From positions 1 to 48,760 of IMG/VR virus record IMGVR_UViG_3300037840_000235: a DNA stretch of 48,760 nt. The stretch is one strand, 5' to 3'. This stretch comes from a virus. The translations under genes were made by a program, and so were the position numbers. Under the pieces are notes generated by a model. The model saw only the letters and a list, made by a program, of their open reading frames with translations. It was not told the DNA's origin and made no database searches. This document shows, piece after piece, positions 1 through 48,760 of the stretch (position 1 is its first letter; every line of letters starts with the position of its first letter).

Positions 1-1899
1 AACAATCTTGTCCACCGAGTTGTAGTGTTGATGGGCAACTGAGACTGAGGAGGTGCCGGTTGAGTAGTAGTTGTAGGTAGAGGGGTAGCCGGATTCATCC
101 AGCACCTGCCACTTAGGGGGAAACCAGTTTCCGGCTGAGGATGGGCCTATGATTGGTAGAGAGACAAATCCTTGTGAGGGGTAGGTGATAAGTGCCGGGT
201 CGTTTTCGATGTAGAGGGAGAGGAAAGTCCAGCTACCGCCCCCCTTGACATAGATCGAGTATTTGGAGCCTTCGCAGTTAAGGTGCTCAAAGGTAGAGTA
301 GCCACCTTGGATGGCGCGGAAGCAGAATCCGACGGCGGTGGGAAACCCTACCAGAGTCTGGTCGCTAGCGTTGAGGTTCATCACCCCTGCGTAATTGTTC
401 GAGTAGGCGTTGCTGCCTATGAAGAGGGAGCCGTGGCGGGTGCCAATGCTGAAACGCTCAAAGTTATTGTAGCAGTTGCATCCGGCGTTAAATATGCCGA
501 TGCCCAGGTCGCCGCCTCCGGTCAGGTCGGCAAGGGTGTTATCGACGAAGACGGCGTTGGTGCCCTTTTTGATCAGCCAGCCGCCAGATATAATGGCGTA
601 TGGAGTGTACATAGGCCATGCCGGAGTGGGGGTTTCCGAGACGACGCCAGTAACCGCGATGTGTAGTTGAGTGGCGCTAGAAGCGATAACGGGGAAGAAG
701 CCTTCTGAGTTTTGGCCTATGAAACCCCATACCCCTACTTCCGTACCGACGCAGGCGTTGGCGGCGCAGGTTGTAGGCGAGGCAAGGCCGGTGGCTGAGA
801 ATGTACCGTCAACAATGGTGTCGCCAACGTATATTTCTACGGTTGAGGTGCCGGAGCATGTTGCTGTGCCGTTGGATAAGGTGGCGCTGACGTTGCCAGT
901 GCCGTAGCCGCTGCTCCCGGCGGTTATGACCAAGGGAGTTCCGGGCTGAATATAGTTCGTTTTGGTGAGAGCCACCGTGCCTGTGGCTCCTAGCGCCCCG
1001 ATAGCCAGGTTGCAGGTTTGACCAGCAGACCCTGTGACTGCGCTATACCCTATGTAGTATCCGGCGGTAACCACGGTGCCGTTGGTGGTTGTAGCCACAT
1101 CGGTGACGGGCATGGAGATGGCTGCGGAATTGGTGCCTACCATGTATACGTGGCTAAGCTCCAAGCTGCTGGTTGTGTCGTATATGCCGATTAGAGGGGT
1201 TGTGGAGTCTCCGGCCTGACGGTTGAGCGTCCACGTGCCAAGCGCCGGGCCGGAGATGGTGCCCCCTTGCGGCGGCGGTATGAGCGATATGCCGTTGGCT
1301 AGAGAGGTGGTGCAGGCGCACATTTGTACGACGCTGCCGGTAGGCCAAGTGGGGCTCTGTGAGATGGTCAGACTCTTGCCGTTGTAGGCGCGGTAGTCGT
1401 AGGTGCAGGGGCCGGAGGAGCATTTGGCAATGGCGGCCAAGGTTATGGCGTAGAGGTCGGTAGAGGCGGAGTATTGGGAGGGGTCAATCACCGTGCTTCC
1501 GTTGCCCAGGTTGCCGCTGCTGCTACTACCTACCGCCCCCGCCAATCGTTGGTCAACTTGCAGGTAGGGAGTGATACCGGGGCCGTAGAATTGCAGAGAA
1601 TAGACGGTAGTGGTTGAGGCGTAAAAGTGCCAGTTGCCGTTGCCGTCTGCGGTGATTGGGTTAGAGCAACCGTTGAGGCCGTTGCAAGGGGTAGAGCCGG
1701 TAGAGTCGGTGTAGGTGGTGGCTAAGGGCGAGCAGGGCACGGTGGAGGAGCCCATGGTGGCGGGTTGGGTGCAGACGGAGATCAGGGCACCGGGTTGAGG
1801 ACGCCCGCTGTAGCCGAGCGCGATACCGTCCATGCGACCCACTTGGGCGTATGTGAGAGAGGGCAAGAGTAAGAGAGCGAACAATCGCAACCATTTCAT
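1..1899 (-). CDS. Tail spike / receptor-binding protein with signal peptide, partial (cut at window edge)
   Basis: Reading from ATG at 1899 the frame stays open for 633 codons to base 1, so the C-terminus is missing. An AGAGG ribosome binding site precedes the ATG. The protein starts with a charged, hydrophobic leader (MKWLRLFALLLLPSLTYAQ) that looks like a Sec signal peptide cleaved after AYA/TYA-Q. Residues about 20-110 form the same small domain as in the next spike gene (RxDGxAxGxSGRPQPGA, CSPLATxYTDST, ADGNGN, YGPGITPY), a module typical of phage fibre N-termini. The rest is Ser/Thr/Gly/Asn-rich with paired Cys, like a beta-helix or beta-rich receptor binder. It lies 12 bases downstream of the 901-residue spike gene. 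Role as an adhesin is inferred; no enzyme motif is visible. Confidence 0.75.
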   Translation of the reverse strand, partial: MKWLRLFALLLLPSLTYAQVGRMDGIALGYSGRPQPGALISVCTQPATMGSSTVPCSPLATTYTDSTGSTPCNGLNGCSNPITADGNGNWHFYASTTTVYSLQFYGPGITPYLQVDQRLAGAVGSSSSGNLGNGSTVIDPSQYSASTDLYAITLAAIAKCSSGPCTYDYRAYNGKSLTISQSPTWPTGSVVQMCACTTSLANGISLIPPPQGGTISGPALGTWTLNRQAGDSTTPLIGIYDTTSSLELSHVYMVGTNSAAISMPVTDVATTTNGTVVTAGYYIGYSAVTGSAGQTCNLAIGALGATGTVALTKTNYIQPGTPLVITAGSSGYGTGNVSATLSNGTATCSGTSTVEIYVGDTIVDGTFSATGLASPTTCAANACVGTEVGVWGFIGQNSEGFFPVIASSATQLHIAVTGVVSETPTPAWPMYTPYAIISGGWLIKKGTNAVFVDNTLADLTGGGDLGIGIFNAGCNCYNNFERFSIGTRHGSLFIGSNAYSNNYAGVMNLNASDQTLVGFPTAVGFCFRAIQGGYSTFEHLNCEGSKYSIYVKGGGSWTFLSLYIENDPALITYPSQGFVSLPIIGPSSAGNWFPPKWQVLDESGYPSTYNYYSTGTSSVSVAHQHYNSVDKIV

Positions 1900-1911
1900 A
1901 GTGGGTAGCCT

Positions 1912-4617
1912 CTAAAAAGGCGCAGCGGTGACAAATATAACATCAGAGTTGGTCCAGTTGGTGGCTGAGTAAGTGGTGCCGTAGTTGGTTAGTGTGCAGG
2001 AGGTGGCTGAGTTGGCGGTTTGGGAGACGGTGGCGGCGCGGGTGGTGTTTGTGGCTTGGCAGAACCAGCCAAATGGCGCGATGCCCGGCAGAGTGATGAC
2101 GCCGGTGCTGCCTGCTCCGCCGGTTCCCACGGTGACTATGAACGAGCTTGGGCCGTTAGCAAGGGTTACTGAGCCAGTGTTGAAGCCAGAGGCGACGGCG
2201 GGAGAGATTCCGCAGGTTCCATTGTCGCGGAGGCCGGAGACGTTGATAGAGGATGAACTGGTGTAGCTGATCAGGGTGGCCCCGTTAGAGCAGGAGGCGG
2301 CACCGGAGATTTGCCAGCCATAGGCTCCCACGGCGGCGATTCCGGTGAGGCCGGAAAGGTTCAGCAGGTCTAGGCCCACGTCAAGGAAGCCCCCGCTACC
2401 ATCGATACAGATGCGCTTTGAACCGACGCCCCCGGCCTCGGTGTGGGTGACGATGTGCGCGTAACCCGCAATGATTCCGCAGCCCAGGGTGTTTGCCGCG
2501 AGGTTAAAGTTGCCGCCGGATACAAACATTTCAGAGCAATTCGTATCGCATATGATGCCGTTGACGGTGCCAAGGCTTATCTGCGGGTTGTTAATGTAGA
2601 CTTGGTTTGAGTAGCTGCTGGCGAGGCCGACGCCGCCGCTTCCGCCGACAAACATCGCGCCGTAGCCGGGGGATTTGTCAAAGGATGGCGGATACACGTT
2701 GCCGGTGGCGGTGGCGGTGATGGTGTAGGGGCCAGCGGCTTGACAGTGGGCGACGAGATGGAGAGTAGAGGCGGATAGGCCCAGGTAGACGTTGAAGCAG
2801 GTTTCGGGGGAGGTTGGGGTGTGAGAGGCGAGAGCGATTGAGCCGTGAATGGTGCCGCCTACTATGGAAGATACGGCGGTTCCGGTCAGCGTTTCGTGTT
2901 CGGTAGGGTCGTTGTCAGAGATAGCGACGTAGTAGGTTGCGGCGGAGAGCGAACCGCCGGTGGTGGCGGGGGTCAGGGCAGGGGTGGTAGGCGCGACGGT
3001 AGCCCCGCGAGAGAAACCTTGGAAACCTACGTTGTTGAGGACGGCGTAGCTGACGTTAGGGACGAAGAGGCCGCCGCCGCAGTTGCCGTTAGGGTCGCGG
3101 AAAGTTACGTTGTCAAACTCAACGCCTAGGTAGGAGGCGGTGCCAAGGGTGCCGACTTGGAATGGCACTAGGTTTGCGGTGTAGCAGTCTAGGTAGACGG
3201 TTGAGAGGTTGGGGGCTCCGGTACCAGGGCCGCCGCCAACCGTGCCTTGGCCGATAAAGCGGGTGCCGGGGGGGCAAGTCACTGCGCTGGTAAATCTATA
3301 CGCGCCCTGCGGCAGGATAACCGCGCCCCCGACCGTAGCGCTATTGGCCGCGCACGCCGCCGTGAAAGCCGCGCCACTGTCGGCGGCGTCGGTAGGGTCA
3401 GCGCCAAAGGTCACTACGTTGGGCATCCCCTTACTACTAATGCTGCCAGTGAGGGTAGAGAGGTTGCCGGGGAAGCTGAGGTTGCCCAAGTTGTTTATGT
3501 AGAAGGCCGCGACGCCTGAAGAGATAGGGTCGGTGAGGTTGGTGGTGGACTGGTAGATGCCAAAGTCGCCCAAAGCTAGTTGGTTGACGGCGATAGCGAA
3601 GTTGCGGGCGGAAGCGTTGGCGGAGTTGGTGAGAAGGCGGAGAGCGGGGTTTTGGACGCCAAAGAGCCGTAGGAGGTCCGCGCTGCCTCCCCCGATACCA
3701 ACCTCGCTGGTTGATTGGATCGTACCAAAGCTAAATACGCCTTTGTGGTAGGAGGGGTAGGTGTTGTTGGCGTAGATGTTGAAGCCGGTAGCTACGGTGC
3801 CTACCGCCGGGTTAAATAGTGCTCCGTACCAAGTGCCTACCGCCCCCGCCCCCTGCTGTGTCGGGGTTAGTTGGATGCCAATGAGTTCGGTAGCTGTACC
3901 GCTAGAGACAGTGGGGGCGGCGGAGAATCCCGCTAATATAGTGGCAGTGCCTGAGCCTGCATAGGTCGGGGCGGCGGATACACCGGTTTCGGCTAAGATG
4001 TTTGCGGTACCGGCGACGGAGCTATTAGCGCCTAGCCCGGTGAACTGCTGATTAGCCACCACGTTGTTTTGGGTGTAGGTTGAGAATAGTTCGGCGTCAA
4101 AGCAACTAGGGGCGGAGCCGCAAGAGGGGTTCGTGATGGAAGCGCCGATAGTGAGGCCGTAGGTTTTGGAGGTGGGGTCAAAGAGAGCACCAAGGGCAAG
4201 GGGCGGCGTTACCACGCCCGCAGTGCTGATTTGTTGGTCAACTTGGATGTACGGTGTGATGCCGGGGCCGTAGTATTGAAAGGTGAAGGGACCGGCGGCG
4301 GGGTTGTAGTAGAGGTGGTAGTTGCCGTTGCCATCGGCGGATAGGGGGTTCGAGCAGCCGTTAGAGCCGGTGCAGGCTGTGCCTAGGGTAGAGTCGGTGT
4401 AGAGGGTGGCTAGGGGCGAGCAAGGGAGGAGGGGCACATAGACCCCGGCCACAAGATGGGTGGTGGTGGCGGGTTGGGTGCAGACGGCGATCTGAGCGCC
4501 GGGTTGGGGGCGGCCAGATTGCCCAAACGCTACCCCGTCCCGGCGCACGCCTTGAGCATAGGAGAGGGCGGGAGGGAGAAGGAGGAGGAGAGCCGCGAGT
4601 TGAAAGAAGCGCCGCAC
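1912..4617 (-). CDS. Tail spike with pectate-lyase-like beta-helix domain and signal peptide
   Basis: 901 residues from a GTG start that overlaps the upstream stop (TAG/GTG share one base); a GAGG site precedes it. The order is: signal-peptide-like leader ending SYAQG (residues 1-22), fibre N-terminal domain (about 23-130), a Gly/Ala-rich region, then at about 395-470 a GMPNVVTFGADPTDAADS stretch followed by ILPQGAYRF. This is the usual start of a Pectate_lyase_3/right-handed beta-helix domain in depolymerase spikes. The last 90 residues (from about GFNTGSVTLANG) look like a separate beta-structured C-terminal domain. The likely role is surface-polysaccharide binding or cleavage during adsorption. 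The N-terminal domain is duplicated in the downstream spike gene. The leader peptide is odd for a protein expected to assemble in the cytoplasm. Confidence 0.8.
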   Translation of the reverse strand: MRRFFQLAALLLLLPPALSYAQGVRRDGVAFGQSGRPQPGAQIAVCTQPATTTHLVAGVYVPLLPCSPLATLYTDSTLGTACTGSNGCSNPLSADGNGNYHLYYNPAAGPFTFQYYGPGITPYIQVDQQISTAGVVTPPLALGALFDPTSKTYGLTIGASITNPSCGSAPSCFDAELFSTYTQNNVVANQQFTGLGANSSVAGTANILAETGVSAAPTYAGSGTATILAGFSAAPTVSSGTATELIGIQLTPTQQGAGAVGTWYGALFNPAVGTVATGFNIYANNTYPSYHKGVFSFGTIQSTSEVGIGGGSADLLRLFGVQNPALRLLTNSANASARNFAIAVNQLALGDFGIYQSTTNLTDPISSGVAAFYINNLGNLSFPGNLSTLTGSISSKGMPNVVTFGADPTDAADSGAAFTAACAANSATVGGAVILPQGAYRFTSAVTCPPGTRFIGQGTVGGGPGTGAPNLSTVYLDCYTANLVPFQVGTLGTASYLGVEFDNVTFRDPNGNCGGGLFVPNVSYAVLNNVGFQGFSRGATVAPTTPALTPATTGGSLSAATYYVAISDNDPTEHETLTGTAVSSIVGGTIHGSIALASHTPTSPETCFNVYLGLSASTLHLVAHCQAAGPYTITATATGNVYPPSFDKSPGYGAMFVGGSGGVGLASSYSNQVYINNPQISLGTVNGIICDTNCSEMFVSGGNFNLAANTLGCGIIAGYAHIVTHTEAGGVGSKRICIDGSGGFLDVGLDLLNLSGLTGIAAVGAYGWQISGAASCSNGATLISYTSSSSINVSGLRDNGTCGISPAVASGFNTGSVTLANGPSSFIVTVGTGGAGSTGVITLPGIAPFGWFCQATNTTRAATVSQTANSATSCTLTNYGTTYSATNWTNSDVIFVTAAPF

Positions 4618-5963
4618 TAGTAGCCTCGCTTGAAATCTTTGTATTGGTGGGGCTCCGGCAGCCCGCTCCTTTTAAGCCCCATCGCCGGAGCCAAGCGAAC
4701 CATATCAGGGTCGCCTTGGTCAAGCGCAAACTGTCTGACATCCTTGGGCCATGTCCAAGGGTCACCACCATAGCGGGCGCGTATATCCGCAAAGCCCTTG
4801 GGCGGGTTACCAGCAGGTTGAATGATGCGACCGGTTGCCGCTTGTCCGGGTTGCGTAATAGGTGATGGCTCAGGAGGCGCTTCCGGTCGCTGTGGTATGC
4901 GCGGCTGCGGCGGCGCATGGGGCACCGGGGTTGGCGTAGCCTCAACCGGCTGCGGTATTCGGCGCAGCGGGGGTGCAGCGGGAACGGGTGTGGGTACCGC
5001 CTCAACCGGCTGCGGTATACGCTGAAGTTGCGGCGCTGGCGGTACAGGCGTAGCGGGTTCGTACTGTGTGAAGCGGGAGGCCGGAAAGGGCCGCGATACG
5101 TCTGTGGTTTTAAAAGGCGTTGGTTTAGGTGCTGGCTGACCGCCAGCGCGGAACGGTTTGCCGCCTTGGGTGAGCCTCGGTTGCTGAGTGAAGCGGGCGG
5201 GCGCGGCCCCTTCGCTAATTGGTGGTTCGACGCCAAGGTAGCGGGAGGCTGCAACCGGAGTTGGCGGTTTGAAATCAGGGTAGCGGACAGAGGCCGGGGG
5301 CGCGGGCGGCTCATACCCTCCCCACCGCCTTAGCGCCGCCCCTCCGCTCTCAACGCCTCTCGCTAACGCATCACCAGCGGCCGCTCCTGCAACTGTGCCA
5401 ATGTACGGCGCTTCCGGTACGCCGTGAAGCATTGCCCCGGTCTTAGCGCCTCCCAGCGCCCCTATAATATTTGCGGGTGTTACGCCGACGCCCCGGTAAC
5501 GCAGGTTACCGATTGGCGTACTGCCCAAGCGCCCGGCGTTTTCCATCACCGCCCCCGCGCCGCGAGCTACCGGCTTACCGCCAGGGGCCATCATCATGGC
5601 GGCGGTTGAGGTGCCTAGCCCGGCTAGTTCGGGTTTGATGGTTGACAGGGTTGGGCCTAGTTTGGAGGGGTGAGCAGCCATATCTGACCAGTAGCGGGCG
5701 GTGTCAGGCAAAGAGCGCAGGGTGCCGACCGTGTTTGCCAAGGGGCCGAGGCCGGGCACGGCCATCTCCGCCGCGCCGGTTGCGGCCTCGCGCCAATTAG
5801 TTGGCAGGCCCGCGCCGCGAGCGAAGCGGGTGGTAGTTGATTCAGCAGGCGGAGCAGCAGGCTTAGCAGCAGGCGCAGGGGTGGTAGGCGGAGGCGTAGC
5901 GGTGCCAACCGGCTTACCCCATTCCGAGCCATCTTCTACCGGCGTACCCCATTCATCGGCCAC
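4617..5963 (-). CDS. Pro/Ala-rich internal virion (ejection-type) protein
   Basis: 448 residues from GTG 5963, with GGGGAG about eight bases upstream; it overlaps the end of the 587-residue gene by 11 bases. Residues 1-45 are Pro/Ala-rich. Residues about 50-210 are Gly/Ala-rich and hydrophobic with small-residue zippers (GALGGAKTGAMLHG, VAGAAAGDALARG). Residues 290-385 are a tandem Pro-rich repeat built on P-Q-P-V-E-A-x-P-T-P-V-P. The C-terminal 60 residues are more ordered. Small-residue-rich segments that could cross membranes, together with its place between the internal proteins and the spikes, fit an ejected core or DNA-transfer protein. No family is recognised, so the role rests on position and composition. 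Confidence 0.55.
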   Translation of the reverse strand: MADEWGTPVEDGSEWGKPVGTATPPPTTPAPAAKPAAPPAESTTTRFARGAGLPTNWREAATGAAEMAVPGLGPLANTVGTLRSLPDTARYWSDMAAHPSKLGPTLSTIKPELAGLGTSTAAMMMAPGGKPVARGAGAVMENAGRLGSTPIGNLRYRGVGVTPANIIGALGGAKTGAMLHGVPEAPYIGTVAGAAAGDALARGVESGGAALRRWGGYEPPAPPASVRYPDFKPPTPVAASRYLGVEPPISEGAAPARFTQQPRLTQGGKPFRAGGQPAPKPTPFKTTDVSRPFPASRFTQYEPATPVPPAPQLQRIPQPVEAVPTPVPAAPPLRRIPQPVEATPTPVPHAPPQPRIPQRPEAPPEPSPITQPGQAATGRIIQPAGNPPKGFADIRARYGGDPWTWPKDVRQFALDQGDPDMVRLAPAMGLKRSGLPEPHQYKDFKRGY

Positions 5964-7716
5964 TTGGTTGCTCCCCTTCTACCCGTTTCCAGTCAGCGGG
6001 CGGCGGCGTCGTGCCTTCGTGAACCTTACCGGTGCGCGGGTTGATAGCGCGGTAAACTTGCGGCGCGTTTGCCGGGTTGCTGCCCGCCCCCGCCCCGCCA
6101 CCCACGCCTAGCGACTTTCCCCTTGCTTCCAAATCGTCCGCGTACGCCCCGATCTCTCCCAGGGCCGCTAGCATATTCTCGGGCGAATCCTTCCCCTGGT
6201 CCAAAATCTGCTTAAACTCGTCGAGCATGATGCCGCTGCCCCTTGACCCCACGTGCATCTTAAGGAGGGCGGTACGCATCAGGATGGTATCCGTTTTGAG
6301 CTTGGCGTATTCGGGGTTTGGTGCGCCGACCTCGCCGCTCCAAAACTGTTTCCAGCGGCCTTGCAAGGGGCCTAGCCCATTCGCTTCCTGCTCCGTCAAC
6401 TTCTGGATGCGGTCTACAAAACCCTTGACCGTCGGAGCCATTTCAATCATCGTGCGGGTGGGAGAGGTGAGTTGCTGTTCCTTAGCGGCGGTGACTTGGC
6501 CCTGATGCGCCCACTGCGCCTGCCGCGCCTGATCCTGATGCGCAAACCCTCTCTCCTGGTTAGCTTCCTGCCTTGCCGCTACCCTATTCTCATGATCCTC
6601 CACAAACTGCTCGCGGCTGCCGCCAGGGTGGCTTTTCTGCCAATCCTCAAAAGTCTGCTCCTCAAACGTCGGTTTAGCAGGAGCTAGCGGCCGCGCACCC
6701 GCCTCGCGCACCGCCTGATACGCTTTGAGTGCGTCGCCGCCGTTCGTTTTGAGCGCCGTATTGAAAGCTTGGTCTTCCGGCGTAGCTTCTTTGGGCGGCG
6801 GTGGGTTATTCAGCCGGTTGGTTTCCGCCTCGTTGTGGCCCGCCTGCGCCCCTTTGAGCTTGTTCTCAACCACGTCGTTGGCCGCTTGGCGCTGATCCTG
6901 TTGCGTCTGCCTTTGCGCCGCCTGCTCTCTCTGCTGTTCTCCCACCTGCTGCTGATACTGTTGCTCAAGCCGCTGATGCGGCTCAACGTACAGCTCGTTG
7001 CGGATTGCTTCACCAAGAGCAGGAGATTTGAAAGCCCCGGCCCCGACCGCTAACGGAGCCACCCACTTGCGCCAGCCAGTTGGGGCACCAGCGTTGGGTG
7101 TAGGAGGCTGCAACGCCGGGGGCGGTGTAGGCGCGGCGGCGGTGGTAGCAGCCTCAGCTAAAGGCGGTCGCGCTGTCATGGCGCGGGTTGCAGGCGGTAA
7201 AACGGCTAAGGCGGCGGGCACAGGTTGTGGTGGTTGCCCCGGTGCGCCCCCCGCTCCCGCAGCAGGAGGAGCAGGCGCAGCGGCAGGAGCTACGGGCGCT
7301 GACGGAGGAGACGGTGCGGCAGCGACCGGGCGCACCGGGGCAACCCTTTGGGTGGGAGTGGGCGGAGGAAGCGCCGGGTGGCCTTGCTGACCAAGCGGCC
7401 CGGCGGGTTGCTCTGGATGACCTTGTTGACCGAGCGGGCCGGGGTATTGGGCGGCGATAGGAGTTGGTGCGTGGCTGGGAACGGGCGCGATTGGGGCAGC
7501 GGGCGGAGCAAGAGAGGGTACGGGAGAGGGGTAGATGGGGGCTTGCGGGGGCGGCGTACCTTGGACGCGGGTGACGGAAGGGCGGTAGGGTTGAGGGATA
7601 GGGATATTGGAGGGTGTGGGCAGAGTTAAGGGGATTTGCACCGGAGCAAACCGCCGCTTCTGGTCCTCGCCATCGTCACCAAACTGTACGCCTTCAAAGC
7701 CTTCAAAACCGCCCAT
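5953..7716 (-). CDS. Internal virion / DNA-transfer-type protein with Pro-rich N-terminus and coiled coil
   Basis: 587 residues; ATG at 7716 with a GGAGG site. The first 220 residues are Pro/Ala/Gln-rich and contain a duplicated PLGQQGHPxxP unit (near residues 95-115). Residues about 240-330 are Gln/Glu/Arg-rich coiled coil, as are about 370-415. The C-terminal 150 residues carry a stretch I recall from podoviral structural proteins: an N-P-E-Y-A-K-L-K-T-D segment, then M-H-V-G-S-R-G-S-G. It sits in the row GNAT-like, 184-residue, 587-residue, 448-residue protein, where T7- and P22-type phages place internal core or ejection proteins. The low-complexity N-terminus makes exact homology uncertain. 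Confidence 0.6.
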   Translation of the reverse strand: MGGFEGFEGVQFGDDGEDQKRRFAPVQIPLTLPTPSNIPIPQPYRPSVTRVQGTPPPQAPIYPSPVPSLAPPAAPIAPVPSHAPTPIAAQYPGPLGQQGHPEQPAGPLGQQGHPALPPPTPTQRVAPVRPVAAAPSPPSAPVAPAAAPAPPAAGAGGAPGQPPQPVPAALAVLPPATRAMTARPPLAEAATTAAAPTPPPALQPPTPNAGAPTGWRKWVAPLAVGAGAFKSPALGEAIRNELYVEPHQRLEQQYQQQVGEQQREQAAQRQTQQDQRQAANDVVENKLKGAQAGHNEAETNRLNNPPPPKEATPEDQAFNTALKTNGGDALKAYQAVREAGARPLAPAKPTFEEQTFEDWQKSHPGGSREQFVEDHENRVAARQEANQERGFAHQDQARQAQWAHQGQVTAAKEQQLTSPTRTMIEMAPTVKGFVDRIQKLTEQEANGLGPLQGRWKQFWSGEVGAPNPEYAKLKTDTILMRTALLKMHVGSRGSGIMLDEFKQILDQGKDSPENMLAALGEIGAYADDLEARGKSLGVGGGAGAGSNPANAPQVYRAINPRTGKVHEGTTPPPADWKRVEGEQPSGR

Positions 7717-7719
7717 CGG

Positions 7720-8274
7720 TTAGCCTCCCCCCAGCGTTCCCAAATAAGCGCCCCCGGCGGAGCCTGCCGCGCCCAGTGCGTTTCCTAGCAAACCCATCCA
7801 AGCGTTGTTGGCGGAGGTGGTGGCGTTGACATTGGGGGCGACGAGGCCGCCTTGGCCCACACTGGCGTTAGCTTCCTCGCCGCTCAGGTTGTAGAGGCCG
7901 CCAATACCCGCCATCGTGTTTTGGTTTTGGCGGTTAGCGAAGTATTGTTGCAACCCGCCTTCCGCTCCGCCTACCGCCTGTCCCTCTTGTTGCGCTAACT
8001 TATCCTCGTTGGCGGTGACCCCGGCGGCGTTGCGGGTGGCGGCGGCTCTATTCTCACCTGTCTGCCGGGCGGTGTCAAAGGGCGCGGCGGTAGCGGCTAA
8101 GGTGGCGTTGGTCATCCCCTCCTGCTGCTGCATCGGCACGCCTTCGTTAATCATCCCTGTATACAACCCTTGCAGCGCCGTCTGGTTCTGCGCCGCCGCC
8201 GCCTGCTCCGCCGAACTATTAGCAACTGAGTTCTGCGCCTGCTGCTGCGATATCCCGCCCGCGCCCCTAGCCAT
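7720..8274 (-). CDS. Ala/Gln-rich internal virion protein
   Basis: 184 residues. I chose ATG 8274, which overlaps the TGA of the GNAT-like gene by one base (TGATG); a GTG one codon earlier is possible. The protein is rich in Ala, Gln, Asn and Gly and largely helical, with no Cys. It ends in a Gly/Ala-rich hydrophobic tail (from MGLLGNALGAAG onward) like the membrane-active ends of podoviral ejection proteins. Its position directly after the GNAT-like gene and before the 587-residue protein supports an internal-core role comparable to the small T7/P22 internal proteins. No specific family is identified. Confidence 0.55.
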   Translation of the reverse strand: MARGAGGISQQQAQNSVANSSAEQAAAAQNQTALQGLYTGMINEGVPMQQQEGMTNATLAATAAPFDTARQTGENRAAATRNAAGVTANEDKLAQQEGQAVGGAEGGLQQYFANRQNQNTMAGIGGLYNLSGEEANASVGQGGLVAPNVNATTSANNAWMGLLGNALGAAGSAGGAYLGTLGGG

Positions 8275-8681
8275 CACTCACCGCCAATCTGCGAACCGAT
8301 TTGCAAAGCGTACATGGGCCACAATTTCCGCTCCCACCCTAGTTGGAATAGCCGCTTCTGCATCAGGCGCTCAGCGGCGGGCGGAATCAGGGCGTAAGCC
8401 TCGGTGATACCGTGGTCAGCCGCTATGTTTGGCCCCGCTAAGGTTAATAGCTCTAGCCTCTCCATCTTAGCCCGCGCTGATAAGGTAGGGTCAACGAGCA
8501 GGTACAGCTCAGCCGATTTACGCACTAGCAGGGCGGTGTCCGGGCCGTGGCCGTTCTCAACCACGCGGGCGGCGCAGAATTGATCAAGCGAGGGAAGGGC
8601 GTAGTCGAACCCCTGAGCGCGGTGGATAGCGAGGAGCGCGGGTAGGTCTGAGGGTTGGTAGTGGCGGAGGATTGTAGGCAT
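8274..8681 (-). CDS. GNAT-fold acetyltransferase-like virion protein (T7 gp13-like position)
   Basis: 135 residues. The N-terminus (ILRHYQPSDLPALLAIHRAQGFDY) is the beta1-alpha1 opening of GNAT N-acetyltransferases; the centre has LLVRKSAELYLLVDPT and LELLTLAGPNIAADHGITEAYALI, and the end VPxAAxRLMQKRLFQLGWERK-like segment fits the last helix and strand. The canonical acetyl-CoA loop (Q/RxxGxG/A) is not evident, so catalysis is doubtful. GNAT-like proteins without proven activity are known in the internal-virion cluster of T7-type phages (gp13), and this gene occupies that slot. The ATG shares its A with the TAA of the upstream 56-codon gene. Confidence 0.7.
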   Translation of the reverse strand: MPTILRHYQPSDLPALLAIHRAQGFDYALPSLDQFCAARVVENGHGPDTALLVRKSAELYLLVDPTLSARAKMERLELLTLAGPNIAADHGITEAYALIPPAAERLMQKRLFQLGWERKLWPMYALQIGSQIGGE

Positions 8682-8851
8682 TAGCCGGGCCTCTGAGTGG
8701 GGTTGGCGACGTTGGTAGGCGGGGGGGCTTTGAGGTTGCCCGCTTTGACCGCGACGTTAGCGTTGACAAAGGTTTCGACCGAGGATAGAGCCTCGCCCAG
8801 TTTGGGGTTCTCGCGGGTGATCACCGCCTTGTTTGGTACGCTCAAGCTCAT
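8681..8851 (-). CDS. Small conserved-looking structural-operon protein
   Basis: 56 residues (MSLSVPNKAVITRENP to NPTQRPG), ATG 8851 to TAA 8681. Its start overlaps the stop of the nozzle gene as ATGA, and its stop overlaps the ATG of the GNAT-like gene as TAATG, so the three are translationally chained. No membrane segment, Cys or motif is seen. The middle (GEALSSVETFVNANVAVKAG) is predicted amphipathic helix and the end is Pro/Asn-rich. Tight coupling at both ends and codon use like its neighbours support a real gene. Function unknown; presumably virion-associated. Confidence 0.7.
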   Translation of the reverse strand: MSLSVPNKAVITRENPKLGEALSSVETFVNANVAVKAGNLKAPPPTNVANPTQRPG

Positions 8852-11800
8852 ATGCCGCTACCTCTCACTGGTATGGTCGGGTGCGGCTCCATCGTGCTAA
8901 TCAGCTTTTCCAGTTGGAACCACCCACCGGGTACACTAGTGCCGATTTGGAAATAGATGCGAGTACCGGCCAAGTTCATGGGCCGCTCAAAGCTCGCTGC
9001 GTTAATGGTTGAAGCGAGCAGCGAAACGCCCCGGACGCGCACGGAGCGGTCGGGCGCAATGGCCGTGATGTTCAAGGTGCCAGTGACGGTTGCGCCAGTG
9101 GTTGCAGGCAGAGAGGTGGTGGCGAGGTAGGTGAAGGTGTTGGCGTTGGGCGTTGACACCACCTGCCAGTAGCCGTTGTAGGAGGGGTCGGCGGCCCCCG
9201 TCACGATGACCCAATCGTAAAGGTTTAGGCCGTGCGGCCCCGTAAACACAACCTGCACAATACCGGGTACGGTCTGGGTCATTGAAACGATAGGAGCGGC
9301 CCCAACTAGCGCCCCGTTGCCTACCGCTCTGCCGCTCAGGTAGGTGCAAAGTTTGTTGTGGGAGCGTAGCGGCCCAGCCTTGGTTTGGGCATCCTGCTCC
9401 TCGCGGTGGGCGGGCATACCGTAGCCTTGCCAAAAGGATATGATCGGAGCGCCGTTATCGGTGAGGTTGGTGGGAGGGTAATTGTACACGTTGCCATCCA
9501 TGGTGCCGCCGGTAAATAGTTGGGCCGTCCCGTCTGGCCGTTCGGACAGGCAGGCGGCGGGGGCAGCAACGTTCCATAGCGTCCATTTGCGAGCAGCGCC
9601 ATGGCTGATCAACCCTCCGGTGAATTGGGAGTATACTACCCCTGGCCCCGCCGCGATTAACTCAGGGGTGCCGCTAAACCGGTAGTCCATCACAAAGATG
9701 ACGTTGGGGGAAGTGGCGGCGTTGACCGGGGCTCCGATGTAGATGCGCTTCTTGAGCTGGTCAACGCGTACCCATATGGTGTAGCCGTAGAGCCAGTTAA
9801 TGGAGGCCCAACAGACGCGGCCCAGGTTAGCCCCATCCTCCATAATCTCTTGGTTAACTTTGATCGGGTCGCCGCCCATCAATATGTACACCCCAGAGCG
9901 CTCGGCAAACACCGCCCACTCCTCAGTCACCGCCACGGCGTTGGGGCCGCAAATCCCGATGGTTGAGCTGACCTCGTTAAACTTCCATCCGCTTGGCTCG
10001 TTCACCCCGTCGTCAACCACGTAGCCTAGGTAGTGGTCTTTGGCGAGGTAGTAGGAAGTGCGCAGCGGGAAACCAGCACGCAGCACCTGCCCGTCTCCCG
10101 GCCTGACGCTGATGTTGGAGGTGACGGAATCGTAGGATTCAGGGTTGAAGGCGTAGCTGAGGCGGGCATTGTCAGAGTTGATGGGGAGGAGGGTTGGAAA
10201 CAGCTCAATGTTGTCAACGGTGAAATAGCCGCCCGCGTTGACGGTGCTGGAGCTGTAGATGCGGAGCACAGCGTCGGCGGGGATCACCGTTTGAGCGGCC
10301 ATAATTGGCCCTGAGAATTCAAGGTTGTAGGTTGTGGGGATGAGCGCGGCGGCGACGGAGAAGGTGCCCAGGGAGCCAGCGGAAGGGCTGTAGATTTCAG
10401 CGGTGAACGCCCCGGCAATCATACCCGTTTGCACCAGCCTGACACGGATCGAGTATGAGGTGTTGATGTTCAGGATGTTGACGCCTAGGTAGTCTTGATA
10501 GGCAGATTGGGTGATCATGCCGAGGATCGCCGTGGCTCCGTCTCCGGTGATGCGGTAGCCATCCATCCAATCGCTGTTAACCGTATCCCTGCTGCCGCCT
10601 GAGCCATAAGTAGGGTCGTTGGTCCACCCTAGCGGAATATCGCTCCCGCCTAAGCCCCCTGCTAACTTCCACCCTCCGTCAAACTCCAAGTTAACGAGGT
10701 TGGGGAGTTTGTAGCGTTCGCCAAGGCCGACCGTGCGCGAGTTGTAGCCGCCCATGAAAGCTACCTCGCCTAGCTCTTGCAGGTTGAAGAGGTAGTTGCA
10801 GTTAAGGGAGGCGATGAGAGCCGCGTCAGTGAAATCGACAATCGCCGTGGTAGTGGTATTGTCGTTGATTTGCATCGTCAGGGCGATGGAGTAGAAGGAG
10901 CCGGTGGTGGCGGGGGTGGGGATGAAAGGAGTGAACATGAGGAGGCGGCCAACCACGTTAGAGGGGCCGGTGGGGATATTGGAAATGGTGGCTAACTCAA
11001 AGCCGGGAGCGGAGAAATAGGCCGGGGGCGCGGGTTTAGTGATGTAGCCTTGGCGGGTTATGAAAGAGACGCTGATGCCGTGTAGGCCGCCCGAGATGTT
11101 GCCGACGATAGTGGCGGTAGCGCCCATGGGGTTGAGCATCAGGTTGGGACCGGCTTGGGCGTAGGTGAAGGTCGTGGGAGAGGGCACCGACGTGATCGTA
11201 AACAAACCGTTGAATGTAGTGGTGATGGCTGCCACTACCAAGCTCCCGGTTGTGATGGTGACGGTGGCCCCCGAGCCAGTGCCCCCGGTGGTGTTGACGC
11301 TGCCTGCGGTGTATCCGCCCCCCGTGTTAATGATATTGTAGGAGAGTGGGTTGCCGGAGCCGTCTACCGATGTAACCTGCACCGCCCCTTGCCCATTGCC
11401 GCCCGTCAGCGCCAAAATATCCCCAAAGATGTAGCCGCCCGCGCCGCCCGAGTTCGGTACGGCGGTCGCCACATTGCCTGCGGCGGTGTAGGCGGCGGGG
11501 TTGGAGGAGATGGTGACGGCGGCGTAGGTGAATTGGGTAGAGTTGAGGATTTGCTGGATGGGAAAGGTGCCGTTGAAGGTTGGGTCAGCAACCCCTGAAA
11601 CGGTGATTTCAGTGCCCGGAATCAAACCCGCAGTTGAGCCGCCGTTTAAGGTGACGGTGACGACCCCGGCGGCGGAGGTGAAGGTTAGGGAGGTGTAGGT
11701 GAGCGCTTCGACGGGTAGCCCCGCTATCTGCACCGTCCACCCGACTTGAAAGTGGTGGGCGGCGGTCGTGGTGACGGTGACCACGTTGTTAGAGCGGATA

Positions 11801-12591
11801 ATCGCGTAGGTTGCAACAGTGCCCCCGCCGCTGGTTGATCCCCAAGCAGGGAGCGAGGTTTGCTGGTAGGTGAAGGTGGTGGCTGACGGCACAGACATCA
11901 CCGTGAAAGAGCCGTCAAAGTTTGGGTCGGTAACTCCGGCAACGATGATCGCTTGGCCGACGGAGAGGCCATGGGGAGCGGTGGTGGTGACGGTGACATA
12001 CAAATAGTGTGGTACGCCGTGCACGATTACGGAGCCGCCGCGCACGGTGCCGGTAGGGGCGGCGGCGATGGTGAAGGAGGAGCCGGAGCTGGCTATGGTG
12101 GCGGGGGCCGGGAGGAAGGGGTTGACGGTGGGCGCGGCCCCAACCCCGTTCTGCGATACGCGGTCAAAGTTTGTGTCGTCAAACTGGCGCGGGATATCGT
12201 TGCCGGTATTGCCAAGGAAGAAAGCCATGTACTCGCGGCCAAAGAGGGTGACCGATTGGTAGATAGAGTTGGGTAGGAGGTCGGTGGAAATCAGGCTCAT
12301 CACGCCGGGCGACGATTCTTTGTAGAGAGCCCCGTTGGTTGTCTCTTCGAGCAAGGCGATCAGGCGGTTGATGTAGTTGGGGGTCTGGTAGGTTTTGAGG
12401 CCGGTGATACTCGCGCCGTCTAAGGAGAAGAAGGGGGCTTTGCCCGGACGGGTGCGAACGGCCCCCTCGGGAAACTCCACGTCCTGATTGAGCGGGGAGG
12501 AGCCGGGAGGGAGGTCGGCGGGGGGCATGGAGGTGTTGAGGCCGCCGAAGATTTCAACCGAGATGTCTGCCAGATTGGCAACCGTGCCCAC
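8848..12591 (-). CDS. Tail nozzle / tubular protein B-like protein with FCCH-type repeats
   Basis: 1247 residues from GTG 12591 (GGGAG eight bases upstream). The N-terminus (FGGLNTSMPPADLPPGSSP, then EGAVRTRPG) is the usual opening of short-tail nozzle proteins, in which early residues say how many points define a path. At least four beta repeats of about 45-60 residues follow the pattern T-T-x-x-H-G-L-x-x-G-x-x-V/I-x-x-G-V-x-x-P-x-F-N-G-x-F and end TTFTY (about residues 195-250, 265-370, 455-490, 1115-1160). These resemble the module databases label E1 FCCH. A region at 690-800 looks like a carbohydrate-binding-type beta sandwich. It follows the adaptor gene, as expected for the tail stub. 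It is longer than T7 gp12 because of the inserted repeats. Confidence 0.65.
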   Translation of the reverse strand: MGTVANLADISVEIFGGLNTSMPPADLPPGSSPLNQDVEFPEGAVRTRPGKAPFFSLDGASITGLKTYQTPNYINRLIALLEETTNGALYKESSPGVMSLISTDLLPNSIYQSVTLFGREYMAFFLGNTGNDIPRQFDDTNFDRVSQNGVGAAPTVNPFLPAPATIASSGSSFTIAAAPTGTVRGGSVIVHGVPHYLYVTVTTTAPHGLSVGQAIIVAGVTDPNFDGSFTVMSVPSATTFTYQQTSLPAWGSTSGGGTVATYAIIRSNNVVTVTTTAAHHFQVGWTVQIAGLPVEALTYTSLTFTSAAGVVTVTLNGGSTAGLIPGTEITVSGVADPTFNGTFPIQQILNSTQFTYAAVTISSNPAAYTAAGNVATAVPNSGGAGGYIFGDILALTGGNGQGAVQVTSVDGSGNPLSYNIINTGGGYTAGSVNTTGGTGSGATVTITTGSLVVAAITTTFNGLFTITSVPSPTTFTYAQAGPNLMLNPMGATATIVGNISGGLHGISVSFITRQGYITKPAPPAYFSAPGFELATISNIPTGPSNVVGRLLMFTPFIPTPATTGSFYSIALTMQINDNTTTTAIVDFTDAALIASLNCNYLFNLQELGEVAFMGGYNSRTVGLGERYKLPNLVNLEFDGGWKLAGGLGGSDIPLGWTNDPTYGSGGSRDTVNSDWMDGYRITGDGATAILGMITQSAYQDYLGVNILNINTSYSIRVRLVQTGMIAGAFTAEIYSPSAGSLGTFSVAAALIPTTYNLEFSGPIMAAQTVIPADAVLRIYSSSTVNAGGYFTVDNIELFPTLLPINSDNARLSYAFNPESYDSVTSNISVRPGDGQVLRAGFPLRTSYYLAKDHYLGYVVDDGVNEPSGWKFNEVSSTIGICGPNAVAVTEEWAVFAERSGVYILMGGDPIKVNQEIMEDGANLGRVCWASINWLYGYTIWVRVDQLKKRIYIGAPVNAATSPNVIFVMDYRFSGTPELIAAGPGVVYSQFTGGLISHGAARKWTLWNVAAPAACLSERPDGTAQLFTGGTMDGNVYNYPPTNLTDNGAPIISFWQGYGMPAHREEQDAQTKAGPLRSHNKLCTYLSGRAVGNGALVGAAPIVSMTQTVPGIVQVVFTGPHGLNLYDWVIVTGAADPSYNGYWQVVSTPNANTFTYLATTSLPATTGATVTGTLNITAIAPDRSVRVRGVSLLASTINAASFERPMNLAGTRIYFQIGTSVPGGWFQLEKLISTMEPHPTIPVRGSGI

Positions 12592-12606
12592 TGCTTACAC
12601 TCCCGC

Positions 12607-12993
12607 CTAAATGTTAGAGTTGAATAGCACCATGCCCTCAAGTACGTCTGAGAGTAAGAGGGCAGAGTAGGCCCCCGCCGCCAGCTCGCCGCCTAGCGAC
12701 GAGGCTATTTTTAGCTTCATGGCGTAGGGGGTGCCGCCTTGCAGTTGGAAAAGGTTGGTAACGTCGCCGTTGGTGCACCAAATGTCTCCGGCGATAGAGT
12801 TGGTGGCGGACAAGTTAGGCATACAGCCAGCGCTTCCCAAGTAATTGGGGTCTAGCGCCGCCGTGTACAAATTGATGACTTCGCCAACGCCCGCCGCCTG
12901 TACATAGCTGCCGGTGAGCTTGGTTTTGAAGGTGACCATGATGCAGCCGCCGATTAGCTTGTTAACGCTTGTAATTGTTGTCGTGTTTGCCAC
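12607..12993 (-). CDS. Hypothetical virion protein between adaptor and nozzle genes
   Basis: 128 residues, ATG 12993. No signal peptide, membrane span or enzyme motif is seen. The sequence alternates short beta-prone stretches (MVTFKTKLTGSYV, VINLYTAALDP) with small-residue turns and ends in a hydrophobic segment. Three Cys occur. It sits 15 bases from both neighbours, adaptor upstream and nozzle downstream. A small capsid-decoration, head-completion or tail-interface protein is possible, but nothing in the sequence decides this. Confidence 0.6.
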   Translation of the reverse strand: MANTTTITSVNKLIGGCIMVTFKTKLTGSYVQAAGVGEVINLYTAALDPNYLGSAGCMPNLSATNSIAGDIWCTNGDVTNLFQLQGGTPYAMKLKIASSLGGELAAGAYSALLLSDVLEGMVLFNSNI

Positions 12994-13008
12994 TTAAAGC
13001 CTCCGTAA

Positions 13009-13818
13009 CTACCAAGTTTGAAATCCTGTTCTGAATCCGCGACCGCTGTAGGGTATCCGCCGCTGCCTGATGCGCTGGCGCTTGCGGCTATTGGCGTCCG
13101 CGATGAGGTTCATCTCTTCGTTACCTTTTTTGGCGTACCCGTCCGCCAGCTCACTTCCTCTGCCCGCCGCAAACATCTCCGCCACCGCGTAAGCGGCGGC
13201 GTTGGTTACCCCTCTGATAGGCACCGAATCCGTCACCGCCGCGAGCTGCGGCAACTGTTTCTCATACTGCAACTTAATGTCTTGGGACTGCTGAGCCCCG
13301 CGAAACATCAGGGCGTCAGAGGATTGGTAGGAGCCCCATTCCCAATCAACGAGGAAGAGTTGTTGGACCAAGTTGAGGAGGCCGCCGTTTGAAGCTTTCA
13401 TTTCGGAGCGGTAGTTTTGCGAGCCGGTTTGGCGCTCCCAGAGTTTGAAGGGTACAACGAGGTCGGAGGGTAAAACCGGACCCGGCGGAATGGTCAGGGG
13501 GTTGTAGGTTGCGTTCCCGACGCCGTTAGGGTAGATGATTGAGGTTCCTTGGTCGGTAATGATGAGGCGGCCTTCCGGGTCAACAATGGGCATCACCGGG
13601 AGAGCCATGAGCCAAGCGTAGTTTTTGTAGGTTTCAACCCCGCGAGCGGCTAGCTCAGCCTGCACGTGTTCGTAGGCGGCGTTGAGGAGGAAGAAGGAGC
13701 CGGGGTAGCTATCCGTCAGTATGTCACCGCCCGGTATCGAGGCGTCGTTGAGGATACCCCGCGCCCGCTGGAGAACGGTTTCGCAGTTGACATACGCGCT
13801 GTCGCCTAGTACGGGCAT
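13009..13818 (-). CDS. Head-tail adaptor / tail tubular protein A-like
   Basis: 269 residues, ATG 13818. The first 70 residues (ETVLQRARGILNDA, SYPGSFFLLNAAYEHVQAELAARG) form the helical start often seen in gatekeeper/adaptor proteins of short-tailed phages. A beta-rich middle follows (VDPEGRLIITDQGTSIIYPN; LPSDLVVPFKLWERQTG), then a long C-terminal helical part with a very basic end (SRKRQRIRQRRIPYSGRG). Gene order portal, scaffold, capsid, this gene, nozzle matches a T7 gp11-type adaptor. The call is positional plus overall architecture; sequence identity to known adaptors is not obvious by eye. Confidence 0.55.
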   Translation of the reverse strand: MPVLGDSAYVNCETVLQRARGILNDASIPGGDILTDSYPGSFFLLNAAYEHVQAELAARGVETYKNYAWLMALPVMPIVDPEGRLIITDQGTSIIYPNGVGNATYNPLTIPPGPVLPSDLVVPFKLWERQTGSQNYRSEMKASNGGLLNLVQQLFLVDWEWGSYQSSDALMFRGAQQSQDIKLQYEKQLPQLAAVTDSVPIRGVTNAAAYAVAEMFAAGRGSELADGYAKKGNEEMNLIADANSRKRQRIRQRRIPYSGRGFRTGFQTW

Positions 13819-13840
13819 TGGGTAGCTCCTAGAGACTTAA

Positions 13841-13909
13841 GGGTGGCAGGGCTGCAATCCGTTGAGCCCCTCGCGCTCTGCCGGTTACCAGCCACATTGG
13901 TAGCCACCC
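13841..13909 (-). ncRNA. Intergenic structured RNA element (7-bp closing helix, two inner hairpins)
   Basis: In the 95-base gap between the 306-residue gene and the adaptor gene, GGGTGGC (13841-13847) pairs with GCCACCC (13903-13909). Inside are a 5-bp stem GGGCT/AGCCC (13849-13853 with 13865-13869, 11-base loop) and a 5-bp stem TACCA/TGGTA (13886-13890 with 13898-13902, 7-base loop). The 69-base size and layout are tRNA-like, but an anticodon stem and a TTC-type T-loop are missing on both strands. It may be a terminator without a U-tract, a processing site or an RNA of unknown role. Read from the sequence; function unassigned. Confidence 0.45.
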
Positions 13910-13913
13910 AACC

Positions 13914-14834
13914 CTATTTCTTGGTCGGGCCTTGATCGGGCCGCGTTTCCAGTTCCAAAGCCTGCTCAGGGTACAGTAGGCGTGCGCGCTCGGTGCGGCT
14001 CATCTTGGCGTATTCGGCAAACTCCCGATCCAGTATCGCGCCACAATGTCCGCACTTGATGATCGTGTCTTTGATCTTTCCGCCGCAACCGGGGCAGTCA
14101 ACCAGTTGCTGCGGAGTGTAGCACCAGGGGCGCTCTTGGCCGAGAGCGATGCAGGCGTTGCGGTGGAGGTCGCTGATTGAGCGCTGGCCGCGCTCCGAGT
14201 CGTTGGGGCGCTGCCACATACCGTCAGCTTGAGCGACGAGGCGGCCATATTCAGCGTAAAGGTTTGTCTCAGCCGTTTTAATCTCATGTTGCTTGACGAG
14301 GCCTCTGCAAACCTCGTGAAACTCGTCACGCTCAATGATCACGGTGCGGGCCATCTTTTCCCGTTTCTCGCGCTCCCCCGGCTCGTAGATGTTTTCCGCG
14401 CAAATCGCGCCCGCTCCAACCCCCTCCTCCAAAATCCGGTAGCGGACCAGGGGTTTGTGCTTGTTAAGGTATGTGGCCTCCGCCTCGATAGCCTGCGCCA
14501 AACCCTTGGGGATATCAGGTTGCGCGTCGCACAGCCACAACCCATACTTCTCCCGGCTGTTTCGCACATTGTGGGTGATTTGGCGGGTACCATCGTCAGG
14601 GTTGTAGCTGAGGCCGATGCCGACGATTGCCGCCCCGATACTCAGAGCCCCCACGTCGTTGGTCTTGGTGCGCTTATCCCCAATGTCTTGAATCTCCTTG
14701 GCCGGATAGATGACCAGGAGGCCGAAGCGCTTGCCGTCAGGGGGAGGGGGTACGGTGAATGACCCGAGAGCCCCATTGTCGTGGGTCTGCTCAAGTCTGC
14801 CAACGTTGATAACCAGTGCGCAACTATTATCCAT
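13914..14834 (-). CDS. Structural-operon protein with C-terminal zinc ribbon
   Basis: 306 residues, ATG 14834. The first 110 residues are beta-rich (LLVIYPAKEIQDIGDKRTKT). The middle is helical with Glu/Lys-rich segments. Near residues 255-275 there is a zinc ribbon, C-P-G-C-G followed 11 residues later by C-G-H-C-G (CPGCGGKIKDTIIKCGHCG). After it comes an acidic/basic helical tail. It is the third of three genes after the capsid gene. The family is not recognised; a minor capsid or packaging-associated role is a guess from position. The ribbon suggests nucleic-acid or protein contact. Confidence 0.65.
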   Translation of the reverse strand: MDNSCALVINVGRLEQTHDNGALGSFTVPPPPDGKRFGLLVIYPAKEIQDIGDKRTKTNDVGALSIGAAIVGIGLSYNPDDGTRQITHNVRNSREKYGLWLCDAQPDIPKGLAQAIEAEATYLNKHKPLVRYRILEEGVGAGAICAENIYEPGEREKREKMARTVIIERDEFHEVCRGLVKQHEIKTAETNLYAEYGRLVAQADGMWQRPNDSERGQRSISDLHRNACIALGQERPWCYTPQQLVDCPGCGGKIKDTIIKCGHCGAILDREFAEYAKMSRTERARLLYPEQALELETRPDQGPTKK

Positions 14835-14835
14835 G

Positions 14836-15069
14836 TTAGTTCACCACCTTTGCTGTTAAAGGTTTAACCGCGTCGTAGATGGCGCGAGCGTGGTTGCCCG
14901 TCGCACCGGTGTAGCCGTTATACTGCTCCGGCACGTTGATGTCCCACGTTCGTATCACCTGCCATATAGCCTCAAACAGCGGGTCTTTGGCAAGCATTGC
15001 AGGTGTCGGGTCAGGCCACGGCGGCCTTTCTTTAATATGCGAGCTAGAAATAGCAAAACTATTATCCAT
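14836..15069 (-). CDS. Small conserved phage protein (WDINVP / GATGNH motif)
   Basis: 77 residues using ATG 15069, which lies six bases after an AAAGGAG ribosome site; an in-frame ATG at 15075 is inside that site and is less likely. The core is D-P-L-F-E-A-I-W, then T-W-D-I-N-V-P, then G-Y-x-G-A-T-G-N-H. I recall these motifs in many small phage hypothetical proteins, so it is probably a conserved family, but its role is unknown. It overlaps the end of the 222-residue gene by eight bases and ends one base before the next start. Confidence 0.7.
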   Translation of the reverse strand: MDNSFAISSSHIKERPPWPDPTPAMLAKDPLFEAIWQVIRTWDINVPEQYNGYTGATGNHARAIYDAVKPLTAKVVN

Positions 15070-15730
15070 TTGCATCTCCTTTAGTTACAAACTCTCTGCC
15101 GTAAAAGGCGGGGAGGTTGGCGCTCAAAGCCTCAACCATCCTCTCCGTACTCTGCCTGTCTTCCCTAGCCATTCGCTGCTCAATCGCCGCTTTGCGCTGA
15201 GGGATCGTAAACTCCCTGCTCCGCTGTAACATCCGCACCATCGCTTCGACGCAGGACGATTCAAGCGGAATAGGCATACCTTGGGGTGTGCCGTCAGAGG
15301 TGAGAGGGAAAACCAGCTCCCACTCTCCGCGTGAGGGGTATGGCCCCGCCGTATCGATAGTCATCGAGCCATGCACCTCTTCCCCGAGCTTGCCCCACGT
15401 TTCAGGCGTACCATAGTCGCTAGGCGGGCACCACCGTTCCAAATGCCAACAGTTACCCGGCAAATACTTGGGAATCTCTCTCGTCTCCACCACACACTCA
15501 ACGCAGCGGGGCTCGGTAAGGATGGGCCGCCCGTCAAGCCCGAGTAGGCCAGTGGGTTGCGGTGGCCGCCAAGTCTCCCACTGGCCGTGAACCTTGACAA
15601 TCCGGTTGTACCCCCAAACGATGCGGAAGTTGGGCTCCCCCCAACAGTTGGTGCCGCCTGCGATAAGGAGCTTAACCTTTACCTCGTCGGGGCAATCGTG
15701 ATGCTCAATGCGTTCCTCGGACTTTCTCAC
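15062..15730 (-). CDS. Hypothetical structural-operon protein, Trp/Cys-rich
   Basis: 222 residues, ATG 15730. The N-terminal 120 residues are rich in Trp, Cys, Pro and Gly (GTNCWGEPNFRIVWGYNRI, PRCVECVVETREIPKYLPGNCWHLERWCPP), suggesting a compact fold that may bind metal through CxxC near residue 78. The C-terminal 70 residues are a charged helix (IPQRKAAIEQRMAREDRQSTERM). The gene follows the capsid gene by nine bases. The pattern looks familiar from podoviral operons, yet no function is known to me. Confidence 0.65.
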   Translation of the reverse strand: MRKSEERIEHHDCPDEVKVKLLIAGGTNCWGEPNFRIVWGYNRIVKVHGQWETWRPPQPTGLLGLDGRPILTEPRCVECVVETREIPKYLPGNCWHLERWCPPSDYGTPETWGKLGEEVHGSMTIDTAGPYPSRGEWELVFPLTSDGTPQGMPIPLESSCVEAMVRMLQRSREFTIPQRKAAIEQRMAREDRQSTERMVEALSANLPAFYGREFVTKGDANG

Positions 15731-15739
15731 CCTAGCCTC

Positions 15740-17005
15740 CTAGTAACCAGCCGGAGTTGCAGCTCCCGACCAAAACACACCAAAACGGGGCTGATCCATG
15801 AACATATTCATCACTACGTCAATGTAGCTGATGTATCCGGCGGCCAAGCCCCCAGAGGTTCCGTAGATCGGGAACACAGTCTGCCCCCCTTCCTCAAAGA
15901 ACCCCACTTCCTTGGTAATCCCCTTGCCCCAATGCTTCAGGATGATCCCATCGATGCGGTTGAGGGTGGCGTGGATAGAGGTTTTGATGGGGTAGCCGCC
16001 AAAGGTTTTAGGCGGGCGGCGCTTGAGCATATCAGGGGAGCTGTCGCCGCTAACTTGGTTGAGGATGATGGAGGAGACGGTGATTGCGGCGTCCTCCCAC
16101 TGAGCCTCCATGTCCACGTTCATCATGATGACGATGGGCTCCTCAAATTCGGCACCGAGGACGCGGCGGAGGAGGTTTTCGCCCAAGCGCCGGGTAGCGG
16201 GGGTGATTGCGGCCCCGCCCAGAGCCACGTTAGGAGTCTTGAGAGCTTCAGGATAGGTTGAGCGGGCGAGGTTATTCCAGTTGCCGGTTGAGGAGCTAAC
16301 ATGGTTGTACAGCACCCCCTCAATAGAAACCGGGTTGGCACCGCCCGCGCCTTGGCTGATGTTGATGACCAGGGCATCGCCCGCTTGGGTTCCGGCGGGT
16401 ACGGCGTTGACGGTTATCTGCTTGAGCAGCGGGTCTACGGAGGTGACGGTGGCGAGGCCGCGTGAGGCCGAGGCCAAGCCGTTTGGGTAGACTTGGATAT
16501 CCTGGTTGAAGTAGAAGGCGTTGGGGTTGAGAACGGGGATCGTGGTTGAGAGGGCGACGTAGGTTGACTGGATGGTGTCTAGTTGGCCGGTACCGTTGGT
16601 TGCGAGGCAGAGGACATCGAGGAAGCGTTTGAACATCTTCATCGCTTCCGCAACTTCGCGGACGGCGACCGACTCAACGGCGCGGTCCTGACCCTTGGTC
16701 GCGTATTCAGCCAGCTTAGAGACTTCAAAAGCGTGGCGCAGGTGCAGGGTGGTGAGTGTGCCCACGTCCCACGTGGACCCCGACCCCCGGCCCATGTCGT
16801 CAAAGTCGGCGGTGCCCTGAGACGATTTACCGCCGGGACGGATCAGTTGGGGGAGGCGGATGTTGCGGGTGGAAGCGTCGATAGATTCGGTTTTCGATTC
16901 AATGAGGTCCAGAAAGATGTGCTCCTGCTCGTAGGCGGTGGGCACATTTTTGCGTACCTTTTCAAGCTGCAAAGCGATAGATTGTATATTACTTGGCGGT
17001 GCCAT
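15740..17005 (-). CDS. Major capsid protein (HK97-like)
   Basis: 421 residues, ATG 17005. It follows scaffold and portal, the universal position of the capsid gene. The start is helical (SIALQLEKVRKNVPTAYEQEHIFLDL). A central region has a long helix (VREVAEAMKMFKRFLDVLCLATNG, the expected spine helix). A C-terminal beta/alpha part includes EPIVIMMNVDMEAQWED and GIILKHWGKGITKEVGFFEEG. It has two Cys and no leader. It would form the icosahedral shell around the scaffold. Its 199-base leader holds a structured element. Confidence 0.8.
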   Translation of the reverse strand: MAPPSNIQSIALQLEKVRKNVPTAYEQEHIFLDLIESKTESIDASTRNIRLPQLIRPGGKSSQGTADFDDMGRGSGSTWDVGTLTTLHLRHAFEVSKLAEYATKGQDRAVESVAVREVAEAMKMFKRFLDVLCLATNGTGQLDTIQSTYVALSTTIPVLNPNAFYFNQDIQVYPNGLASASRGLATVTSVDPLLKQITVNAVPAGTQAGDALVINISQGAGGANPVSIEGVLYNHVSSSTGNWNNLARSTYPEALKTPNVALGGAAITPATRRLGENLLRRVLGAEFEEPIVIMMNVDMEAQWEDAAITVSSIILNQVSGDSSPDMLKRRPPKTFGGYPIKTSIHATLNRIDGIILKHWGKGITKEVGFFEEGGQTVFPIYGTSGGLAAGYISYIDVVMNMFMDQPRFGVFWSGAATPAGY

Positions 17006-17114
17006 AGAGGCAACCCTCCTTAGTCGGTGAATTTAGTTCTTGCCTGTCGTACCATTCACAGACCCCAGGAGGATGACCCCTGCCTACCAAACATCCGGTT
17101 CAGGTCTTACAAAC

Positions 17115-17176
17115 GGCCGCCTGCCCCTCGCGAGAGCTTTGAACCTCGATACCGCAAGCATCAAGGTCTGGCGGCC
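17115..17176 (-). ncRNA. Structured leader element upstream of the capsid gene
   Basis: Within the 199-base non-coding stretch 17006-17204, GGCCGCC (17115-17121) pairs perfectly with GGCGGCC (17170-17176). It encloses an 8-bp stem ACCTCGAT/ATCAAGGT (17143-17150 with 17160-17167, one G-T pair) with a 9-base loop. A weaker arm can form around the CTCGCGAG palindrome (17127-17134). On the transcribed (minus) strand it lies between the scaffold stop and the capsid start. It could stabilise or segment the capsid mRNA, act as a terminator or attenuator, or be an RNA of its own. No reading frame is seen in this gap. Confidence 0.45.
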
Positions 17177-17204
17177 AAACTGCTAACGCAGACAGCGGGC
17201 CTCT

Positions 17205-18545
17205 CTAAGCGCCCAGGTGCCTGCCGCTTAAAACTTCCGCTGCATCCATGCGGCGGCCATCCGCATGATACCACTGTTTACCGATTTGGTAAGGTTTAGT
17301 AGGCTTGGCCGGTTGCCCATTAACGCGGGGGGCGGGCTGGGTTGAGCGCTGCGCCGGAGCCCCATTGCGCGATGAAACCAGCGACGCATTTTTCTCCATT
17401 AACACTTGCCGTACAAACCGGTTGAGCATCCACGGCTGGCTCGCTACGTTGCGGGCGAGGTCCAGACACCCTTTGCCATTGCGGGCCGCGTGCAGGGCGT
17501 TGAACTTGCGTACAAAGGCTTGGTTAGCGTTCATGGCGGTGTGCAGGCGGCGGCCTATCTCCGTTATCAGGTCGGCCCGATCCTTCGCGGGCATCGTGGA
17601 GGGTAATCGCTTGATGAGGTCGTGGTTGCCGATGATTTCAGAGTGCATCTGGCGGGTCTGCTGGCCGAGGGTTGAGTTAAACTCCCCGAGTGTGCGCTTG
17701 TCGTTGTCCTGGCGCTCGCGGTTGAACTGTTCGCGTTGGGCGCGGAGCCGCTGTTCCTCTGCTGTCGGCTGCCTGCCGCCCTGGTCCTGCATGAATCCGC
17801 CGAGGCGGGCGGCTAAGTCGGCGACTAGGTTGATGAGGTTGGGGTCTTTGGAGGCTTCGGCGGCGCGGCCCAGTTGTTCCATGTAGAAAGGGACGTTGGA
17901 GGCCACCAAGGAAGCGCCAACCACTTCCCCCATGATGCGGTTGTAACTCTCTCTGTCTTCTCGCGGCCACTCCCGCAGCGCCGTCTCCATCAGCGCCGGT
18001 GCGGCCTCCTTGCTGTTTGCCCAAATGTCCCGGATGATTTTGGGGTGGCCGATGTAGGCCCCGTCAGGCCCTTTGTCGTCTAAGCCCCCGTCTAACTGCT
18101 CAATCTCTTGCACCGTGCTCATGAGCTCGCGCAAATCCTCCATCCCATTAGGCAACATCTCGCGGAATTGGCGGGCCTCAGCTACGGTCGGGAAAAGTTC
18201 GCGGTACGCGGCGTCGCGGCGGAACGTGCCTTCGAGCGCGTTTTTGAGGTTAGGGTCTTTGGCTAAGGCCGCCGCTAACTCGGGGGATTTGGCGGTGAAG
18301 GAGCGGAGCCGGGCGCTCACCATCCCTTGGTACTCGCCTAAATCCTCCCCCTTCTCCTGCGGCGGAGCCGGTTGCTCAGTCTGTTGTTGTTGCCCCTCTT
18401 CCGGTGCTTGCTCAACCGGCGGTGTACTCACCTCTGGCGGTGCTTCGTATCCAACTCCCGACCCTGCGCCACCGCCCGCCCCTGCCCCTGTATCAACGTT
18501 TACCCCGGTATCTACCGGCGGCATCACTGCGATTGAGTCTCCCAT
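17205..18545 (-). CDS. Scaffolding protein
   Basis: 446 residues from ATG 18545, nine bases after a TAGGAG site; the longer reading frame from 18590 overlaps the portal gene and lacks such a site. The first 90 residues are Gly/Pro/Gln-rich and acidic. Residues about 90-370 are mostly helical and charged with coiled-coil segments (QRLRAQREQFNRERQDNDKR). The last 60 are basic with RVNGQPAKPTKPYQIGKQWY. It has the size, composition and place between portal and capsid of a podoviral scaffold, which guides procapsid assembly and is then released. Confidence 0.75.
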   Translation of the reverse strand: MGDSIAVMPPVDTGVNVDTGAGAGGGAGSGVGYEAPPEVSTPPVEQAPEEGQQQQTEQPAPPQEKGEDLGEYQGMVSARLRSFTAKSPELAAALAKDPNLKNALEGTFRRDAAYRELFPTVAEARQFREMLPNGMEDLRELMSTVQEIEQLDGGLDDKGPDGAYIGHPKIIRDIWANSKEAAPALMETALREWPREDRESYNRIMGEVVGASLVASNVPFYMEQLGRAAEASKDPNLINLVADLAARLGGFMQDQGGRQPTAEEQRLRAQREQFNRERQDNDKRTLGEFNSTLGQQTRQMHSEIIGNHDLIKRLPSTMPAKDRADLITEIGRRLHTAMNANQAFVRKFNALHAARNGKGCLDLARNVASQPWMLNRFVRQVLMEKNASLVSSRNGAPAQRSTQPAPRVNGQPAKPTKPYQIGKQWYHADGRRMDAAEVLSGRHLGA

Positions 18546-18558
18546 AGTTGCGCTCCTA

Positions 18559-21063
18559 TTACACCGCAGTTGGCTGCGGCGGTTTACCATTCACCGGAGG
18601 CTTACCGCCTGCTGACGGTTGCCCCGGCGGCTGCACCACTGGTTGCGGCTTGCTCAACTTATCCATTAGTTTGCCCGCCGCAATATCGTCCATCGTCACA
18701 TGGATGCCCATCTCCGCCAAAGCTTGGATGATCGCGGCGGGGGGCATATCCTTGAGGTTCGCCGTCACACTGGGTTTGACCGGTTGCATCGGCGGCACCT
18801 GCTGCGCCTGTTGCTGCTGCACCACCTGCTTATGCTGCATCATGTGTTGTTTGATAGCTTCGTAGGCTTGGGGGTTTTCGCGCTTCAAGTCTTGGCCGTC
18901 TTGGCTGTTGAGGTAGCGTTTGCAGGTTGCCGCCTCCGCCGCATTGTCGTCTACATCAGGATCGATGTCTACGGGCACCCCCTCCTTCATCTCACTGATC
19001 TCTCTGAGCTGTTTTTGGCGAGCGTCAGCGCCAGGGATTACCAACCCTTCTACCCCTAACAGTTCAACCATCAGCTCCGCATTGTCGGGCTCGGTCATCA
19101 GTTGCTGACCTTGAGGGGTGTCGGCAACCTGTAGCACGGTGGCCCGCTTCTGACTCCAAGTCTCAGGGAAGTTCTCGTCGCCTTCTGGGTAGGCCCGCGC
19201 ATTGCCCTCCAAGGCCGGAACATCAACGGTATCAGCCTCAAAGTCTCCGCTGTCGCTGATTTTCGCCAAGATAACCGGCCCCTGCACATTATCCCGAAAC
19301 ATATTACAGCTCAAAGTCATGATGTCGGCGTGCGCCTGCTTCAACACTCCGTAAGGGATTCCGGTGCGCCCCTTGGCCGCTTCGTTCTGAATAGCCATGC
19401 CCCGAAAGGTGTCGGGGCTACCGGCGGGGTCGCCAACCGCCGCCGGATACAAACCGGTCAACTGTTGGAGAATAGGCCCGCGCATCTCCTCCATATCCTG
19501 CACCATGTCGGGGGAGGCTGAGTCAACCCTGGTGGTCATGATGTTGTCTTGGATACGCTGGCCGTCGCGGAGGTTCACGGTGACATCGGCACCGGGCTCG
19601 CTGCGTTGGGACTCAGGGGCTTGGTCGTCAAAGATTTGGGAGTTTTTGTAGGTGACGGGGAGGCCATATTCGTAGGTTTCGGCCCGGATGTTAGATTCGG
19701 TGTTGTAGCGGTCTTGGACGCTGACGGCGGTAGACCCCCATCCGTTGCGATGCTGCCCATCTCCTGGCATCATGTGGCGCACTACCCAGCACTTGTCCAT
19801 CGATTGGGGGCGCGAGGTGAGGTAGGTTGGGCCAGTGAAGATAGCGAGGCAGCCGTCAGGGAACTTTTGCTCGAACTTTTGTTGGGTTTGCAAATTCTCA
19901 AAGTAGCGGAAGGCGCACTTGCGAAACCACACTCGGGTCTTTGTGCACAAGACCGATAGTGCACCCCCGGTCTGGGTGAGGAGGTTTGCGCCCTCCGCTA
20001 CGCTGAGACGGGCGTTGCGTTCAAACGAGTCATCGGCACCGCTGCTAGCGCCGGGTTTGATTTTGGTAGCGGCCCAAGGGTATTCGTCGCGGAGCTGCGT
20101 ATAGTGCAACTCCTCCGACAGTTCAAGATAGTGGAACTTAGACTGTTCCTTGGCCCACTGCGGCCTACCCATTTCCAAGGCCCCCCACACCGTAATCGTT
20201 TGCTTACCCTTGGCCGGTGCGGTTGGGTCTCCATAACTCATCTCGTCAAATATCGCTGCAAAATCATCTCCGCCTCCGCCTCCGCTATCCGCAGGCGCAA
20301 GATTGTCGCTAGAAAGCATAGTTCCGCATTCAGGGCAAGGTACAGGGGGTACAAAGTGCGAGGCGGGGGCGTGCCACCCGCAGACCTGACAGCGGACCTC
20401 TTCCGTTTCTTCACCACCTTCTTGTCCCACGTCTTGGCTACCATCGCCGCCTCCTGCGCCGCTCTCCGCCCCCTCGTCCTCCTCCTCAAACTCCGTCAGC
20501 AGCCCAACTACCCCGTCGCACCACAGGAAGTATACCTCGTCCTGCATCAGACCTTTGATCGGGTTCCACCGCTCAATCTTCTTAGCTAGCTTGTCGTACC
20601 CTTTGGCGGTTTCGATGTCCCGGTAGTCCTGGGGGTTTTCGGGGTAGAAGCGGTAGGCTGGCGGGGAGCCTGTCACCAGAGCGATAGCGTTGAGCCCGGC
20701 GGACTGGTAGATGTTGGTGACGAATTCAAAATGGGGCATGTCGTCAATGTCGTAGTTGCCGTAGTTGAGCCAAGCTTGGGAGCCGGTTGAGGTGTTGAAG
20801 CATTTGTCGCGGTCGCTCCACCAAATATACTGTTGCGACCGCCAGTACATGCGGTCGTGGGCGCACTCCCTCACTTCCACCATGCGGGCGTAGCGGTCCT
20901 CAGTCTTAAACTTCAAGTATAGCTGGTAGAGCTGCTCCTGAGACTCGGTGTCAGAGGCTAGGGGGTCGCGGGGGTCGCCCTGTTGGTCGGGCTGTTCCTG
21001 CGACCCCGGTTGCGTCTGGTCCGATACGTCCGAGGGTACGGGTTGAGGTATGGTAGTAGCCAT
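18559..21063 (-). CDS. Portal protein with inserted zinc ribbon
   Basis: 834 residues, ATG 21063. The segment FVTNIYQSAGLNAIALVTGSPPAYRFYP (residues about 112-140), the stretch DRYNTESNIRAETYEYGLPVTYKNS (about 470) and PILQQLTGLYPAAVGDPAG (about 560) are portal-like wing and crown elements. The C-terminal 150 residues are Gln/Pro/Lys-rich (HMMQHKQVVQQQQAQQVPP), like a portal barrel tail. Residues about 195-285 are a low-complexity Gly/Glu/Asp insertion carrying CxxC-x14-CxxC (Cys 225, 228, 243, 246), an unusual zinc-ribbon insertion. It forms the dodecameric DNA channel and docks the terminase and adaptor. Confidence 0.85.
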   Translation of the reverse strand: MATTIPQPVPSDVSDQTQPGSQEQPDQQGDPRDPLASDTESQEQLYQLYLKFKTEDRYARMVEVRECAHDRMYWRSQQYIWWSDRDKCFNTSTGSQAWLNYGNYDIDDMPHFEFVTNIYQSAGLNAIALVTGSPPAYRFYPENPQDYRDIETAKGYDKLAKKIERWNPIKGLMQDEVYFLWCDGVVGLLTEFEEEDEGAESGAGGGDGSQDVGQEGGEETEEVRCQVCGWHAPASHFVPPVPCPECGTMLSSDNLAPADSGGGGGDDFAAIFDEMSYGDPTAPAKGKQTITVWGALEMGRPQWAKEQSKFHYLELSEELHYTQLRDEYPWAATKIKPGASSGADDSFERNARLSVAEGANLLTQTGGALSVLCTKTRVWFRKCAFRYFENLQTQQKFEQKFPDGCLAIFTGPTYLTSRPQSMDKCWVVRHMMPGDGQHRNGWGSTAVSVQDRYNTESNIRAETYEYGLPVTYKNSQIFDDQAPESQRSEPGADVTVNLRDGQRIQDNIMTTRVDSASPDMVQDMEEMRGPILQQLTGLYPAAVGDPAGSPDTFRGMAIQNEAAKGRTGIPYGVLKQAHADIMTLSCNMFRDNVQGPVILAKISDSGDFEADTVDVPALEGNARAYPEGDENFPETWSQKRATVLQVADTPQGQQLMTEPDNAELMVELLGVEGLVIPGADARQKQLREISEMKEGVPVDIDPDVDDNAAEAATCKRYLNSQDGQDLKRENPQAYEAIKQHMMQHKQVVQQQQAQQVPPMQPVKPSVTANLKDMPPAAIIQALAEMGIHVTMDDIAAGKLMDKLSKPQPVVQPPGQPSAGGKPPVNGKPPQPTAV

Positions 21064-21246
21064 CTAAGCTGGTTTCGCTCTCTTAACTCTCAGCACGTGC
21101 CGAGGCCCGACAGAGGGTTTGGAGTAGGTGGGCAGCGAAGAGGGGTTAGGAGTCTCCGCTGCCCACTGCTTAGCCTTACCTTGCATCTCGGGGCCAAGGT
21201 AGCCGCCAAACGCCGCGCCCATCTGTTTCTTAGAAGTGAAGGGCAT
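21064..21246 (-). CDS. Small conserved protein upstream of portal
   Basis: 60 residues (MPFTSKKQMGAAFGGYLGPE to RVKRAKPA), ATG 21246; its stop abuts the portal ATG. The MPFxSKxQxxAAFGGYLGPE start and the K-x-W-A-x-E-T-P continuation are a pattern I recall in small proteins next to portal or terminase genes of podoviruses. The C-terminus is strongly basic. It has no membrane segment. A DNA- or capsid-binding accessory role is plausible, but nothing proves it. Confidence 0.65.
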   Translation of the reverse strand: MPFTSKKQMGAAFGGYLGPEMQGKAKQWAAETPNPSSLPTYSKPSVGPRHVLRVKRAKPA

Positions 21247-21253
21247 TGCCGCC

Positions 21254-23011
21254 TCAGTTTAAAACTTCAACATGCAAATCAAGGAGTTGGGCCGCCGTAG
21301 TGGCTGCGGTTGCCGACGCCAACACTACGTAGAGGTTGGTTTGGTCGGCGGTATCGAGCGAGCCAATAGCGGCGGTTTCCGTCGTGTGCCCAAAGCCTTG
21401 GATCGTGGCCGCGCACCCTGCCGTCAAACACGCTTGCCAGTTGCCGTTGGTCATGATGGTGCCAGCGGAGGCGGAGAGCGCGTTGACGGTCATCGTGCAC
21501 TGGAAGTTTCCGTTATACGCGGCCCCGGTAAACGGGAATAGGCCCAGTATCGTACACACCACTGTCGGCGTACCGGTTGTAAACACCGGCCCTAAGTTAA
21601 CATCGATGGTCCACGTGGCGGTGTTGACGGTGGTGGCGGTGATTTCGCCTGATACCCTAACCGTCCTGCCAATATAGTTCCAAAAGCCCTGGGGCAGCGC
21701 CACCGTACCCAGCACCCCGATGTTGCCGCCGGTGATTGAGCCGGTAGCGGCGAAGGGGCCGTAGTGTTGCTGAAAGGTTGTGGGGCGAGTGGCGGGTTGG
21801 TAGGCGAAGGTGGTGTGCGATTGGAAGACTGGCCCGTAGATGTTGGTGATGAAGGCTAAGGGCCGGAGCATTGTGGCGGTGGTGGGAGTGGCGAATTGAG
21901 CGGCGGCTCCGATAGCGCAGGCCGGATACATCACTTCCAAGGTAGAGAGGGTGCAGTTGGCCGAGGAAATGGGGAGCAGGTAGGCTGTGTTGAGGGAGGT
22001 GATGCCCGCGTAGGCACGCCAGCCCACCGCGCCGGGAGAGGCGGCGGGGGAAGCGTAGTTTATGTTAACGGAGGCGGTGGCGGTGAAGTTGTAGGTTGGG
22101 GAGCAGGGCGACTCGCCACCCAAGATATCGACATAGGTGACGCAGACGTAGTAGGCGACGGCGGCCCACGTAGCGGTAACGCCTCCGACGGAGGTGCCGG
22201 TGCCGGAGATGACCTGGGTAACACCGGCGGTAGCGGAGCGCACGGTCGGGGTGGCGACGGCGGTGAGGACGGAGGGTTGGACGGTGTACCAGGGGGTCAG
22301 CGCCGACGCCCGGTCATCGCGAATATAGACGTAGGGGAAGGGGGTCAGCGCGGCGATAATTCCGGCAGCGGTTTGCGAAGGAAGAGAGACGGCGGCCATG
22401 TTCCACAAGGCGTCAATGACGACGGTGCCCCCGGCGTTTGATAGGTAGGTGGCGTTGCTGAATTCAGCCTGAGACCCTAAATCGTTGATCGCTTCTTGGA
22501 GCCCTGCCGTACCCGACTGCACAACCGCGTCTTGGCCGTGGGTGTTAACGGTGGTTCCGGTGATGGTGACGCAAGGCCCCATCCCTTGCCCGATACCGAG
22601 GTTGCCGGAGGGGCAGGGGCCGACTGTCTCCGCCGTAATCGTTGAGATGACCTCGGCGTTTCCATCGTTGATGAAGATGGGGGTGAAGCCAAGGCCGGAG
22701 GGGGAGTTGGTGGCGGTTTGACCAGAGAAGCCGGGGGGAGCCCAGACGTTGGTTGAGAGCGTGGTGCCGTCTTGGAGAGGAAGGGGCAGGAAGGTGATAG
22801 AGGTGCCCGTCCCTGTCGTTGAGTTGCCGGTGATGATGCGCCCGGTCCACGTGTTGTAGGCGGTTGCGTACACAATTCCGCCCACGCGGTGGAGAGGGGA
22901 AGCGCCTTGGTTAAAAGTTTGCTGAGCAAACAGGGACACCGGAGCAGCCAGGGTTTCAATCCACAACACTGCAATACACAGTTTCGTAAGCCATCCGAAA
23001 GTCTTGCGCAT
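21254..23011 (-). CDS. Secreted-type surface/adhesin protein with signal peptide
   Basis: 585 residues, ATG 23011 eight bases after TAGGAGG. The first 30 residues (MRKTFGWLTKLCIAVLWIET, then APVSLFAQQ) have an n-h-c signal-peptide layout with AxA-type cleavage at LFA-Q. The mature part is Thr/Ala/Gly/Val-rich, all-beta in appearance, with spaced Cys pairs. It lacks recognisable catalytic residues. It lies between terminase and portal in an adhesin/accessory block and is not similar to the fibre N-terminal domain of the spikes at 1-4617. It may be a head fibre, a decoration protein or a host-surface protein. The assignment is compositional. Confidence 0.6.
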   Translation of the reverse strand: MRKTFGWLTKLCIAVLWIETLAAPVSLFAQQTFNQGASPLHRVGGIVYATAYNTWTGRIITGNSTTGTGTSITFLPLPLQDGTTLSTNVWAPPGFSGQTATNSPSGLGFTPIFINDGNAEVISTITAETVGPCPSGNLGIGQGMGPCVTITGTTVNTHGQDAVVQSGTAGLQEAINDLGSQAEFSNATYLSNAGGTVVIDALWNMAAVSLPSQTAAGIIAALTPFPYVYIRDDRASALTPWYTVQPSVLTAVATPTVRSATAGVTQVISGTGTSVGGVTATWAAVAYYVCVTYVDILGGESPCSPTYNFTATASVNINYASPAASPGAVGWRAYAGITSLNTAYLLPISSANCTLSTLEVMYPACAIGAAAQFATPTTATMLRPLAFITNIYGPVFQSHTTFAYQPATRPTTFQQHYGPFAATGSITGGNIGVLGTVALPQGFWNYIGRTVRVSGEITATTVNTATWTIDVNLGPVFTTGTPTVVCTILGLFPFTGAAYNGNFQCTMTVNALSASAGTIMTNGNWQACLTAGCAATIQGFGHTTETAAIGSLDTADQTNLYVVLASATAATTAAQLLDLHVEVLN

Positions 23012-23037
23012 TAGATTATCCTCCTAAATTCGGACGC

Positions 23038-23214
23038 CTATGCGGTGTCCGCTACTAACTTAACCTCAACGAGGCCGCCGCTATCCGGCGCAAAAAGTAC
23101 AGCGTCAGGGTCAGTCGGATGGAGAAGCGATATTACGCCGCTCAACTCAGTACCATCATCCAAGGCGATGACCAAGCGTTTGCCGATTTCTCTCGTATCG
23201 ATGTTGCTTTCCAC
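23038..23214 (-). CDS. Small hypothetical protein (58 residues)
   Basis: GTG 23214 to TAG 23038, preceded by an AGGAGG site that overlaps the stop region of the His-rich gene. The product (MESNIDTREIGKRLVIALDD, TELSGVISLL, LFAPDSGGLVEVKLV) alternates beta strands and turns and looks like a tiny beta-barrel or LSM-like fold. It has no Cys and no membrane segment. Ribosome site, packing and amphipathic pattern support a true gene. Function unknown. Confidence 0.65.
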   Translation of the reverse strand: MESNIDTREIGKRLVIALDDGTELSGVISLLHPTDPDAVLFAPDSGGLVEVKLVADTA

Positions 23215-23222
23215 GCAGCCTC

Positions 23223-23549
23223 CTAACCCATCTCGTAGCCGCCGTGCGCCTGCTCGGGTTGCTCCTGCCCCTCGCCCCCACCCATACTCCCGCCATGATG
23301 CTGGTGGACATGCGCCGCAATACCCTCCGCGTCCCCATGCTGATGCTCATGCATCTCATGCTGCCCGCTGTGGTGGAAGACGTGGACGGTTACCCCCTTT
23401 TGATGGGAGTGGATGAACATGTGAGGGGGGTGTGTACCCTCTTCGGGCGGAGTGTTAGCGGTAGTTTCCTGGCTGTGCGCGGGCATCTCTGCCGCCGACG
23501 CCCCCATATGACGGCCAAGAGCCGGGTTAGCGAAAAATCTTGATCCCAT
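23223..23549 (-). CDS. Histidine-rich virion-operon protein
   Basis: 108 residues, ATG 23549. The centre (residues about 40-90) is exceptionally His-rich: HPPHMFIHSHQKGVTVHVFH, then HEMHEHQHGDAEGIAAHVHQHH, followed by a Gly/Glu/Gln tail. Spacing of His with short hydrophobic residues (HVxxH, IHSH) suggests a beta hairpin with stacked His. I recall a similar His-rich short protein in other podoviral late operons. Metal binding is inferred from composition, not shown. It overlaps the start of the gene before it by one base. Confidence 0.65.
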   Translation of the reverse strand: MGSRFFANPALGRHMGASAAEMPAHSQETTANTPPEEGTHPPHMFIHSHQKGVTVHVFHHSGQHEMHEHQHGDAEGIAAHVHQHHGGSMGGGEGQEQPEQAHGGYEMG

Positions 23550-23740
23550 TATAGCGCCTCCTTCAGAAATTTGAGCGTCTCTTCCTCGCCCTCAAAAAAG
23601 TGTTCGCACACCTTGCCGCTCTTGGTGGTCACTTTGACCGCGTACCCATCGTCGTTGCCGGGGCGATCCAGGCAATCGATCACAATGCGCTTGGCGTCTC
23701 TCTCACCGTTGCGTAAGATCGCCTCAATGTCCCGCGCCAT
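23549..23740 (-). CDS. Small hypothetical protein (63 residues)
   Basis: ATG 23740 to 23549, sharing one base with the His-rich gene start. Sequence MARDIEAILRNGERDAKRIV, then KVTTKSGKVCEHFFEGEEET and a short helical end suggests an alpha-beta-alpha mini-domain; one or two Cys. No membrane segment or known motif. It lies in a run of small genes (24.2-23.0 kb) that are co-transcribed between the FN3 gene and the leader-bearing 585-residue gene. Function not recognised. Confidence 0.6.
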   Translation of the reverse strand: MARDIEAILRNGERDAKRIVIDCLDRPGNDDGYAVKVTTKSGKVCEHFFEGEEETLKFLKEAL

Positions 23741-23742
23741 AG

Positions 23743-24030
23743 CTAATCCTTGGCCGACACGTTACGGCCCCCGTCTGTCGCTTCAAGGTAGCGGCGGCGC
23801 TGGTCCCAATGACGTAGAGATTTGGCCGGAATCTGCCCTTGCTTCACCGCCAGCTCTACCCCTGCCCGCCACCCCGCTAAAACCTCAACCTGCTCACTTA
23901 GCCGATTTATCTGCGCCTGCGCCAGCGCCAGTTGCTGCTGCTGGTTTTGCAACTGATCCTGTAGCTTTGACCTCAACATCCACTGGCAGGATCGCGTGAG
24001 CGCCTGTGTTAATCGCGTGCGCAAACGCAT
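23743..24030 (-). CDS. Small coiled-coil protein overlapping its neighbour out of frame
   Basis: 95 residues, ATG 24030. An AAGGAGG site lies six bases before this ATG, inside the coding part of the upstream gene. Residues about 20-55 are a Gln/Leu-rich coiled coil (KLQDQLQNQQQQLALAQAQI). The N-terminus is Arg-rich. The first 137 bases overlap the 106-residue gene in another frame. Good ribosome site plus a plausible coiled coil support real expression. If the overlap is rejected, an internal ATG at 23979 would shorten but not abolish it. Function unknown. Confidence 0.55.
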   Translation of the reverse strand: MRLRTRLTQALTRSCQWMLRSKLQDQLQNQQQQLALAQAQINRLSEQVEVLAGWRAGVELAVKQGQIPAKSLRHWDQRRRYLEATDGGRNVSAKD

Positions 24031-24214
24031 GGGCCGCCTCCTTGGCTTTGTGTCCGAGGAACTTTACGATGGTTGAGTGGGCCTCAACCTTTTTCTCGGT
24101 TACGCCTGTGAGAGTGGGTGTGGTTGTCTCCACTGGCTGCAACACGGTAACCACGTGCTCATCAGGGAAATCCTTGCCAGGGGTGATCGCTGCCGAAACT
24201 TTCAAATCGCTCAT
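23894..24214 (-). CDS. Small Ala/Lys-rich hypothetical protein
   Basis: 106 residues, ATG 24214 with AAGGAGG eight bases before. The first half is beta-prone (HVVTVLQPVETTTPTLTGV). The middle is a Lys/Ala/His-rich helix (IVKFLGHKAKEAAHAFAHAI). The end is a low-complexity Ala/Gly/Lys tail. The last 137 bases are shared out of frame with the coiled-coil gene at 23743-24030. No known motif. Position among small late-operon genes suggests a virion-associated or assembly role, unproven. Confidence 0.6.
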   Translation of the reverse strand: MSDLKVSAAITPGKDFPDEHVVTVLQPVETTTPTLTGVTEKKVEAHSTIVKFLGHKAKEAAHAFAHAINTGAHAILPVDVEVKATGSVAKPAAATGAGAGADKSAK

Positions 24215-24288
24215 TGTAGCCTCCTTAGCTTGGTTAGAATTGCTGCTACCGCCTTCTAGACCGCTCCCTCCGCCTTCTGAGCCGTCAC

Positions 24289-24585
24289 CTACGTCGCTAC
24301 CGCCGTGAGGCCAGTGGGGGCGTCGGGAATGGCGAAAGGGATTGTGGCGTTAGCCTCCGCAGAGGGAACTGAGGCCCCGGCGGCGTCCACCGCCTCCACA
24401 TAGTAAAAGTAGGTCTGCCCCTCAACCAACCCTGGGTCGTTGTCAACGTAGGTGGTGGCGGTGATACCCGTAGCCAGCGGCGTCGCATTCTCCTTGCCCG
24501 CCGCTGTACCGCGAAAAACATCGTAGGAGGTGGGGGTGGGGCCGACCGCCGGAGCTTGCCAATTCAAAGTTACAAAGTGTGCCAT
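24289..24585 (-). CDS. Fibronectin type III domain protein
   Basis: 98 residues, ATG 24585, essentially one FN3 domain. VTLNWQAPAVGPTPTSYDVFRG is the A-B-C strand region with the usual buried Trp. TYVDNDPGLVEGQTYFYYVEAVDAAG has the conserved Tyr and the GxTYxYxVxAVxxxG signature. A few residues of a next domain (PDAPTGLTAVAT) follow before the stop, as if the gene had been cut from a longer FN3 array. Free-standing FN3 proteins occur as capsid or tail decorations. Located beside a beta-helix spike gene. Confidence 0.75.
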   Translation of the reverse strand: MAHFVTLNWQAPAVGPTPTSYDVFRGTAAGKENATPLATGITATTYVDNDPGLVEGQTYFYYVEAVDAAGASVPSAEANATIPFAIPDAPTGLTAVAT

Positions 24586-24609
24586 CGCTAACTCCTCTCT
24601 CTCTCTGAT

Positions 24610-26607
24610 TTAATATAGCCTATTCGTCATAACACCGCTGCTGAAGTTGCCGCCGCTGTTGTTGGGGGCCGCCGCTATCATGAGTTGGGAGGCGGTGGTA
24701 GAGGTGCAGCGGGCGGTAAAAGTCACAAGAGCGGATTCAGTCACTATTGCTGTCAGGACCATATGATTATTTTCCACCGTTGCGGTGCCCAAGGTGCCAG
24801 TTGACCAATACCCTTGATCCAAGACATTGGTGCCGTCAAAGAGTTCGCAGGTGAAGTTGGTGGCCGCTGTGACGCTAGTGGTTTGGAGGTCAACAGAGGC
24901 TTTAACCGAGAAGGTTCCGGCGGCGGTTGTGGTCACGGCTGGAAACGTCCCTGACACCGGCGTATAACTGCTGGTTCCCAGGGTAACGTTGCCGGTAATG
25001 AAGTTTGAGAGTGGTGCGGTGAGCACCGACCCAATGCCCGTAGCGGTTTGGTCAAATATGACAAGATCGGTCAGGTAGGCTGACTGCACCCCGCCGCTCG
25101 TGTCCGCGCGAAAATACTCAAAAGCCACGTTGGTGCAATTGGCGGGAACGGTGTAGAAGGTTGCGAAGGTTGTCCAGCTTGTACTTGTGCTGCCTTGAAG
25201 GTAAGATAACGACAAACTGGTGCCGGTGCTGTCTAACCAGTCCAAGGTTAACCAAGGCAAAAAGGTGCCGTCTGACAGAAGCTTAGCAGACATCCATATG
25301 ACATCACCAGGGGTGACTTTGTAATTTTTCAGGGTTGACGCGCCATAGTATTGGGTGGTGGTGGTTATCTTCAAAGACGTGCCGTGGAGGTATGGGGAAG
25401 TAGTGCTTTGGGCTATGGCTGCTGGACCGGCGTTGGTTAATCCCCCACTCTGCCAGCCGCTTGTACCGGCAACAAAGCTACCGTTATCGATGCCGTTAAG
25501 AGCGGAATAGTTCACGCTTGGTATGGTGCTCAGAGGGTCTGACAGGTTTGAGAATGTATTGGTTTCCCACGGTGAGGCCCCATTTCCGTAAGTGTAGGTG
25601 AGCCCGTATATGTAGCCCGAGCCGCTCAGGCAGTTGTTGACCGTGGTGCATACGCCGGGAGAGGCTGCGGCGGTGTTAGAGTAGAAACCGTAGGAGACGC
25701 TACCGTTGTCTGTTTCCGGGTGGCCGGTAACGAAACTTCCAAACAGCGACGAACCGCCATCAAGGAGGAACATGTATTGGGGCGCGGCGGCGGGGGCGGC
25801 GAAGTTGCCGTTTATGTTGATGAAAGAGTTGAATCCGGCGGAAGCGGCCCCGGTAACGTGGAATAGAGAGTCGCCGGAGATGAAGGTGGTAAAATAGATG
25901 TCGCTGAACATGTTGTGCTGGAGAGAGTTAAAGCTGACATCCCCAGCGTCTTGTTGGAGCAGGAAGCCGCTAGTCATGTTGGCGACGGTTACCTTGTCAA
26001 AAACGTCGCGCTCCTCAAAGTAGTTGGCGGCCTCCATCAGCACCGTGTTGTTGCAATTGGTGAGGGATACGTTTTGTACGTAGAGCATCAGGGCGTCGAG
26101 GAGCCAGAGGCCGTTGTTTTGGCGACCGGTGCCGCCTGTAGGGTTAGAAGAGTTGCAGTTGAAGGTTATATCCTTTATGAATTGGTTGTGGTTAGCTACG
26201 TCAAGGTTAAGGTAGTTGCTAACTTTAAGTAGCGCAATGCCGGAGGTGCCGCTCGCGGCCTGAATGGTGCTGGCCCGCCCGCTGCCCAGCACGTTGCAGG
26301 CTCGGTTGGTGATGGTGGTTGGGGTGGCGTTGACAAGGTAGTTACCTACCGGAAAGAACAGGATGCCCCCATTGGCGTTGCAGGCTGCGATTGCCAAGTT
26401 AATAGGGCCGAGGTCGTTGGTGGTGCCGTTTCCGGCTGCTCCAAACGTCTTAACGCTGTAGGTTGTGTAGTTGACGGTAGAGTAGCCGTAGGTGGGACCG
26501 AGGCCGGGGCCGTTAGGGGTAGGGCCTAGCTGCCCTCCGTACTTCATCACCGCTAGCCCGGTGAAGAGTATAGCCGCGAGCGCAAGATATCGGATGTGTA
26601 TTCTCAT
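24610..26607 (-). CDS. Beta-helix tail spike (pectate-lyase-like), leader or anchor at N-terminus
   Basis: 665 residues, ATG 26607 overlapping the upstream TGA (ATGA). Residues 1-24 (MRIHIRYLALAAILFTGLAV) are a hydrophobic leader without a clear cleavage site. At residues 48-120 the motif YSVKTFGAAGNGTTNDLGPI, then GGILFFPVGNYLV is the classic entry to a Pectate_lyase_3 right-handed beta helix. Asn/Ser/Phe-rich rungs continue to about residue 380. A jelly-roll-like domain follows (SLKITTTTQYYGAS, WLTLDWLDSTGTSLS, about 400-530), and the C-terminus holds two Cys. Probable depolymerase or host-glycan binder. It sits close to terL rather than with the other spikes. Confidence 0.75.
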   Translation of the reverse strand: MRIHIRYLALAAILFTGLAVMKYGGQLGPTPNGPGLGPTYGYSTVNYTTYSVKTFGAAGNGTTNDLGPINLAIAACNANGGILFFPVGNYLVNATPTTITNRACNVLGSGRASTIQAASGTSGIALLKVSNYLNLDVANHNQFIKDITFNCNSSNPTGGTGRQNNGLWLLDALMLYVQNVSLTNCNNTVLMEAANYFEERDVFDKVTVANMTSGFLLQQDAGDVSFNSLQHNMFSDIYFTTFISGDSLFHVTGAASAGFNSFININGNFAAPAAAPQYMFLLDGGSSLFGSFVTGHPETDNGSVSYGFYSNTAAASPGVCTTVNNCLSGSGYIYGLTYTYGNGASPWETNTFSNLSDPLSTIPSVNYSALNGIDNGSFVAGTSGWQSGGLTNAGPAAIAQSTTSPYLHGTSLKITTTTQYYGASTLKNYKVTPGDVIWMSAKLLSDGTFLPWLTLDWLDSTGTSLSLSYLQGSTSTSWTTFATFYTVPANCTNVAFEYFRADTSGGVQSAYLTDLVIFDQTATGIGSVLTAPLSNFITGNVTLGTSSYTPVSGTFPAVTTTAAGTFSVKASVDLQTTSVTAATNFTCELFDGTNVLDQGYWSTGTLGTATVENNHMVLTAIVTESALVTFTARCTSTTASQLMIAAAPNNSGGNFSSGVMTNRLY

Positions 26608-26954
26608 GACACTGCCAAATTAACGGTGATTGAGGTGCCGGTAAACCCAGAGAGCACCAAGCGGTATTGGGCACCGGATACGAGTGGGCTGATGTTGCCT
26701 GCGCCGGTGGCGAACACGTTGACAGCGGTGCCGCTGTTATTCCAAGTGACGCCGCCATCCAAAGACTCTTGGAGCTGGAGGGTGGCGGCGGAGAAAGTAC
26801 CGGAGCAGGAGTAGTCGGCGCTGCGGTTGCCGCCAACTTGCGAGGGTGGCACGCCGAAGGCCCCGCTGTTGCCGTTGGCGGTGGCGGCGCTGAGTATGGT
26901 TACCGCCATCCCCTGCTGCAAGATAACCGGGAACGCGGATGGTATAAAAGGCAT
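26604..26954 (-). CDS. Hypothetical beta-sandwich virion protein
   Basis: 116 residues, ATG 26954, with its stop overlapping the spike start. Sequence QLQESLDGGVTWNNSGTAV and YRLVLSGFTGTSITVNLAVS has the WxxSGTA and alternating hydrophobic pattern of small beta-sandwich decoration or fibre-associated proteins. There is one Cys, no leader and no membrane span. It shares a transcript with the spike and may be its partner or a capsid decoration protein; this is inference from fold-like pattern and position. Confidence 0.6.
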   Translation of the reverse strand: MPFIPSAFPVILQQGMAVTILSAATANGNSGAFGVPPSQVGGNRSADYSCSGTFSAATLQLQESLDGGVTWNNSGTAVNVFATGAGNISPLVSGAQYRLVLSGFTGTSITVNLAVS

Positions 26955-27145
26955 TAGTTGGCCCCCTTATGCTTTTTGAACGCGCCGCCCATCAACCGCA
27001 GACCTAGCAGCCCCCGGCCCCTGATATGGGGGTTAGCGGAGTGGGACTCGGCGGCAGCCTCCTGATGTTTGCTCACGCCTTTGGCCGCCGCCGCTTTGGT
27101 CAGAGCGCCAGGGTGCTTGATCGCTTTGCTCAGCCAGTGCGCCAT
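26954..27145 (-). CDS. Small basic protein downstream of terL
   Basis: 63 residues, ATG 27145, which overlaps the last base of terL. The product is Lys/His/Ala/Arg-rich (MAHWLSKAIKHPGALTKAAA, then GRGLLGLRLMGGAFKKHKG) with a predicted net positive charge and two short helices. The KAIKHPGALTKAA motif resembles short basic proteins I recall beside terminase or portal genes. DNA-binding is plausible from charge alone. No enzymatic motif. Confidence 0.65.
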   Translation of the reverse strand: MAHWLSKAIKHPGALTKAAAAKGVSKHQEAAAESHSANPHIRGRGLLGLRLMGGAFKKHKGAN

Positions 27146-28791
27146 TAGCCCCTCGCCCCATACTTAGGTTGCTGCTTCATAGGCTGCCACTGCCTACCCG
27201 GCCTATATACCCGGTGACACAGTTTAGGCTTCTCTAGCGCCCTAGCCCGCCTCATCATCATTGCGTAGGCTGTAGGGTCCAAGTCTTGAATTGTGATCCC
27301 TCTGCCCTTCACATACTGCTCAAGGTGGTCTTTGACGCGGATATCGAGCGGCGGCCTCGGGGTCTTCAACCTAGACTTCAACCCATACCTTGCCGAGTCC
27401 GCTGGATCATCCCCACCCTTCCCTTCCTCGTCACAATCCACCTTCAACACGTCCTCGCGCTCGTCCTCGTCCCGCTGCAACTCTGGTATACACCCGATCA
27501 GGCGAACGCAGGAGGCATCAATCTTCCACAGCCCGGCTGTGAGTAACTGATGCATAAGACGCCACCCTCCAATCCTATCGTTATCAGCACGTGAAGGGTA
27601 GGGGAGGTGTCCGGCTTCGAGCGCGTTGCCAAGCTGCTCGGCAATGGTGTCTTTGGAGAGCCATTGGCGGCGGGATAGTTCAAAGGCGTCAGGAGAAAGG
27701 TATACATCGTCGATACGCTCCCCCTCACTCATTTTGGCGATGGTTTCGCCTAAAAGCTCGGGACTCATGTGTTGGGCGACCAGTTCGCGGTAGGTGATGG
27801 TGGTGGAGTCTGACTGCGTATGCCAATAGACTGCGGCGTTGTGCTCGTAGCCCCAATCAATGCTCACCCAGCGCGGCCACCACGCTTCGAGCCGGGCCTT
27901 CACAACCGCCTCGTCCGCGTCCCATATGTCGAAGAATTGCCCCGCAAAAGCGTCCCAATCCCCTTCTAAGTAGGCCATCCTCATCTTGCCGCGCAAGGCG
28001 TTGAGCACCTTGCCATAGGGTGAGTGCGCCAGAAACATCTGTTTGCGCTGGTCATCGGTGAGCTTGTCGTAGTATTCAGCCTTAGTTAGCTTAGCGGTAG
28101 CGAGGTAATCCTCCATCCACTCCACGTTGTCCCAACCGTAGGCGCGGATAAAGGTTAGGTCGGTCAAATCCTCGCCCTTTTCGGCCCGGTTGTCCACAAA
28201 CACCCTTTTGAGGTAGTTGTGGCCGCGACCGCCGGGGTTGAAGGTTAACATCAGCTTGGGGGTGCCGGGGCGTCCGTATATGTCAACCATACCTGGACAC
28301 CGACACCGTGTCTTCATGAAGCTAATTTCCTCTTGGTTAAACTGTTGCGCCTCGTCAATGAAGATAGTGGCCCACTCCGAACCCTGCCAGTCATAGATGT
28401 CGCCTTGCATGTCGTGGGCGGGGTGCTCGGCGTATCCGAATACGACTTGGCTCATCCCGGCCACTTTGCCATCCTTGCCCGCTACGGTCAGGTTCAACGT
28501 TTTCTCGCTCTTGACGTAGCCCTTTTGGAGCTTAGGGTACTCGCGGAATAGCGCGGTGATGTGGTTGTCTATGAGTTGCTTGGAGAGTCGGCGGAGGATC
28601 AGGTGGCGGGTGCCTGGATACTTTAGGGCTCGGTACAGGACTATCCGCCTGCCGCCCCCACTCTTTGCTCCACCCATTGCGCCACCCATACCTATGGTGG
28701 TGTATGGGGAGTCTTGGACCAAGCCCAAGAAGTCTTGCTGCTTAGGTTGCAAGGCTACGGCGATATTGGGCGACGAAGACTTAGTAGGCAT
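27145..28791 (-). CDS. terL: Terminase large subunit
   Basis: 548 residues, ATG 28791. The ATPase part has a Walker A-type loop GGAMGGAKSG (36-45), adenine/arginine region RHLILRRLSKQL (about 62-73), Walker B IFIDEAQ (143-149) and coupling motif LTFNPGG (about 202-208). The nuclease part begins near SIDWGYEHNAA (about 310) and continues with SPDAFE and DPADSARYGL acidic residues. It cleaves and pumps phage DNA into the procapsid through the portal. Length is usual for the family. It lies after terS and two small genes. Confidence 0.9.
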   Translation of the reverse strand: MPTKSSSPNIAVALQPKQQDFLGLVQDSPYTTIGMGGAMGGAKSGGGRRIVLYRALKYPGTRHLILRRLSKQLIDNHITALFREYPKLQKGYVKSEKTLNLTVAGKDGKVAGMSQVVFGYAEHPAHDMQGDIYDWQGSEWATIFIDEAQQFNQEEISFMKTRCRCPGMVDIYGRPGTPKLMLTFNPGGRGHNYLKRVFVDNRAEKGEDLTDLTFIRAYGWDNVEWMEDYLATAKLTKAEYYDKLTDDQRKQMFLAHSPYGKVLNALRGKMRMAYLEGDWDAFAGQFFDIWDADEAVVKARLEAWWPRWVSIDWGYEHNAAVYWHTQSDSTTITYRELVAQHMSPELLGETIAKMSEGERIDDVYLSPDAFELSRRQWLSKDTIAEQLGNALEAGHLPYPSRADNDRIGGWRLMHQLLTAGLWKIDASCVRLIGCIPELQRDEDEREDVLKVDCDEEGKGGDDPADSARYGLKSRLKTPRPPLDIRVKDHLEQYVKGRGITIQDLDPTAYAMMMRRARALEKPKLCHRVYRPGRQWQPMKQQPKYGARG

Positions 28792-28797
28792 TGGTGA

Positions 28798-29085
28798 TCA
28801 GTTCACAGCTTCAGCGCGCCGCGACCGCTCGGCTAGGTTGTCAGCCAGCCGCTGCCTTGGCTTGAAGTATTCTTGGAAGCGTTGCTCAAGCCTCTTTAAG
28901 TCATCGTCGCCTACGCGGCTAAGTAGGCTGACAACTACTTGATAGTCGCGGCGCTTCCATGCGCGCTTCTCCTCCATCTGTGCGTAGCGCAGGGCGGCGG
29001 CGTTGCTTGCTGTCGGATGCTCAGCCTTAAACGTCAGGAACAACCCTTTGCGGAGCGAGTCCCTTAGTTGGTGTAGGGTTAGCAT
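28798..29085 (-). CDS. Small helical protein between terS and terL
   Basis: 95 residues, ATG 29085, ending six bases before terL. Wholly helical and charged: LHQLRDSLRKGLFLTFKAEH, QMEEKRAWKRRDYQVVVSLL, LKRLEQRFQEYFKPRQRLAD. No Cys, no membrane segment. Its place in the terminase cluster suggests a packaging accessory or a head protein, but a family is not recognised. Confidence 0.6.
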   Translation of the reverse strand: MLTLHQLRDSLRKGLFLTFKAEHPTASNAAALRYAQMEEKRAWKRRDYQVVVSLLSRVGDDDLKRLEQRFQEYFKPRQRLADNLAERSRRAEAVN

Positions 29086-29090
29086 AGTAG

Positions 29091-29255
29091 TTAGCGCGGC
29101 CTCGGGAAGCGCAACCGGCTGGACCTAGGGTTGCGCGGCCATATGGCTATGATAATGAGGAGCACGATGGATGTGCAGACAGCGATGATGACGGTTAGGG
29201 CAAAGGTTAACAGGTAGTGGCTGGCGGAGAGCACATAGTGGAGCAGAGTGAGCAA
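29091..29255 (-). CDS. Tiny membrane protein (54 residues) between terS and terL
   Basis: TTG 29255 to TAA 29091. The TTG follows the terS stop codon directly and has AGGAG six bases upstream, inside the terS end. The product has one long hydrophobic segment (TFALTVIIAVCTSIVLLIII, residues about 17-38) followed by a basic tail (PRNPRSSRLRFPRPR), giving an N-out/C-in prediction by the positive-inside rule. Small membrane proteins in late operons can be holins, spanin-like proteins or exclusion factors; none is provable here. Confidence 0.6.
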   Translation of the reverse strand: MLTLLHYVLSASHYLLTFALTVIIAVCTSIVLLIIIAIWPRNPRSSRLRFPRPR

Positions 29256-29765
29256 TCAAGGCTCCTGGCTGGCGTCTGGCGTAGGTTGCACATCCAAAGC
29301 GTTGGTTGAAGAGTATTGGCGAGCGTTGGCCGACCGATCCTGTTGGAGCTGACTGGTTGAGCGACCACCAATCGCCACCACATCTACCCCGATAGCTTCC
29401 CCGTCCGCGCCGGTGTGCTCAACCCGCTCCGTACTAATGCCTAGCAGGTTGCACGCTAGTTTGAGGTATTCCCGACGCTCGCCCCAAGCTATGACGTTGG
29501 CCGTATCCGTAACCTTACCTTCAAACTGAAAGAATTTGGTGTCAAACGCGTCGGCGCCCTCAGCGACCTTAGCCGCTATCTTACCTAACGGCAGATAGGT
29601 ATCCAGCGCTTGCCTAAACGCTAACCTGGCGTCGGGCATAAGCTGGCTACTAGCGTGGGTACATGTGTTGTGACCATACCCCGCTTGTTCGGCAGCCTTA
29701 CGTATGGGTAACCCAGCAGCGATACCATCCGCAAACTTACGCCGTCGCTTTAGGTCAAGTGACAT
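29256..29765 (-). CDS. terS: Terminase small subunit
   Basis: 169 residues, ATG 29765, first gene of the minus-strand operon. The N-terminus has a helix-turn-helix (RRKFADGIAAGLPIRKAAEQ, then AGYG, residues 8-31) like the DNA-recognition domain of small terminases. A helical middle follows (residues 60-120, oligomerisation region with REYLKLACNLLGI). The last 50 residues are polar and probably disordered. It would recognise the packaging site and deliver TerL. The 127-base gap upstream separates it from the divergent regulator gene. Confidence 0.75.
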   Translation of the reverse strand: MSLDLKRRRKFADGIAAGLPIRKAAEQAGYGHNTCTHASSQLMPDARLAFRQALDTYLPLGKIAAKVAEGADAFDTKFFQFEGKVTDTANVIAWGERREYLKLACNLLGISTERVEHTGADGEAIGVDVVAIGGRSTSQLQQDRSANARQYSSTNALDVQPTPDASQEP

Positions 29766-29857
29766 GGTGCCCGTTTAGTGTTTGTGTGTACCATAAAACC
29801 AGTACATTGCCGTCGCAACCCTACTCTGTTCATTCTTAATAAGTCAACAAATTTCTA

Positions 29858-29886
29858 TTGGTTTTGCTCCAATACCATGCTACATT
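29858..29886 (+). promoter_or_regulatory. Candidate promoter for the plus-strand regulator (leaderless)
   Basis: TTGGTT (29858-29863) and TACATT (29881-29886) are separated by 17 bases, giving 3-4 of 6 matches per hexamer to sigma70 boxes. The -10 ends six bases before the ATG at 29893, so transcription would begin at about the start codon. The -35 overlaps a small inverted repeat TTGG-n7-CCAA (29858-29872) that could be an operator. The rest of the gap 29766-29892 is AT-richer than its surroundings and must also hold the promoter of the minus-strand late operon, which I cannot place with confidence. Confidence 0.4.
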
Positions 29887-29892
29887 GTTGAA

Positions 29893-30171
29893 ATGAAACA
29901 CACCACCATTTCATTCATAGATCAGATCGACCGCTCCGGTCCGCGCCATGTTATCAAAACTTATAGCCGCACCGGGGAACTGCGAACCAAAGCTAACATT
30001 TGGCAGACAGACCATAGCTACAACCAAATAGCCATACTCTGCAACATGAACGTGGGCGATGTCAGCCGCATCTTCCGGGGGATAGGTTACCCGCGAGCAG
30101 CGACTGTTAAGAAGCTGGCTGAGGGGTTAGGGTGTAGTATAGACGAAATGTGGCGACTGTTGAACCTGTGA
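29893..30171 (+). CDS. XRE/Cro-type helix-turn-helix regulator
   Basis: 92 residues, ATG 29893. The C-terminal 50 residues are a Cro/C1-type HTH: YNQIAILCNMNVGDVSRIFR, then GIGYPRAATVKKLAEGLGCS, then IDEMWRLL. The N-terminal 40 residues are not typical of the family and may be a short strand pair. It is divergent from terS and first in the early strand, the position of an early repressor or switch. No cI-type partner or integrase is seen, so lysogeny is not implied. It has no ribosome site upstream, in keeping with a leaderless mRNA. Confidence 0.75.
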   Translation: MKHTTISFIDQIDRSGPRHVIKTYSRTGELRTKANIWQTDHSYNQIAILCNMNVGDVSRIFRGIGYPRAATVKKLAEGLGCSIDEMWRLLNL

Positions 30172-30442
30172 GTAGGCAAATATGGCGCAAAAAGCTTACA
30201 CATGTAGGCGGCAATCGTACCCATGCTAGCCAATTTGGGCTAACAGTTGCAATAGGTTAGAGGGTGTGTAGCCGGGCCATGACAAAAAGTGGCGGGGCAA
30301 AGTGACAGAAAAGGGCGGAGGAGCGAAGAATAGGCGAACAAGTTAGGCGGGAGCAGGGTGTAAGTGTAAGGGAATGGGTTAGGGTATGGTTAGGTAGTTT
30401 GGCATATGGTGTGCAGTATGGTTAGGCGAGAGGTGACAAACA
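30172..30442 (+). other. Non-coding stretch after the regulator gene
   Basis: The longest gene-free stretch here (271 bases). Its first part has a short perfect inverted repeat, TAGCC-n6-GGCTA (30227-30242), that could be an operator. The remainder is strongly purine-rich on the plus strand, with four scattered GTTAGG/TTAGGC words (near 30258, 30342, 30377-30393, 30420) that recur in later leaders. Only mini-frames of 15 codons or fewer are seen. No clear promoter, terminator or RNA was recognised. Confidence 0.4.
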
Positions 30443-30706
30443 ATGGAAACGTTGAAGACAGGTGACTATGCTTACGCGGATTGCTTCATTGCGGGTTTGG
30501 TGCCTTGCCAAGTCACTAAGATAACCGGATTGAGCGGTATGCCTAGCACAGCTCAGGTGATAACAGTGAGGTTTACCGTATCTAAGAACGGCTATCGCAA
30601 AGGTGAAACACAGGAGTTCTCAGGATTGCGTGTGATACCTCGCGGAAGCCTCCGGTATAGAAGCGGACAAGCGCGCATTATGGCCTATGAAGTGCATATA
30701 GGTTAG
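30443..30706 (+). CDS. Early protein of unknown function (87 residues)
   Basis: ATG 30443, preceded by GAGAGGTG. Sequence METLKTGDYAYADCFIAGLV, then VITVRFTVSKNGYRKGETQE, GLRVIPRGSLRY is beta-rich and reads like a small SH3/OB-type barrel. It has two Cys. The stop lies within the first copy of a 29-base repeat. First of a series of small early genes; host-takeover proteins are common in such a position, but there is no motif to name it. Confidence 0.6.
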   Translation: METLKTGDYAYADCFIAGLVPCQVTKITGLSGMPSTAQVITVRFTVSKNGYRKGETQEFSGLRVIPRGSLRYRSGQARIMAYEVHIG

Positions 30707-30725
30707 GCGTAAGCGAGAACAGAGC
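30697..30725 (+). repeat. Direct repeat copy 1 in early-gene leader
   Basis: A 29-base word starting TATAGGTTAGGCGTAAG and ending GAACAGAGC recurs at 30949-30977 with one mismatch (C to T). It covers the stop codon of the upstream gene (in a different frame in each copy) and leads into the ribosome site of the next gene. The repetition suggests a duplicated leader or a protein/RNA binding site. Confidence 0.6.
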
Positions 30726-30743
30726 GACAGGAGGAAACAACCA

Positions 30744-30953
30744 ATGGTTGATAGATTTGATTTGTATGGTGCGCTTTACATGCTTTGCGTTCGTTGGCAT
30801 AGTGGCCAATGGTCACGCGGCTACCGTTTATTGGGCCGTCTATACAATGCTGGATACCGCCCGGGGCTAACTGTCAGAAACGGACATGGCTTTGAATCGG
30901 ATGAACAGCGCAACATCTATAAACAGTTGCTGAAGCACCGCAATAAGCTATAG
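30744..30953 (+). CDS. Early protein of unknown function (69 residues)
   Basis: ATG 30744 with GGAGG ten bases upstream. The product MVDRFDLYGALYMLCVRWHS, then YRLLGRLYNAGYRPGLTVRN, IYKQLLKHRNKL is basic and Tyr/Leu/Arg-rich with three likely helices, one Cys and no membrane span. It is bracketed by the two 29-base direct repeats, so gene plus leader could be a duplicable cassette. Function not recognised. Confidence 0.6.
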   Translation: MVDRFDLYGALYMLCVRWHSGQWSRGYRLLGRLYNAGYRPGLTVRNGHGFESDEQRNIYKQLLKHRNKL

Positions 30954-30977
30954 GTTAGGCGTAAGTGAGAACAGAGC
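30949..30977 (+). repeat. Direct repeat copy 2 in early-gene leader
   Basis: 28 of 29 bases match the copy at 30697-30725. Here the TAG of TATAG is the stop of the 69-residue gene, and the repeat runs into an AAAGGA site for the gene starting at 30992. Confidence 0.6.
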
Positions 30978-30991
30978 AAAGGATGGTAACC

Positions 30992-31255
30992 ATGATAGTA
31001 AGCATAGGTACGAAAACCTACGTTAGCGCGTTTAACGATGGCTCAACTGTTTTGCGGACAGCTCGCAAAGGCCATCGGTGTGCAGGAGGCCATGACGGAA
31101 CAAAGCATGTGACTTGCTTAGTGCCAATAGTTATAGGCTCCGAGTACATCGAATATATTGGTGAGTGCGGCCCTTTTCAAAGTGGTAAGCGCTACCACAA
31201 GGGTTGCGCTGTGCTGCAGGGCCTACTGCACCTTTTTGAGAAAGGCAATGGCTAA
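30992..31255 (+). CDS. Early protein of unknown function with Cys/His-rich fold
   Basis: 87 residues from ATG 30992, eight bases after AAAGGA; a GTG at 30965 inside the repeat is in frame but has no ribosome site. The product (MIVSIGTKTYVSAFNDGSTV, RKGHRCAGGHDGTKHVTCLV, YIECGPFQSGKRYHKGCAVL in outline) contains Cys and His at spacings that could bind zinc: HRCxGGH, HVTC, ECG, YHKGC. This resembles small phage Zn proteins that describe an item by C and H knuckles. Function unknown. Confidence 0.6.
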   Translation: MIVSIGTKTYVSAFNDGSTVLRTARKGHRCAGGHDGTKHVTCLVPIVIGSEYIEYIGECGPFQSGKRYHKGCAVLQGLLHLFEKGNG

Positions 31256-31258
31256 CCG

Positions 31259-31357
31259 ATGCAACTAACCCTTAACCCAACGCTGTTTAACTTAGCGGTC
31301 GTGGCGTGCTACGTGCTTGTGTTGGTGGTGGCGTTGGCGGATAGAAAACACAAATAA
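31259..31357 (+). CDS. Tiny membrane protein (32 residues)
   Basis: ATG 31259 to TAA 31357, four bases after the previous stop. The product is almost entirely one membrane span (LFNLAVVACYVLVLVVALA) followed by DRKHK, giving an N-out/C-in topology. There is no clear ribosome site, so translation would rely on coupling to the upstream gene. Its end is followed by AAAGGAG for the next gene. Short early membrane proteins may act in exclusion or lysis inhibition; not determinable here. Confidence 0.5.
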   Translation: MQLTLNPTLFNLAVVACYVLVLVVALADRKHK

Positions 31358-31368
31358 AGGAGACGGCG

Positions 31369-31629
31369 ATGAAGGTTATACGCGGTTGGTCTGTAGTTTA
31401 TGTAAGCTTGCAAGATGGCGAACAATCGTTGGTTATTCACAGCACAAAGCAAGCGGCTGACGATGTGCTAGCGCGTCTGCGCAATATTTGTCCGGGTAGA
31501 CAGGACATTGAGGTTAGGCCGGTTGCTGTGGATTTTGATGAATCGGTACGTGGTGACAGCCGACAAACGTTGACCAGCGTTACTGCCCTATGGTTTGGCC
31601 TACTAAGTGCTAAGCATAGGGCAGAATAG
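31369..31629 (+). CDS. Early protein of unknown function (86 residues)
   Basis: ATG 31369 after AAAGGAG. The sequence GWSVVYVSLQDGEQSLVIHS, TKQAADDVLARLRNICPGRQ, DIEVRPVAVDFD reads as beta-hairpin, helix, strand. It may be a small alpha-beta fold. One Cys; no membrane span. No family is recognised. Co-oriented and closely spaced with the early block. Confidence 0.6.
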   Translation: MKVIRGWSVVYVSLQDGEQSLVIHSTKQAADDVLARLRNICPGRQDIEVRPVAVDFDESVRGDSRQTLTSVTALWFGLLSAKHRAE

Positions 31630-31677
31630 GCCGGTTAAACAAACGAGCAGAATAGACCGCTCGCAGAGGTAACGCTA

Positions 31678-32169
31678 ATGAACACTCAGAAACGTGGCAG
31701 GACTAAGCAAGCTAAGTTCAACGATTTGCGCAAGCGCTGGCAGTTCCACTTTGCGAATGGCGGTGGGATTGTAGGGGAACGAGCTTTGTGCGCCATGCGT
31801 GCAGCAAGGGCTGAGATTTGGGCAGAGCATAACGGTGTTGTGTTTGAATGGCTGTTTGATAGCTCACAGCCATATGAAGATGCTCTTGGTGATCATGCTT
31901 ATTGGTGCTCAGCCGAGCGGCGCGAACGGTCGGGCTACGACGCCAACGGTGATCACATACGCGGTTACCACCCGCAAATAACACGTAGCAGACATGAGCA
32001 CGCGGTTGAGGAGTGTGTTGCATACAAACAATGCCCGGACCATGGAATAGACTGTCAACACGCAGAAGTATTAGCGTCGTTAAGCGCCATTATAGATGCC
32101 ACAACCAGTTACAAACGAGTGGTTGAAGCGGAGTTGGCAATGGCTGCTCAAGAATTACTAGGGGGTTAG
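31678..32169 (+). CDS. Early protein of unknown function (163 residues)
   Basis: ATG 31678 after AGAGG. The N-terminus is basic (MNTQKRGRTKQAKFNDLRKR). The centre is Trp/Glu/His/Cys-rich (WCSAERRERSGYDANGDHIR, HEHAVEECVAYKQCPDHGID, CQH), with Cys and His that might bind a metal. The C-terminus is helical. The stop is inside a GGTTAGGC word shared with other early leaders. No function recognised. Confidence 0.6.
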   Translation: MNTQKRGRTKQAKFNDLRKRWQFHFANGGGIVGERALCAMRAARAEIWAEHNGVVFEWLFDSSQPYEDALGDHAYWCSAERRERSGYDANGDHIRGYHPQITRSRHEHAVEECVAYKQCPDHGIDCQHAEVLASLSAIIDATTSYKRVVEAELAMAAQELLGG

Positions 32170-32211
32170 GCAGGCTAAGGGTAAATCAAACAGCAGAGAG
32201 AGGAGGCAGCG

Positions 32212-32820
32212 ATGACAGCAAAGGAAGCTTTGGAGCGGTATGCAGTAGATAGGGATTTGGGCAGGGCGAACCTGCGCGGGGCGGACCTGAGCGGGGCGGA
32301 CCTGAGCGGGGCGGACTTGCACTGGGCGGACTTGCACTGGGCGGACCTTCGCGGGGCGAACCTGAGCGAGGCGAACTTGCGCGGGGCGAACCTGAGCGAG
32401 GCGAACTTGCGCGGGGCGGACCTGAGCGGGGCGGACTTGCGCAGGGCGGACCTTCGCGGGGCGAACCTGAGCGAGGCGAACTTGCGCGAGGCGAACTTAC
32501 GCGGGGCGGACCTGAGCGGGGCGGACCTGAGCGGGGCGAACTTGCGCAGGGCGGACTTGCGCGGGGCGAACTTGCGCGAGGCGGACCTTCGCGGGGCGAA
32601 ACAGCGCATCGTGCAAATATCGGCAACTCGCCATCAGATCATAGCTATTGATGACGAGGTGAGGATAGGGTGTAGGCGGCAGCGGTTAGGGTGGTGGGTT
32701 GACAATTACCAAGAGGTCGGGAAGGAGGAGGGGTACAGCGAGGCCGAGGTTGAGTTGTATGGGGGGCTGCTGAAGGCGTTGGTGAGTGGCAAATCAAAAG
32801 AGAAGGAGGAGGCGCAATGA
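32212..32820 (+). CDS. Pentapeptide-repeat protein
   Basis: 202 residues, ATG 32212, nine bases after GGAGG. Residues 15-129 are 23 consecutive pentapeptides of the A(D/N)LxxA type (NLRGA, DLSGA, DLHWA, NLSEA, DLRRA), predicted to form a right-handed quadrilateral beta helix about six coils long. The C-terminal 73 residues are not repeats; they contain RHQIIAID-DEVRIGC and WWVDNYQEVGKEEGYSEAEV, a tail I recall from phage pentapeptide proteins. Known members (Qnr, MfpA) mimic DNA and bind gyrase, but most phage members have no known target. The repeats are nearly identical at DNA level. Confidence 0.85.
   Translation: MTAKEALERYAVDRDLGRANLRGADLSGADLSGADLHWADLHWADLRGANLSEANLRGANLSEANLRGADLSGADLRRADLRGANLSEANLREANLRGADLSGADLSGANLRRADLRGANLREADLRGAKQRIVQISATRHQIIAIDDEVRIGCRRQRLGWWVDNYQEVGKEEGYSEAEVELYGGLLKALVSGKSKEKEEAQ
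32254..32598 (+). repeat. 15-bp tandem repeat array encoding pentapeptides
   Basis: Twenty-three 15-base units of the form GCGGGGCGGACCTGA and variants. They differ mainly by GAC/AAC (Asp/Asn) and CTGAGC/TTGCGC choices. The uniformity implies recent expansion or recombination, and copy number could vary between relatives. Confidence 0.85.
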
Positions 32821-33029
32821 GCAAAAAACATTTTATCGCGCTAGCTAACACAATTAAAGAGGTGCGAGCGGACGATGGTGCCACCCCCTTCACTGACTAC
32901 CAGATTGAGATGCTAGCGAACTTTTGCAAGGCACAGAATCCGCATTTCTGCCGCGAGCGGTTCATCGGCTATATCAATGGCGAGTGCGGGCCGAATGGCG
33001 GAGCGGTAAAAAAGGCTAAGGCCGCCTAA
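32817..33029 (+). CDS. Small conserved phage protein (70 residues)
   Basis: ATG 32817 overlapping the upstream TGA (ATGA). The product (MSKKHFIALANTIKEVRADD, IEMLANFCKAQNPHFCRERF) matches the layout of a common short phage protein: MSxKHFxxLAxxI..., a helix ending in L-A-x-F, then N-P-x-F-x-x-x-R-F. It may be DNA-binding or a host modulator; its function is not known to me. Two Cys. Confidence 0.7.
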   Translation: MSKKHFIALANTIKEVRADDGATPFTDYQIEMLANFCKAQNPHFCRERFIGYINGECGPNGGAVKKAKAA

Positions 33030-33040
33030 CAAGTTTGTGG

Positions 33041-33094
33041 GCCGGGTGACCTTGGCAACCTACCATAGTAGGAGCGACCGGGAAGAGTACCGGC
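33041..33094 (+). ncRNA. Intergenic hairpin cluster
   Basis: In the 98-base gap before 33128, CCTAC-CATA-GTAGG forms a perfect 5-bp hairpin (33059-33072). CCGG-n8-CCGG (33078-33093) makes a second, or alternatively GCCGG (33041-33045) closes the region with CCGGC (33090-33094). The gap begins TAACAAGTT, as does the one at 39079. The role could be terminator or RNA processing site; no U-tract follows. Confidence 0.35.
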
Positions 33095-33127
33095 TGGCTA
33101 CAGCGGAGAGCAGAGGAGGGTGTGGCG

Positions 33128-33307
33128 ATGACTACAAATGAAGAGTTGGAGCAATGGCAGAGGCAGGGGTTGAAGCGGTTGCTGGATGCGCTAGCGGACC
33201 ACCCGCGCATTGAGGCCGAGCTGACAGTGATGGAGCTTACAGTGATGAGGGAGCAGGGCGAGGGCGGGGCGGTCAGCTACATACCCTATAATGGAAAGGT
33301 GAACTAA
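33128..33307 (+). CDS. Small charged early protein (59 residues)
   Basis: ATG 33128, eight bases after GAGGAGGG. A GTG two codons earlier is too near the ribosome site. Sequence MTTNEELEQWQRQGLKRLLD, ADHPRIEAELTVMELTVMRE: helical, acidic, with a short duplicated ELTVM unit. No motif. Located between the hairpin cluster and the lipoprotein gene. Confidence 0.55.
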   Translation: MTTNEELEQWQRQGLKRLLDALADHPRIEAELTVMELTVMREQGEGGAVSYIPYNGKVN

Positions 33308-33333
33308 CTTCAAATCACAAAGGAGTATCGACA

Positions 33334-33492
33334 ATGCGAGTTTTGAGCATGAGTAGGTTGGTTGTGTTGGTGGTGGTAGTGGCGGTGATGTTGGGGTGCG
33401 GGTCAGTGGCTCAGTACCACCCCTCAATCCCAGGTATTTCCGCGCCCGCGATACCGGCGGCCCCAATGCCTGTTAAACCACGGCGCAAATAA
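33334..33492 (+). CDS. Small lipoprotein (52 residues)
   Basis: ATG 33334 to TAA 33492, with AAAGGAG eight bases upstream. A basic n-region (MRVLSMSR) is followed by a hydrophobic stretch (LVVLVVVVAVML) and lipobox M-L-G-C at Cys22. The mature part is short, Pro/Ala-rich, and ends KPRRK. Signal peptidase II processing and outer- or inner-membrane anchoring are expected. Such early phage lipoproteins can block superinfection by binding a receptor (for example T5 Llp), while late ones act as o-spanins. Its position in the early strand far from the lysis genes favours exclusion, as inference. Confidence 0.65.
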   Translation: MRVLSMSRLVVLVVVVAVMLGCGSVAQYHPSIPGISAPAIPAAPMPVKPRRK

Positions 33493-33577
33493 CCGTTGAC
33501 TTTACCTATCAGGCAGGGTAACTATGGCTGGTCGGCAGTAGCAGGGAACGTAAATTACAAACAAGGAGGCGGTACCG

Positions 33578-34564
33578 ATGGCAGACGAAAGTAAGCAGCA
33601 ACTATTGATGCGCTGGGAGTACCAGTGCAAGCAGTTAGCAGCGTTTATCAAAGCGGGCAACCACCCTATGGTTGACGCGACGCGGGGCAGGGTCAACGCG
33701 ATTGCGAATCAGGCTGAGGAGGCTAAGGTGAAGCTGACGAGGCCCGAGGCGGTGAAGGGGGCTGAGTTAGCGGTGAGCGACCCGGTGTTTGAGGGGTTAG
33801 AGGGGTTGATGGATGAACCGGCGGAGACGGTGGGCGAGCCGTTCATTGCTCAAACCACGGCGGCGGCGGCGGTGCAAGCGGCGGAACCACCAGCCCCCTC
33901 GATCCCGCGACGGGCGCGTAAAAAGGCTGAGCAACCATTGGCAGAGGCGACTGCGCAGCCCGCAGCGCCAGCCGAAGCGCCGCAAGCAGCAAACCCTGAG
34001 CCTCTCTTAGGTTCGCCTCATGCAGCGGAGGATGTCAAACTGTGCGCCCACGGTTGCGGTGTACCAATCAAGGCGCATCAAACCTTTGCCCAGGGCCACG
34101 CTAGCAAATACCACTCGCTGATACGGCAGGTTGAGACAGGGCAGCTCAAAGCGGCGGAGTTGCCCGCTCAGATGCGCGATGACCTGAAATGGGGACCGGA
34201 CGGCCTAGCAACCAACCCGCTGATTGAGATCAGGCGGAATGTGGGAGGAGGCCGCAAACCAAGTCCGCGCTCTACCAATGGTGCCGCGTCAACTAACCCA
34301 GCCATAGACCCAACCCCTAACCCGGCACCGATGTCAATCGCTGAGCGCTTGGCCTACCACCAAGCCGAAATCGCCAAGCTCACCCCTGTGCACGAAGCGA
34401 TGCAACGGGAACTCAGCCAACTACACGCGAAGTATGAGAAGGTTTTGGCGAGTGGCGGACCTAAGCGTACGCGCCGCTCTCGCCGCAAGCCCACGGCCAA
34501 CCCCGGAACATTGGCCCAACCAGCGGCTGCCCCTCCCGTAGCCGCTCCCGCTAAACTGGCTTAA
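33578..34564 (+). CDS. Early protein with CxxxC-GH zinc motif and coiled coil
   Basis: 328 residues, ATG 33578 after GGAGG. Residues 1-60 are helical. Residues 90-150 are Ala/Pro-rich linker. Residues about 155-190 contain C-A-H-G-C-G-x8-F-A-Q-G-H-A-S-K-Y-H, like the Cys4/Cys-His knuckle (CxxxCxxxFxxGHDxK) used by several phage and actinobacterial DNA-binding proteins. Residues 250-290 are coiled coil (AYHQAEIAKLTPVHEAMQRE) and the tail is Arg/Pro/Ala-rich (PKRTRRSRRKP). Possibly a nucleic-acid-binding host modulator. Last gene of the early strand. Confidence 0.6.
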   Translation: MADESKQQLLMRWEYQCKQLAAFIKAGNHPMVDATRGRVNAIANQAEEAKVKLTRPEAVKGAELAVSDPVFEGLEGLMDEPAETVGEPFIAQTTAAAAVQAAEPPAPSIPRRARKKAEQPLAEATAQPAAPAEAPQAANPEPLLGSPHAAEDVKLCAHGCGVPIKAHQTFAQGHASKYHSLIRQVETGQLKAAELPAQMRDDLKWGPDGLATNPLIEIRRNVGGGRKPSPRSTNGAASTNPAIDPTPNPAPMSIAERLAYHQAEIAKLTPVHEAMQRELSQLHAKYEKVLASGGPKRTRRSRRKPTANPGTLAQPAAAPPVAAPAKLA

Positions 34565-34636
34565 TACCCAGCCCACCTAACCTGAGCGGGCGACTGCTGG
34601 CGCGGTTGCCCGCTCCCTCCCTTCCCCAAAAACTCT

Positions 34637-34761
34637 CAGAAGCAACAATACCGGAACCGGACACAGCCTCTTTCTGCCCGATACGTAGAAGCAGGTATCC
34701 TCGTGTGTGTAAGTGTATATATATATATAGGATGTGTGTGGTTCCGGTAGAGATGCTTCTG
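34637..34761. promoter_or_regulatory. Long imperfect palindrome with (TA)7 tract between convergent genes
   Basis: CAGAAGCA (34637-34644) pairs with TGCTTCTG (34754-34761), and ACCGGAACC (34650-34658) with GGTTCCGGT (34740-34748). ACACA (34661-34665) can pair with TGTGT (34733-34737). Between them TATCC/GGAT flank a TA tract (34716-34729). The arms are perfect, and internal loops are matched in size (5 and 5). It lies between convergent transcription units, so it may be a bidirectional terminator. The AT tract could also serve as an unwinding element of a replication origin. Confidence 0.5.
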
Positions 34762-34763
34762 GC

Positions 34764-35945
34764 TCAAACCGCCTGCCCAAAAGCTTCCTGATAGAGCTTG
34801 ATGAACGATTCTGACAGTTGCAGAATATCCTCGCGCACCTGATTGTCGAGGATTCCAATGGCGCGAAGCTCGGCAACCTGCCAAGCTACGCTCTGTTGGA
34901 TGAGGCCGGTATAGGTTGTTATCTCATAGAGCGAACACTTAGCCCCGGCAGATAGGGCTTCGATGATCATCCACCGGACTTCGGGCACACTGTCCCTAGC
35001 CATACGGGCAGCCAAGGCTAAGTCTGAATCGTCAGCCACCCTACCGGCCAAGTCGGCGCTGGCTGTGACTACCAGATGCATGGCGTTAACGAGGCGGGTA
35101 GGTAGCTCGGGCGGCGAAACCTCAGCAATGGTTCGGCGGTCAGCGTCGGGGCGCACCACGTGGCGGCGGGCGTGCGCAACCACCTCAGCCATTGCTAACA
35201 GGCGCTCGTAGTATTGCTCGGGCATTGAGGCGGCGGACGTGGCGCTGGCCCCGGCGACCAAGGCTTGGCTAAGGTCGCGGAGGCCCTTGTTTATTTCTTG
35301 GCGGTGCTCGGACTGCTTGACCATAGCGCGGCCCGCCGGGCGCATCGGCGGGACAATCAGGCGGACATTGACAAAGCGCTCACCCAGGTCGCGGTTGACC
35401 GACCAAGCCCGCTCAATTACCGGGGTACATGCCGCGACTATGGTTAGGCGGCCACACCATGATTGTGACCCGCTTTCGCCTGTCTCTTTGTTCCACCGCC
35501 CATCATAGATACGGCGTAGCTGGCCCGCAATCGCTTTGCGGTCGTCCTCCCTTTTAGATAAGAAGGTGGTGAAGTCAGAGAAGAGGAGCATGGCGTTGGA
35601 GCCGAGGCGGTTGAGGAGGGAGCGGGATTTGAGTTTGGCGGAGAGGAAGGTTGAGGGGGTGAGGTCGTCTAGACATTCGGAGTTTGGGAAGCTGGTTAGA
35701 GCTTCGATGTGCAGGGCGGTTTTGGATGAGCCGGGCGGCCCTACTATGAACAGCCATACCGGTAGCTGGTGCTGGTATAGGGAGGTTTGCCCAACCGCCA
35801 GGGCGATGCGCAGGGCTTCTAGATCGGGGGCGTAAAACCATTTGTCCGCGAAGGCGCATAGGTTGTTCCAAGCTTGTTGTTGGGGAGTGATGGTTGGTTC
35901 ACGGCGGGTAATGTCGGCGTACCTATCCGTAGGTTGCGATTGCAT
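34764..35945 (-). CDS. P-loop (AAA+-type) ATPase with C-terminal winged helix
   Basis: 393 residues, ATG 35945 with GGAGGG six bases before it. Walker A GPPGSSKT is at about 69-76. A Walker B-like strand AMLLFSDFTTFLSKREDDRK is near 118-137. LTIVAACTPVIERAW (about 165) is sensor-1-like, and DLGERFVNVRL (about 184) fits an arginine-finger region. Residues 330-390 look like a winged helix (LYEITTYTGLIQQSVAWQVA). Related proteins in plasmids and phages act in replication initiation or as helicase-type motors. It is the only minus-strand gene between two plus-strand operons and has its own promoter and structured leader. The exact family is not fixed. Confidence 0.65.
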   Translation of the reverse strand: MQSQPTDRYADITRREPTITPQQQAWNNLCAFADKWFYAPDLEALRIALAVGQTSLYQHQLPVWLFIVGPPGSSKTALHIEALTSFPNSECLDDLTPSTFLSAKLKSRSLLNRLGSNAMLLFSDFTTFLSKREDDRKAIAGQLRRIYDGRWNKETGESGSQSWCGRLTIVAACTPVIERAWSVNRDLGERFVNVRLIVPPMRPAGRAMVKQSEHRQEINKGLRDLSQALVAGASATSAASMPEQYYERLLAMAEVVAHARRHVVRPDADRRTIAEVSPPELPTRLVNAMHLVVTASADLAGRVADDSDLALAARMARDSVPEVRWMIIEALSAGAKCSLYEITTYTGLIQQSVAWQVAELRAIGILDNQVREDILQLSESFIKLYQEAFGQAV

Positions 35946-35951
35946 CAGCGA

Positions 35952-36017
35952 CCCTCCACATCAAAGAGAGTACCGGGAAGGTTGATGTGGGGAGCTGGGA
36001 ACTCCCACCTTCCCGGT
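35952..36017 (-). promoter_or_regulatory. Leader with two mutually exclusive hairpins next to the ATPase ribosome site
   Basis: On the minus-strand RNA, ACCGGGAAGGT (36017-36007) can pair with ACCTTCCCGGT (35982-35972), 11 bp. Alternatively CCACATCAA (35990-35982) can pair with TTGATGTGG (35964-35956), 9 bp. The two share base 35982 and interleave, so both cannot form fully. The second hairpin ends in the GG that begins the GGAGGG ribosome site (35957-35952), and further C-G/T-G pairs could cover the site. This is the layout of a translational switch; alternatively the repeats may be DNA operators. Confidence 0.5.
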
Positions 36018-36053
36018 TTAATCCTAGCTTCCGGTTGGCCGACCGGCCCAAAC

Positions 36054-36082
36054 ACTGTATAGCAAAGGGTTTGAGAGGTCAA
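36054..36082 (-). promoter_or_regulatory. Candidate promoter for the ATPase gene
   Basis: Read on the minus strand: TTGACC at 36082-36077, a 17-base spacer, and TACAGT at 36059-36054 (5/6 and 4/6 matches to sigma70 boxes). The predicted start near 36047 leaves a leader of about 100 bases that contains the competing hairpins. A second TTGACC lies 18 bases upstream of the first (forward ggtcaa near 36097-36102). Confidence 0.5.
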
Positions 36083-36115
36083 TGAAAAAAGTTTGCGGTC
36101 AATAGCAGATTCCCC

Positions 36116-36144
36116 TTGACAACTTTTAGGGTCGCGGGTAAAGT
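36116..36144 (+). promoter_or_regulatory. Strong sigma70-like promoter of the replication operon (leaderless)
   Basis: TTGACA (36116-36121, 6/6) and TAAAGT (36139-36144, 4/6) with exactly 17 bases between. The -10 ends seven bases before ATG 36152, so the transcript would begin at or just before the start codon. It is divergent from the ATPase promoter 34 bases away. Confidence 0.65.
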
Positions 36145-36151
36145 CACACGT

Positions 36152-36355
36152 ATGTCACGGCCTCCAATATACACTGACGGGTTGACAAAGCAGCGCAGGT
36201 GGCAGTTGAAGAAGGCGGCGCAGGGGCTGTGCATCACCTGTGGCAGGGCGGCTAACGGGTCCAAGCTACACTGTAAGAAGCATCAGGAAGCTTTCAACCG
36301 GAATAAGCGCGACTACTATCACCGGCAGAAGAGTATGGAAGGGATGGAGGAATGA
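36152..36355 (+). CDS. Small Cys/His zinc-finger-like protein opening the replication operon
   Basis: 67 residues from ATG 36152; an upstream in-frame ATG at 36116 would lie inside the -35 box. Basic N-terminus (MSRPPIYTDGLTKQRRWQLK), then a single knuckle CITCGRAANGSKLHCKKH (about 29-46), then a basic helix (EAFNRNKRDYYHRQK). This is a common layout of short phage DNA-binding proteins. It lacks the HNH catalytic triad. Its stop overlaps the helicase ATG (ATGA), so it is coupled to the helicase. Confidence 0.65.
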   Translation: MSRPPIYTDGLTKQRRWQLKKAAQGLCITCGRAANGSKLHCKKHQEAFNRNKRDYYHRQKSMEGMEE

Positions 36356-37971
36356 GTAAGCCGTCTGACTATGGGCTGCCCGTTAGCTTTGACCCTTGGC
36401 GGCCTAACCAGGAAGAGGCGATGTGGCGGGCGCTCGCTGATCCTCACCGTTTTGTGTGTTTGTGTGCTCCGACAGGGTTTGGCAAGTCTCTCCCAGTCGT
36501 TGCGCTGCACAAAGTGTCAGGGTTGCGGACGCTGATACTTACATCCACGAAGGGGCAGCAGGACCAGTATGTGCGGGCGTTTGAAGAAGCTGGGTTGGCG
36601 GATATTCGCGGGATGGCTAACTACGAATGTCTGCTGGAGCGGGATAGTGTGCAGGTGGTGAGGGGGCAGGTCGCCAAATACACAAGCTGCGAAGATGGGC
36701 CGTGCATGAGCGGGGGCCACTGCCGCCTAAGAGAGCGTGGCTGCCTATACTTTGACGCGGCGGAGCAGGCTAAGGCGGCGCGGCTGGTAGTCAGCAACTA
36801 CGCCTATTGGCTGGCTGATGGGCGAAGAGAGGAAGGGTTGGGCCGGTTTGAGCTGATAGTGATGGATGAGGCCCACGACGCACCGGAGCAGCTAGCTAAG
36901 TTTTTGCGGGTTGAGTTGACAAGGCAGGAGATCGAAGGCGTGCTAGGTTGTGACTGGCCCGGCAGCGGTAGCTTAGACGCGTGGCAACCCTGGGCACAGC
37001 GGATGTCCTATCAGGTTGAAGCTGAGCTAGGCGACTACCAAGATAAGCGCTCGCTGACAGCTTCGGAGCGGCGTTATGTGAAAGGCCTTCGCGAGCTTCA
37101 CCGAAAGTTGACAGCACTGAGCAGCATAAAGGGTGAGTGGGTGACGGAGACGGTAGGTGATGCGAAGGTGTTTGACCCGGTTTCACCCGCCGCTTATGGT
37201 TCGCTGCTTTATCAGGGGTGCCCCAAAGTGGTTTTGGTGGGAGCCACGGTGAGAGAGAAGACCGCCGCATTGCTTGGTGCTAACCCCATCGACATCGGCC
37301 TCCATGAGTATCCATCGTCCTTTGATGTGCGCAGGCGGCCTATCTATCACATCCCCGTTCCCTATGGCGGGGGCACCGTCCGCCTGAACTACAAAGCTAG
37401 CGACGAGGAGCTGAGGGCGGTGTGGCGGGCGATGGATAGGTTTATCGAGCCAAGGTTTCAGACGCGCAAGGGGATCATCCACACAGTGAGTTATAAGCGC
37501 CGCGACCAGATTTTTCAGGGGAGCGAGTTCGCCTCCGCGATGCAGGCCCATGACTCGCGCAATTTGGCGTGGGCGATTGAGCGGTTCAAAGCCGCTCCGC
37601 CCCCGGCCATATTACCCTCGCCATCGATTAGCACAGGCATTGACCTGCCTGACGACCAGTGCCGGTGGATACTCATCCCCAAGCTGCCGTACCCGGATAC
37701 GCGCTCGGCGGTGATGCAGGCCAGGGTGAGGGCTGACCCTGAGCTAGCGCCGTATATGGTGGCCCAAGAATTGCAGCAGATGACTGGGAGGGGGAATCGG
37801 CATGTGGGGGATTGGTGCGAGTGCGCCATATTTGATGATTTGTTCCGGTGGTTCATCAGCCGACACTACAGGTTGTTTGCGAGGTGGTGGGTGGAAGCGC
37901 TGGTGAGGTTGAAGCCAGGGGTGCAGCCAGCGCCGCTGGAGGTTGAGGAGGTGCCAAGTGTACGACGATGA
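36352..37971 (+). CDS. XPD/DinG-like SF2 DNA helicase with Fe-S cluster
   Basis: 539 residues, ATG 36352. RPNQEEAM at 17-24 is the Q-motif. Walker A APTGFGKS is 39-46. A Cys-rich insert follows NYEC (Cys93, 113, 118, 124, 131) and ends GCLYFDAAEQAKAARLVVSN, the hallmark 4Fe-4S domain of XPD/DinG/Rad3 helicases. Walker B DEAH is 172-175. The C-terminal half has helicase motifs IV-VI ending QQMTGRGNRH (arginine motif VI). Predicted 5'-3' DNA unwinding. Shorter than bacterial DinG, with a reduced arch domain. Second gene of the replication operon. Confidence 0.85.
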   Translation: MSKPSDYGLPVSFDPWRPNQEEAMWRALADPHRFVCLCAPTGFGKSLPVVALHKVSGLRTLILTSTKGQQDQYVRAFEEAGLADIRGMANYECLLERDSVQVVRGQVAKYTSCEDGPCMSGGHCRLRERGCLYFDAAEQAKAARLVVSNYAYWLADGRREEGLGRFELIVMDEAHDAPEQLAKFLRVELTRQEIEGVLGCDWPGSGSLDAWQPWAQRMSYQVEAELGDYQDKRSLTASERRYVKGLRELHRKLTALSSIKGEWVTETVGDAKVFDPVSPAAYGSLLYQGCPKVVLVGATVREKTAALLGANPIDIGLHEYPSSFDVRRRPIYHIPVPYGGGTVRLNYKASDEELRAVWRAMDRFIEPRFQTRKGIIHTVSYKRRDQIFQGSEFASAMQAHDSRNLAWAIERFKAAPPPAILPSPSISTGIDLPDDQCRWILIPKLPYPDTRSAVMQARVRADPELAPYMVAQELQQMTGRGNRHVGDWCECAIFDDLFRWFISRHYRLFARWWVEALVRLKPGVQPAPLEVEEVPSVRR

Positions 37972-38113
37972 TGTGGTTGAGCGGGTGCGGCAGTGGTACA
38001 CAGACAGAGACATGGATTTGCAACTGCTTAAGGGGATCGGGGTCGGGGTGTTGGTTGGGATGGTGCTGGGCACCGCTGTCTGCTCGATACTCTTAGCGAT
38101 CAAGCTTGGTTAG
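37958..38113 (+). CDS. Small membrane protein overlapping the helicase end
   Basis: 51 residues, GTG 37958 to TAG 38113, starting 14 bases before the helicase stop. GGAGG lies six bases upstream of the GTG, inside the helicase gene. The N-terminal 27 residues are acidic/polar helix (MYDDDVVERVRQWYTDRDMD), followed by one membrane span (IGVGVLVGMVLGTAVCSILL) and a short KLG tail. Anchoring of replication proteins is a possibility, but the role is unknown. Confidence 0.6.
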   Translation: MYDDDVVERVRQWYTDRDMDLQLLKGIGVGVLVGMVLGTAVCSILLAIKLG

Positions 38114-38170
38114 ACCTGCCAAGGCCGCCGTAAGGGTTGGTGGTAGGCAGCGGATAGTGAGGAGGCGAAT

Positions 38171-39079
38171 ATGGCAATTACGAAGCAGCAGCCAGCAGCG
38201 GCGGCGCAGGGTCAGGCGCTCCATGTGAGCATGGACCCTGAGACTTTCGGCGCTGGTGGATTGCTAGATGACGTGGATGTGACTATCAGCGATATAGCGT
38301 GGGTAGTGTGGGCGTATCCGAGCGGGCCGACAGCGGGGCAGCAGGCTCCGTTTTTGCAGGTTGAGTTTTTGCCGCCGGATGGGAAGGAGCACGTGGAGAG
38401 TTTGAAGGCTGATAGCTTGGAGTTTTTTCAGCCGAGCGCGGATGGCGAGTGGTTGGATATGGTGATTGACCCGGCTACGGGTGCGGCGAAGAAAGGGAAG
38501 CTGCCAGGGCAGTCCAACGCGGGCATCTTCCTGACCTCCCTAGTGACTGCGGCGAGCGGAATGCACGCGGGGGCGGGCGACGAGATGAGGAATCTGTTAG
38601 GGGCGAAACCGATCTCCGCGCTCAAAGGTTTGCAATGCCATATTCACCGGGAGATCATGAAGCGGACGGGGAAGCCGCTGCCGGGCCAGGAGGGGAAGGA
38701 TAATAAGGTGTTGGTGGTTGACAAAATCCACGTGTTGCCGAATGGGACGGCGGCGGCAGGAGTGGCGGCGAAGGCGGCGGGGCCAAGAAGGGCGGCTACC
38801 GCTGCTCAAGCGCCTGCCCAAGCGCCCGCCGTAGCGGTCACCCAAATCACTCCTCCCTCCTCTGACGCCGCGCAAGCGACGGCGGAGCTGGTGTTTGTGA
38901 TTGTGGCGTCGGCTGGCCCTGGCGGAGTCGCCAAGAAGGATTTGCCTAAAAAGATGTATGACATGGTGCCGGTCAAAGACGCCGCGTATGGGGAGATGGT
39001 GCGGTTGGCCTACCTTGATGAATTTTTGAAGGGTGTGGCGGGCGTCAAGTACGAGGGCGGCGTGCTGACCCTAGCCTAA
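38171..39079 (+). CDS. Replication-operon protein, possibly single-stranded DNA-binding
   Basis: 302 residues, ATG 38171 after GAGGAGG. Residues 15-175 are beta-rich (DVDVTISDIAWVVWAYPSG, FLQVEFLPPDGKEHVESLK) and include GAKPISALKGLQCHIHREIM, which could be an OB-like domain. An Ala/Pro/Gln linker (about 195-240) leads to a C-terminal helical domain resembling a winged helix (ELVFVIVASAGPGGVAKKDL, PKKMYDMVPVKDAAYGEMVR). The same order (this protein, PD-(D/E)XK nuclease, Sak4-like ATPase, PolA) is common in phages, in which this position often holds an SSB-like protein. No diagnostic motif. Confidence 0.5.
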   Translation: MAITKQQPAAAAQGQALHVSMDPETFGAGGLLDDVDVTISDIAWVVWAYPSGPTAGQQAPFLQVEFLPPDGKEHVESLKADSLEFFQPSADGEWLDMVIDPATGAAKKGKLPGQSNAGIFLTSLVTAASGMHAGAGDEMRNLLGAKPISALKGLQCHIHREIMKRTGKPLPGQEGKDNKVLVVDKIHVLPNGTAAAGVAAKAAGPRRAATAAQAPAQAPAVAVTQITPPSSDAAQATAELVFVIVASAGPGGVAKKDLPKKMYDMVPVKDAAYGEMVRLAYLDEFLKGVAGVKYEGGVLTLA

Positions 39080-39085
39080 CAAGTT

Positions 39086-39156
39086 GCGGGCGTGCTCGGC
39101 AAGCTCTCTACTCGCGCTGCTTGTTGCCGGGTGGCAGGGTTGAGGGCCACGCCCGC
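39086..39156 (+). ncRNA. Intergenic structured RNA element (9-bp closing helix)
   Basis: GCGGGCGTG (39086-39094) pairs perfectly with CACGCCCGC (39148-39156). CGGCAA (39097-39102) pairs with TTGCCG (39124-39129) inside it. The total is 71 bases, close to the 69- and 62-base elements in the late operon. The 3' part contains GGGTGGCAGGG, shared with the element at 13841. It fills the gap before the nuclease gene. Confidence 0.45.
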
Positions 39157-39170
39157 GTAAGGATTAACCG

Positions 39171-39764
39171 ATGAAGGTTTCGTTCGCAGACACAGACCTC
39201 GATACCTACTTGGCTTGTGCGGGACTAGTGGTGCAGGGTGACCGGCCCGACCGGAGTACGGGCACCCTGCATCTCAGCCAAATCTACCGCGAGCTTGACG
39301 ACGCCATCAACCCTAAGAAAGAGATGGGGGAGAGGGATTTGCGGGTGTATAGGTTGTTTGGGTTGCAGTTTGAGCGGGTGATGGCCGACGCCTACCAGTT
39401 ACGCGACCCTGAGAGATTTGTATCAAGCAAAGAGGTTGAGTGCGAGGGGATTGTGGGTAGCCCGGACATGCTCGACATGGCGACCTATACGGTGGTTGAT
39501 TTCAAGCTCAAATGGAAAAGCATGAAGCGGCTGGCTAATCTGGAGCGCGACTTCTTTGCCGACGTGTGCCAAAACAAAGCCTATTGCCGGATGTTAGGTG
39601 AGGGCTGGCGCAAGGGTTTGTTGGTAATGGGGTTTGTCAACGGAGACTACAAAGAGAGCGGGCCGAGGGTGGTTGAGGTGAGCATGGAGCATACGGAGCA
39701 AGAGCTAGAGGAGAATTGGACGCTTATCAAAAACCACGCGAGGAGCAGGGGGTGGCTGCCATGA
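39171..39764 (+). CDS. PD-(D/E)XK nuclease (Cas4/RecB-like exonuclease)
   Basis: 197 residues, ATG 39171. The core is G-S-P-D-M-L-D (about 95-101) followed by T-V-V-D-F-K-L-K-W-K (about 105-114), i.e. motif II Asp and motif III (D)xK of PD-(D/E)XK nucleases. An N-terminal LHLSQIYRELDDAIN helix and GLQFERVMADAYQ (E at about 65, motif I) and the C-terminal QNKAYCRMLGEGWRK (QxxxY motif) fit the RecB/Cas4-like branch. No Fe-S Cys set is seen. Probable DNA-end resection with the Sak4-like ATPase. Confidence 0.8.
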   Translation: MKVSFADTDLDTYLACAGLVVQGDRPDRSTGTLHLSQIYRELDDAINPKKEMGERDLRVYRLFGLQFERVMADAYQLRDPERFVSSKEVECEGIVGSPDMLDMATYTVVDFKLKWKSMKRLANLERDFFADVCQNKAYCRMLGEGWRKGLLVMGFVNGDYKESGPRVVEVSMEHTEQELEENWTLIKNHARSRGWLP

Positions 39765-39925
39765 AGGTACCGGTTTGCCCGATGTGCGGGACTGTGTACG
39801 AAGATAGGCCGGAAGACGAGCCGGTGTACTCCTGCATTGACTGCGGCGCAAAGGGGTTTGACTGCTGCATTGCCGGTAATGGCGTGCGCTGCGCAGACTG
39901 CGATGAGATATGGGCAGGAGAGTAA
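39761..39925 (+). CDS. Small zinc-ribbon protein
   Basis: 54 residues from ATG 39761, overlapping the nuclease stop as ATGA. Two paired CxxC sets are present: CPMCG, CIDCG, then DCC and CADCD. It reads as a double zinc-ribbon typical of small phage DNA/RNA-binding adaptors. The C-terminal IWAGE contains the AGGAG of the next ribosome site. No catalytic feature. Confidence 0.65.
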   Translation: MKVPVCPMCGTVYEDRPEDEPVYSCIDCGAKGFDCCIAGNGVRCADCDEIWAGE

Positions 39926-39927
39926 GC

Positions 39928-40155
39928 ATGAGCGACAAATCAGCGGATAGCGAGGAGACGGACAGATGGCTATTAGAAGAGGCGGAGCAGGAAATGGCGC
40001 GGGGCAGGCGGGAGAGGGCGGAGAGGCGGGCGGCGCTCAAGCGGGCCTCCTTGGAGCGGGAGGAACGGGCGAGGGCGCGGGCGTTGGCGCAGCGGTTTCC
40101 CCGCCACCCCTGGCGCGAGTTCCGGGAGCCGCTGTCGCCCAAACCCAAACCCTGA
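39928..40155 (+). CDS. Small Arg/Glu-rich coiled-coil protein, mostly overlapping the Sak4-like gene
   Basis: 75 residues from ATG 39928, with AGGAG six or so bases upstream. It is extremely Arg/Glu/Ala-rich (EQEMARGRRERAERRAALKR, SLEREERARARALAQRF) and would be a charged helix, then a Pro-rich end. From 39966 to 40155 (190 bases) it shares DNA with the Sak4-like gene in another frame. Good ribosome site and clean end support it, but a codon-bias artefact cannot be excluded. Confidence 0.5.
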   Translation: MSDKSADSEETDRWLLEEAEQEMARGRRERAERRAALKRASLEREERARARALAQRFPRHPWREFREPLSPKPKP

Positions 40156-41012
40156 CCGCGTCGGGACAGTTTGCGGCGTCGATTGGCGATTGGACGGAAG
40201 CTAAGACCGAGGCCCGCAGACGGCTGATCGTGCTCGCGGAGGCCCCGGAGAAGAGCGGCAAGACGCACTTTGCGCTCACCGCCCCCGCCCGCAAAGTGGG
40301 CAACCGGGAGGGGATTGGGATGTTCGCCTACGACACCGGGGGAGTGGAGGGGGTGGTGCAGAAGTTTCAAAAGACCAAGCGGATATTCCTCAGCGAGTGC
40401 CGCGTGGAGATTCCCAAGATGCCCGCGCAAGGGGCCTATGCGTCGTGGTCGGTGCAGGAAGCTCAGCAGATAGCGACAAACGCCGAGAAGATGTGGCAGG
40501 TGTTTTACGGGAAGTATCAGGAGGCGGTGGCTAGGTTTCGCACGGTCATCTTGGACACCTCTACCGACGTATACGCGCTGCTACGCCTTGCTAAGTTTGG
40601 TAAGTTGACGGAAGTGAAGCCGCAGCATTATGAGCCTATCAACCGGATCATGGAAGAGATGATCAATATGGCTTATAGCGAGGGTGTTAACTTGGTGATG
40701 ATACATAAGATGAAACCGGAGTGGGCCAACAACCAGCTTACCGGAAAGATCAAGGCGCAGGGGTACGGGGATGCGGTGTTCAAGAGTCAGGTAAACGTGC
40801 GGTTGAGCCATGACTTTGTTGAGCCGCCGGTGCTTGAGGATGGGAGCCCCAACCCCGAGGCCGGGAAGGTTAAGTTCAGCGCGTTGATCAAGCCTCAGGG
40901 TTGCAGGCCGAACCCTGACGCCGAGCAGTTGTTGTTTGTGCAGCCTGACTGTAGTTTCGCTAACGTGGCGATGGCGGTGTGGCCGGATTCAGCACCGGAG
41001 GATTGGCTATGA
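39966..41012 (+). CDS. RecA-like (Sak4-type) recombination ATPase
   Basis: 348 residues from ATG 39966, nine bases after GAGGAG. Residues 1-60 are Gly/Ala-rich and overlap another gene. The enzyme begins around residue 75. The P-loop is APEKSGKT (about 93-100). VILDTSTDVYALL (about 195) is the Walker B strand, followed by NLVMIHKMKPEW, which holds the polar motif after strand 4. KAQGYGDAVFKSQVNVRL matches the Sak4/phage nucleotide-binding family. Expected to drive single-strand annealing or exchange with the SSB-like and nuclease partners. Confidence 0.75.
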   Translation: MAIRRGGAGNGAGQAGEGGEAGGAQAGLLGAGGTGEGAGVGAAVSPPPLARVPGAAVAQTQTLTASGQFAASIGDWTEAKTEARRRLIVLAEAPEKSGKTHFALTAPARKVGNREGIGMFAYDTGGVEGVVQKFQKTKRIFLSECRVEIPKMPAQGAYASWSVQEAQQIATNAEKMWQVFYGKYQEAVARFRTVILDTSTDVYALLRLAKFGKLTEVKPQHYEPINRIMEEMINMAYSEGVNLVMIHKMKPEWANNQLTGKIKAQGYGDAVFKSQVNVRLSHDFVEPPVLEDGSPNPEAGKVKFSALIKPQGCRPNPDAEQLLFVQPDCSFANVAMAVWPDSAPEDWL

Positions 41013-41203
41013 GCGAACACACTACAATCTACATCCCCGACATCGATGTGGTTTGCCACGGTGTACCGCCAAGGCCCTGGGATTGCCCCGCCTGCGAAGG
41101 CGCTGAACACGCGGCAAAAGAGGAAGAGTTGGAAGCGGCGCTAGACGAGATGCGGGAGCGCGCAGAGAACGCCGAAAAGGATTTGAGGTTGGAGCGGCGA
41201 TGA
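41009..41203 (+). CDS. Small protein with CxxC and coiled coil
   Basis: 64 residues, ATG 41009 coupled to the upstream TGA (ATGA), and its own stop coupled to the next ATG. The N-terminus TTIYIPDIDVVCHGVPPRPW, then DCPACEG holds three Cys and one His, a probable zinc site. The rest is an acidic coiled coil (KEEELEAALDEMRERAENAE). An adaptor or clamp-like helper for the neighbouring nuclease is possible; not recognised. Confidence 0.6.
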   Translation: MSEHTTIYIPDIDVVCHGVPPRPWDCPACEGAEHAAKEEELEAALDEMRERAENAEKDLRLERR

Positions 41204-41967
41204 TTAGTATCGATCCAAGGCGGGGCTCGGGCGACCTCCTGCCATACTTTCAAGGGTCAGGGTTAGCGGTCTGCCTCACGCCTATGGAGTTTGGAGATGT
41301 GGCTTTCATGGGGTTAGGCCCTGGCGGCGTCCCTATCCCTGTCGGCGTCGAAATCAAGCAGGTTGGAGACGCCCTCGCCTGCATGACAAATGGGCGCTTC
41401 AGCGGGCACCAGCTAACCGGCCTCGTCACCTGCTACCAAGACCCCTGGCTACTAGTCGAGGGGGATTGGAGGCCGAACGGTAGCGGGGCGCTGGAGCTGT
41501 TCAACCAGGAAGGGAAGTATTGGTTTGCTCCCCGCACAGGCCGGAGCCTTGTGCCCATGTACAGGGACTTCGACAAGTGGCTGCTCACCCAACTCATCAA
41601 AGGGGGCGTCAGATACGCCCGCACCTACAATAGGCAGGAGACGGTGCAGTTTATCCGTGACTTGTACGCGTGGTGGGCGGAGGGGTGGGAGAGCCACAAG
41701 AGCCACCGGGTAGGCAACGACAGCGGGGATTGGGTAGAGGAGGAAGCTAGGAGTAGGTTGCAGGATCGGGCGGTGCTGACCAAACCGACGCTGTTGTGGG
41801 AGCTAGCGAGGAAGCTGCCGGGGGTAGGAGGGACGAGAGCGGCGGCGGTCGCGGCGCACTTCCGGTCTGTCGAAGCGATGATGGGGGCGGACCGCGAGAG
41901 TTGGCAGCGGATTGAGGGGATTGGGAAGGGTTTGGCGAAAAAGGTGTGGGAGGCTTTGCATGGCTAA
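41200..41967 (+). CDS. ERCC4-type nuclease with helix-hairpin-helix (XPF/MUS81-like)
   Basis: 255 residues, ATG 41200. Residues 1-120 carry the ERCC4 fold: DPRRGSGDLLPYFQ, GDVAFMG, VGVEIKQVGDALACMTNGRF and HQLTGLV, with the GDVAF / VGVEIK acidic residues in the places of the GDx..ExK active site. Residues 200-255 hold two helix-hairpin-helix elements (LPGVGGTRAAAVAAHF, IEGIGKGLAKKVWEAL). Predicted to cut branched or flap DNA. The linker is Trp-rich. Near the UDG-PolA gene, so replication-fork repair is likely. Confidence 0.8.
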   Translation: MISIDPRRGSGDLLPYFQGSGLAVCLTPMEFGDVAFMGLGPGGVPIPVGVEIKQVGDALACMTNGRFSGHQLTGLVTCYQDPWLLVEGDWRPNGSGALELFNQEGKYWFAPRTGRSLVPMYRDFDKWLLTQLIKGGVRYARTYNRQETVQFIRDLYAWWAEGWESHKSHRVGNDSGDWVEEEARSRLQDRAVLTKPTLLWELARKLPGVGGTRAAAVAAHFRSVEAMMGADRESWQRIEGIGKGLAKKVWEALHG

Positions 41968-42157
41968 CAAACGCATAGGAGATCACGTAGGAGATTACGA
42001 GGACATGGTGGCGCGGTTGATACTACAGCCCTTGGCGGAGCGCGACAATCCAATATCCAAAGACGACTATATCTATCTTGGTATAGCGATATCGTCAGCA
42101 ATGCGAGGCGCTAAGCAAGCAGGCCGCGACGAGGTTAACGAGGCGGAAGGCAACTGA
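41960..42157 (+). CDS. Small hypothetical protein before the polymerase gene
   Basis: 65 residues from ATG 41960, overlapping the ERCC4 gene by eight bases and the polymerase ATG by one base. MANKRIGDHVGDYEDMVARL, ISKDDYIYLGIAISSAMRGA is a soluble helical protein without Cys. No family recognised. Tight overlaps on both sides suggest coupling to the nuclease and polymerase. Confidence 0.6.
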   Translation: MANKRIGDHVGDYEDMVARLILQPLAERDNPISKDDYIYLGIAISSAMRGAKQAGRDEVNEAEGN

Positions 42158-44724
42158 TGATCAAGCGGCTCAACGGCTCAACCACTCCCGAAGCTGACTT
42201 GTCGGGCGCAAAGGTGCCGGGCGCGGGCGTCCCACACTCCGCGCTGATAGTGGTGGGCGAGAGGCCGGGGAAGATCGAGGCGATGCGCGGCGAGCCCTTC
42301 TGCGGCCCCGACGGCCAACTCCTTGACACCTGCTGGCGGCATGCGGATATTCCGATGACCAGAGAGCAGGCTTGGGTGACTAACTTGGTAGACGACTTTC
42401 AAGACTATGGGCACCCCGAGCCCGATGAGATTGAGGCTAACACTCCCCGGCTGATCGCGGAGTTAGTTGGCGCAAAGTGGGTGATGGCTGTAGGGGCCTT
42501 CGCGCTGCGCTGGTTTCTAGGCGACATCAGTATGGATTTGGCGCACGGTATTCCGCATTGGTGGAAGCGTCCGGCGACCGAGGCGGCGGCGATTGTGGTT
42601 CCTGTACTCCACCCTGGCTCAGCGATTTATTCGCCGGAGGATTTGGCAACCACTTGGTGGGATATGCAGCAGATGGGGAAAGTGATGAGGGGGGAGATTG
42701 GGCCGCCGGTTGACCAACAGGCCGTGTGCGCCTACTACGTTCATCCTACCGATATTAGCGCTGTCACGTCCGGGTTGCCGGTCGCGGTTGACACTGAAGG
42801 CAGTGTGCGCAACCCTTGGGGATACTCTTATACGCAAAGCGCAGGATACGCGACGGTCGCTAGCGCCAAACAAATAACGCCAATGCGCGGCTCTTGCCTG
42901 CTTTTGCACAATAGCCCTCATGATTGGCCGGTGCTCGAAGCGCTCAACGTCGATATTGAAGGGGTGCCGTGGGACGATACGATGTACAAAGCCTACAACC
43001 TCCCTGGCATCCACCGGCTGTCGCTGAAAGACCTTGCTTATAGGCTCTGCGGCATGGCGATGCAGGAGTACGAGGAGGTGATGGGGGAGGCGGCGAACGG
43101 CTTAGCCATAGTGTGGCTGGAACATATCCCCGAGCACCTGCGCTGCCTGAAAGAGGGTAAGGGGTGGACGCTCGGGCGGCGGGTAGACGCGATCCTTAAA
43201 GACTACGCCCAAGGCTTTGATACGCTGCCCGCCGAGTATCAGAAACTCAGCGTCAGCGACCGCTGGGACAAGGTGGTTGAGGATCACCCGGACTGGCTGC
43301 AAATGGTGACGGACGCCATAGGCCCGATCCCCGAATCCACCCTAGACGACATACCGGAGGAGGTGGCGATCAGGTACGCTGGTAGAGACGCCGACGCTAC
43401 CCTGCGCATCAACCCGAAGCTAGACGCGCTGCTTGACGAATGGGGCACCCGGCGGTCGTATGAGCTGGATAAATCGGTGCTGCCCGCGCTGAGCAGGATG
43501 GTGCAGGTCGGGGTGAAGATGAACGCGGACAAACTGCGGGCCTTGGCGGCAGAGATGACTAGGAGGATGGAGGAGTTGAGGGCGCAGCTTGGGATCAACC
43601 CCCGTAGTGGGCTGCAAGTCGCCAAGCTCCTGTTCGATGACTTGGGCATCAAGCACAAAAAGCTGACTCCTACCGGCCAACGGATGATCGACAACCGCCT
43701 CCTTGAGAGCATACGGCATCAATGTTGGCAGGCCGGGGCCATTGCGGACTATCGGGAATACGGGGTGAACCGTGACAACTTCTGTACCAATCTCCTGGCT
43801 GCTATGGATCGTAGTGGTCGTATACATCCTGATATGGGCATCTTTGCCAAGTCTGGAAGATTCACTTGTAAAGCACCTAATATGCTTGGTCTTCCTGTTC
43901 TTAGCGACGTTGGCATTCTTATTCGGGACGCGGTAGAGGCTGACGAGGGGCGCATCCTGGGGGAGTGGGACTATTCGCAACAGGAAATCCGCTGGTTGGC
44001 GCACCTGAGCCAAGACCCTAAACTATGCCGCGCATACTTTAACAAAGAGGATGTCCATGCGAACACCGCCGCAGAAATGTTTGGTATACCGCTCGGTCAG
44101 GTTGATGAACTCAAACACCGTTTTCCGGCTAAGCGTGTCACTTGTGCAGCTTACGGCGGAATCACCGAAGACGGGGTGCTCGCGCAGATGGATAGGTCCG
44201 GGGCTAATAGCGCTCGGGCTCGGGCTGGGCTGCCTGTTTTCACTCTGGAAGATACTAAGCGAATGATCACCGAGTGGTTCCGCATCTATCCGGGCGCGGC
44301 GAGGTTTATGGAGGAGTGCCGCGCCGAAGCCAGGAGGTTTGGGTATGTGCGGGACTATTGGGGCCGGGTGACGCTGCTACCCGGTGTGTGGAGCAATATC
44401 GGGAAGGTAAGGGCGCACGCGGAGAGGCAAGCGCCGAGTTACCATATTCAGGGAGGGGCGGCGGGGCAGCTCAAACGGGCGATAGCTGCGTTGTGGCCGT
44501 GGTTTGAGCGGTGGCGGGCGGACGGTATATACGCGGAGCTGCTGTTGCCGGTGCACGACGCGCTGCTATGTGAGTTTGCAGACAGGCCGGATCACCACAT
44601 ACGGGCGTCACACGCGGCCTTTGACGTGGTGGTGGCCGGTGAGATGGATGCGGCGGTTGAGCTTAGGGTGCCGGTCGTGGCGAAGGGGGCGTTTGGGAGG
44701 ACATGGAAGGAGACTAAGAAATGA
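42157..44724 (+). CDS. UDG-domain fused family A DNA polymerase
   Basis: 855 residues, ATG 42157. Residues about 25-175 are a family 4/5-like uracil-DNA glycosylase fold: GERPGKIEAMRGEPFCGPDG (34-53), VTNLV, and VLHPGSAIY near 155. No Fe-S Cys are present, so activity is uncertain. Residues about 205-430 are 3'-5' exonuclease: VDTEG (D-x-E), LLHNSPHDWPVL, YAGRDADATL. The polymerase has motif A DYSQQEIR (about 605), an O-helix RFPAKRVTCAAYGG (about 655) and motif C VHDALL (about 799). The O-helix spacing and motif C differ from the family norm. It is the replicative polymerase. Confidence 0.85.
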   Translation: MIKRLNGSTTPEADLSGAKVPGAGVPHSALIVVGERPGKIEAMRGEPFCGPDGQLLDTCWRHADIPMTREQAWVTNLVDDFQDYGHPEPDEIEANTPRLIAELVGAKWVMAVGAFALRWFLGDISMDLAHGIPHWWKRPATEAAAIVVPVLHPGSAIYSPEDLATTWWDMQQMGKVMRGEIGPPVDQQAVCAYYVHPTDISAVTSGLPVAVDTEGSVRNPWGYSYTQSAGYATVASAKQITPMRGSCLLLHNSPHDWPVLEALNVDIEGVPWDDTMYKAYNLPGIHRLSLKDLAYRLCGMAMQEYEEVMGEAANGLAIVWLEHIPEHLRCLKEGKGWTLGRRVDAILKDYAQGFDTLPAEYQKLSVSDRWDKVVEDHPDWLQMVTDAIGPIPESTLDDIPEEVAIRYAGRDADATLRINPKLDALLDEWGTRRSYELDKSVLPALSRMVQVGVKMNADKLRALAAEMTRRMEELRAQLGINPRSGLQVAKLLFDDLGIKHKKLTPTGQRMIDNRLLESIRHQCWQAGAIADYREYGVNRDNFCTNLLAAMDRSGRIHPDMGIFAKSGRFTCKAPNMLGLPVLSDVGILIRDAVEADEGRILGEWDYSQQEIRWLAHLSQDPKLCRAYFNKEDVHANTAAEMFGIPLGQVDELKHRFPAKRVTCAAYGGITEDGVLAQMDRSGANSARARAGLPVFTLEDTKRMITEWFRIYPGAARFMEECRAEARRFGYVRDYWGRVTLLPGVWSNIGKVRAHAERQAPSYHIQGGAAGQLKRAIAALWPWFERWRADGIYAELLLPVHDALLCEFADRPDHHIRASHAAFDVVVAGEMDAAVELRVPVVAKGAFGRTWKETKK

Positions 44725-44804
44725 GCAACGAAACCACAAAGGTGATCGTCATGGTGCTTGCAGTGATAGCTTTCATAGTAGGGTGGCGGGGGAGTTTGAA
44801 ATGA
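44721..44804 (+). CDS. Tiny membrane protein (27 residues)
   Basis: ATG 44721 overlapping the polymerase TGA (ATGA), and its TGA overlapping the next ATG in the same way. The product is MSNETT, a membrane span (VIVMVLAVIAFIVGW) and RGSLK. The first eleven bases (ATGAGCAACGA) match the start of the following gene, as if a start region had been duplicated. Function unknown; small but tightly coupled on both sides. Confidence 0.5.
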   Translation: MSNETTKVIVMVLAVIAFIVGWRGSLK

Positions 44805-45310
44805 GCAACGAATTCACCCCCGGCATATTTGAAAAGTGGTATTATCGGACAGATTATAGAGAAGAGAGGAGGGTTACGATGACGGAACAAAAAGTGCGAC
44901 TGGTTAGCGAGGTGTGGGGTGTAGAGACGGTAGCGACCTACGAAACCTACGTTCAAGACCACTCGGCCTACCCCATTCTCGCGGATATCGATTTTCCGGG
45001 GCTGATCAAGGAGCGGCAGGCTAACGTCGATACCATCGCTCTATTGACGGAGCACAACCGGCAGATTGACGACCAGCTCAAATCGGCCTTGGACGCGAGC
45101 GGGGTGAAGTCGGTGTATTATGGCCGCTACTTGGTCACCCACTCAATCTCGCAGGGGCGGCGGACGCTGGATAAGCTGTTGCTGGTCAAAAACGGGGTGA
45201 GCCCGCAGCAGATTGAAGCGAGCTACAAGATGGGCAAAGGCAGTAGCTCGATCAGGGTTAGTGAAAAGGAAGAAAAATCAACAACCGGAGGAGATGAAAA
45301 TGAAACTTAG
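44801..45310 (+). CDS. Conserved-looking replication-operon protein (DUF-type, helix plus beta)
   Basis: 169 residues from ATG 44801, or 143 from ATG 44879. The second start has AGAGGAGGG six bases upstream; the first has GGGGGAG and an ATGA overlap, so both may be used. The conserved-looking part has a helix (PGLIKERQANVDTIALLTEH), GVKSVYYGRYLVTHSISQGR and RRTLDKLLLVKNGVSPQQIE, a layout I recall from uncharacterised phage proteins beside polymerases and Sak4-like genes. The end is acidic and polar. Role in DNA metabolism inferred from context. Confidence 0.65.
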   Translation: MSNEFTPGIFEKWYYRTDYREERRVTMTEQKVRLVSEVWGVETVATYETYVQDHSAYPILADIDFPGLIKERQANVDTIALLTEHNRQIDDQLKSALDASGVKSVYYGRYLVTHSISQGRRTLDKLLLVKNGVSPQQIEASYKMGKGSSSIRVSEKEEKSTTGGDENET

Positions 45311-45788
45311 TAGATTCTGGCGCGGGTACCTGTTTGGATGGTTCCTCGTCGCTCTGTTCATCTGCTGCGTCGCCGCGTCGTGCGACCCTAGCAACGTAAA
45401 CTTGGTTGACAACATTGCAACCATCGCAGCGGGAATCATCCCGATAGCGTCGGGTGTGGCTTCGGACCTGCTGCCCCAGGACGCGGCCCTGATCACCGCT
45501 TCCGCCGGCGGCCTCAACGCCGCCTTGGCAGTTACCAAGTCGGTGACGGCGGGGTACGAAGCGAACCCGAGCGAAACCACACTTGCCGCTGTCCAAGACG
45601 CTACTACGACGGCGCAGGCGCACGCCGCAGATATACTGACGGCGGCGCAGGTCAAAAACAGCACGACCGCTGTTAAGATCGCGGCGGTGGCTTCGGGCGT
45701 TTCCCAATCTTTAGCTTTGGTTGAGTCGAGGCTGGTCGCTCAGCACCCTGCCACGGTGGCAGCGGCGGCGGCCAAGTCTACCAGTTAA
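45300..45788 (+). CDS. Ala-rich membrane-anchored or lipoprotein-like protein
   Basis: 162 residues from ATG 45300, six bases after GGAGGAG; an in-frame ATG at 45294 is inside that site. The N-terminus MKLSRFWRGYLFGWFLVALF, then ICCVAASCDPSN is a leader with a possible but non-ideal lipobox (A-A-S-C) or an uncleaved anchor. The rest is Ala/Thr/Val/Ser-rich helical (IATIAAGIIPIASGVASDLL; AVKIAAVASGVSQSLALVES). No catalytic motif. It could be a periplasmic or membrane-linked phage factor. Confidence 0.6.
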   Translation: MKLSRFWRGYLFGWFLVALFICCVAASCDPSNVNLVDNIATIAAGIIPIASGVASDLLPQDAALITASAGGLNAALAVTKSVTAGYEANPSETTLAAVQDATTTAQAHAADILTAAQVKNSTTAVKIAAVASGVSQSLALVESRLVAQHPATVAAAAAKSTS

Positions 45789-45812
45789 CCGCGCCACTGC
45801 GAAGGAAGGGGG

Positions 45813-46088
45813 GTGAGGCCATTGACAAAACAATCGAACCGACATGTATTGGCGGTAGTTGCGTGTGCCCTTCTGGGTACCATCAAATCTACGTATTTGG
45901 TCGGCCAGATGATCCCGCCACGCAAAAATGCTACCCGATCACAACGGATCAGTACGCCTATCCAATACCATACTACGGTTCTGATTAACGTCGCTCAGGA
46001 GCGCGGGGTACTGAGAGGCGATGTGCAACCCGCCACTATTAACCGGGCAGCCAGACCCAAGCCCCTAACCCCACAGGAGGTGCACTAA
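45813..46088 (+). CDS. Small hypothetical protein with N-terminal hydrophobic segment
   Basis: 91 residues from GTG 45813, with AAGGAAGG upstream; a TTG at 45822 is an alternative. The N-terminus HVLAVVACALLGTIKSTYLV looks like a weak membrane span or leader, and the rest is polar and basic (PPRKNATRSQRIS). Its stop overlaps the ATG of the next gene by one base. No known motif; start uncertain. Confidence 0.5.
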   Translation: MRPLTKQSNRHVLAVVACALLGTIKSTYLVGQMIPPRKNATRSQRISTPIQYHTTVLINVAQERGVLRGDVQPATINRAARPKPLTPQEVH

Positions 46089-46558
46089 TGGCTGATCCAA
46101 CGCCAACCGCAGCCCCTCAGATTCCCCAGGGCCTCGCGGAGTTGTACGCTTTGAACGGCAAGCTGCTGTTTGATGAGACGCTCAAGGATATGTCTGAGTT
46201 GCAGAAGACCTATGAGCAACAGGCTCTCCAAGTGTTGACCGACGCGCATCAATTGGCGCTCAAAACCCAATCTGACGCCCAGTCCGCAGCCAATGTCCAT
46301 CTGCTCAACGTCATTGGGACGGCGCACAAGATGAGCGAGGCTTCGCTTGTTCACTTAGCTACCGTGGCCGCAAATGAGGAGGCCGAGCAGGAGGATGAAG
46401 CAGACACCACAATTGACGACTTGGCAAAGGTCATGGAGTCTATGACGGTGCAGCTCAACGGCGTCATCACGGCGCTCAACGCGGTGGTTGCGAATATGGC
46501 TACCGGTCGCCCGCCTGTGAACCAGAGCGGTACGACCGGCACCGCCGTTGCTTCCTAG
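46088..46558 (+). CDS. Helical protein at the end of the plus-strand operon
   Basis: 156 residues, ATG 46088, overlapping the previous TAA. Residues 15-125 are a series of amphipathic helices with heptads (ETLKDMSELQKTYEQQALQV, EDEADTTIDDLAKVMESMTV), then an Ala/Asn/Gly-rich end. A GGAGG site precedes it. Coiled-coil oligomerisation is likely. Coiled coils at this position, before the terminator and next to lysis genes, may be accessory virion or scaffold-like, but it is not recognised. Confidence 0.6.
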   Translation: MADPTPTAAPQIPQGLAELYALNGKLLFDETLKDMSELQKTYEQQALQVLTDAHQLALKTQSDAQSAANVHLLNVIGTAHKMSEASLVHLATVAANEEAEQEDEADTTIDDLAKVMESMTVQLNGVITALNAVVANMATGRPPVNQSGTTGTAVAS

Positions 46559-46585
46559 TTTTCCCGCAAGATAGTCCCGCCTCTA

Positions 46586-46617
46586 AGGGTGGCAGCGTCG
46601 GGATGCGCTGCCACCCT
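46586..46617. terminator. 12-bp perfect hairpin between convergent operons
   Basis: AGGGTGGCAGCG (46586-46597) and CGCTGCCACCCT (46606-46617) pair perfectly around an 8-base loop. No T-tract follows on either strand. It separates the plus-strand replication operon (stop at 46558) from the minus-strand lysis gene (stop at 46650), so a bidirectional terminator is the simplest reading. It shares GGGTGGCAG with the elements at 13841 and 39086. Confidence 0.65.
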
Positions 46618-46649
46618 CCCACCTCCGCAATCTTACCACTTCTACGCGC

Positions 46650-47114
46650 CTACCACATCGCCATTCTGGCTTGGCCGCGAGCCGCGTATTCGGGGTCGTA
46701 GGTGTGGCCGTGCGGGCCTCCCGTATTCCAGCAGCGGAACAGATACTCAAAGTCTACGGCTAGGTCCAACCAATAGTCTTCGGCAAACGTAGATAGCATT
46801 TGCACAGCTTGTTTCAAATTGGTTTCTGGGTTTAGTAGCTCTTCCGGCGGGCCACCGTAGTTGATGCCCATGATTTGGGTGAGGCCCCAACTGGTAGCGT
46901 TGGCGCGGAGGCGGTCATCGGCCCAGTCGGGGTGCTGTGATTGGAGGTGGGTGCAGACTTCGGGCTCATAGCGGGTGGCTGAGGGTAGGCCGTCGCTCTC
47001 GTTGGCGATGAGAGCGCCAAGGAAGGAGGGGGGAAGGGCGCTGGTTGAGAGGGCGGCGGTGATAGCCGCCCCCCACTTCGTTTTGATCTGTTGCATCAGT
47101 TCGGCATCGGTCAT
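46650..47114 (-). CDS. Endolysin (lytic-transglycosylase/lysozyme-like)
   Basis: 154 residues from ATG 47114, seven bases after AGGAG; a TTG two codons earlier is not needed. ALIANESDG (residues 35-43) places the catalytic Glu39 as in goose-type lysozyme/SLT folds. SWGLTQIMGINYG (about 74-86) is the GLxQI motif, and NPETNLKQAVQMLSTF is the conserved N-x-x-x-x-x-x-x-G-like helix. RCWNTGGPHG is a C-terminal substrate-side segment. No signal peptide, so export would need a holin. It lies at the end of the minus-strand lysis cassette. Confidence 0.8.
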   Translation of the reverse strand: MTDAELMQQIKTKWGAAITAALSTSALPPSFLGALIANESDGLPSATRYEPEVCTHLQSQHPDWADDRLRANATSWGLTQIMGINYGGPPEELLNPETNLKQAVQMLSTFAEDYWLDLAVDFEYLFRCWNTGGPHGHTYDPEYAARGQARMAMW

Positions 47115-47124
47115 CGGCAAACTC

Positions 47125-47319
47125 CTAGGGTTTGGTCACTGTTTTTGAGGCGTCGGCGGCTGAGATTCCAAGGAGCATCGCCCCGACCGCCTGCACGAAA
47201 ACTACAATGTGCTGTTGCTGCAAAGTCAGGATGACGCCCGAGCTGAAGAGCAGGGGCGGGATTGAGACGAGCAACCCTCCTACCGTTGTTTTCCAGTGTG
47301 CCAAAGCGTTTGTCAACAT
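47125..47319 (-). CDS. Holin-like small membrane protein 1
   Basis: 64 residues from ATG 47319, seven bases after AGGAGG. Two membrane spans are predicted: TTVGGLLVSIPPLLFSSGVI (about 11-30) and IVVFVQAVGAMLLGISA (about 36-54). The tail is short and basic (KTVTKP). A two-span protein beside the endolysin fits a class II/III holin. It starts 12 bases after the second membrane protein ends. A phage/phage-host signal-anchor role cannot be excluded. Confidence 0.6.
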   Translation of the reverse strand: MLTNALAHWKTTVGGLLVSIPPLLFSSGVILTLQQQHIVVFVQAVGAMLLGISAADASKTVTKP

Positions 47320-47330
47320 TTGCAAACCTC

Positions 47331-47540
47331 CTATTTTCCGCGAGTCAGATTGCCGAAGAGGGCTCCGGCGAATGAAGCCAGCAAACTTTGAAACCCTACC
47401 ACCGCAGGGGTACCGAAGCGGTCAGAGTGGTAGGCCATGAAGACAGTGACGGCGGTGAGAGGGATGCTGAGGAGCGCTAAGATGACAACGGTGCCCCCAG
47501 GGGTCGCTAGCGACGCGATGAACCGCTCCCACTTATCCAT
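47331..47540 (-). CDS. Holin-like small membrane protein 2
   Basis: 69 residues, ATG 47540, overlapping the end of the spanin-like gene by one base. The spans are TVVILALLSIPLTAVTVFMA (about 17-36) and VVGFQSLLASFAGALFGNL (about 47-65). The ends are charged (MDKWERF; TRGK). It may be the holin, or the partner (antiholin) of the 64-residue protein. The two proteins differ in sequence but share size and topology. Confidence 0.55.
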   Translation of the reverse strand: MDKWERFIASLATPGGTVVILALLSIPLTAVTVFMAYHSDRFGTPAVVGFQSLLASFAGALFGNLTRGK

Positions 47541-47983
47541 TACCGCCTTGTACCCCCCATCCTGACCTTTGCGAACAACCCCGCAATGCCAACCATCACC
47601 GAGCCAATCGCCCCGTACATCCGGTACTGAAAAGTCTGCTCCCCTTCCATCCTCGTTTTCAGTATCGCTACGTCCGAGCGCAGCTCGGAAATCTGCTCGT
47701 CATGGTGCTCCAGATGCTGCTCATGGAGCGCCAACTGCGCCTCGTTAGTGTGTTGGATGAGCATCATAATGGCGTCGGGCTCGGCCTCAGCGGGTGAGGA
47801 TTCAGCGGTTGTTTTAGTAGCCCAGGTTGAGATGACTATGGTGAAGAAGCCAGCGACGAAGAAGCCGACGGCGATATCCCGGCTCCATAATAGTATGAAG
47901 TCGCGGCGGTCGTCAGTCCAAATCTCCGCAAAGTCTAGCCACAAGGGTTTTGTCGTCCGCCACCACTCAACAAATCTGCGCAT
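47540..47983 (-). CDS. Spanin-like protein with two membrane segments and a coiled coil
   Basis: 147 residues using ATG 47983; a GTG at 47998 overlaps the upstream stop and lacks a ribosome site. A membrane span IAVGFFVAGFFTIVISTW (about 38-55) is followed by a periplasm-sized coiled coil (EQHLEHHDEQISELRSDVAI). A second hydrophobic segment (YRMYGAIGSVMVGIAGLFAK) sits at the C-terminus. Either an i-spanin-like or unimolecular-spanin-like protein, or a cell-envelope factor; no lipobox is present. First of the three membrane genes of the lysis cassette. Confidence 0.5.
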   Translation of the reverse strand: MRRFVEWWRTTKPLWLDFAEIWTDDRRDFILLWSRDIAVGFFVAGFFTIVISTWATKTTAESSPAEAEPDAIMMLIQHTNEAQLALHEQHLEHHDEQISELRSDVAILKTRMEGEQTFQYRMYGAIGSVMVGIAGLFAKVRMGGTRR

Positions 47984-47985
47984 GG

Positions 47986-48760
47986 TCAAGGTCCGCACCT
48001 TCTTGTGACAAAGTATGTGAAACCGTTAGCTGTCGGAGTGCCGTTAAAGGTGAAGACGGGGGCCGTGGCTGAGAAGGTGGATTGGTAGAAACCTTCGCCC
48101 GCCGCCGCCGTGTGAGTGCCGCCGTGTATGTTTAGCTCGCAAATTACGCCCGCGTCAGGGAGAGGGTTAGTGAGGGTGTCGGTGGCGGTCGGGTTAGCGG
48201 CGGTGGTGGTGCCAGTGGTGATGGTCCATGAGCAAGTCTGCCCGTCTCCATGCACAGCCGTAACCGTGGCGCTACCCGTCGATTGCCACCCCGCGCTCAG
48301 CGCTAGCTCCCCATTTGTACACGCGGCCCCCTGGTTCGCCGCCACCACCTGCCCTAGCAGCCAGCCATTCTCCGTCTGTATGTCACTAGTGCTATCGCGG
48401 GCGGGCGCGGTGTAGGCGGTGGGGGTGAATGAGCCATCGTCGTTAAAGGTGTAGATGGAGGCGGGGATACAAAGGGAGTTAGCGCCGGTAGCGGCGTTTT
48501 TGAGGTAGTGGGCGGTGTCTCCGACTAAGACATCAAAGCAGCGGGCGCTCGTTGAGTCGGCTGAGCCAGGATAGGTCAGGCGGTTGTAGTGGGTTGAGTC
48601 CAAGCTGGCGTTGTTGTTGATAGGGCTGTAGGCGACGGGGGCGGTCGAGTTTTTGGTGCTGACGCCGCCGGGCCAGTTAAGGTCATGGACTACGACGTAG
48701 TATTGGTAGGGGGTGGCGCAGGCCCCAGAACCGCAAACGGCGGAGGCTGCGCCGCCGGTA
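47986..48760 (-). CDS. Tail-fibre/adhesin-like protein, partial (start beyond window edge)
   Basis: The frame is open from the window end (first complete codon 48759) to the TGA at 47986, 257 codons, so the N-terminus is missing. The visible part has YYVVVHDLNWPGG and STKNSTAPVAYSP, then an FN3-like SADSTSARCFDVLVGDTAHY. It ends in a beta-rich, Thr/Gly/Ala-rich C-terminal domain with VTRRCGP. Two or three Cys pairs are present. The composition matches the spikes at 1-4617. It lies next to the lysis genes. It could be the C-terminal part of the gene cut at base 1, but the frames differ by one base. Confidence 0.65.
   Translation of the reverse strand, partial: TGGAASAVCGSGACATPYQYYVVVHDLNWPGGVSTKNSTAPVAYSPINNNASLDSTHYNRLTYPGSADSTSARCFDVLVGDTAHYLKNAATGANSLCIPASIYTFNDDGSFTPTAYTAPARDSTSDIQTENGWLLGQVVAANQGAACTNGELALSAGWQSTGSATVTAVHGDGQTCSWTITTGTTTAANPTATDTLTNPLPDAGVICELNIHGGTHTAAAGEGFYQSTFSATAPVFTFNGTPTANGFTYFVTRRCGP

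Follow-up and report, generated by a model that had tools for sequence, protein, structure and literature searches.

Assembly of tailed phages is taught as a process that takes place entirely in the cytoplasm before lysis. The closest described relatives of the proteins considered here are the tailspikes of P22 (gp9), Pam1 and Pan3, for which we know of no Sec signal. The spikes of the present phage family resemble them in a predicted N-terminal head-binding-like domain, and one of them (spike 2 below) also in a predicted beta-helix start; they differ in having a predicted Sec signal and paired cysteines. Text searches of the open PMC literature, judged from the titles and abstract openings of the papers listed, gave no report of Sec signals on tailspikes. 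The window, i.e. the whole stretch of DNA that was analysed, is the 48,760 nt of IMGVR_UViG_3300037840_000235, a podovirus-like phage record that belongs to a family of short-tailed soil phages. The four open reading frames for which the initial annotation had claimed export leaders were all found, on the minus strand, as are all other features of the window given below.

In order to call signals, we used a hand-set n/h/c heuristic (not SignalP) that requires a score of at least 5, an h value of at least 1.8 and an n-region charge of at least 1. As a measure of chance, 178 of 16,520 shuffled N-termini (1.1%) satisfy the rule, as does 1 of 2,673 internal starts in hallmark genes. Given this low chance rate, three of the four leaders in the window are solid and the fourth is signal-like or anchor-like. 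The strict cut-off misses real members, passing 7/11 of the F21254 family (the protein at 21254..23011 and its relatives) and 5/7 of the NTD/spike group (spikes with a shared N-terminal domain, NTD). Missed were the F21254 protein of the window (score 3.11), G016 (4.34), G019 (5.68, with low h), G020 and G021 (both wrong start picks) and G018, which is a true absence; in the five other than G018 a leader is visible by eye. The motif A-x-A|Q is present in 35 of 41 signal-bearing proteins of at least 250 aa, compared to a mean of 11.8 and a maximum of 21 after shuffling, and a strict requirement for Gln at position +1 holds for 19/41 of the phage proteins of this length, the site caller being crude. 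The possibility that the leaders are artefacts of gene-start choice was rejected, as an at least weak Shine-Dalgarno sequence precedes 25 of 36 signal-bearing starts (a strong one in 13).

Spike 2 (1912..4617, 901 aa) begins with a putative signal peptide of 21 residues (4555..4617; score 6.31; MRRFFQLAALLLLLPPALSYA|QGV), which is helical over residues 2-20 in the AF2 model and has its predicted cleavage at SYA|Q22. It is followed by the head-binding-like domain at residues 22-133 (4219..4554), which contains Cys46, 66, 82 and 88, and by the start of a pectate-lyase-like beta-helix at residues 400-459 (3241..3420; PF12708, E=1.3e-07; phrog_2234 tail spike, E=1.3e-04). Spike 1 (1..1899) is represented by its N-terminal 633 aa and runs off the contig. 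Its putative signal occupies residues 1-18 (1846..1899; TYA|Q19 by the n/h/c heuristic; score 5.31; MKWLRLFALLLLPSLTYA|QVG) and its head-binding-like domain lies at 1525..1845. The two spikes are 62% identical across an N-terminal alignment of ~130 residues that takes in the signal, and both they and their relatives show, by the heuristic, an n-h-c signal with small residues at -3 and -1. The opposite end of the contig (47986..48759, 258 codons including the stop) probably encodes the C-terminal part of spike 1, being homologous to NTD spikes of relatives (phmmer E=5.6e-61 for the G031 spike and 5.6e-38 for the G017 spike). The initial annotation did not mention that spike 1 is split by the contig break.

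Among spikes aligned at the NTD, 23/24 have a signal, and in all 23 a Gln preceded by a small residue occupies one common +1 column. One NTD spike of this phage family, that of G038, is without a signal. The number of cysteines in the mature NTD is even in 24/24 sequences and cysteines are gained or lost pairwise, as would be expected of disulfides; the conserved pairs are missing from two signal-less relatives. Cysteine content is 1.81% in signal-bearing spikes compared to 0.36% in the major capsid protein, 0.57% in the large tail protein and 0% in p5953 and p7720, although the signal-less portal (1.12%) and terminase large subunit (1.18%) are not poor in cysteine and p13914 reaches 2.64%. 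That leaders occur across the family is a further observation absent from the initial annotation.

The predicted model of the NTD (pLDDT 86.9) matched, by VIA-align, the Pan3 tail complex (Z 9.6), Pam1 (8.6), Sf6 (7.8) and the P22 head-binding domain (7.3), with transthyretin-like and CnaB domains in the same list at Z ~7. A profile search of PDB sequences gave as its top match 7eeq_A, 'Tailspike head-binding domain', at a remote E=0.0043, followed by a heme-binding surface protein (E=0.008); the Pan3 tail spike chains were found at E=0.018. Nine BFVD matches of the N-domain had E<=0.001, mostly to unnamed or pectate-lyase phage proteins. PF12708 was found in spikes 2 and 3 of the window, not in spike 1, and in 1/18 NTD spikes at E<=0.01. 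Profile and predicted fold thus point to a tailspike head-binding-like domain rather than a host adhesin, by a remote match to which related folds score close.

The F21254 protein (21254..23011) has a putative signal peptide of 29 residues (22925..23011, LFA|Q30) that ends in SLFA|QQ; its low score is due to a Glu in the h-region. Relatives carry textbook signals, and a signal is present in 12/13 complete N-termini (window protein and relatives) and in 4/4 additional ones; the member L032 is without Gln at +1. Behind the signal lie a conserved N-domain and a linker, a region in which cysteines are paired (21787..22924), and, at residues ~409-585 (21257..21786), a predicted C-terminal jelly-roll of TNF-like-lectin fold that matches the BC2L-C N-domain (Z 9.6, rmsd 2.6, 118 aligned residues) at a local pLDDT of mostly 35-76. 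The model is poor overall (pLDDT 56.8) and we used this C-terminal fold match alone. The cysteine count is even in 13/14 aligned sequences, with nine in L027, and the signal-less L026 is without the conserved pairs. Spike 3 (24610..26607, 665 aa) is pectate-lyase-like at residues 51-235 (PF12708, E=5.5e-11; phrog_7458 tail spike). Its hydrophobic N-terminus (26536..26607; score 5.37; MRIHIRYLALAAILFTGLA-VMK) has no A-x-A|Q site and may be a signal or an anchor. The leader strings quoted in the initial annotation, LLLLPPALSYAQ and PVSLFAQQ, are present. Its claim of leaders on four proteins holds for spike 1, spike 2 and the F21254 protein, with Sec-type signals and A|Q, and is ambiguous for spike 3.

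The NTD spike genes lie within a conserved tailed-phage structural module, with portal, major capsid, terminase and tail genes nearby. In the window the portal (18559..21063), a marker of cytoplasmic virion proteins, the major capsid protein (15740..17005), the terminase large subunit (27145..28791) and a large tail or virion structural protein (8848..12591) are all without signal. The portal family was also found in 13/16 further records. Over 20 records, 0/136 other hallmark genes of the module have a signal, and the scaffold has one in 2/16.

Sec signals in front of tailspikes, including those with a putative virus-attachment domain, suggest that the spikes leave the cytoplasm, and in this sense the earlier proposal that these proteins act outside the infected cell gains support from the signals. 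They may also be virion spikes completed after export, an option that had not been considered. With roughly even confidence, we read the proteins as P22/Pam1-type tailspikes and lectin-headed F21254 spikes that are exported by Sec and cleaved, become oxidised after leaving the cytoplasm, and probably dock at lysis. The NTD spikes and the companion F21254 spikes would carry functional signals for Sec and signal peptidase I, and their chains would pass through Sec while infection is under way and be cleaved at A|Q; the newly exposed Gln would probably cyclise, as under the Q-rule, and the chains would fold with disulfides outside the cytoplasm. Capsids, portals and tail tubes, which have no signal, are proposed to be built in the cytoplasm as usual, and spikes would probably join the particles only at lysis. 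The full scheme of extracytoplasmic tail completion, in which heads and tubes from a reducing cytoplasm meet spikes from the oxidising envelope that were cut by the host signal peptidase and capped by pyroglutamate, is more tentative. Against the reading as a whole, mixing of spikes and particles outside the cell looks inefficient, the head-binding match is remote (E=0.004, Z 7-10), spike 3 has no site, and L027 and L032 are exceptions.

In the main rival reading, the same export evidence would fit free spikes, few or none of them on particles, that strip or block surface glycan receptors of the infected cell or accumulate as soluble depolymerase for superinfection exclusion or clean release. 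Beta-helix and lectin-like heads suit work on glycans, and the available text on Pantoea WceF (PMC7949094) describes a bacterial enzyme of tailspike-like fold that, unlike phage spikes, is encoded by a bacterial gene and exported by a Tat signal; that text does not mention a head-binding domain. We consider the free-spike reading unlikely, since the NTD spikes retain a virion-attachment-like domain directly after the cleavage site. Moreover, every spike candidate identified in the window has a hydrophobic leader, which would leave the particle with no further spike that we recognise, if the large tail protein does not fill that role.

Dual localisation through poor export is known for other proteins. 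If part of the spike stayed in the cytoplasm, by poor export or internal initiation, and entered virions while the rest was exported, the signal would be reconciled with cytoplasmic assembly. This is a doubtful explanation: there is no conserved internal start, and the paired cysteines suggest that selection favours the oxidised fold. Dual initiation as a general mechanism was rejected, with a Shine-Dalgarno start after the signal in 1/36 cases compared to 1/72 background windows.

It is very unlikely that the hydrophobic N-terminus is generally an uncleaved anchor or a membrane-active part of a virion protein. Spike 3, with its long hydrophobic stretch, and the similar G019 protein (19262-21172) would suit such a role, and for spike 3 the earlier suggestion of leaders kept as anchors may hold; for the main spikes it is disfavoured by the conserved cleavage motif and the invariant +1 Gln, which has no evident reason in an uncut protein. 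The suggested borrowing from host adhesins, signals included, is scarcely credible for the NTD spikes despite the CnaB pilin and transthyretin-like domains in the NTD fold family, because phage tailspikes are the top profile and fold matches, the genes sit in the conserved structural module and the same phage family has a signal-less version.

Should the spikes indeed travel by Sec, receptor-binding proteins could be stabilised by disulfides, and maturation of the spikes would rely on the host signal peptidase. The usual annotation rule, by which a protein with a signal peptide is not counted as a virion protein, would then break down for an entire phage family. Signal-bearing and signal-less relatives within one family offer a ready comparison, and the +1 Gln, as a host-specific mark, may be of use in finding the hosts of uncultured phages.

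In our searches, the spike N-domain, portal and F21254 gave no match among 50,697 phage records, F21254 gave none in plasmids, the spike N-domain and portal had no related loci in genome contigs, and viral scans for an isolate or host were likewise empty; tblastn with one signal-less and one signal-bearing relative returned 4 and 1 weak partial matches. With no isolate or host match, the host can be assigned by inference only. The +1 Gln resembles the Q-rule of Bacteroidetes and is also seen in an acidobacterial sample, the 200 kb Granulicella tundricola plasmid, where A-x-A|Q occurs in 14/21 predicted signals (shuffled mean 6.4, maximum 13) and strict +1 Gln in 9/21. Samples from Cupriavidus (0/3) and Gemmatirosa (2/2) are too small for use. 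That every phage of Q-rule hosts exports its spikes was rejected as a general statement: by the same rule, ORFs of at least 300 aa had no signals in three Bacteroidota phage isolates, Cellulophaga phi38:1 (0/12, first 50 kb), Bacteroides B40-8 (0/11) and Flavobacterium 11b (0/8).

Substrates of the Q-rule have A|Q at the signal peptidase I cleavage site as the phage spikes do, but they are, in the accessible part of that study, host proteins (PMC5837995). Lys44 of fOg44, one of the Sec-secreted phage endolysins, is likewise synthesised in the infected cell with a Sec signal that is cleaved off; as far as the available text describes it, however, it is a lysis enzyme and not a spike (PMC6116005). 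Phage-encoded Sec signals with +1 Gln occur in the Nixviridae of Porphyromonas gingivalis, where the accessible text places them on five genes of unknown function, not on tailspikes, and where the authors read them as an adaptation to host secretion (PMC10367356).

We evaluated leader peptides with an n/h/c heuristic using hand-set weights, which gave false positives for 178 of 16,520 shuffled N-termini (1.1%) and for 1 of 2,673 internal starts of hallmark genes. The initial annotation had assigned Sec-type leaders to four virion-type proteins, all on the minus strand. Three of these are good predicted signal peptides ending in Ala with Gln at +1, namely those of spike 1 (1-1899), spike 2 (1912-4617) and the protein at 21254-23011; the leader of spike 3 (24610-26607) is hydrophobic and has no cleavage motif. 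Reading 20 related records gene by gene, window included (826 called ORFs), we observed the trait throughout the family, for the most part on spikes only. Signals passing the strict cut-offs were absent in these records from terminase (0/20), portal (0/20), capsid (0/18), tail A (0/14), the large tail protein (0/16) and six other families of the structural module (0/48), together 0/136, and the scaffold had a signal in 2 of 16. The relatives of 21254-23011 comprised 13 loci, one of which (L022) is cut before its N-terminus; 11 of the 12 complete ones carry a signal (12/13 with the window), as do the members in four of four further records. The N-terminal domain shared by spikes (N-domain) had a profile match in 9 of 23 records. 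Two scans gave 22 N-domain loci, some in records already covered, and all except L114 have the signal (21/22, or 23/24 with the two window spikes).

The exception in the 21254-23011 family, L026, starts with MANRTRF, has a strong Shine-Dalgarno and lies on a 14 kb fragment (G018). L114 lies in G038, a record with the same portal family (E=1.5e-112), where no listed ORF over the 39 kb sampled has a strict signal. These exceptions make the signal look characteristic of the phage, perhaps of its host, and not of a single gene, though two cases are too few for proof. Separately, signal-like hydrophobic leaders were seen on three scaffold ORFs, unlike other scaffolds (G013 11140-12534, G021 9224-10675 and G036 29590-30963), and an extension of this kind is also seen on the capsid-decoration-like ORF of G039. 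A further signal-bearing family (YFNAPP.IGL; G008 19552-20550, G012 11367-12428, L009 9382-10389) lies between capsid-side and tail genes of more distant relatives.

An AlphaFold2 model of the spike 2 N-terminus (residues 1-149), built from an alignment of 24 rows, reached pLDDT 86.9 and shows a helix at 2-20 and then a small beta domain. VIA-align, run on the 1000 top-ranked chains of Foldseek, placed the Pan3 tail complex first (Z 9.6, rmsd 2.2, 81 aligned), followed by Pam1 (Z 8.6, rmsd 6.5, 94 aligned) and Sf6 (Z 7.8); the P22 tailspike head-binding domain ranked seventh (Z 7.3, rmsd 2.5, 83 aligned), a transthyretin-like domain fourth (Z 7.6), and CnaB domains scored about 7 and below. 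Independently of the fold comparison, a profile of the same alignment was compared with 177,635 PDB sequences. Its best match was 7eeq_A, named 'Tailspike head-binding domain' (E=0.0043), followed by a heme-binding surface protein (E=0.008) and, at ranks three to five, Pan3 'Tail spike protein' chains (E=0.018). The predicted N-domain thus matches tailspike head-binding domains remotely by each method, with sequence and fold in agreement, which suggests that a virion-attachment-like domain begins directly behind the cleavage site.

An even number of cysteines is typical of exported proteins. The mature N-domain has an even count in 24 of 24 sequences, with Cys46 invariant and Cys66 in 22 of 24 (one shifted by a column); the other cysteines are 82 and 88, or the 72-equivalent and 82, or none, and L115 has one extra pair. 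In the 21254-23011 alignment all rows but one (13 of 14; L027 has nine) hold an even number, and there are recurrent column pairs, e.g. 190/204, 369/382 and 455/468. Of the signal-less loci, L026 has none of these pairs, keeping of them the column 455 cysteine only, plus three others, and L114 lacks Cys66 and counts 2 cysteines over 335 residues. Cysteines make up 1.81% of the residues in spikes that bear a signal; the values are 0.36% for capsid, 0.57% for the large tail protein, 0.07% for scaffold and 0% for p5953 and p7720. Portal (1.12%), TerL (1.18%) and p13914 (2.64%) are not cysteine-poor. The pattern in both spike-side families reads as a disulfide signature.

The site itself is conserved. 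Gln follows a small residue in all 23 signal-bearing rows of the N-domain alignment, and A-x-A followed by Gln occurs in 35 of 41 strict signal-bearing proteins of at least 250 aa (mean 11.8 and maximum 21 in 500 shuffles); the signals look processed. Gln at +1 is described as the rule in Bacteroidetes, where it is cyclised (PMC5837995), and proteins of unknown function in P. gingivalis phages are described as obeying it (PMC10367356). On the Granulicella tundricola plasmid NC_015057 (L086-L089) the motif occurs in 14 of 21 predicted signals (shuffled mean 6.4, maximum 13). An acidobacterial or Bacteroidota host would therefore fit. The +1 Gln also looks common in an acidobacterium, i.e. outside the phylum for which the rule was described. 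Three sampled Bacteroidota phage isolates had no signal on large proteins.

The window, a virus record of 48,760 bases, is classed as linear, and no terminal repeat was found in it. Its minus strand carries terminase (phrog_2, E=2e-23), major capsid protein (phrog_14242, E=6e-06) and, by domain and phrog matches, portal, tail genes and spikes. For the portal, 17 viral loci with relatives were found, and none among 50,697 phage records. Since the frame at 48759-47986 (minus) is homologous to the N-domain spikes that two relatives carry (E=5.6e-61 and 5.6e-38), spike 1 is probably cut in two by the contig ends; the frames 47986-48759 and 1-1899 (both minus) are out of phase when simply abutted, so bases may be missing between the ends. 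Just before the spikes (4617-7716, minus), as in most records read, are two large cysteine-free proteins, possibly ejection proteins. A small protein at 8274-8681 (minus), labelled GNAT by eye, is conserved beside tail genes in many records. On the plus strand, the protein encoded at 42157-44724 combines a DNA polymerase A domain (E=2e-61) with a uracil-DNA-glycosylase superfamily domain at its N-terminus (E=8.8e-14), 32212-32820 encodes a pentapeptide-repeat-like protein with ADLSGADL repeats in translation, and a start 29 codons into the ORF at 45300-45788 gives the N-terminus MKLSRFWRGYLFGWFLVALFICCVAASC, a lipoprotein-like signal with a lipobox.

The computed results are the signals, the conservation of their site, cysteines in pairs, a domain resembling head-binding ones and the lack of signals on the other structural proteins; no systematic internal start was found behind the signal (1/36 versus 1/72 windows). 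P22 tailspikes join particles last, and their addition also works in vitro. The spikes studied here could be exported, undergo oxidative folding outside the cytoplasm and dock onto particles at lysis. The leading alternative is that the spikes, once exported, work as free proteins on surface glycans. By domain these proteins read as tailspikes, with an unexpected proposed route. We found no report of Sec-signal tailspikes in the open PMC literature. Phage endolysins with cleaved Sec signals are already described (PMC6116005), whereas here the predicted signals sit on putative tailspikes. The tailspike-fold enzyme described as exported by Tat (PMC7949094) is a bacterial protein, whereas the present proteins are putative phage tailspikes with predicted Sec signals.

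Follow-up and report, generated by a model that had tools for sequence, protein, structure and literature searches.

Results

The leader lies 5' of a predicted replicative helicase gene

The window (the full 48,760-nt stretch of IMGVR_UViG_3300037840_000235) carries on its minus strand an ATPase gene preceded by a structured leader (Table 1). The ATPase matched no sequence family, Pfam returning just AAA_16 at E=0.042 and no MCM. Its AlphaFold model (ten homologues; pLDDT 86, pTM 0.87), however, resembled MCM helicases in every match listed by Foldseek and VIA, the best reaching Z scores up to 18.7 with an rmsd of 4.3 over 278 aligned residues. As Pfam gave no MCM match, the protein is described here as having an MCM-like fold and not as a member of the named family. 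In the model the final 70 residues resemble a winged helix. A related ATPase domain in L059 (656-2674) is fused to Prim-Pol and PriCT-1 domains, and a survey of mobile-element primases reported that MCM, RepA and DnaB helicase domains interchange beside such primases (PMC5862659). The model, the fusion and the survey together suggest that the window ATPase is most likely the motor of a phage replicative helicase, presumably working as a hexamer.

Table 1. Features of the leader, its gene and the neighbouring nuclease-like gene, in window coordinates
Feature	Position	Strand	Basis
Predicted MCM-like AAA+ motor (393 aa), C-terminal winged helix, standing alone	34764..35945	-	AlphaFold and structure comparison
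Hairpin S3, ACUCUCU-UUGAUGU-GGAGGGU, window-specific	35951..35971	-	nested ensemble of the 75-nt leader
Shine-Dalgarno GGAGGG	35952..35957	-	sequence
Pseudoknot stem S2, 3' arm UUGAUGUGG, extending into the ribosome site	35956..35964	-	
Pseudoknot stem S1, 3' arm ACCUUCCCGGU	35972..35982	-	arm complementarity, shuffles
Pseudoknot stem S2, 5' arm CCACAUCAA	35982..35990 (35983-35990 within the pseudoknot)	-	arm complementarity
Loop-1 mini-hairpin GGGAGUU-CCC-AGCUCCC	35990..36006	-	window only
Pseudoknot stem S1, 5' arm ACCGGGAAGGU	36007..36017	-	arm complementarity, shuffles
P1 hairpin CCGGU-CGGCCA-ACCGG, loop nGGCCn	36031..36046	-	-101 from the start codon
Sigma70-like promoter TTGACC-17-TACAGT	36054..36082	-	consensus match only
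PD-(D/E)XK nuclease-like gene	39171..39764	+	

The relatives described below have TTGACA or TTGAAT at a place comparable to that of the sigma70-like promoter, whose sequence is consistent with a transcription start just upstream of the leader. In the window this element stands back-to-back with a plus-strand TTGACA-TAAAGT (36116-36144), accompanied by an inverted repeat, AAAAGTT/AACTTTT (36087-36093 and 36121-36127); this arrangement may possibly constitute a shared operator. Leader open reading frames are not conserved among the phages and S1 has no U run after it, and thus a leader peptide and a terminator or attenuator were rejected as readings of the leader. Elsewhere in the window, 42157-44724 encodes an 855-aa protein that, judged from its translation, appears to combine a uracil-DNA-glycosylase-like N-terminal part with a family A DNA polymerase. 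A plus-strand pentapeptide-repeat-like gene with ADLRGANLSEANL repeats (32212-32820) generates long spurious open frames on the opposite strand (32175-32820).

Two interleaved stems can form a pseudoknot at the ribosome site

A first-pass annotation of this DNA described an 11-bp and a 9-bp hairpin in the leader as mutually exclusive. Both arm pairs are indeed present on the minus strand (36017-36007 with 35982-35972, and 35990-35982 with 35964-35956) and are perfectly complementary, and the end of the second, as described, takes in the leading GG of GGAGGG (35957-35952). The arms, however, follow the order a-b-a'-b' and share the single base 35982. Because they interleave and overlap at this base only, the two stems are not alternatives but can coexist, with 11 and 8 bp, as an H-type pseudoknot. 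Nor do the nested hairpins form a balanced pair, the 75-nt leader folding at -36.1 kcal/mol with hairpin 1 and at -23.8 kcal/mol when hairpin 2 is forced, a difference of 12 kcal/mol. The pseudoknot score at the ribosome site was equalled by one of 5000 dinucleotide shuffles of the window leader, which ranked third among 1550 start codons in 24 related contigs, and the 105-nt leader was more stable than its shuffles (z -3.2).

The 3' arm of S2 overlaps the ribosome site by two bases in the window, and by more only with a C-A mismatch or through S3. In the latter hairpin 35971-35965 pair with 35957-35951, engaging the entire ribosome site and leaving most of the S2 3' arm in the loop, from which a kissing contact with 35988-35982 is possible. 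Ensemble folding of the 75-nt leader with nested pairs gives the ribosome-site bases a pairing probability of about 1, and the site is predicted to be occluded in either fold, pseudoknot or S3 hairpin. Loop 1, which is 2-7 nt in the other phages, is longer in the window, where it contains a mini-hairpin.

The pseudoknot recurs before replication ATPases of related phages

Direct protein searches with the window ATPase gave no match in phages, plasmids, IMG/VR or GTDB contigs. Relatives were reached through 24 contigs with related major-capsid proteins, which yielded one ATPase homologue (L032), and through later alignments, which added L034, L044, L045 and homologues in bacterial MAGs. The proteins of L032, L044 and L045, which were found by protein similarity alone and not by RNA, are 33-36% identical to the window ATPase, and in each of their leaders the loop of a hairpin (S1) pairs with the Shine-Dalgarno to give S2. 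The pseudoknots of these diverged homologues are unrelated in sequence and keep the same spacing to the start codon. No such pseudoknot precedes the operon-internal homologues L034, L037, L039, L042, L043 and L060, and only a weak one precedes the L040 homologue. Loss of both pairs with the gene kept, which had been named as a refuting observation, was thus confined to distant, non-phage or operon-borne homologues.

An architecture scan of 842 gene starts was extended to 1550 starts in 24 related contigs. Gene-start scans, including one that also required P1, added L078 and L072, while L111 (in G017) was found through homology to the L078 protein; its pseudoknot is the strongest of all, with S2 covering the Shine-Dalgarno. 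All seven replication-ATPase leaders, those of the window and six related uncultured phages, rank in the top ten of the 1550 starts, and the three other starts that also reach -30 probably do so by chance. Compared with one in 5000 for the window, the score was reached by eight shuffles for L032 and none for L044, L045 or L111; the six for L078 and 19 for L072 are post hoc values, as the structural scan itself had found both. Across the seven leaders S1 spans 6-13 bp, S2 6-9 bp, loop 2 0-3 nt and loop 3 5-10 nt, and the S2 3' arm ends at -6 to -11 from the start codon.

Upstream of the pseudoknot, P1, with its six-base loop nGGCCn, opens six of the seven leaders at -97 to -105 from the start codon, where about 0.0006 would be expected by chance per 10-position slot; the GGCC loop is absent from L111. 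In L032, L045, L072 and L078 a second hairpin, P2 (U[A/G]CC/GG[U/C]A), follows P1, and the 5' domain as a whole (CCUGGCCGGG, U[A/G]CC..GG[U/C]A, GCGU/AUGU) keeps more sequence than the pseudoknot. P2 has no clear counterpart in the window.

Pairing is conserved through compensatory change

Each of the 42 anchored S2 pairs forms within its own leader, whereas exchanging arms between phages leaves 47%, and three to five pair types occur at each position. Similarly, all 30 P1 pairs form in their own context against 54% with swapped arms, the stem covarying in six phages. In alignment A8, 11 of 21 nested pairs have changed on both sides, a number reached in none of 500 shuffles. As MAFFT alignments that include the window misalign the arms, covariation for the window was counted on anchored arms. 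A search of homologous leaders for covariation, which had been proposed as a check, therefore gave a positive answer for P1, S1 and S2 in A8 and the anchored arms, pairing being kept through compensatory change in a sample of seven leader sequences.

A covariance model trained without L044 recovered the leader of that phage (E=0.0017 in 974 kb). The model missed the window and L111 leaders, reflecting the longer loop 1 and lack of a clear P2 in the former and the lack of a GGCC loop in the latter. These misses set a real limit on grouping all seven as one family by the 5' domain; what they have in common is the pseudoknot and its position.

Against all 4227 families of Rfam 15 the window had no match at gathering score, the best leader-region scores falling far below the cut-offs, and L032, L044 and L045 gave one unrelated weak match only. 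The L078 leader had no blastn match in phages. In 396 genomes from the phylum of the Acidobacteria MAG the exact P1 string found only two-mismatch matches (15 genomes), a reversed control giving a few more, and the one match examined in bacterial genomes lay within coding sequence. The covariance model returned three weak matches from the same genomes, the best antisense within a murB-like gene. Both sets were dismissed as chance.

The element remains while the ATPase changes

The ATPase of L078 (244 aa) is AAA_25-like, L111 encodes its homologue, and that of L072 (346 aa) matches AAA_25 at E=2.5e-9; an AlphaFold model of the L078 protein (pLDDT 44) was left out of the analysis. No mutual similarity between the MCM-like, L072 AAA_25 and L078/L111 AAA_25-like ATPases was detected by BLASTP. 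Because three leaders (L072, L078 and L111) precede ATPases without detectable similarity to that of the window, the element is retained at the locus when its gene is displaced. The PD-(D/E)XK gene occurs in six of the seven leader carriers, and SSB-like and Sak-like genes in five of them; none of these genes was seen in a non-carrier contig, while structural genes are common to both groups. Gene content therefore suggests that the leader tracks the replication module, although the absences are weak as several contigs are fragments.

Some 110-215 nt upstream of 13347 (minus strand) in L078 is a hairpin with the anti-Shine-Dalgarno-like loop UCCUCCUGAG, which is kept in L072, L032 and L045; in L078 and L032 a terminator-like hairpin and a U run come next. 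Located just upstream of the ATPase promoter, it is a candidate small RNA; read on the opposite strand, the loop is similar to the ribosome site of a conserved divergent gene of ~55 aa. No upstream hairpin of this type was seen in the window or L044.

Discussion

The leader described here is, in all probability, a cis-acting translational OFF switch for a phage replicative helicase, in which an H-type pseudoknot would occlude the Shine-Dalgarno. This reading is favoured because the pairing is conserved in preference to the sequence, is locked to the start codon and is kept across gene displacement; indeed, comparison of the leaders shows a shared topology, covariation of P1, S1 and S2, and retention before unrelated ATPases. 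Transcription would start just upstream of P1, with S1 forming about 30 nt further on. The 3' part of the S1 loop could then pair with the stretch leading into or covering the Shine-Dalgarno, generating S2, and the resulting pseudoknot would keep ribosomes off until opened, the folded state thereby lowering translation. A factor supplied in trans, be it a protein of the phage or its host or else a small molecule, may act on the 5' P1/P2 domain to open or stabilise the pseudoknot. The first-pass proposal of a translational control leader touching the ribosome site of a replication gene is thus supported by the compensatory changes in the phage relatives, and its suggestion that the leader times replication is plausible given a gene product modelled as an MCM-like helicase.

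The same proposal implied that the ATPase regulates its own synthesis. In such feedback the protein would bind its leader and hold it closed, in the manner of T4 gp32 and the gene 32 transcript. A phage replication protein acting through a leader pseudoknot is thus a known logic (PMC535899, PMC3014915), and the predicted winged helix would fit it. The same RNA contact, however, would need to have evolved independently in the MCM-like, L072 AAA_25 and L078/L111 AAA_25-like proteins, and we regard feedback repression as improbable. As ATPases without detectable similarity have the same leader, the switch is probably opened by another factor; one common to these phages, or belonging to the host, is more likely than ATPase feedback, and a metabolite is possible. 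It could be argued that the leader is a metabolite riboswitch in which P1, with its GGCC loop, and P2 bind a ligand. The greater sequence conservation of the 5' domain than of the pseudoknot in four phages argues for this, and Shine-Dalgarno occlusion by a pseudoknot is a usual expression platform. Aptamer cores, however, are normally near-invariant, whereas no P2 can be recognised in the window and L111 has no GGCC loop; moreover, the downstream genes encode replication ATPases rather than functions in metabolism or transport, and Rfam offers no match. A riboswitch is, on this evidence, unlikely.

The possibility that the pseudoknot activates translation, or answers an antisense or loop-binding RNA, has a precedent in IncIalpha repZ, a replication initiator translated only when its leader pseudoknot has formed and blocked by an antisense RNA (PMC8383071), and four phages have, upstream, the candidate small RNA whose loop resembles an anti-Shine-Dalgarno. 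Nevertheless, a pseudoknot stem that contains or abuts the Shine-Dalgarno predicts blocking, no leader open reading frame is conserved, and no such upstream hairpin was seen in the window or L044, making such a mechanism distinctly improbable. The leader is also GC-rich, and strong hairpins therefore arise easily, the 105-nt shuffles averaging -34.8 kcal/mol; that the pairing reflects chance, or a DNA-level feature such as origin stem-loops with no translational role, is hard to reconcile with the shuffle and gene-start controls, the lock to the start codon and the compensatory changes, and is very improbable indeed.

Here a presumed regulatory RNA has survived replacement of its target gene, since both an MCM-like motor and AAA_25-like ATPases are encoded directly behind it. 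Tentatively, and with the balance somewhat against it, these leaders might constitute a portable class of regulatory RNA in uncultured phages, in which a 5' sensor (P1 and P2) is coupled to a pseudoknot platform free to vary. Such RNAs would sense a replication-related signal, either a protein of the PD-(D/E)XK/SSB-like module or a nucleotide, and meter whichever replicative ATPase is carried. The system opens to test how a phage sets the dose of its replicative helicase, with seven diverged sequences for finding the signal.

A search of the literature on pseudoknots, phage and replication or Acidobacteria gave no description of this leader, which seems to be a hitherto undescribed RNA switch governing the onset of phage DNA replication. 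In several translational riboswitches (preQ1, SAM-II, SAM-V and SAM/SAH) the Shine-Dalgarno lies within or next to the second stem of an H-type pseudoknot. In contrast with these, the pseudoknot sequence here is free to vary provided it pairs, there is no known aptamer, and replication genes lie downstream. Shine-Dalgarno-proximal pseudoknots also control translation in the S15 and S4/alpha operon leaders, but the gene here does not encode a ribosomal protein and no such Rfam family was matched. Translational pseudoknots in phage replication genes have very rarely been described, and a 2010 review considered that of T4-type gene 32 possibly the sole viral example in translation autoregulation (PMC3014915). 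The T4/RB69 gene 32 operator resembles the present leader in combining a phage replication gene, a leader pseudoknot and translational control. In T4 nucleation takes place at a pseudoknot set apart upstream, beyond which lies a less structured ribosome-site stretch that gp32 coats (PMC535899). That layout, with its UUAAA/UAAA repeats, was not found here, where the S2 3' arm ends at -6 to -11, the stem itself extends to or over the Shine-Dalgarno, a hairpin with a GGCC loop stands at the 5' end, and the genes that have the leader in common are unrelated. The IncIalpha repZ leader is similar in that a pseudoknot gates a replication protein, but there the pseudoknot activates and an antisense RNA regulates (PMC8383071), whereas here it should block, and the window yielded neither an antisense RNA nor a leader peptide. 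Of the known systems, the T4 gene 32 operator and the repZ leader come closest, and the window leader differs from both.
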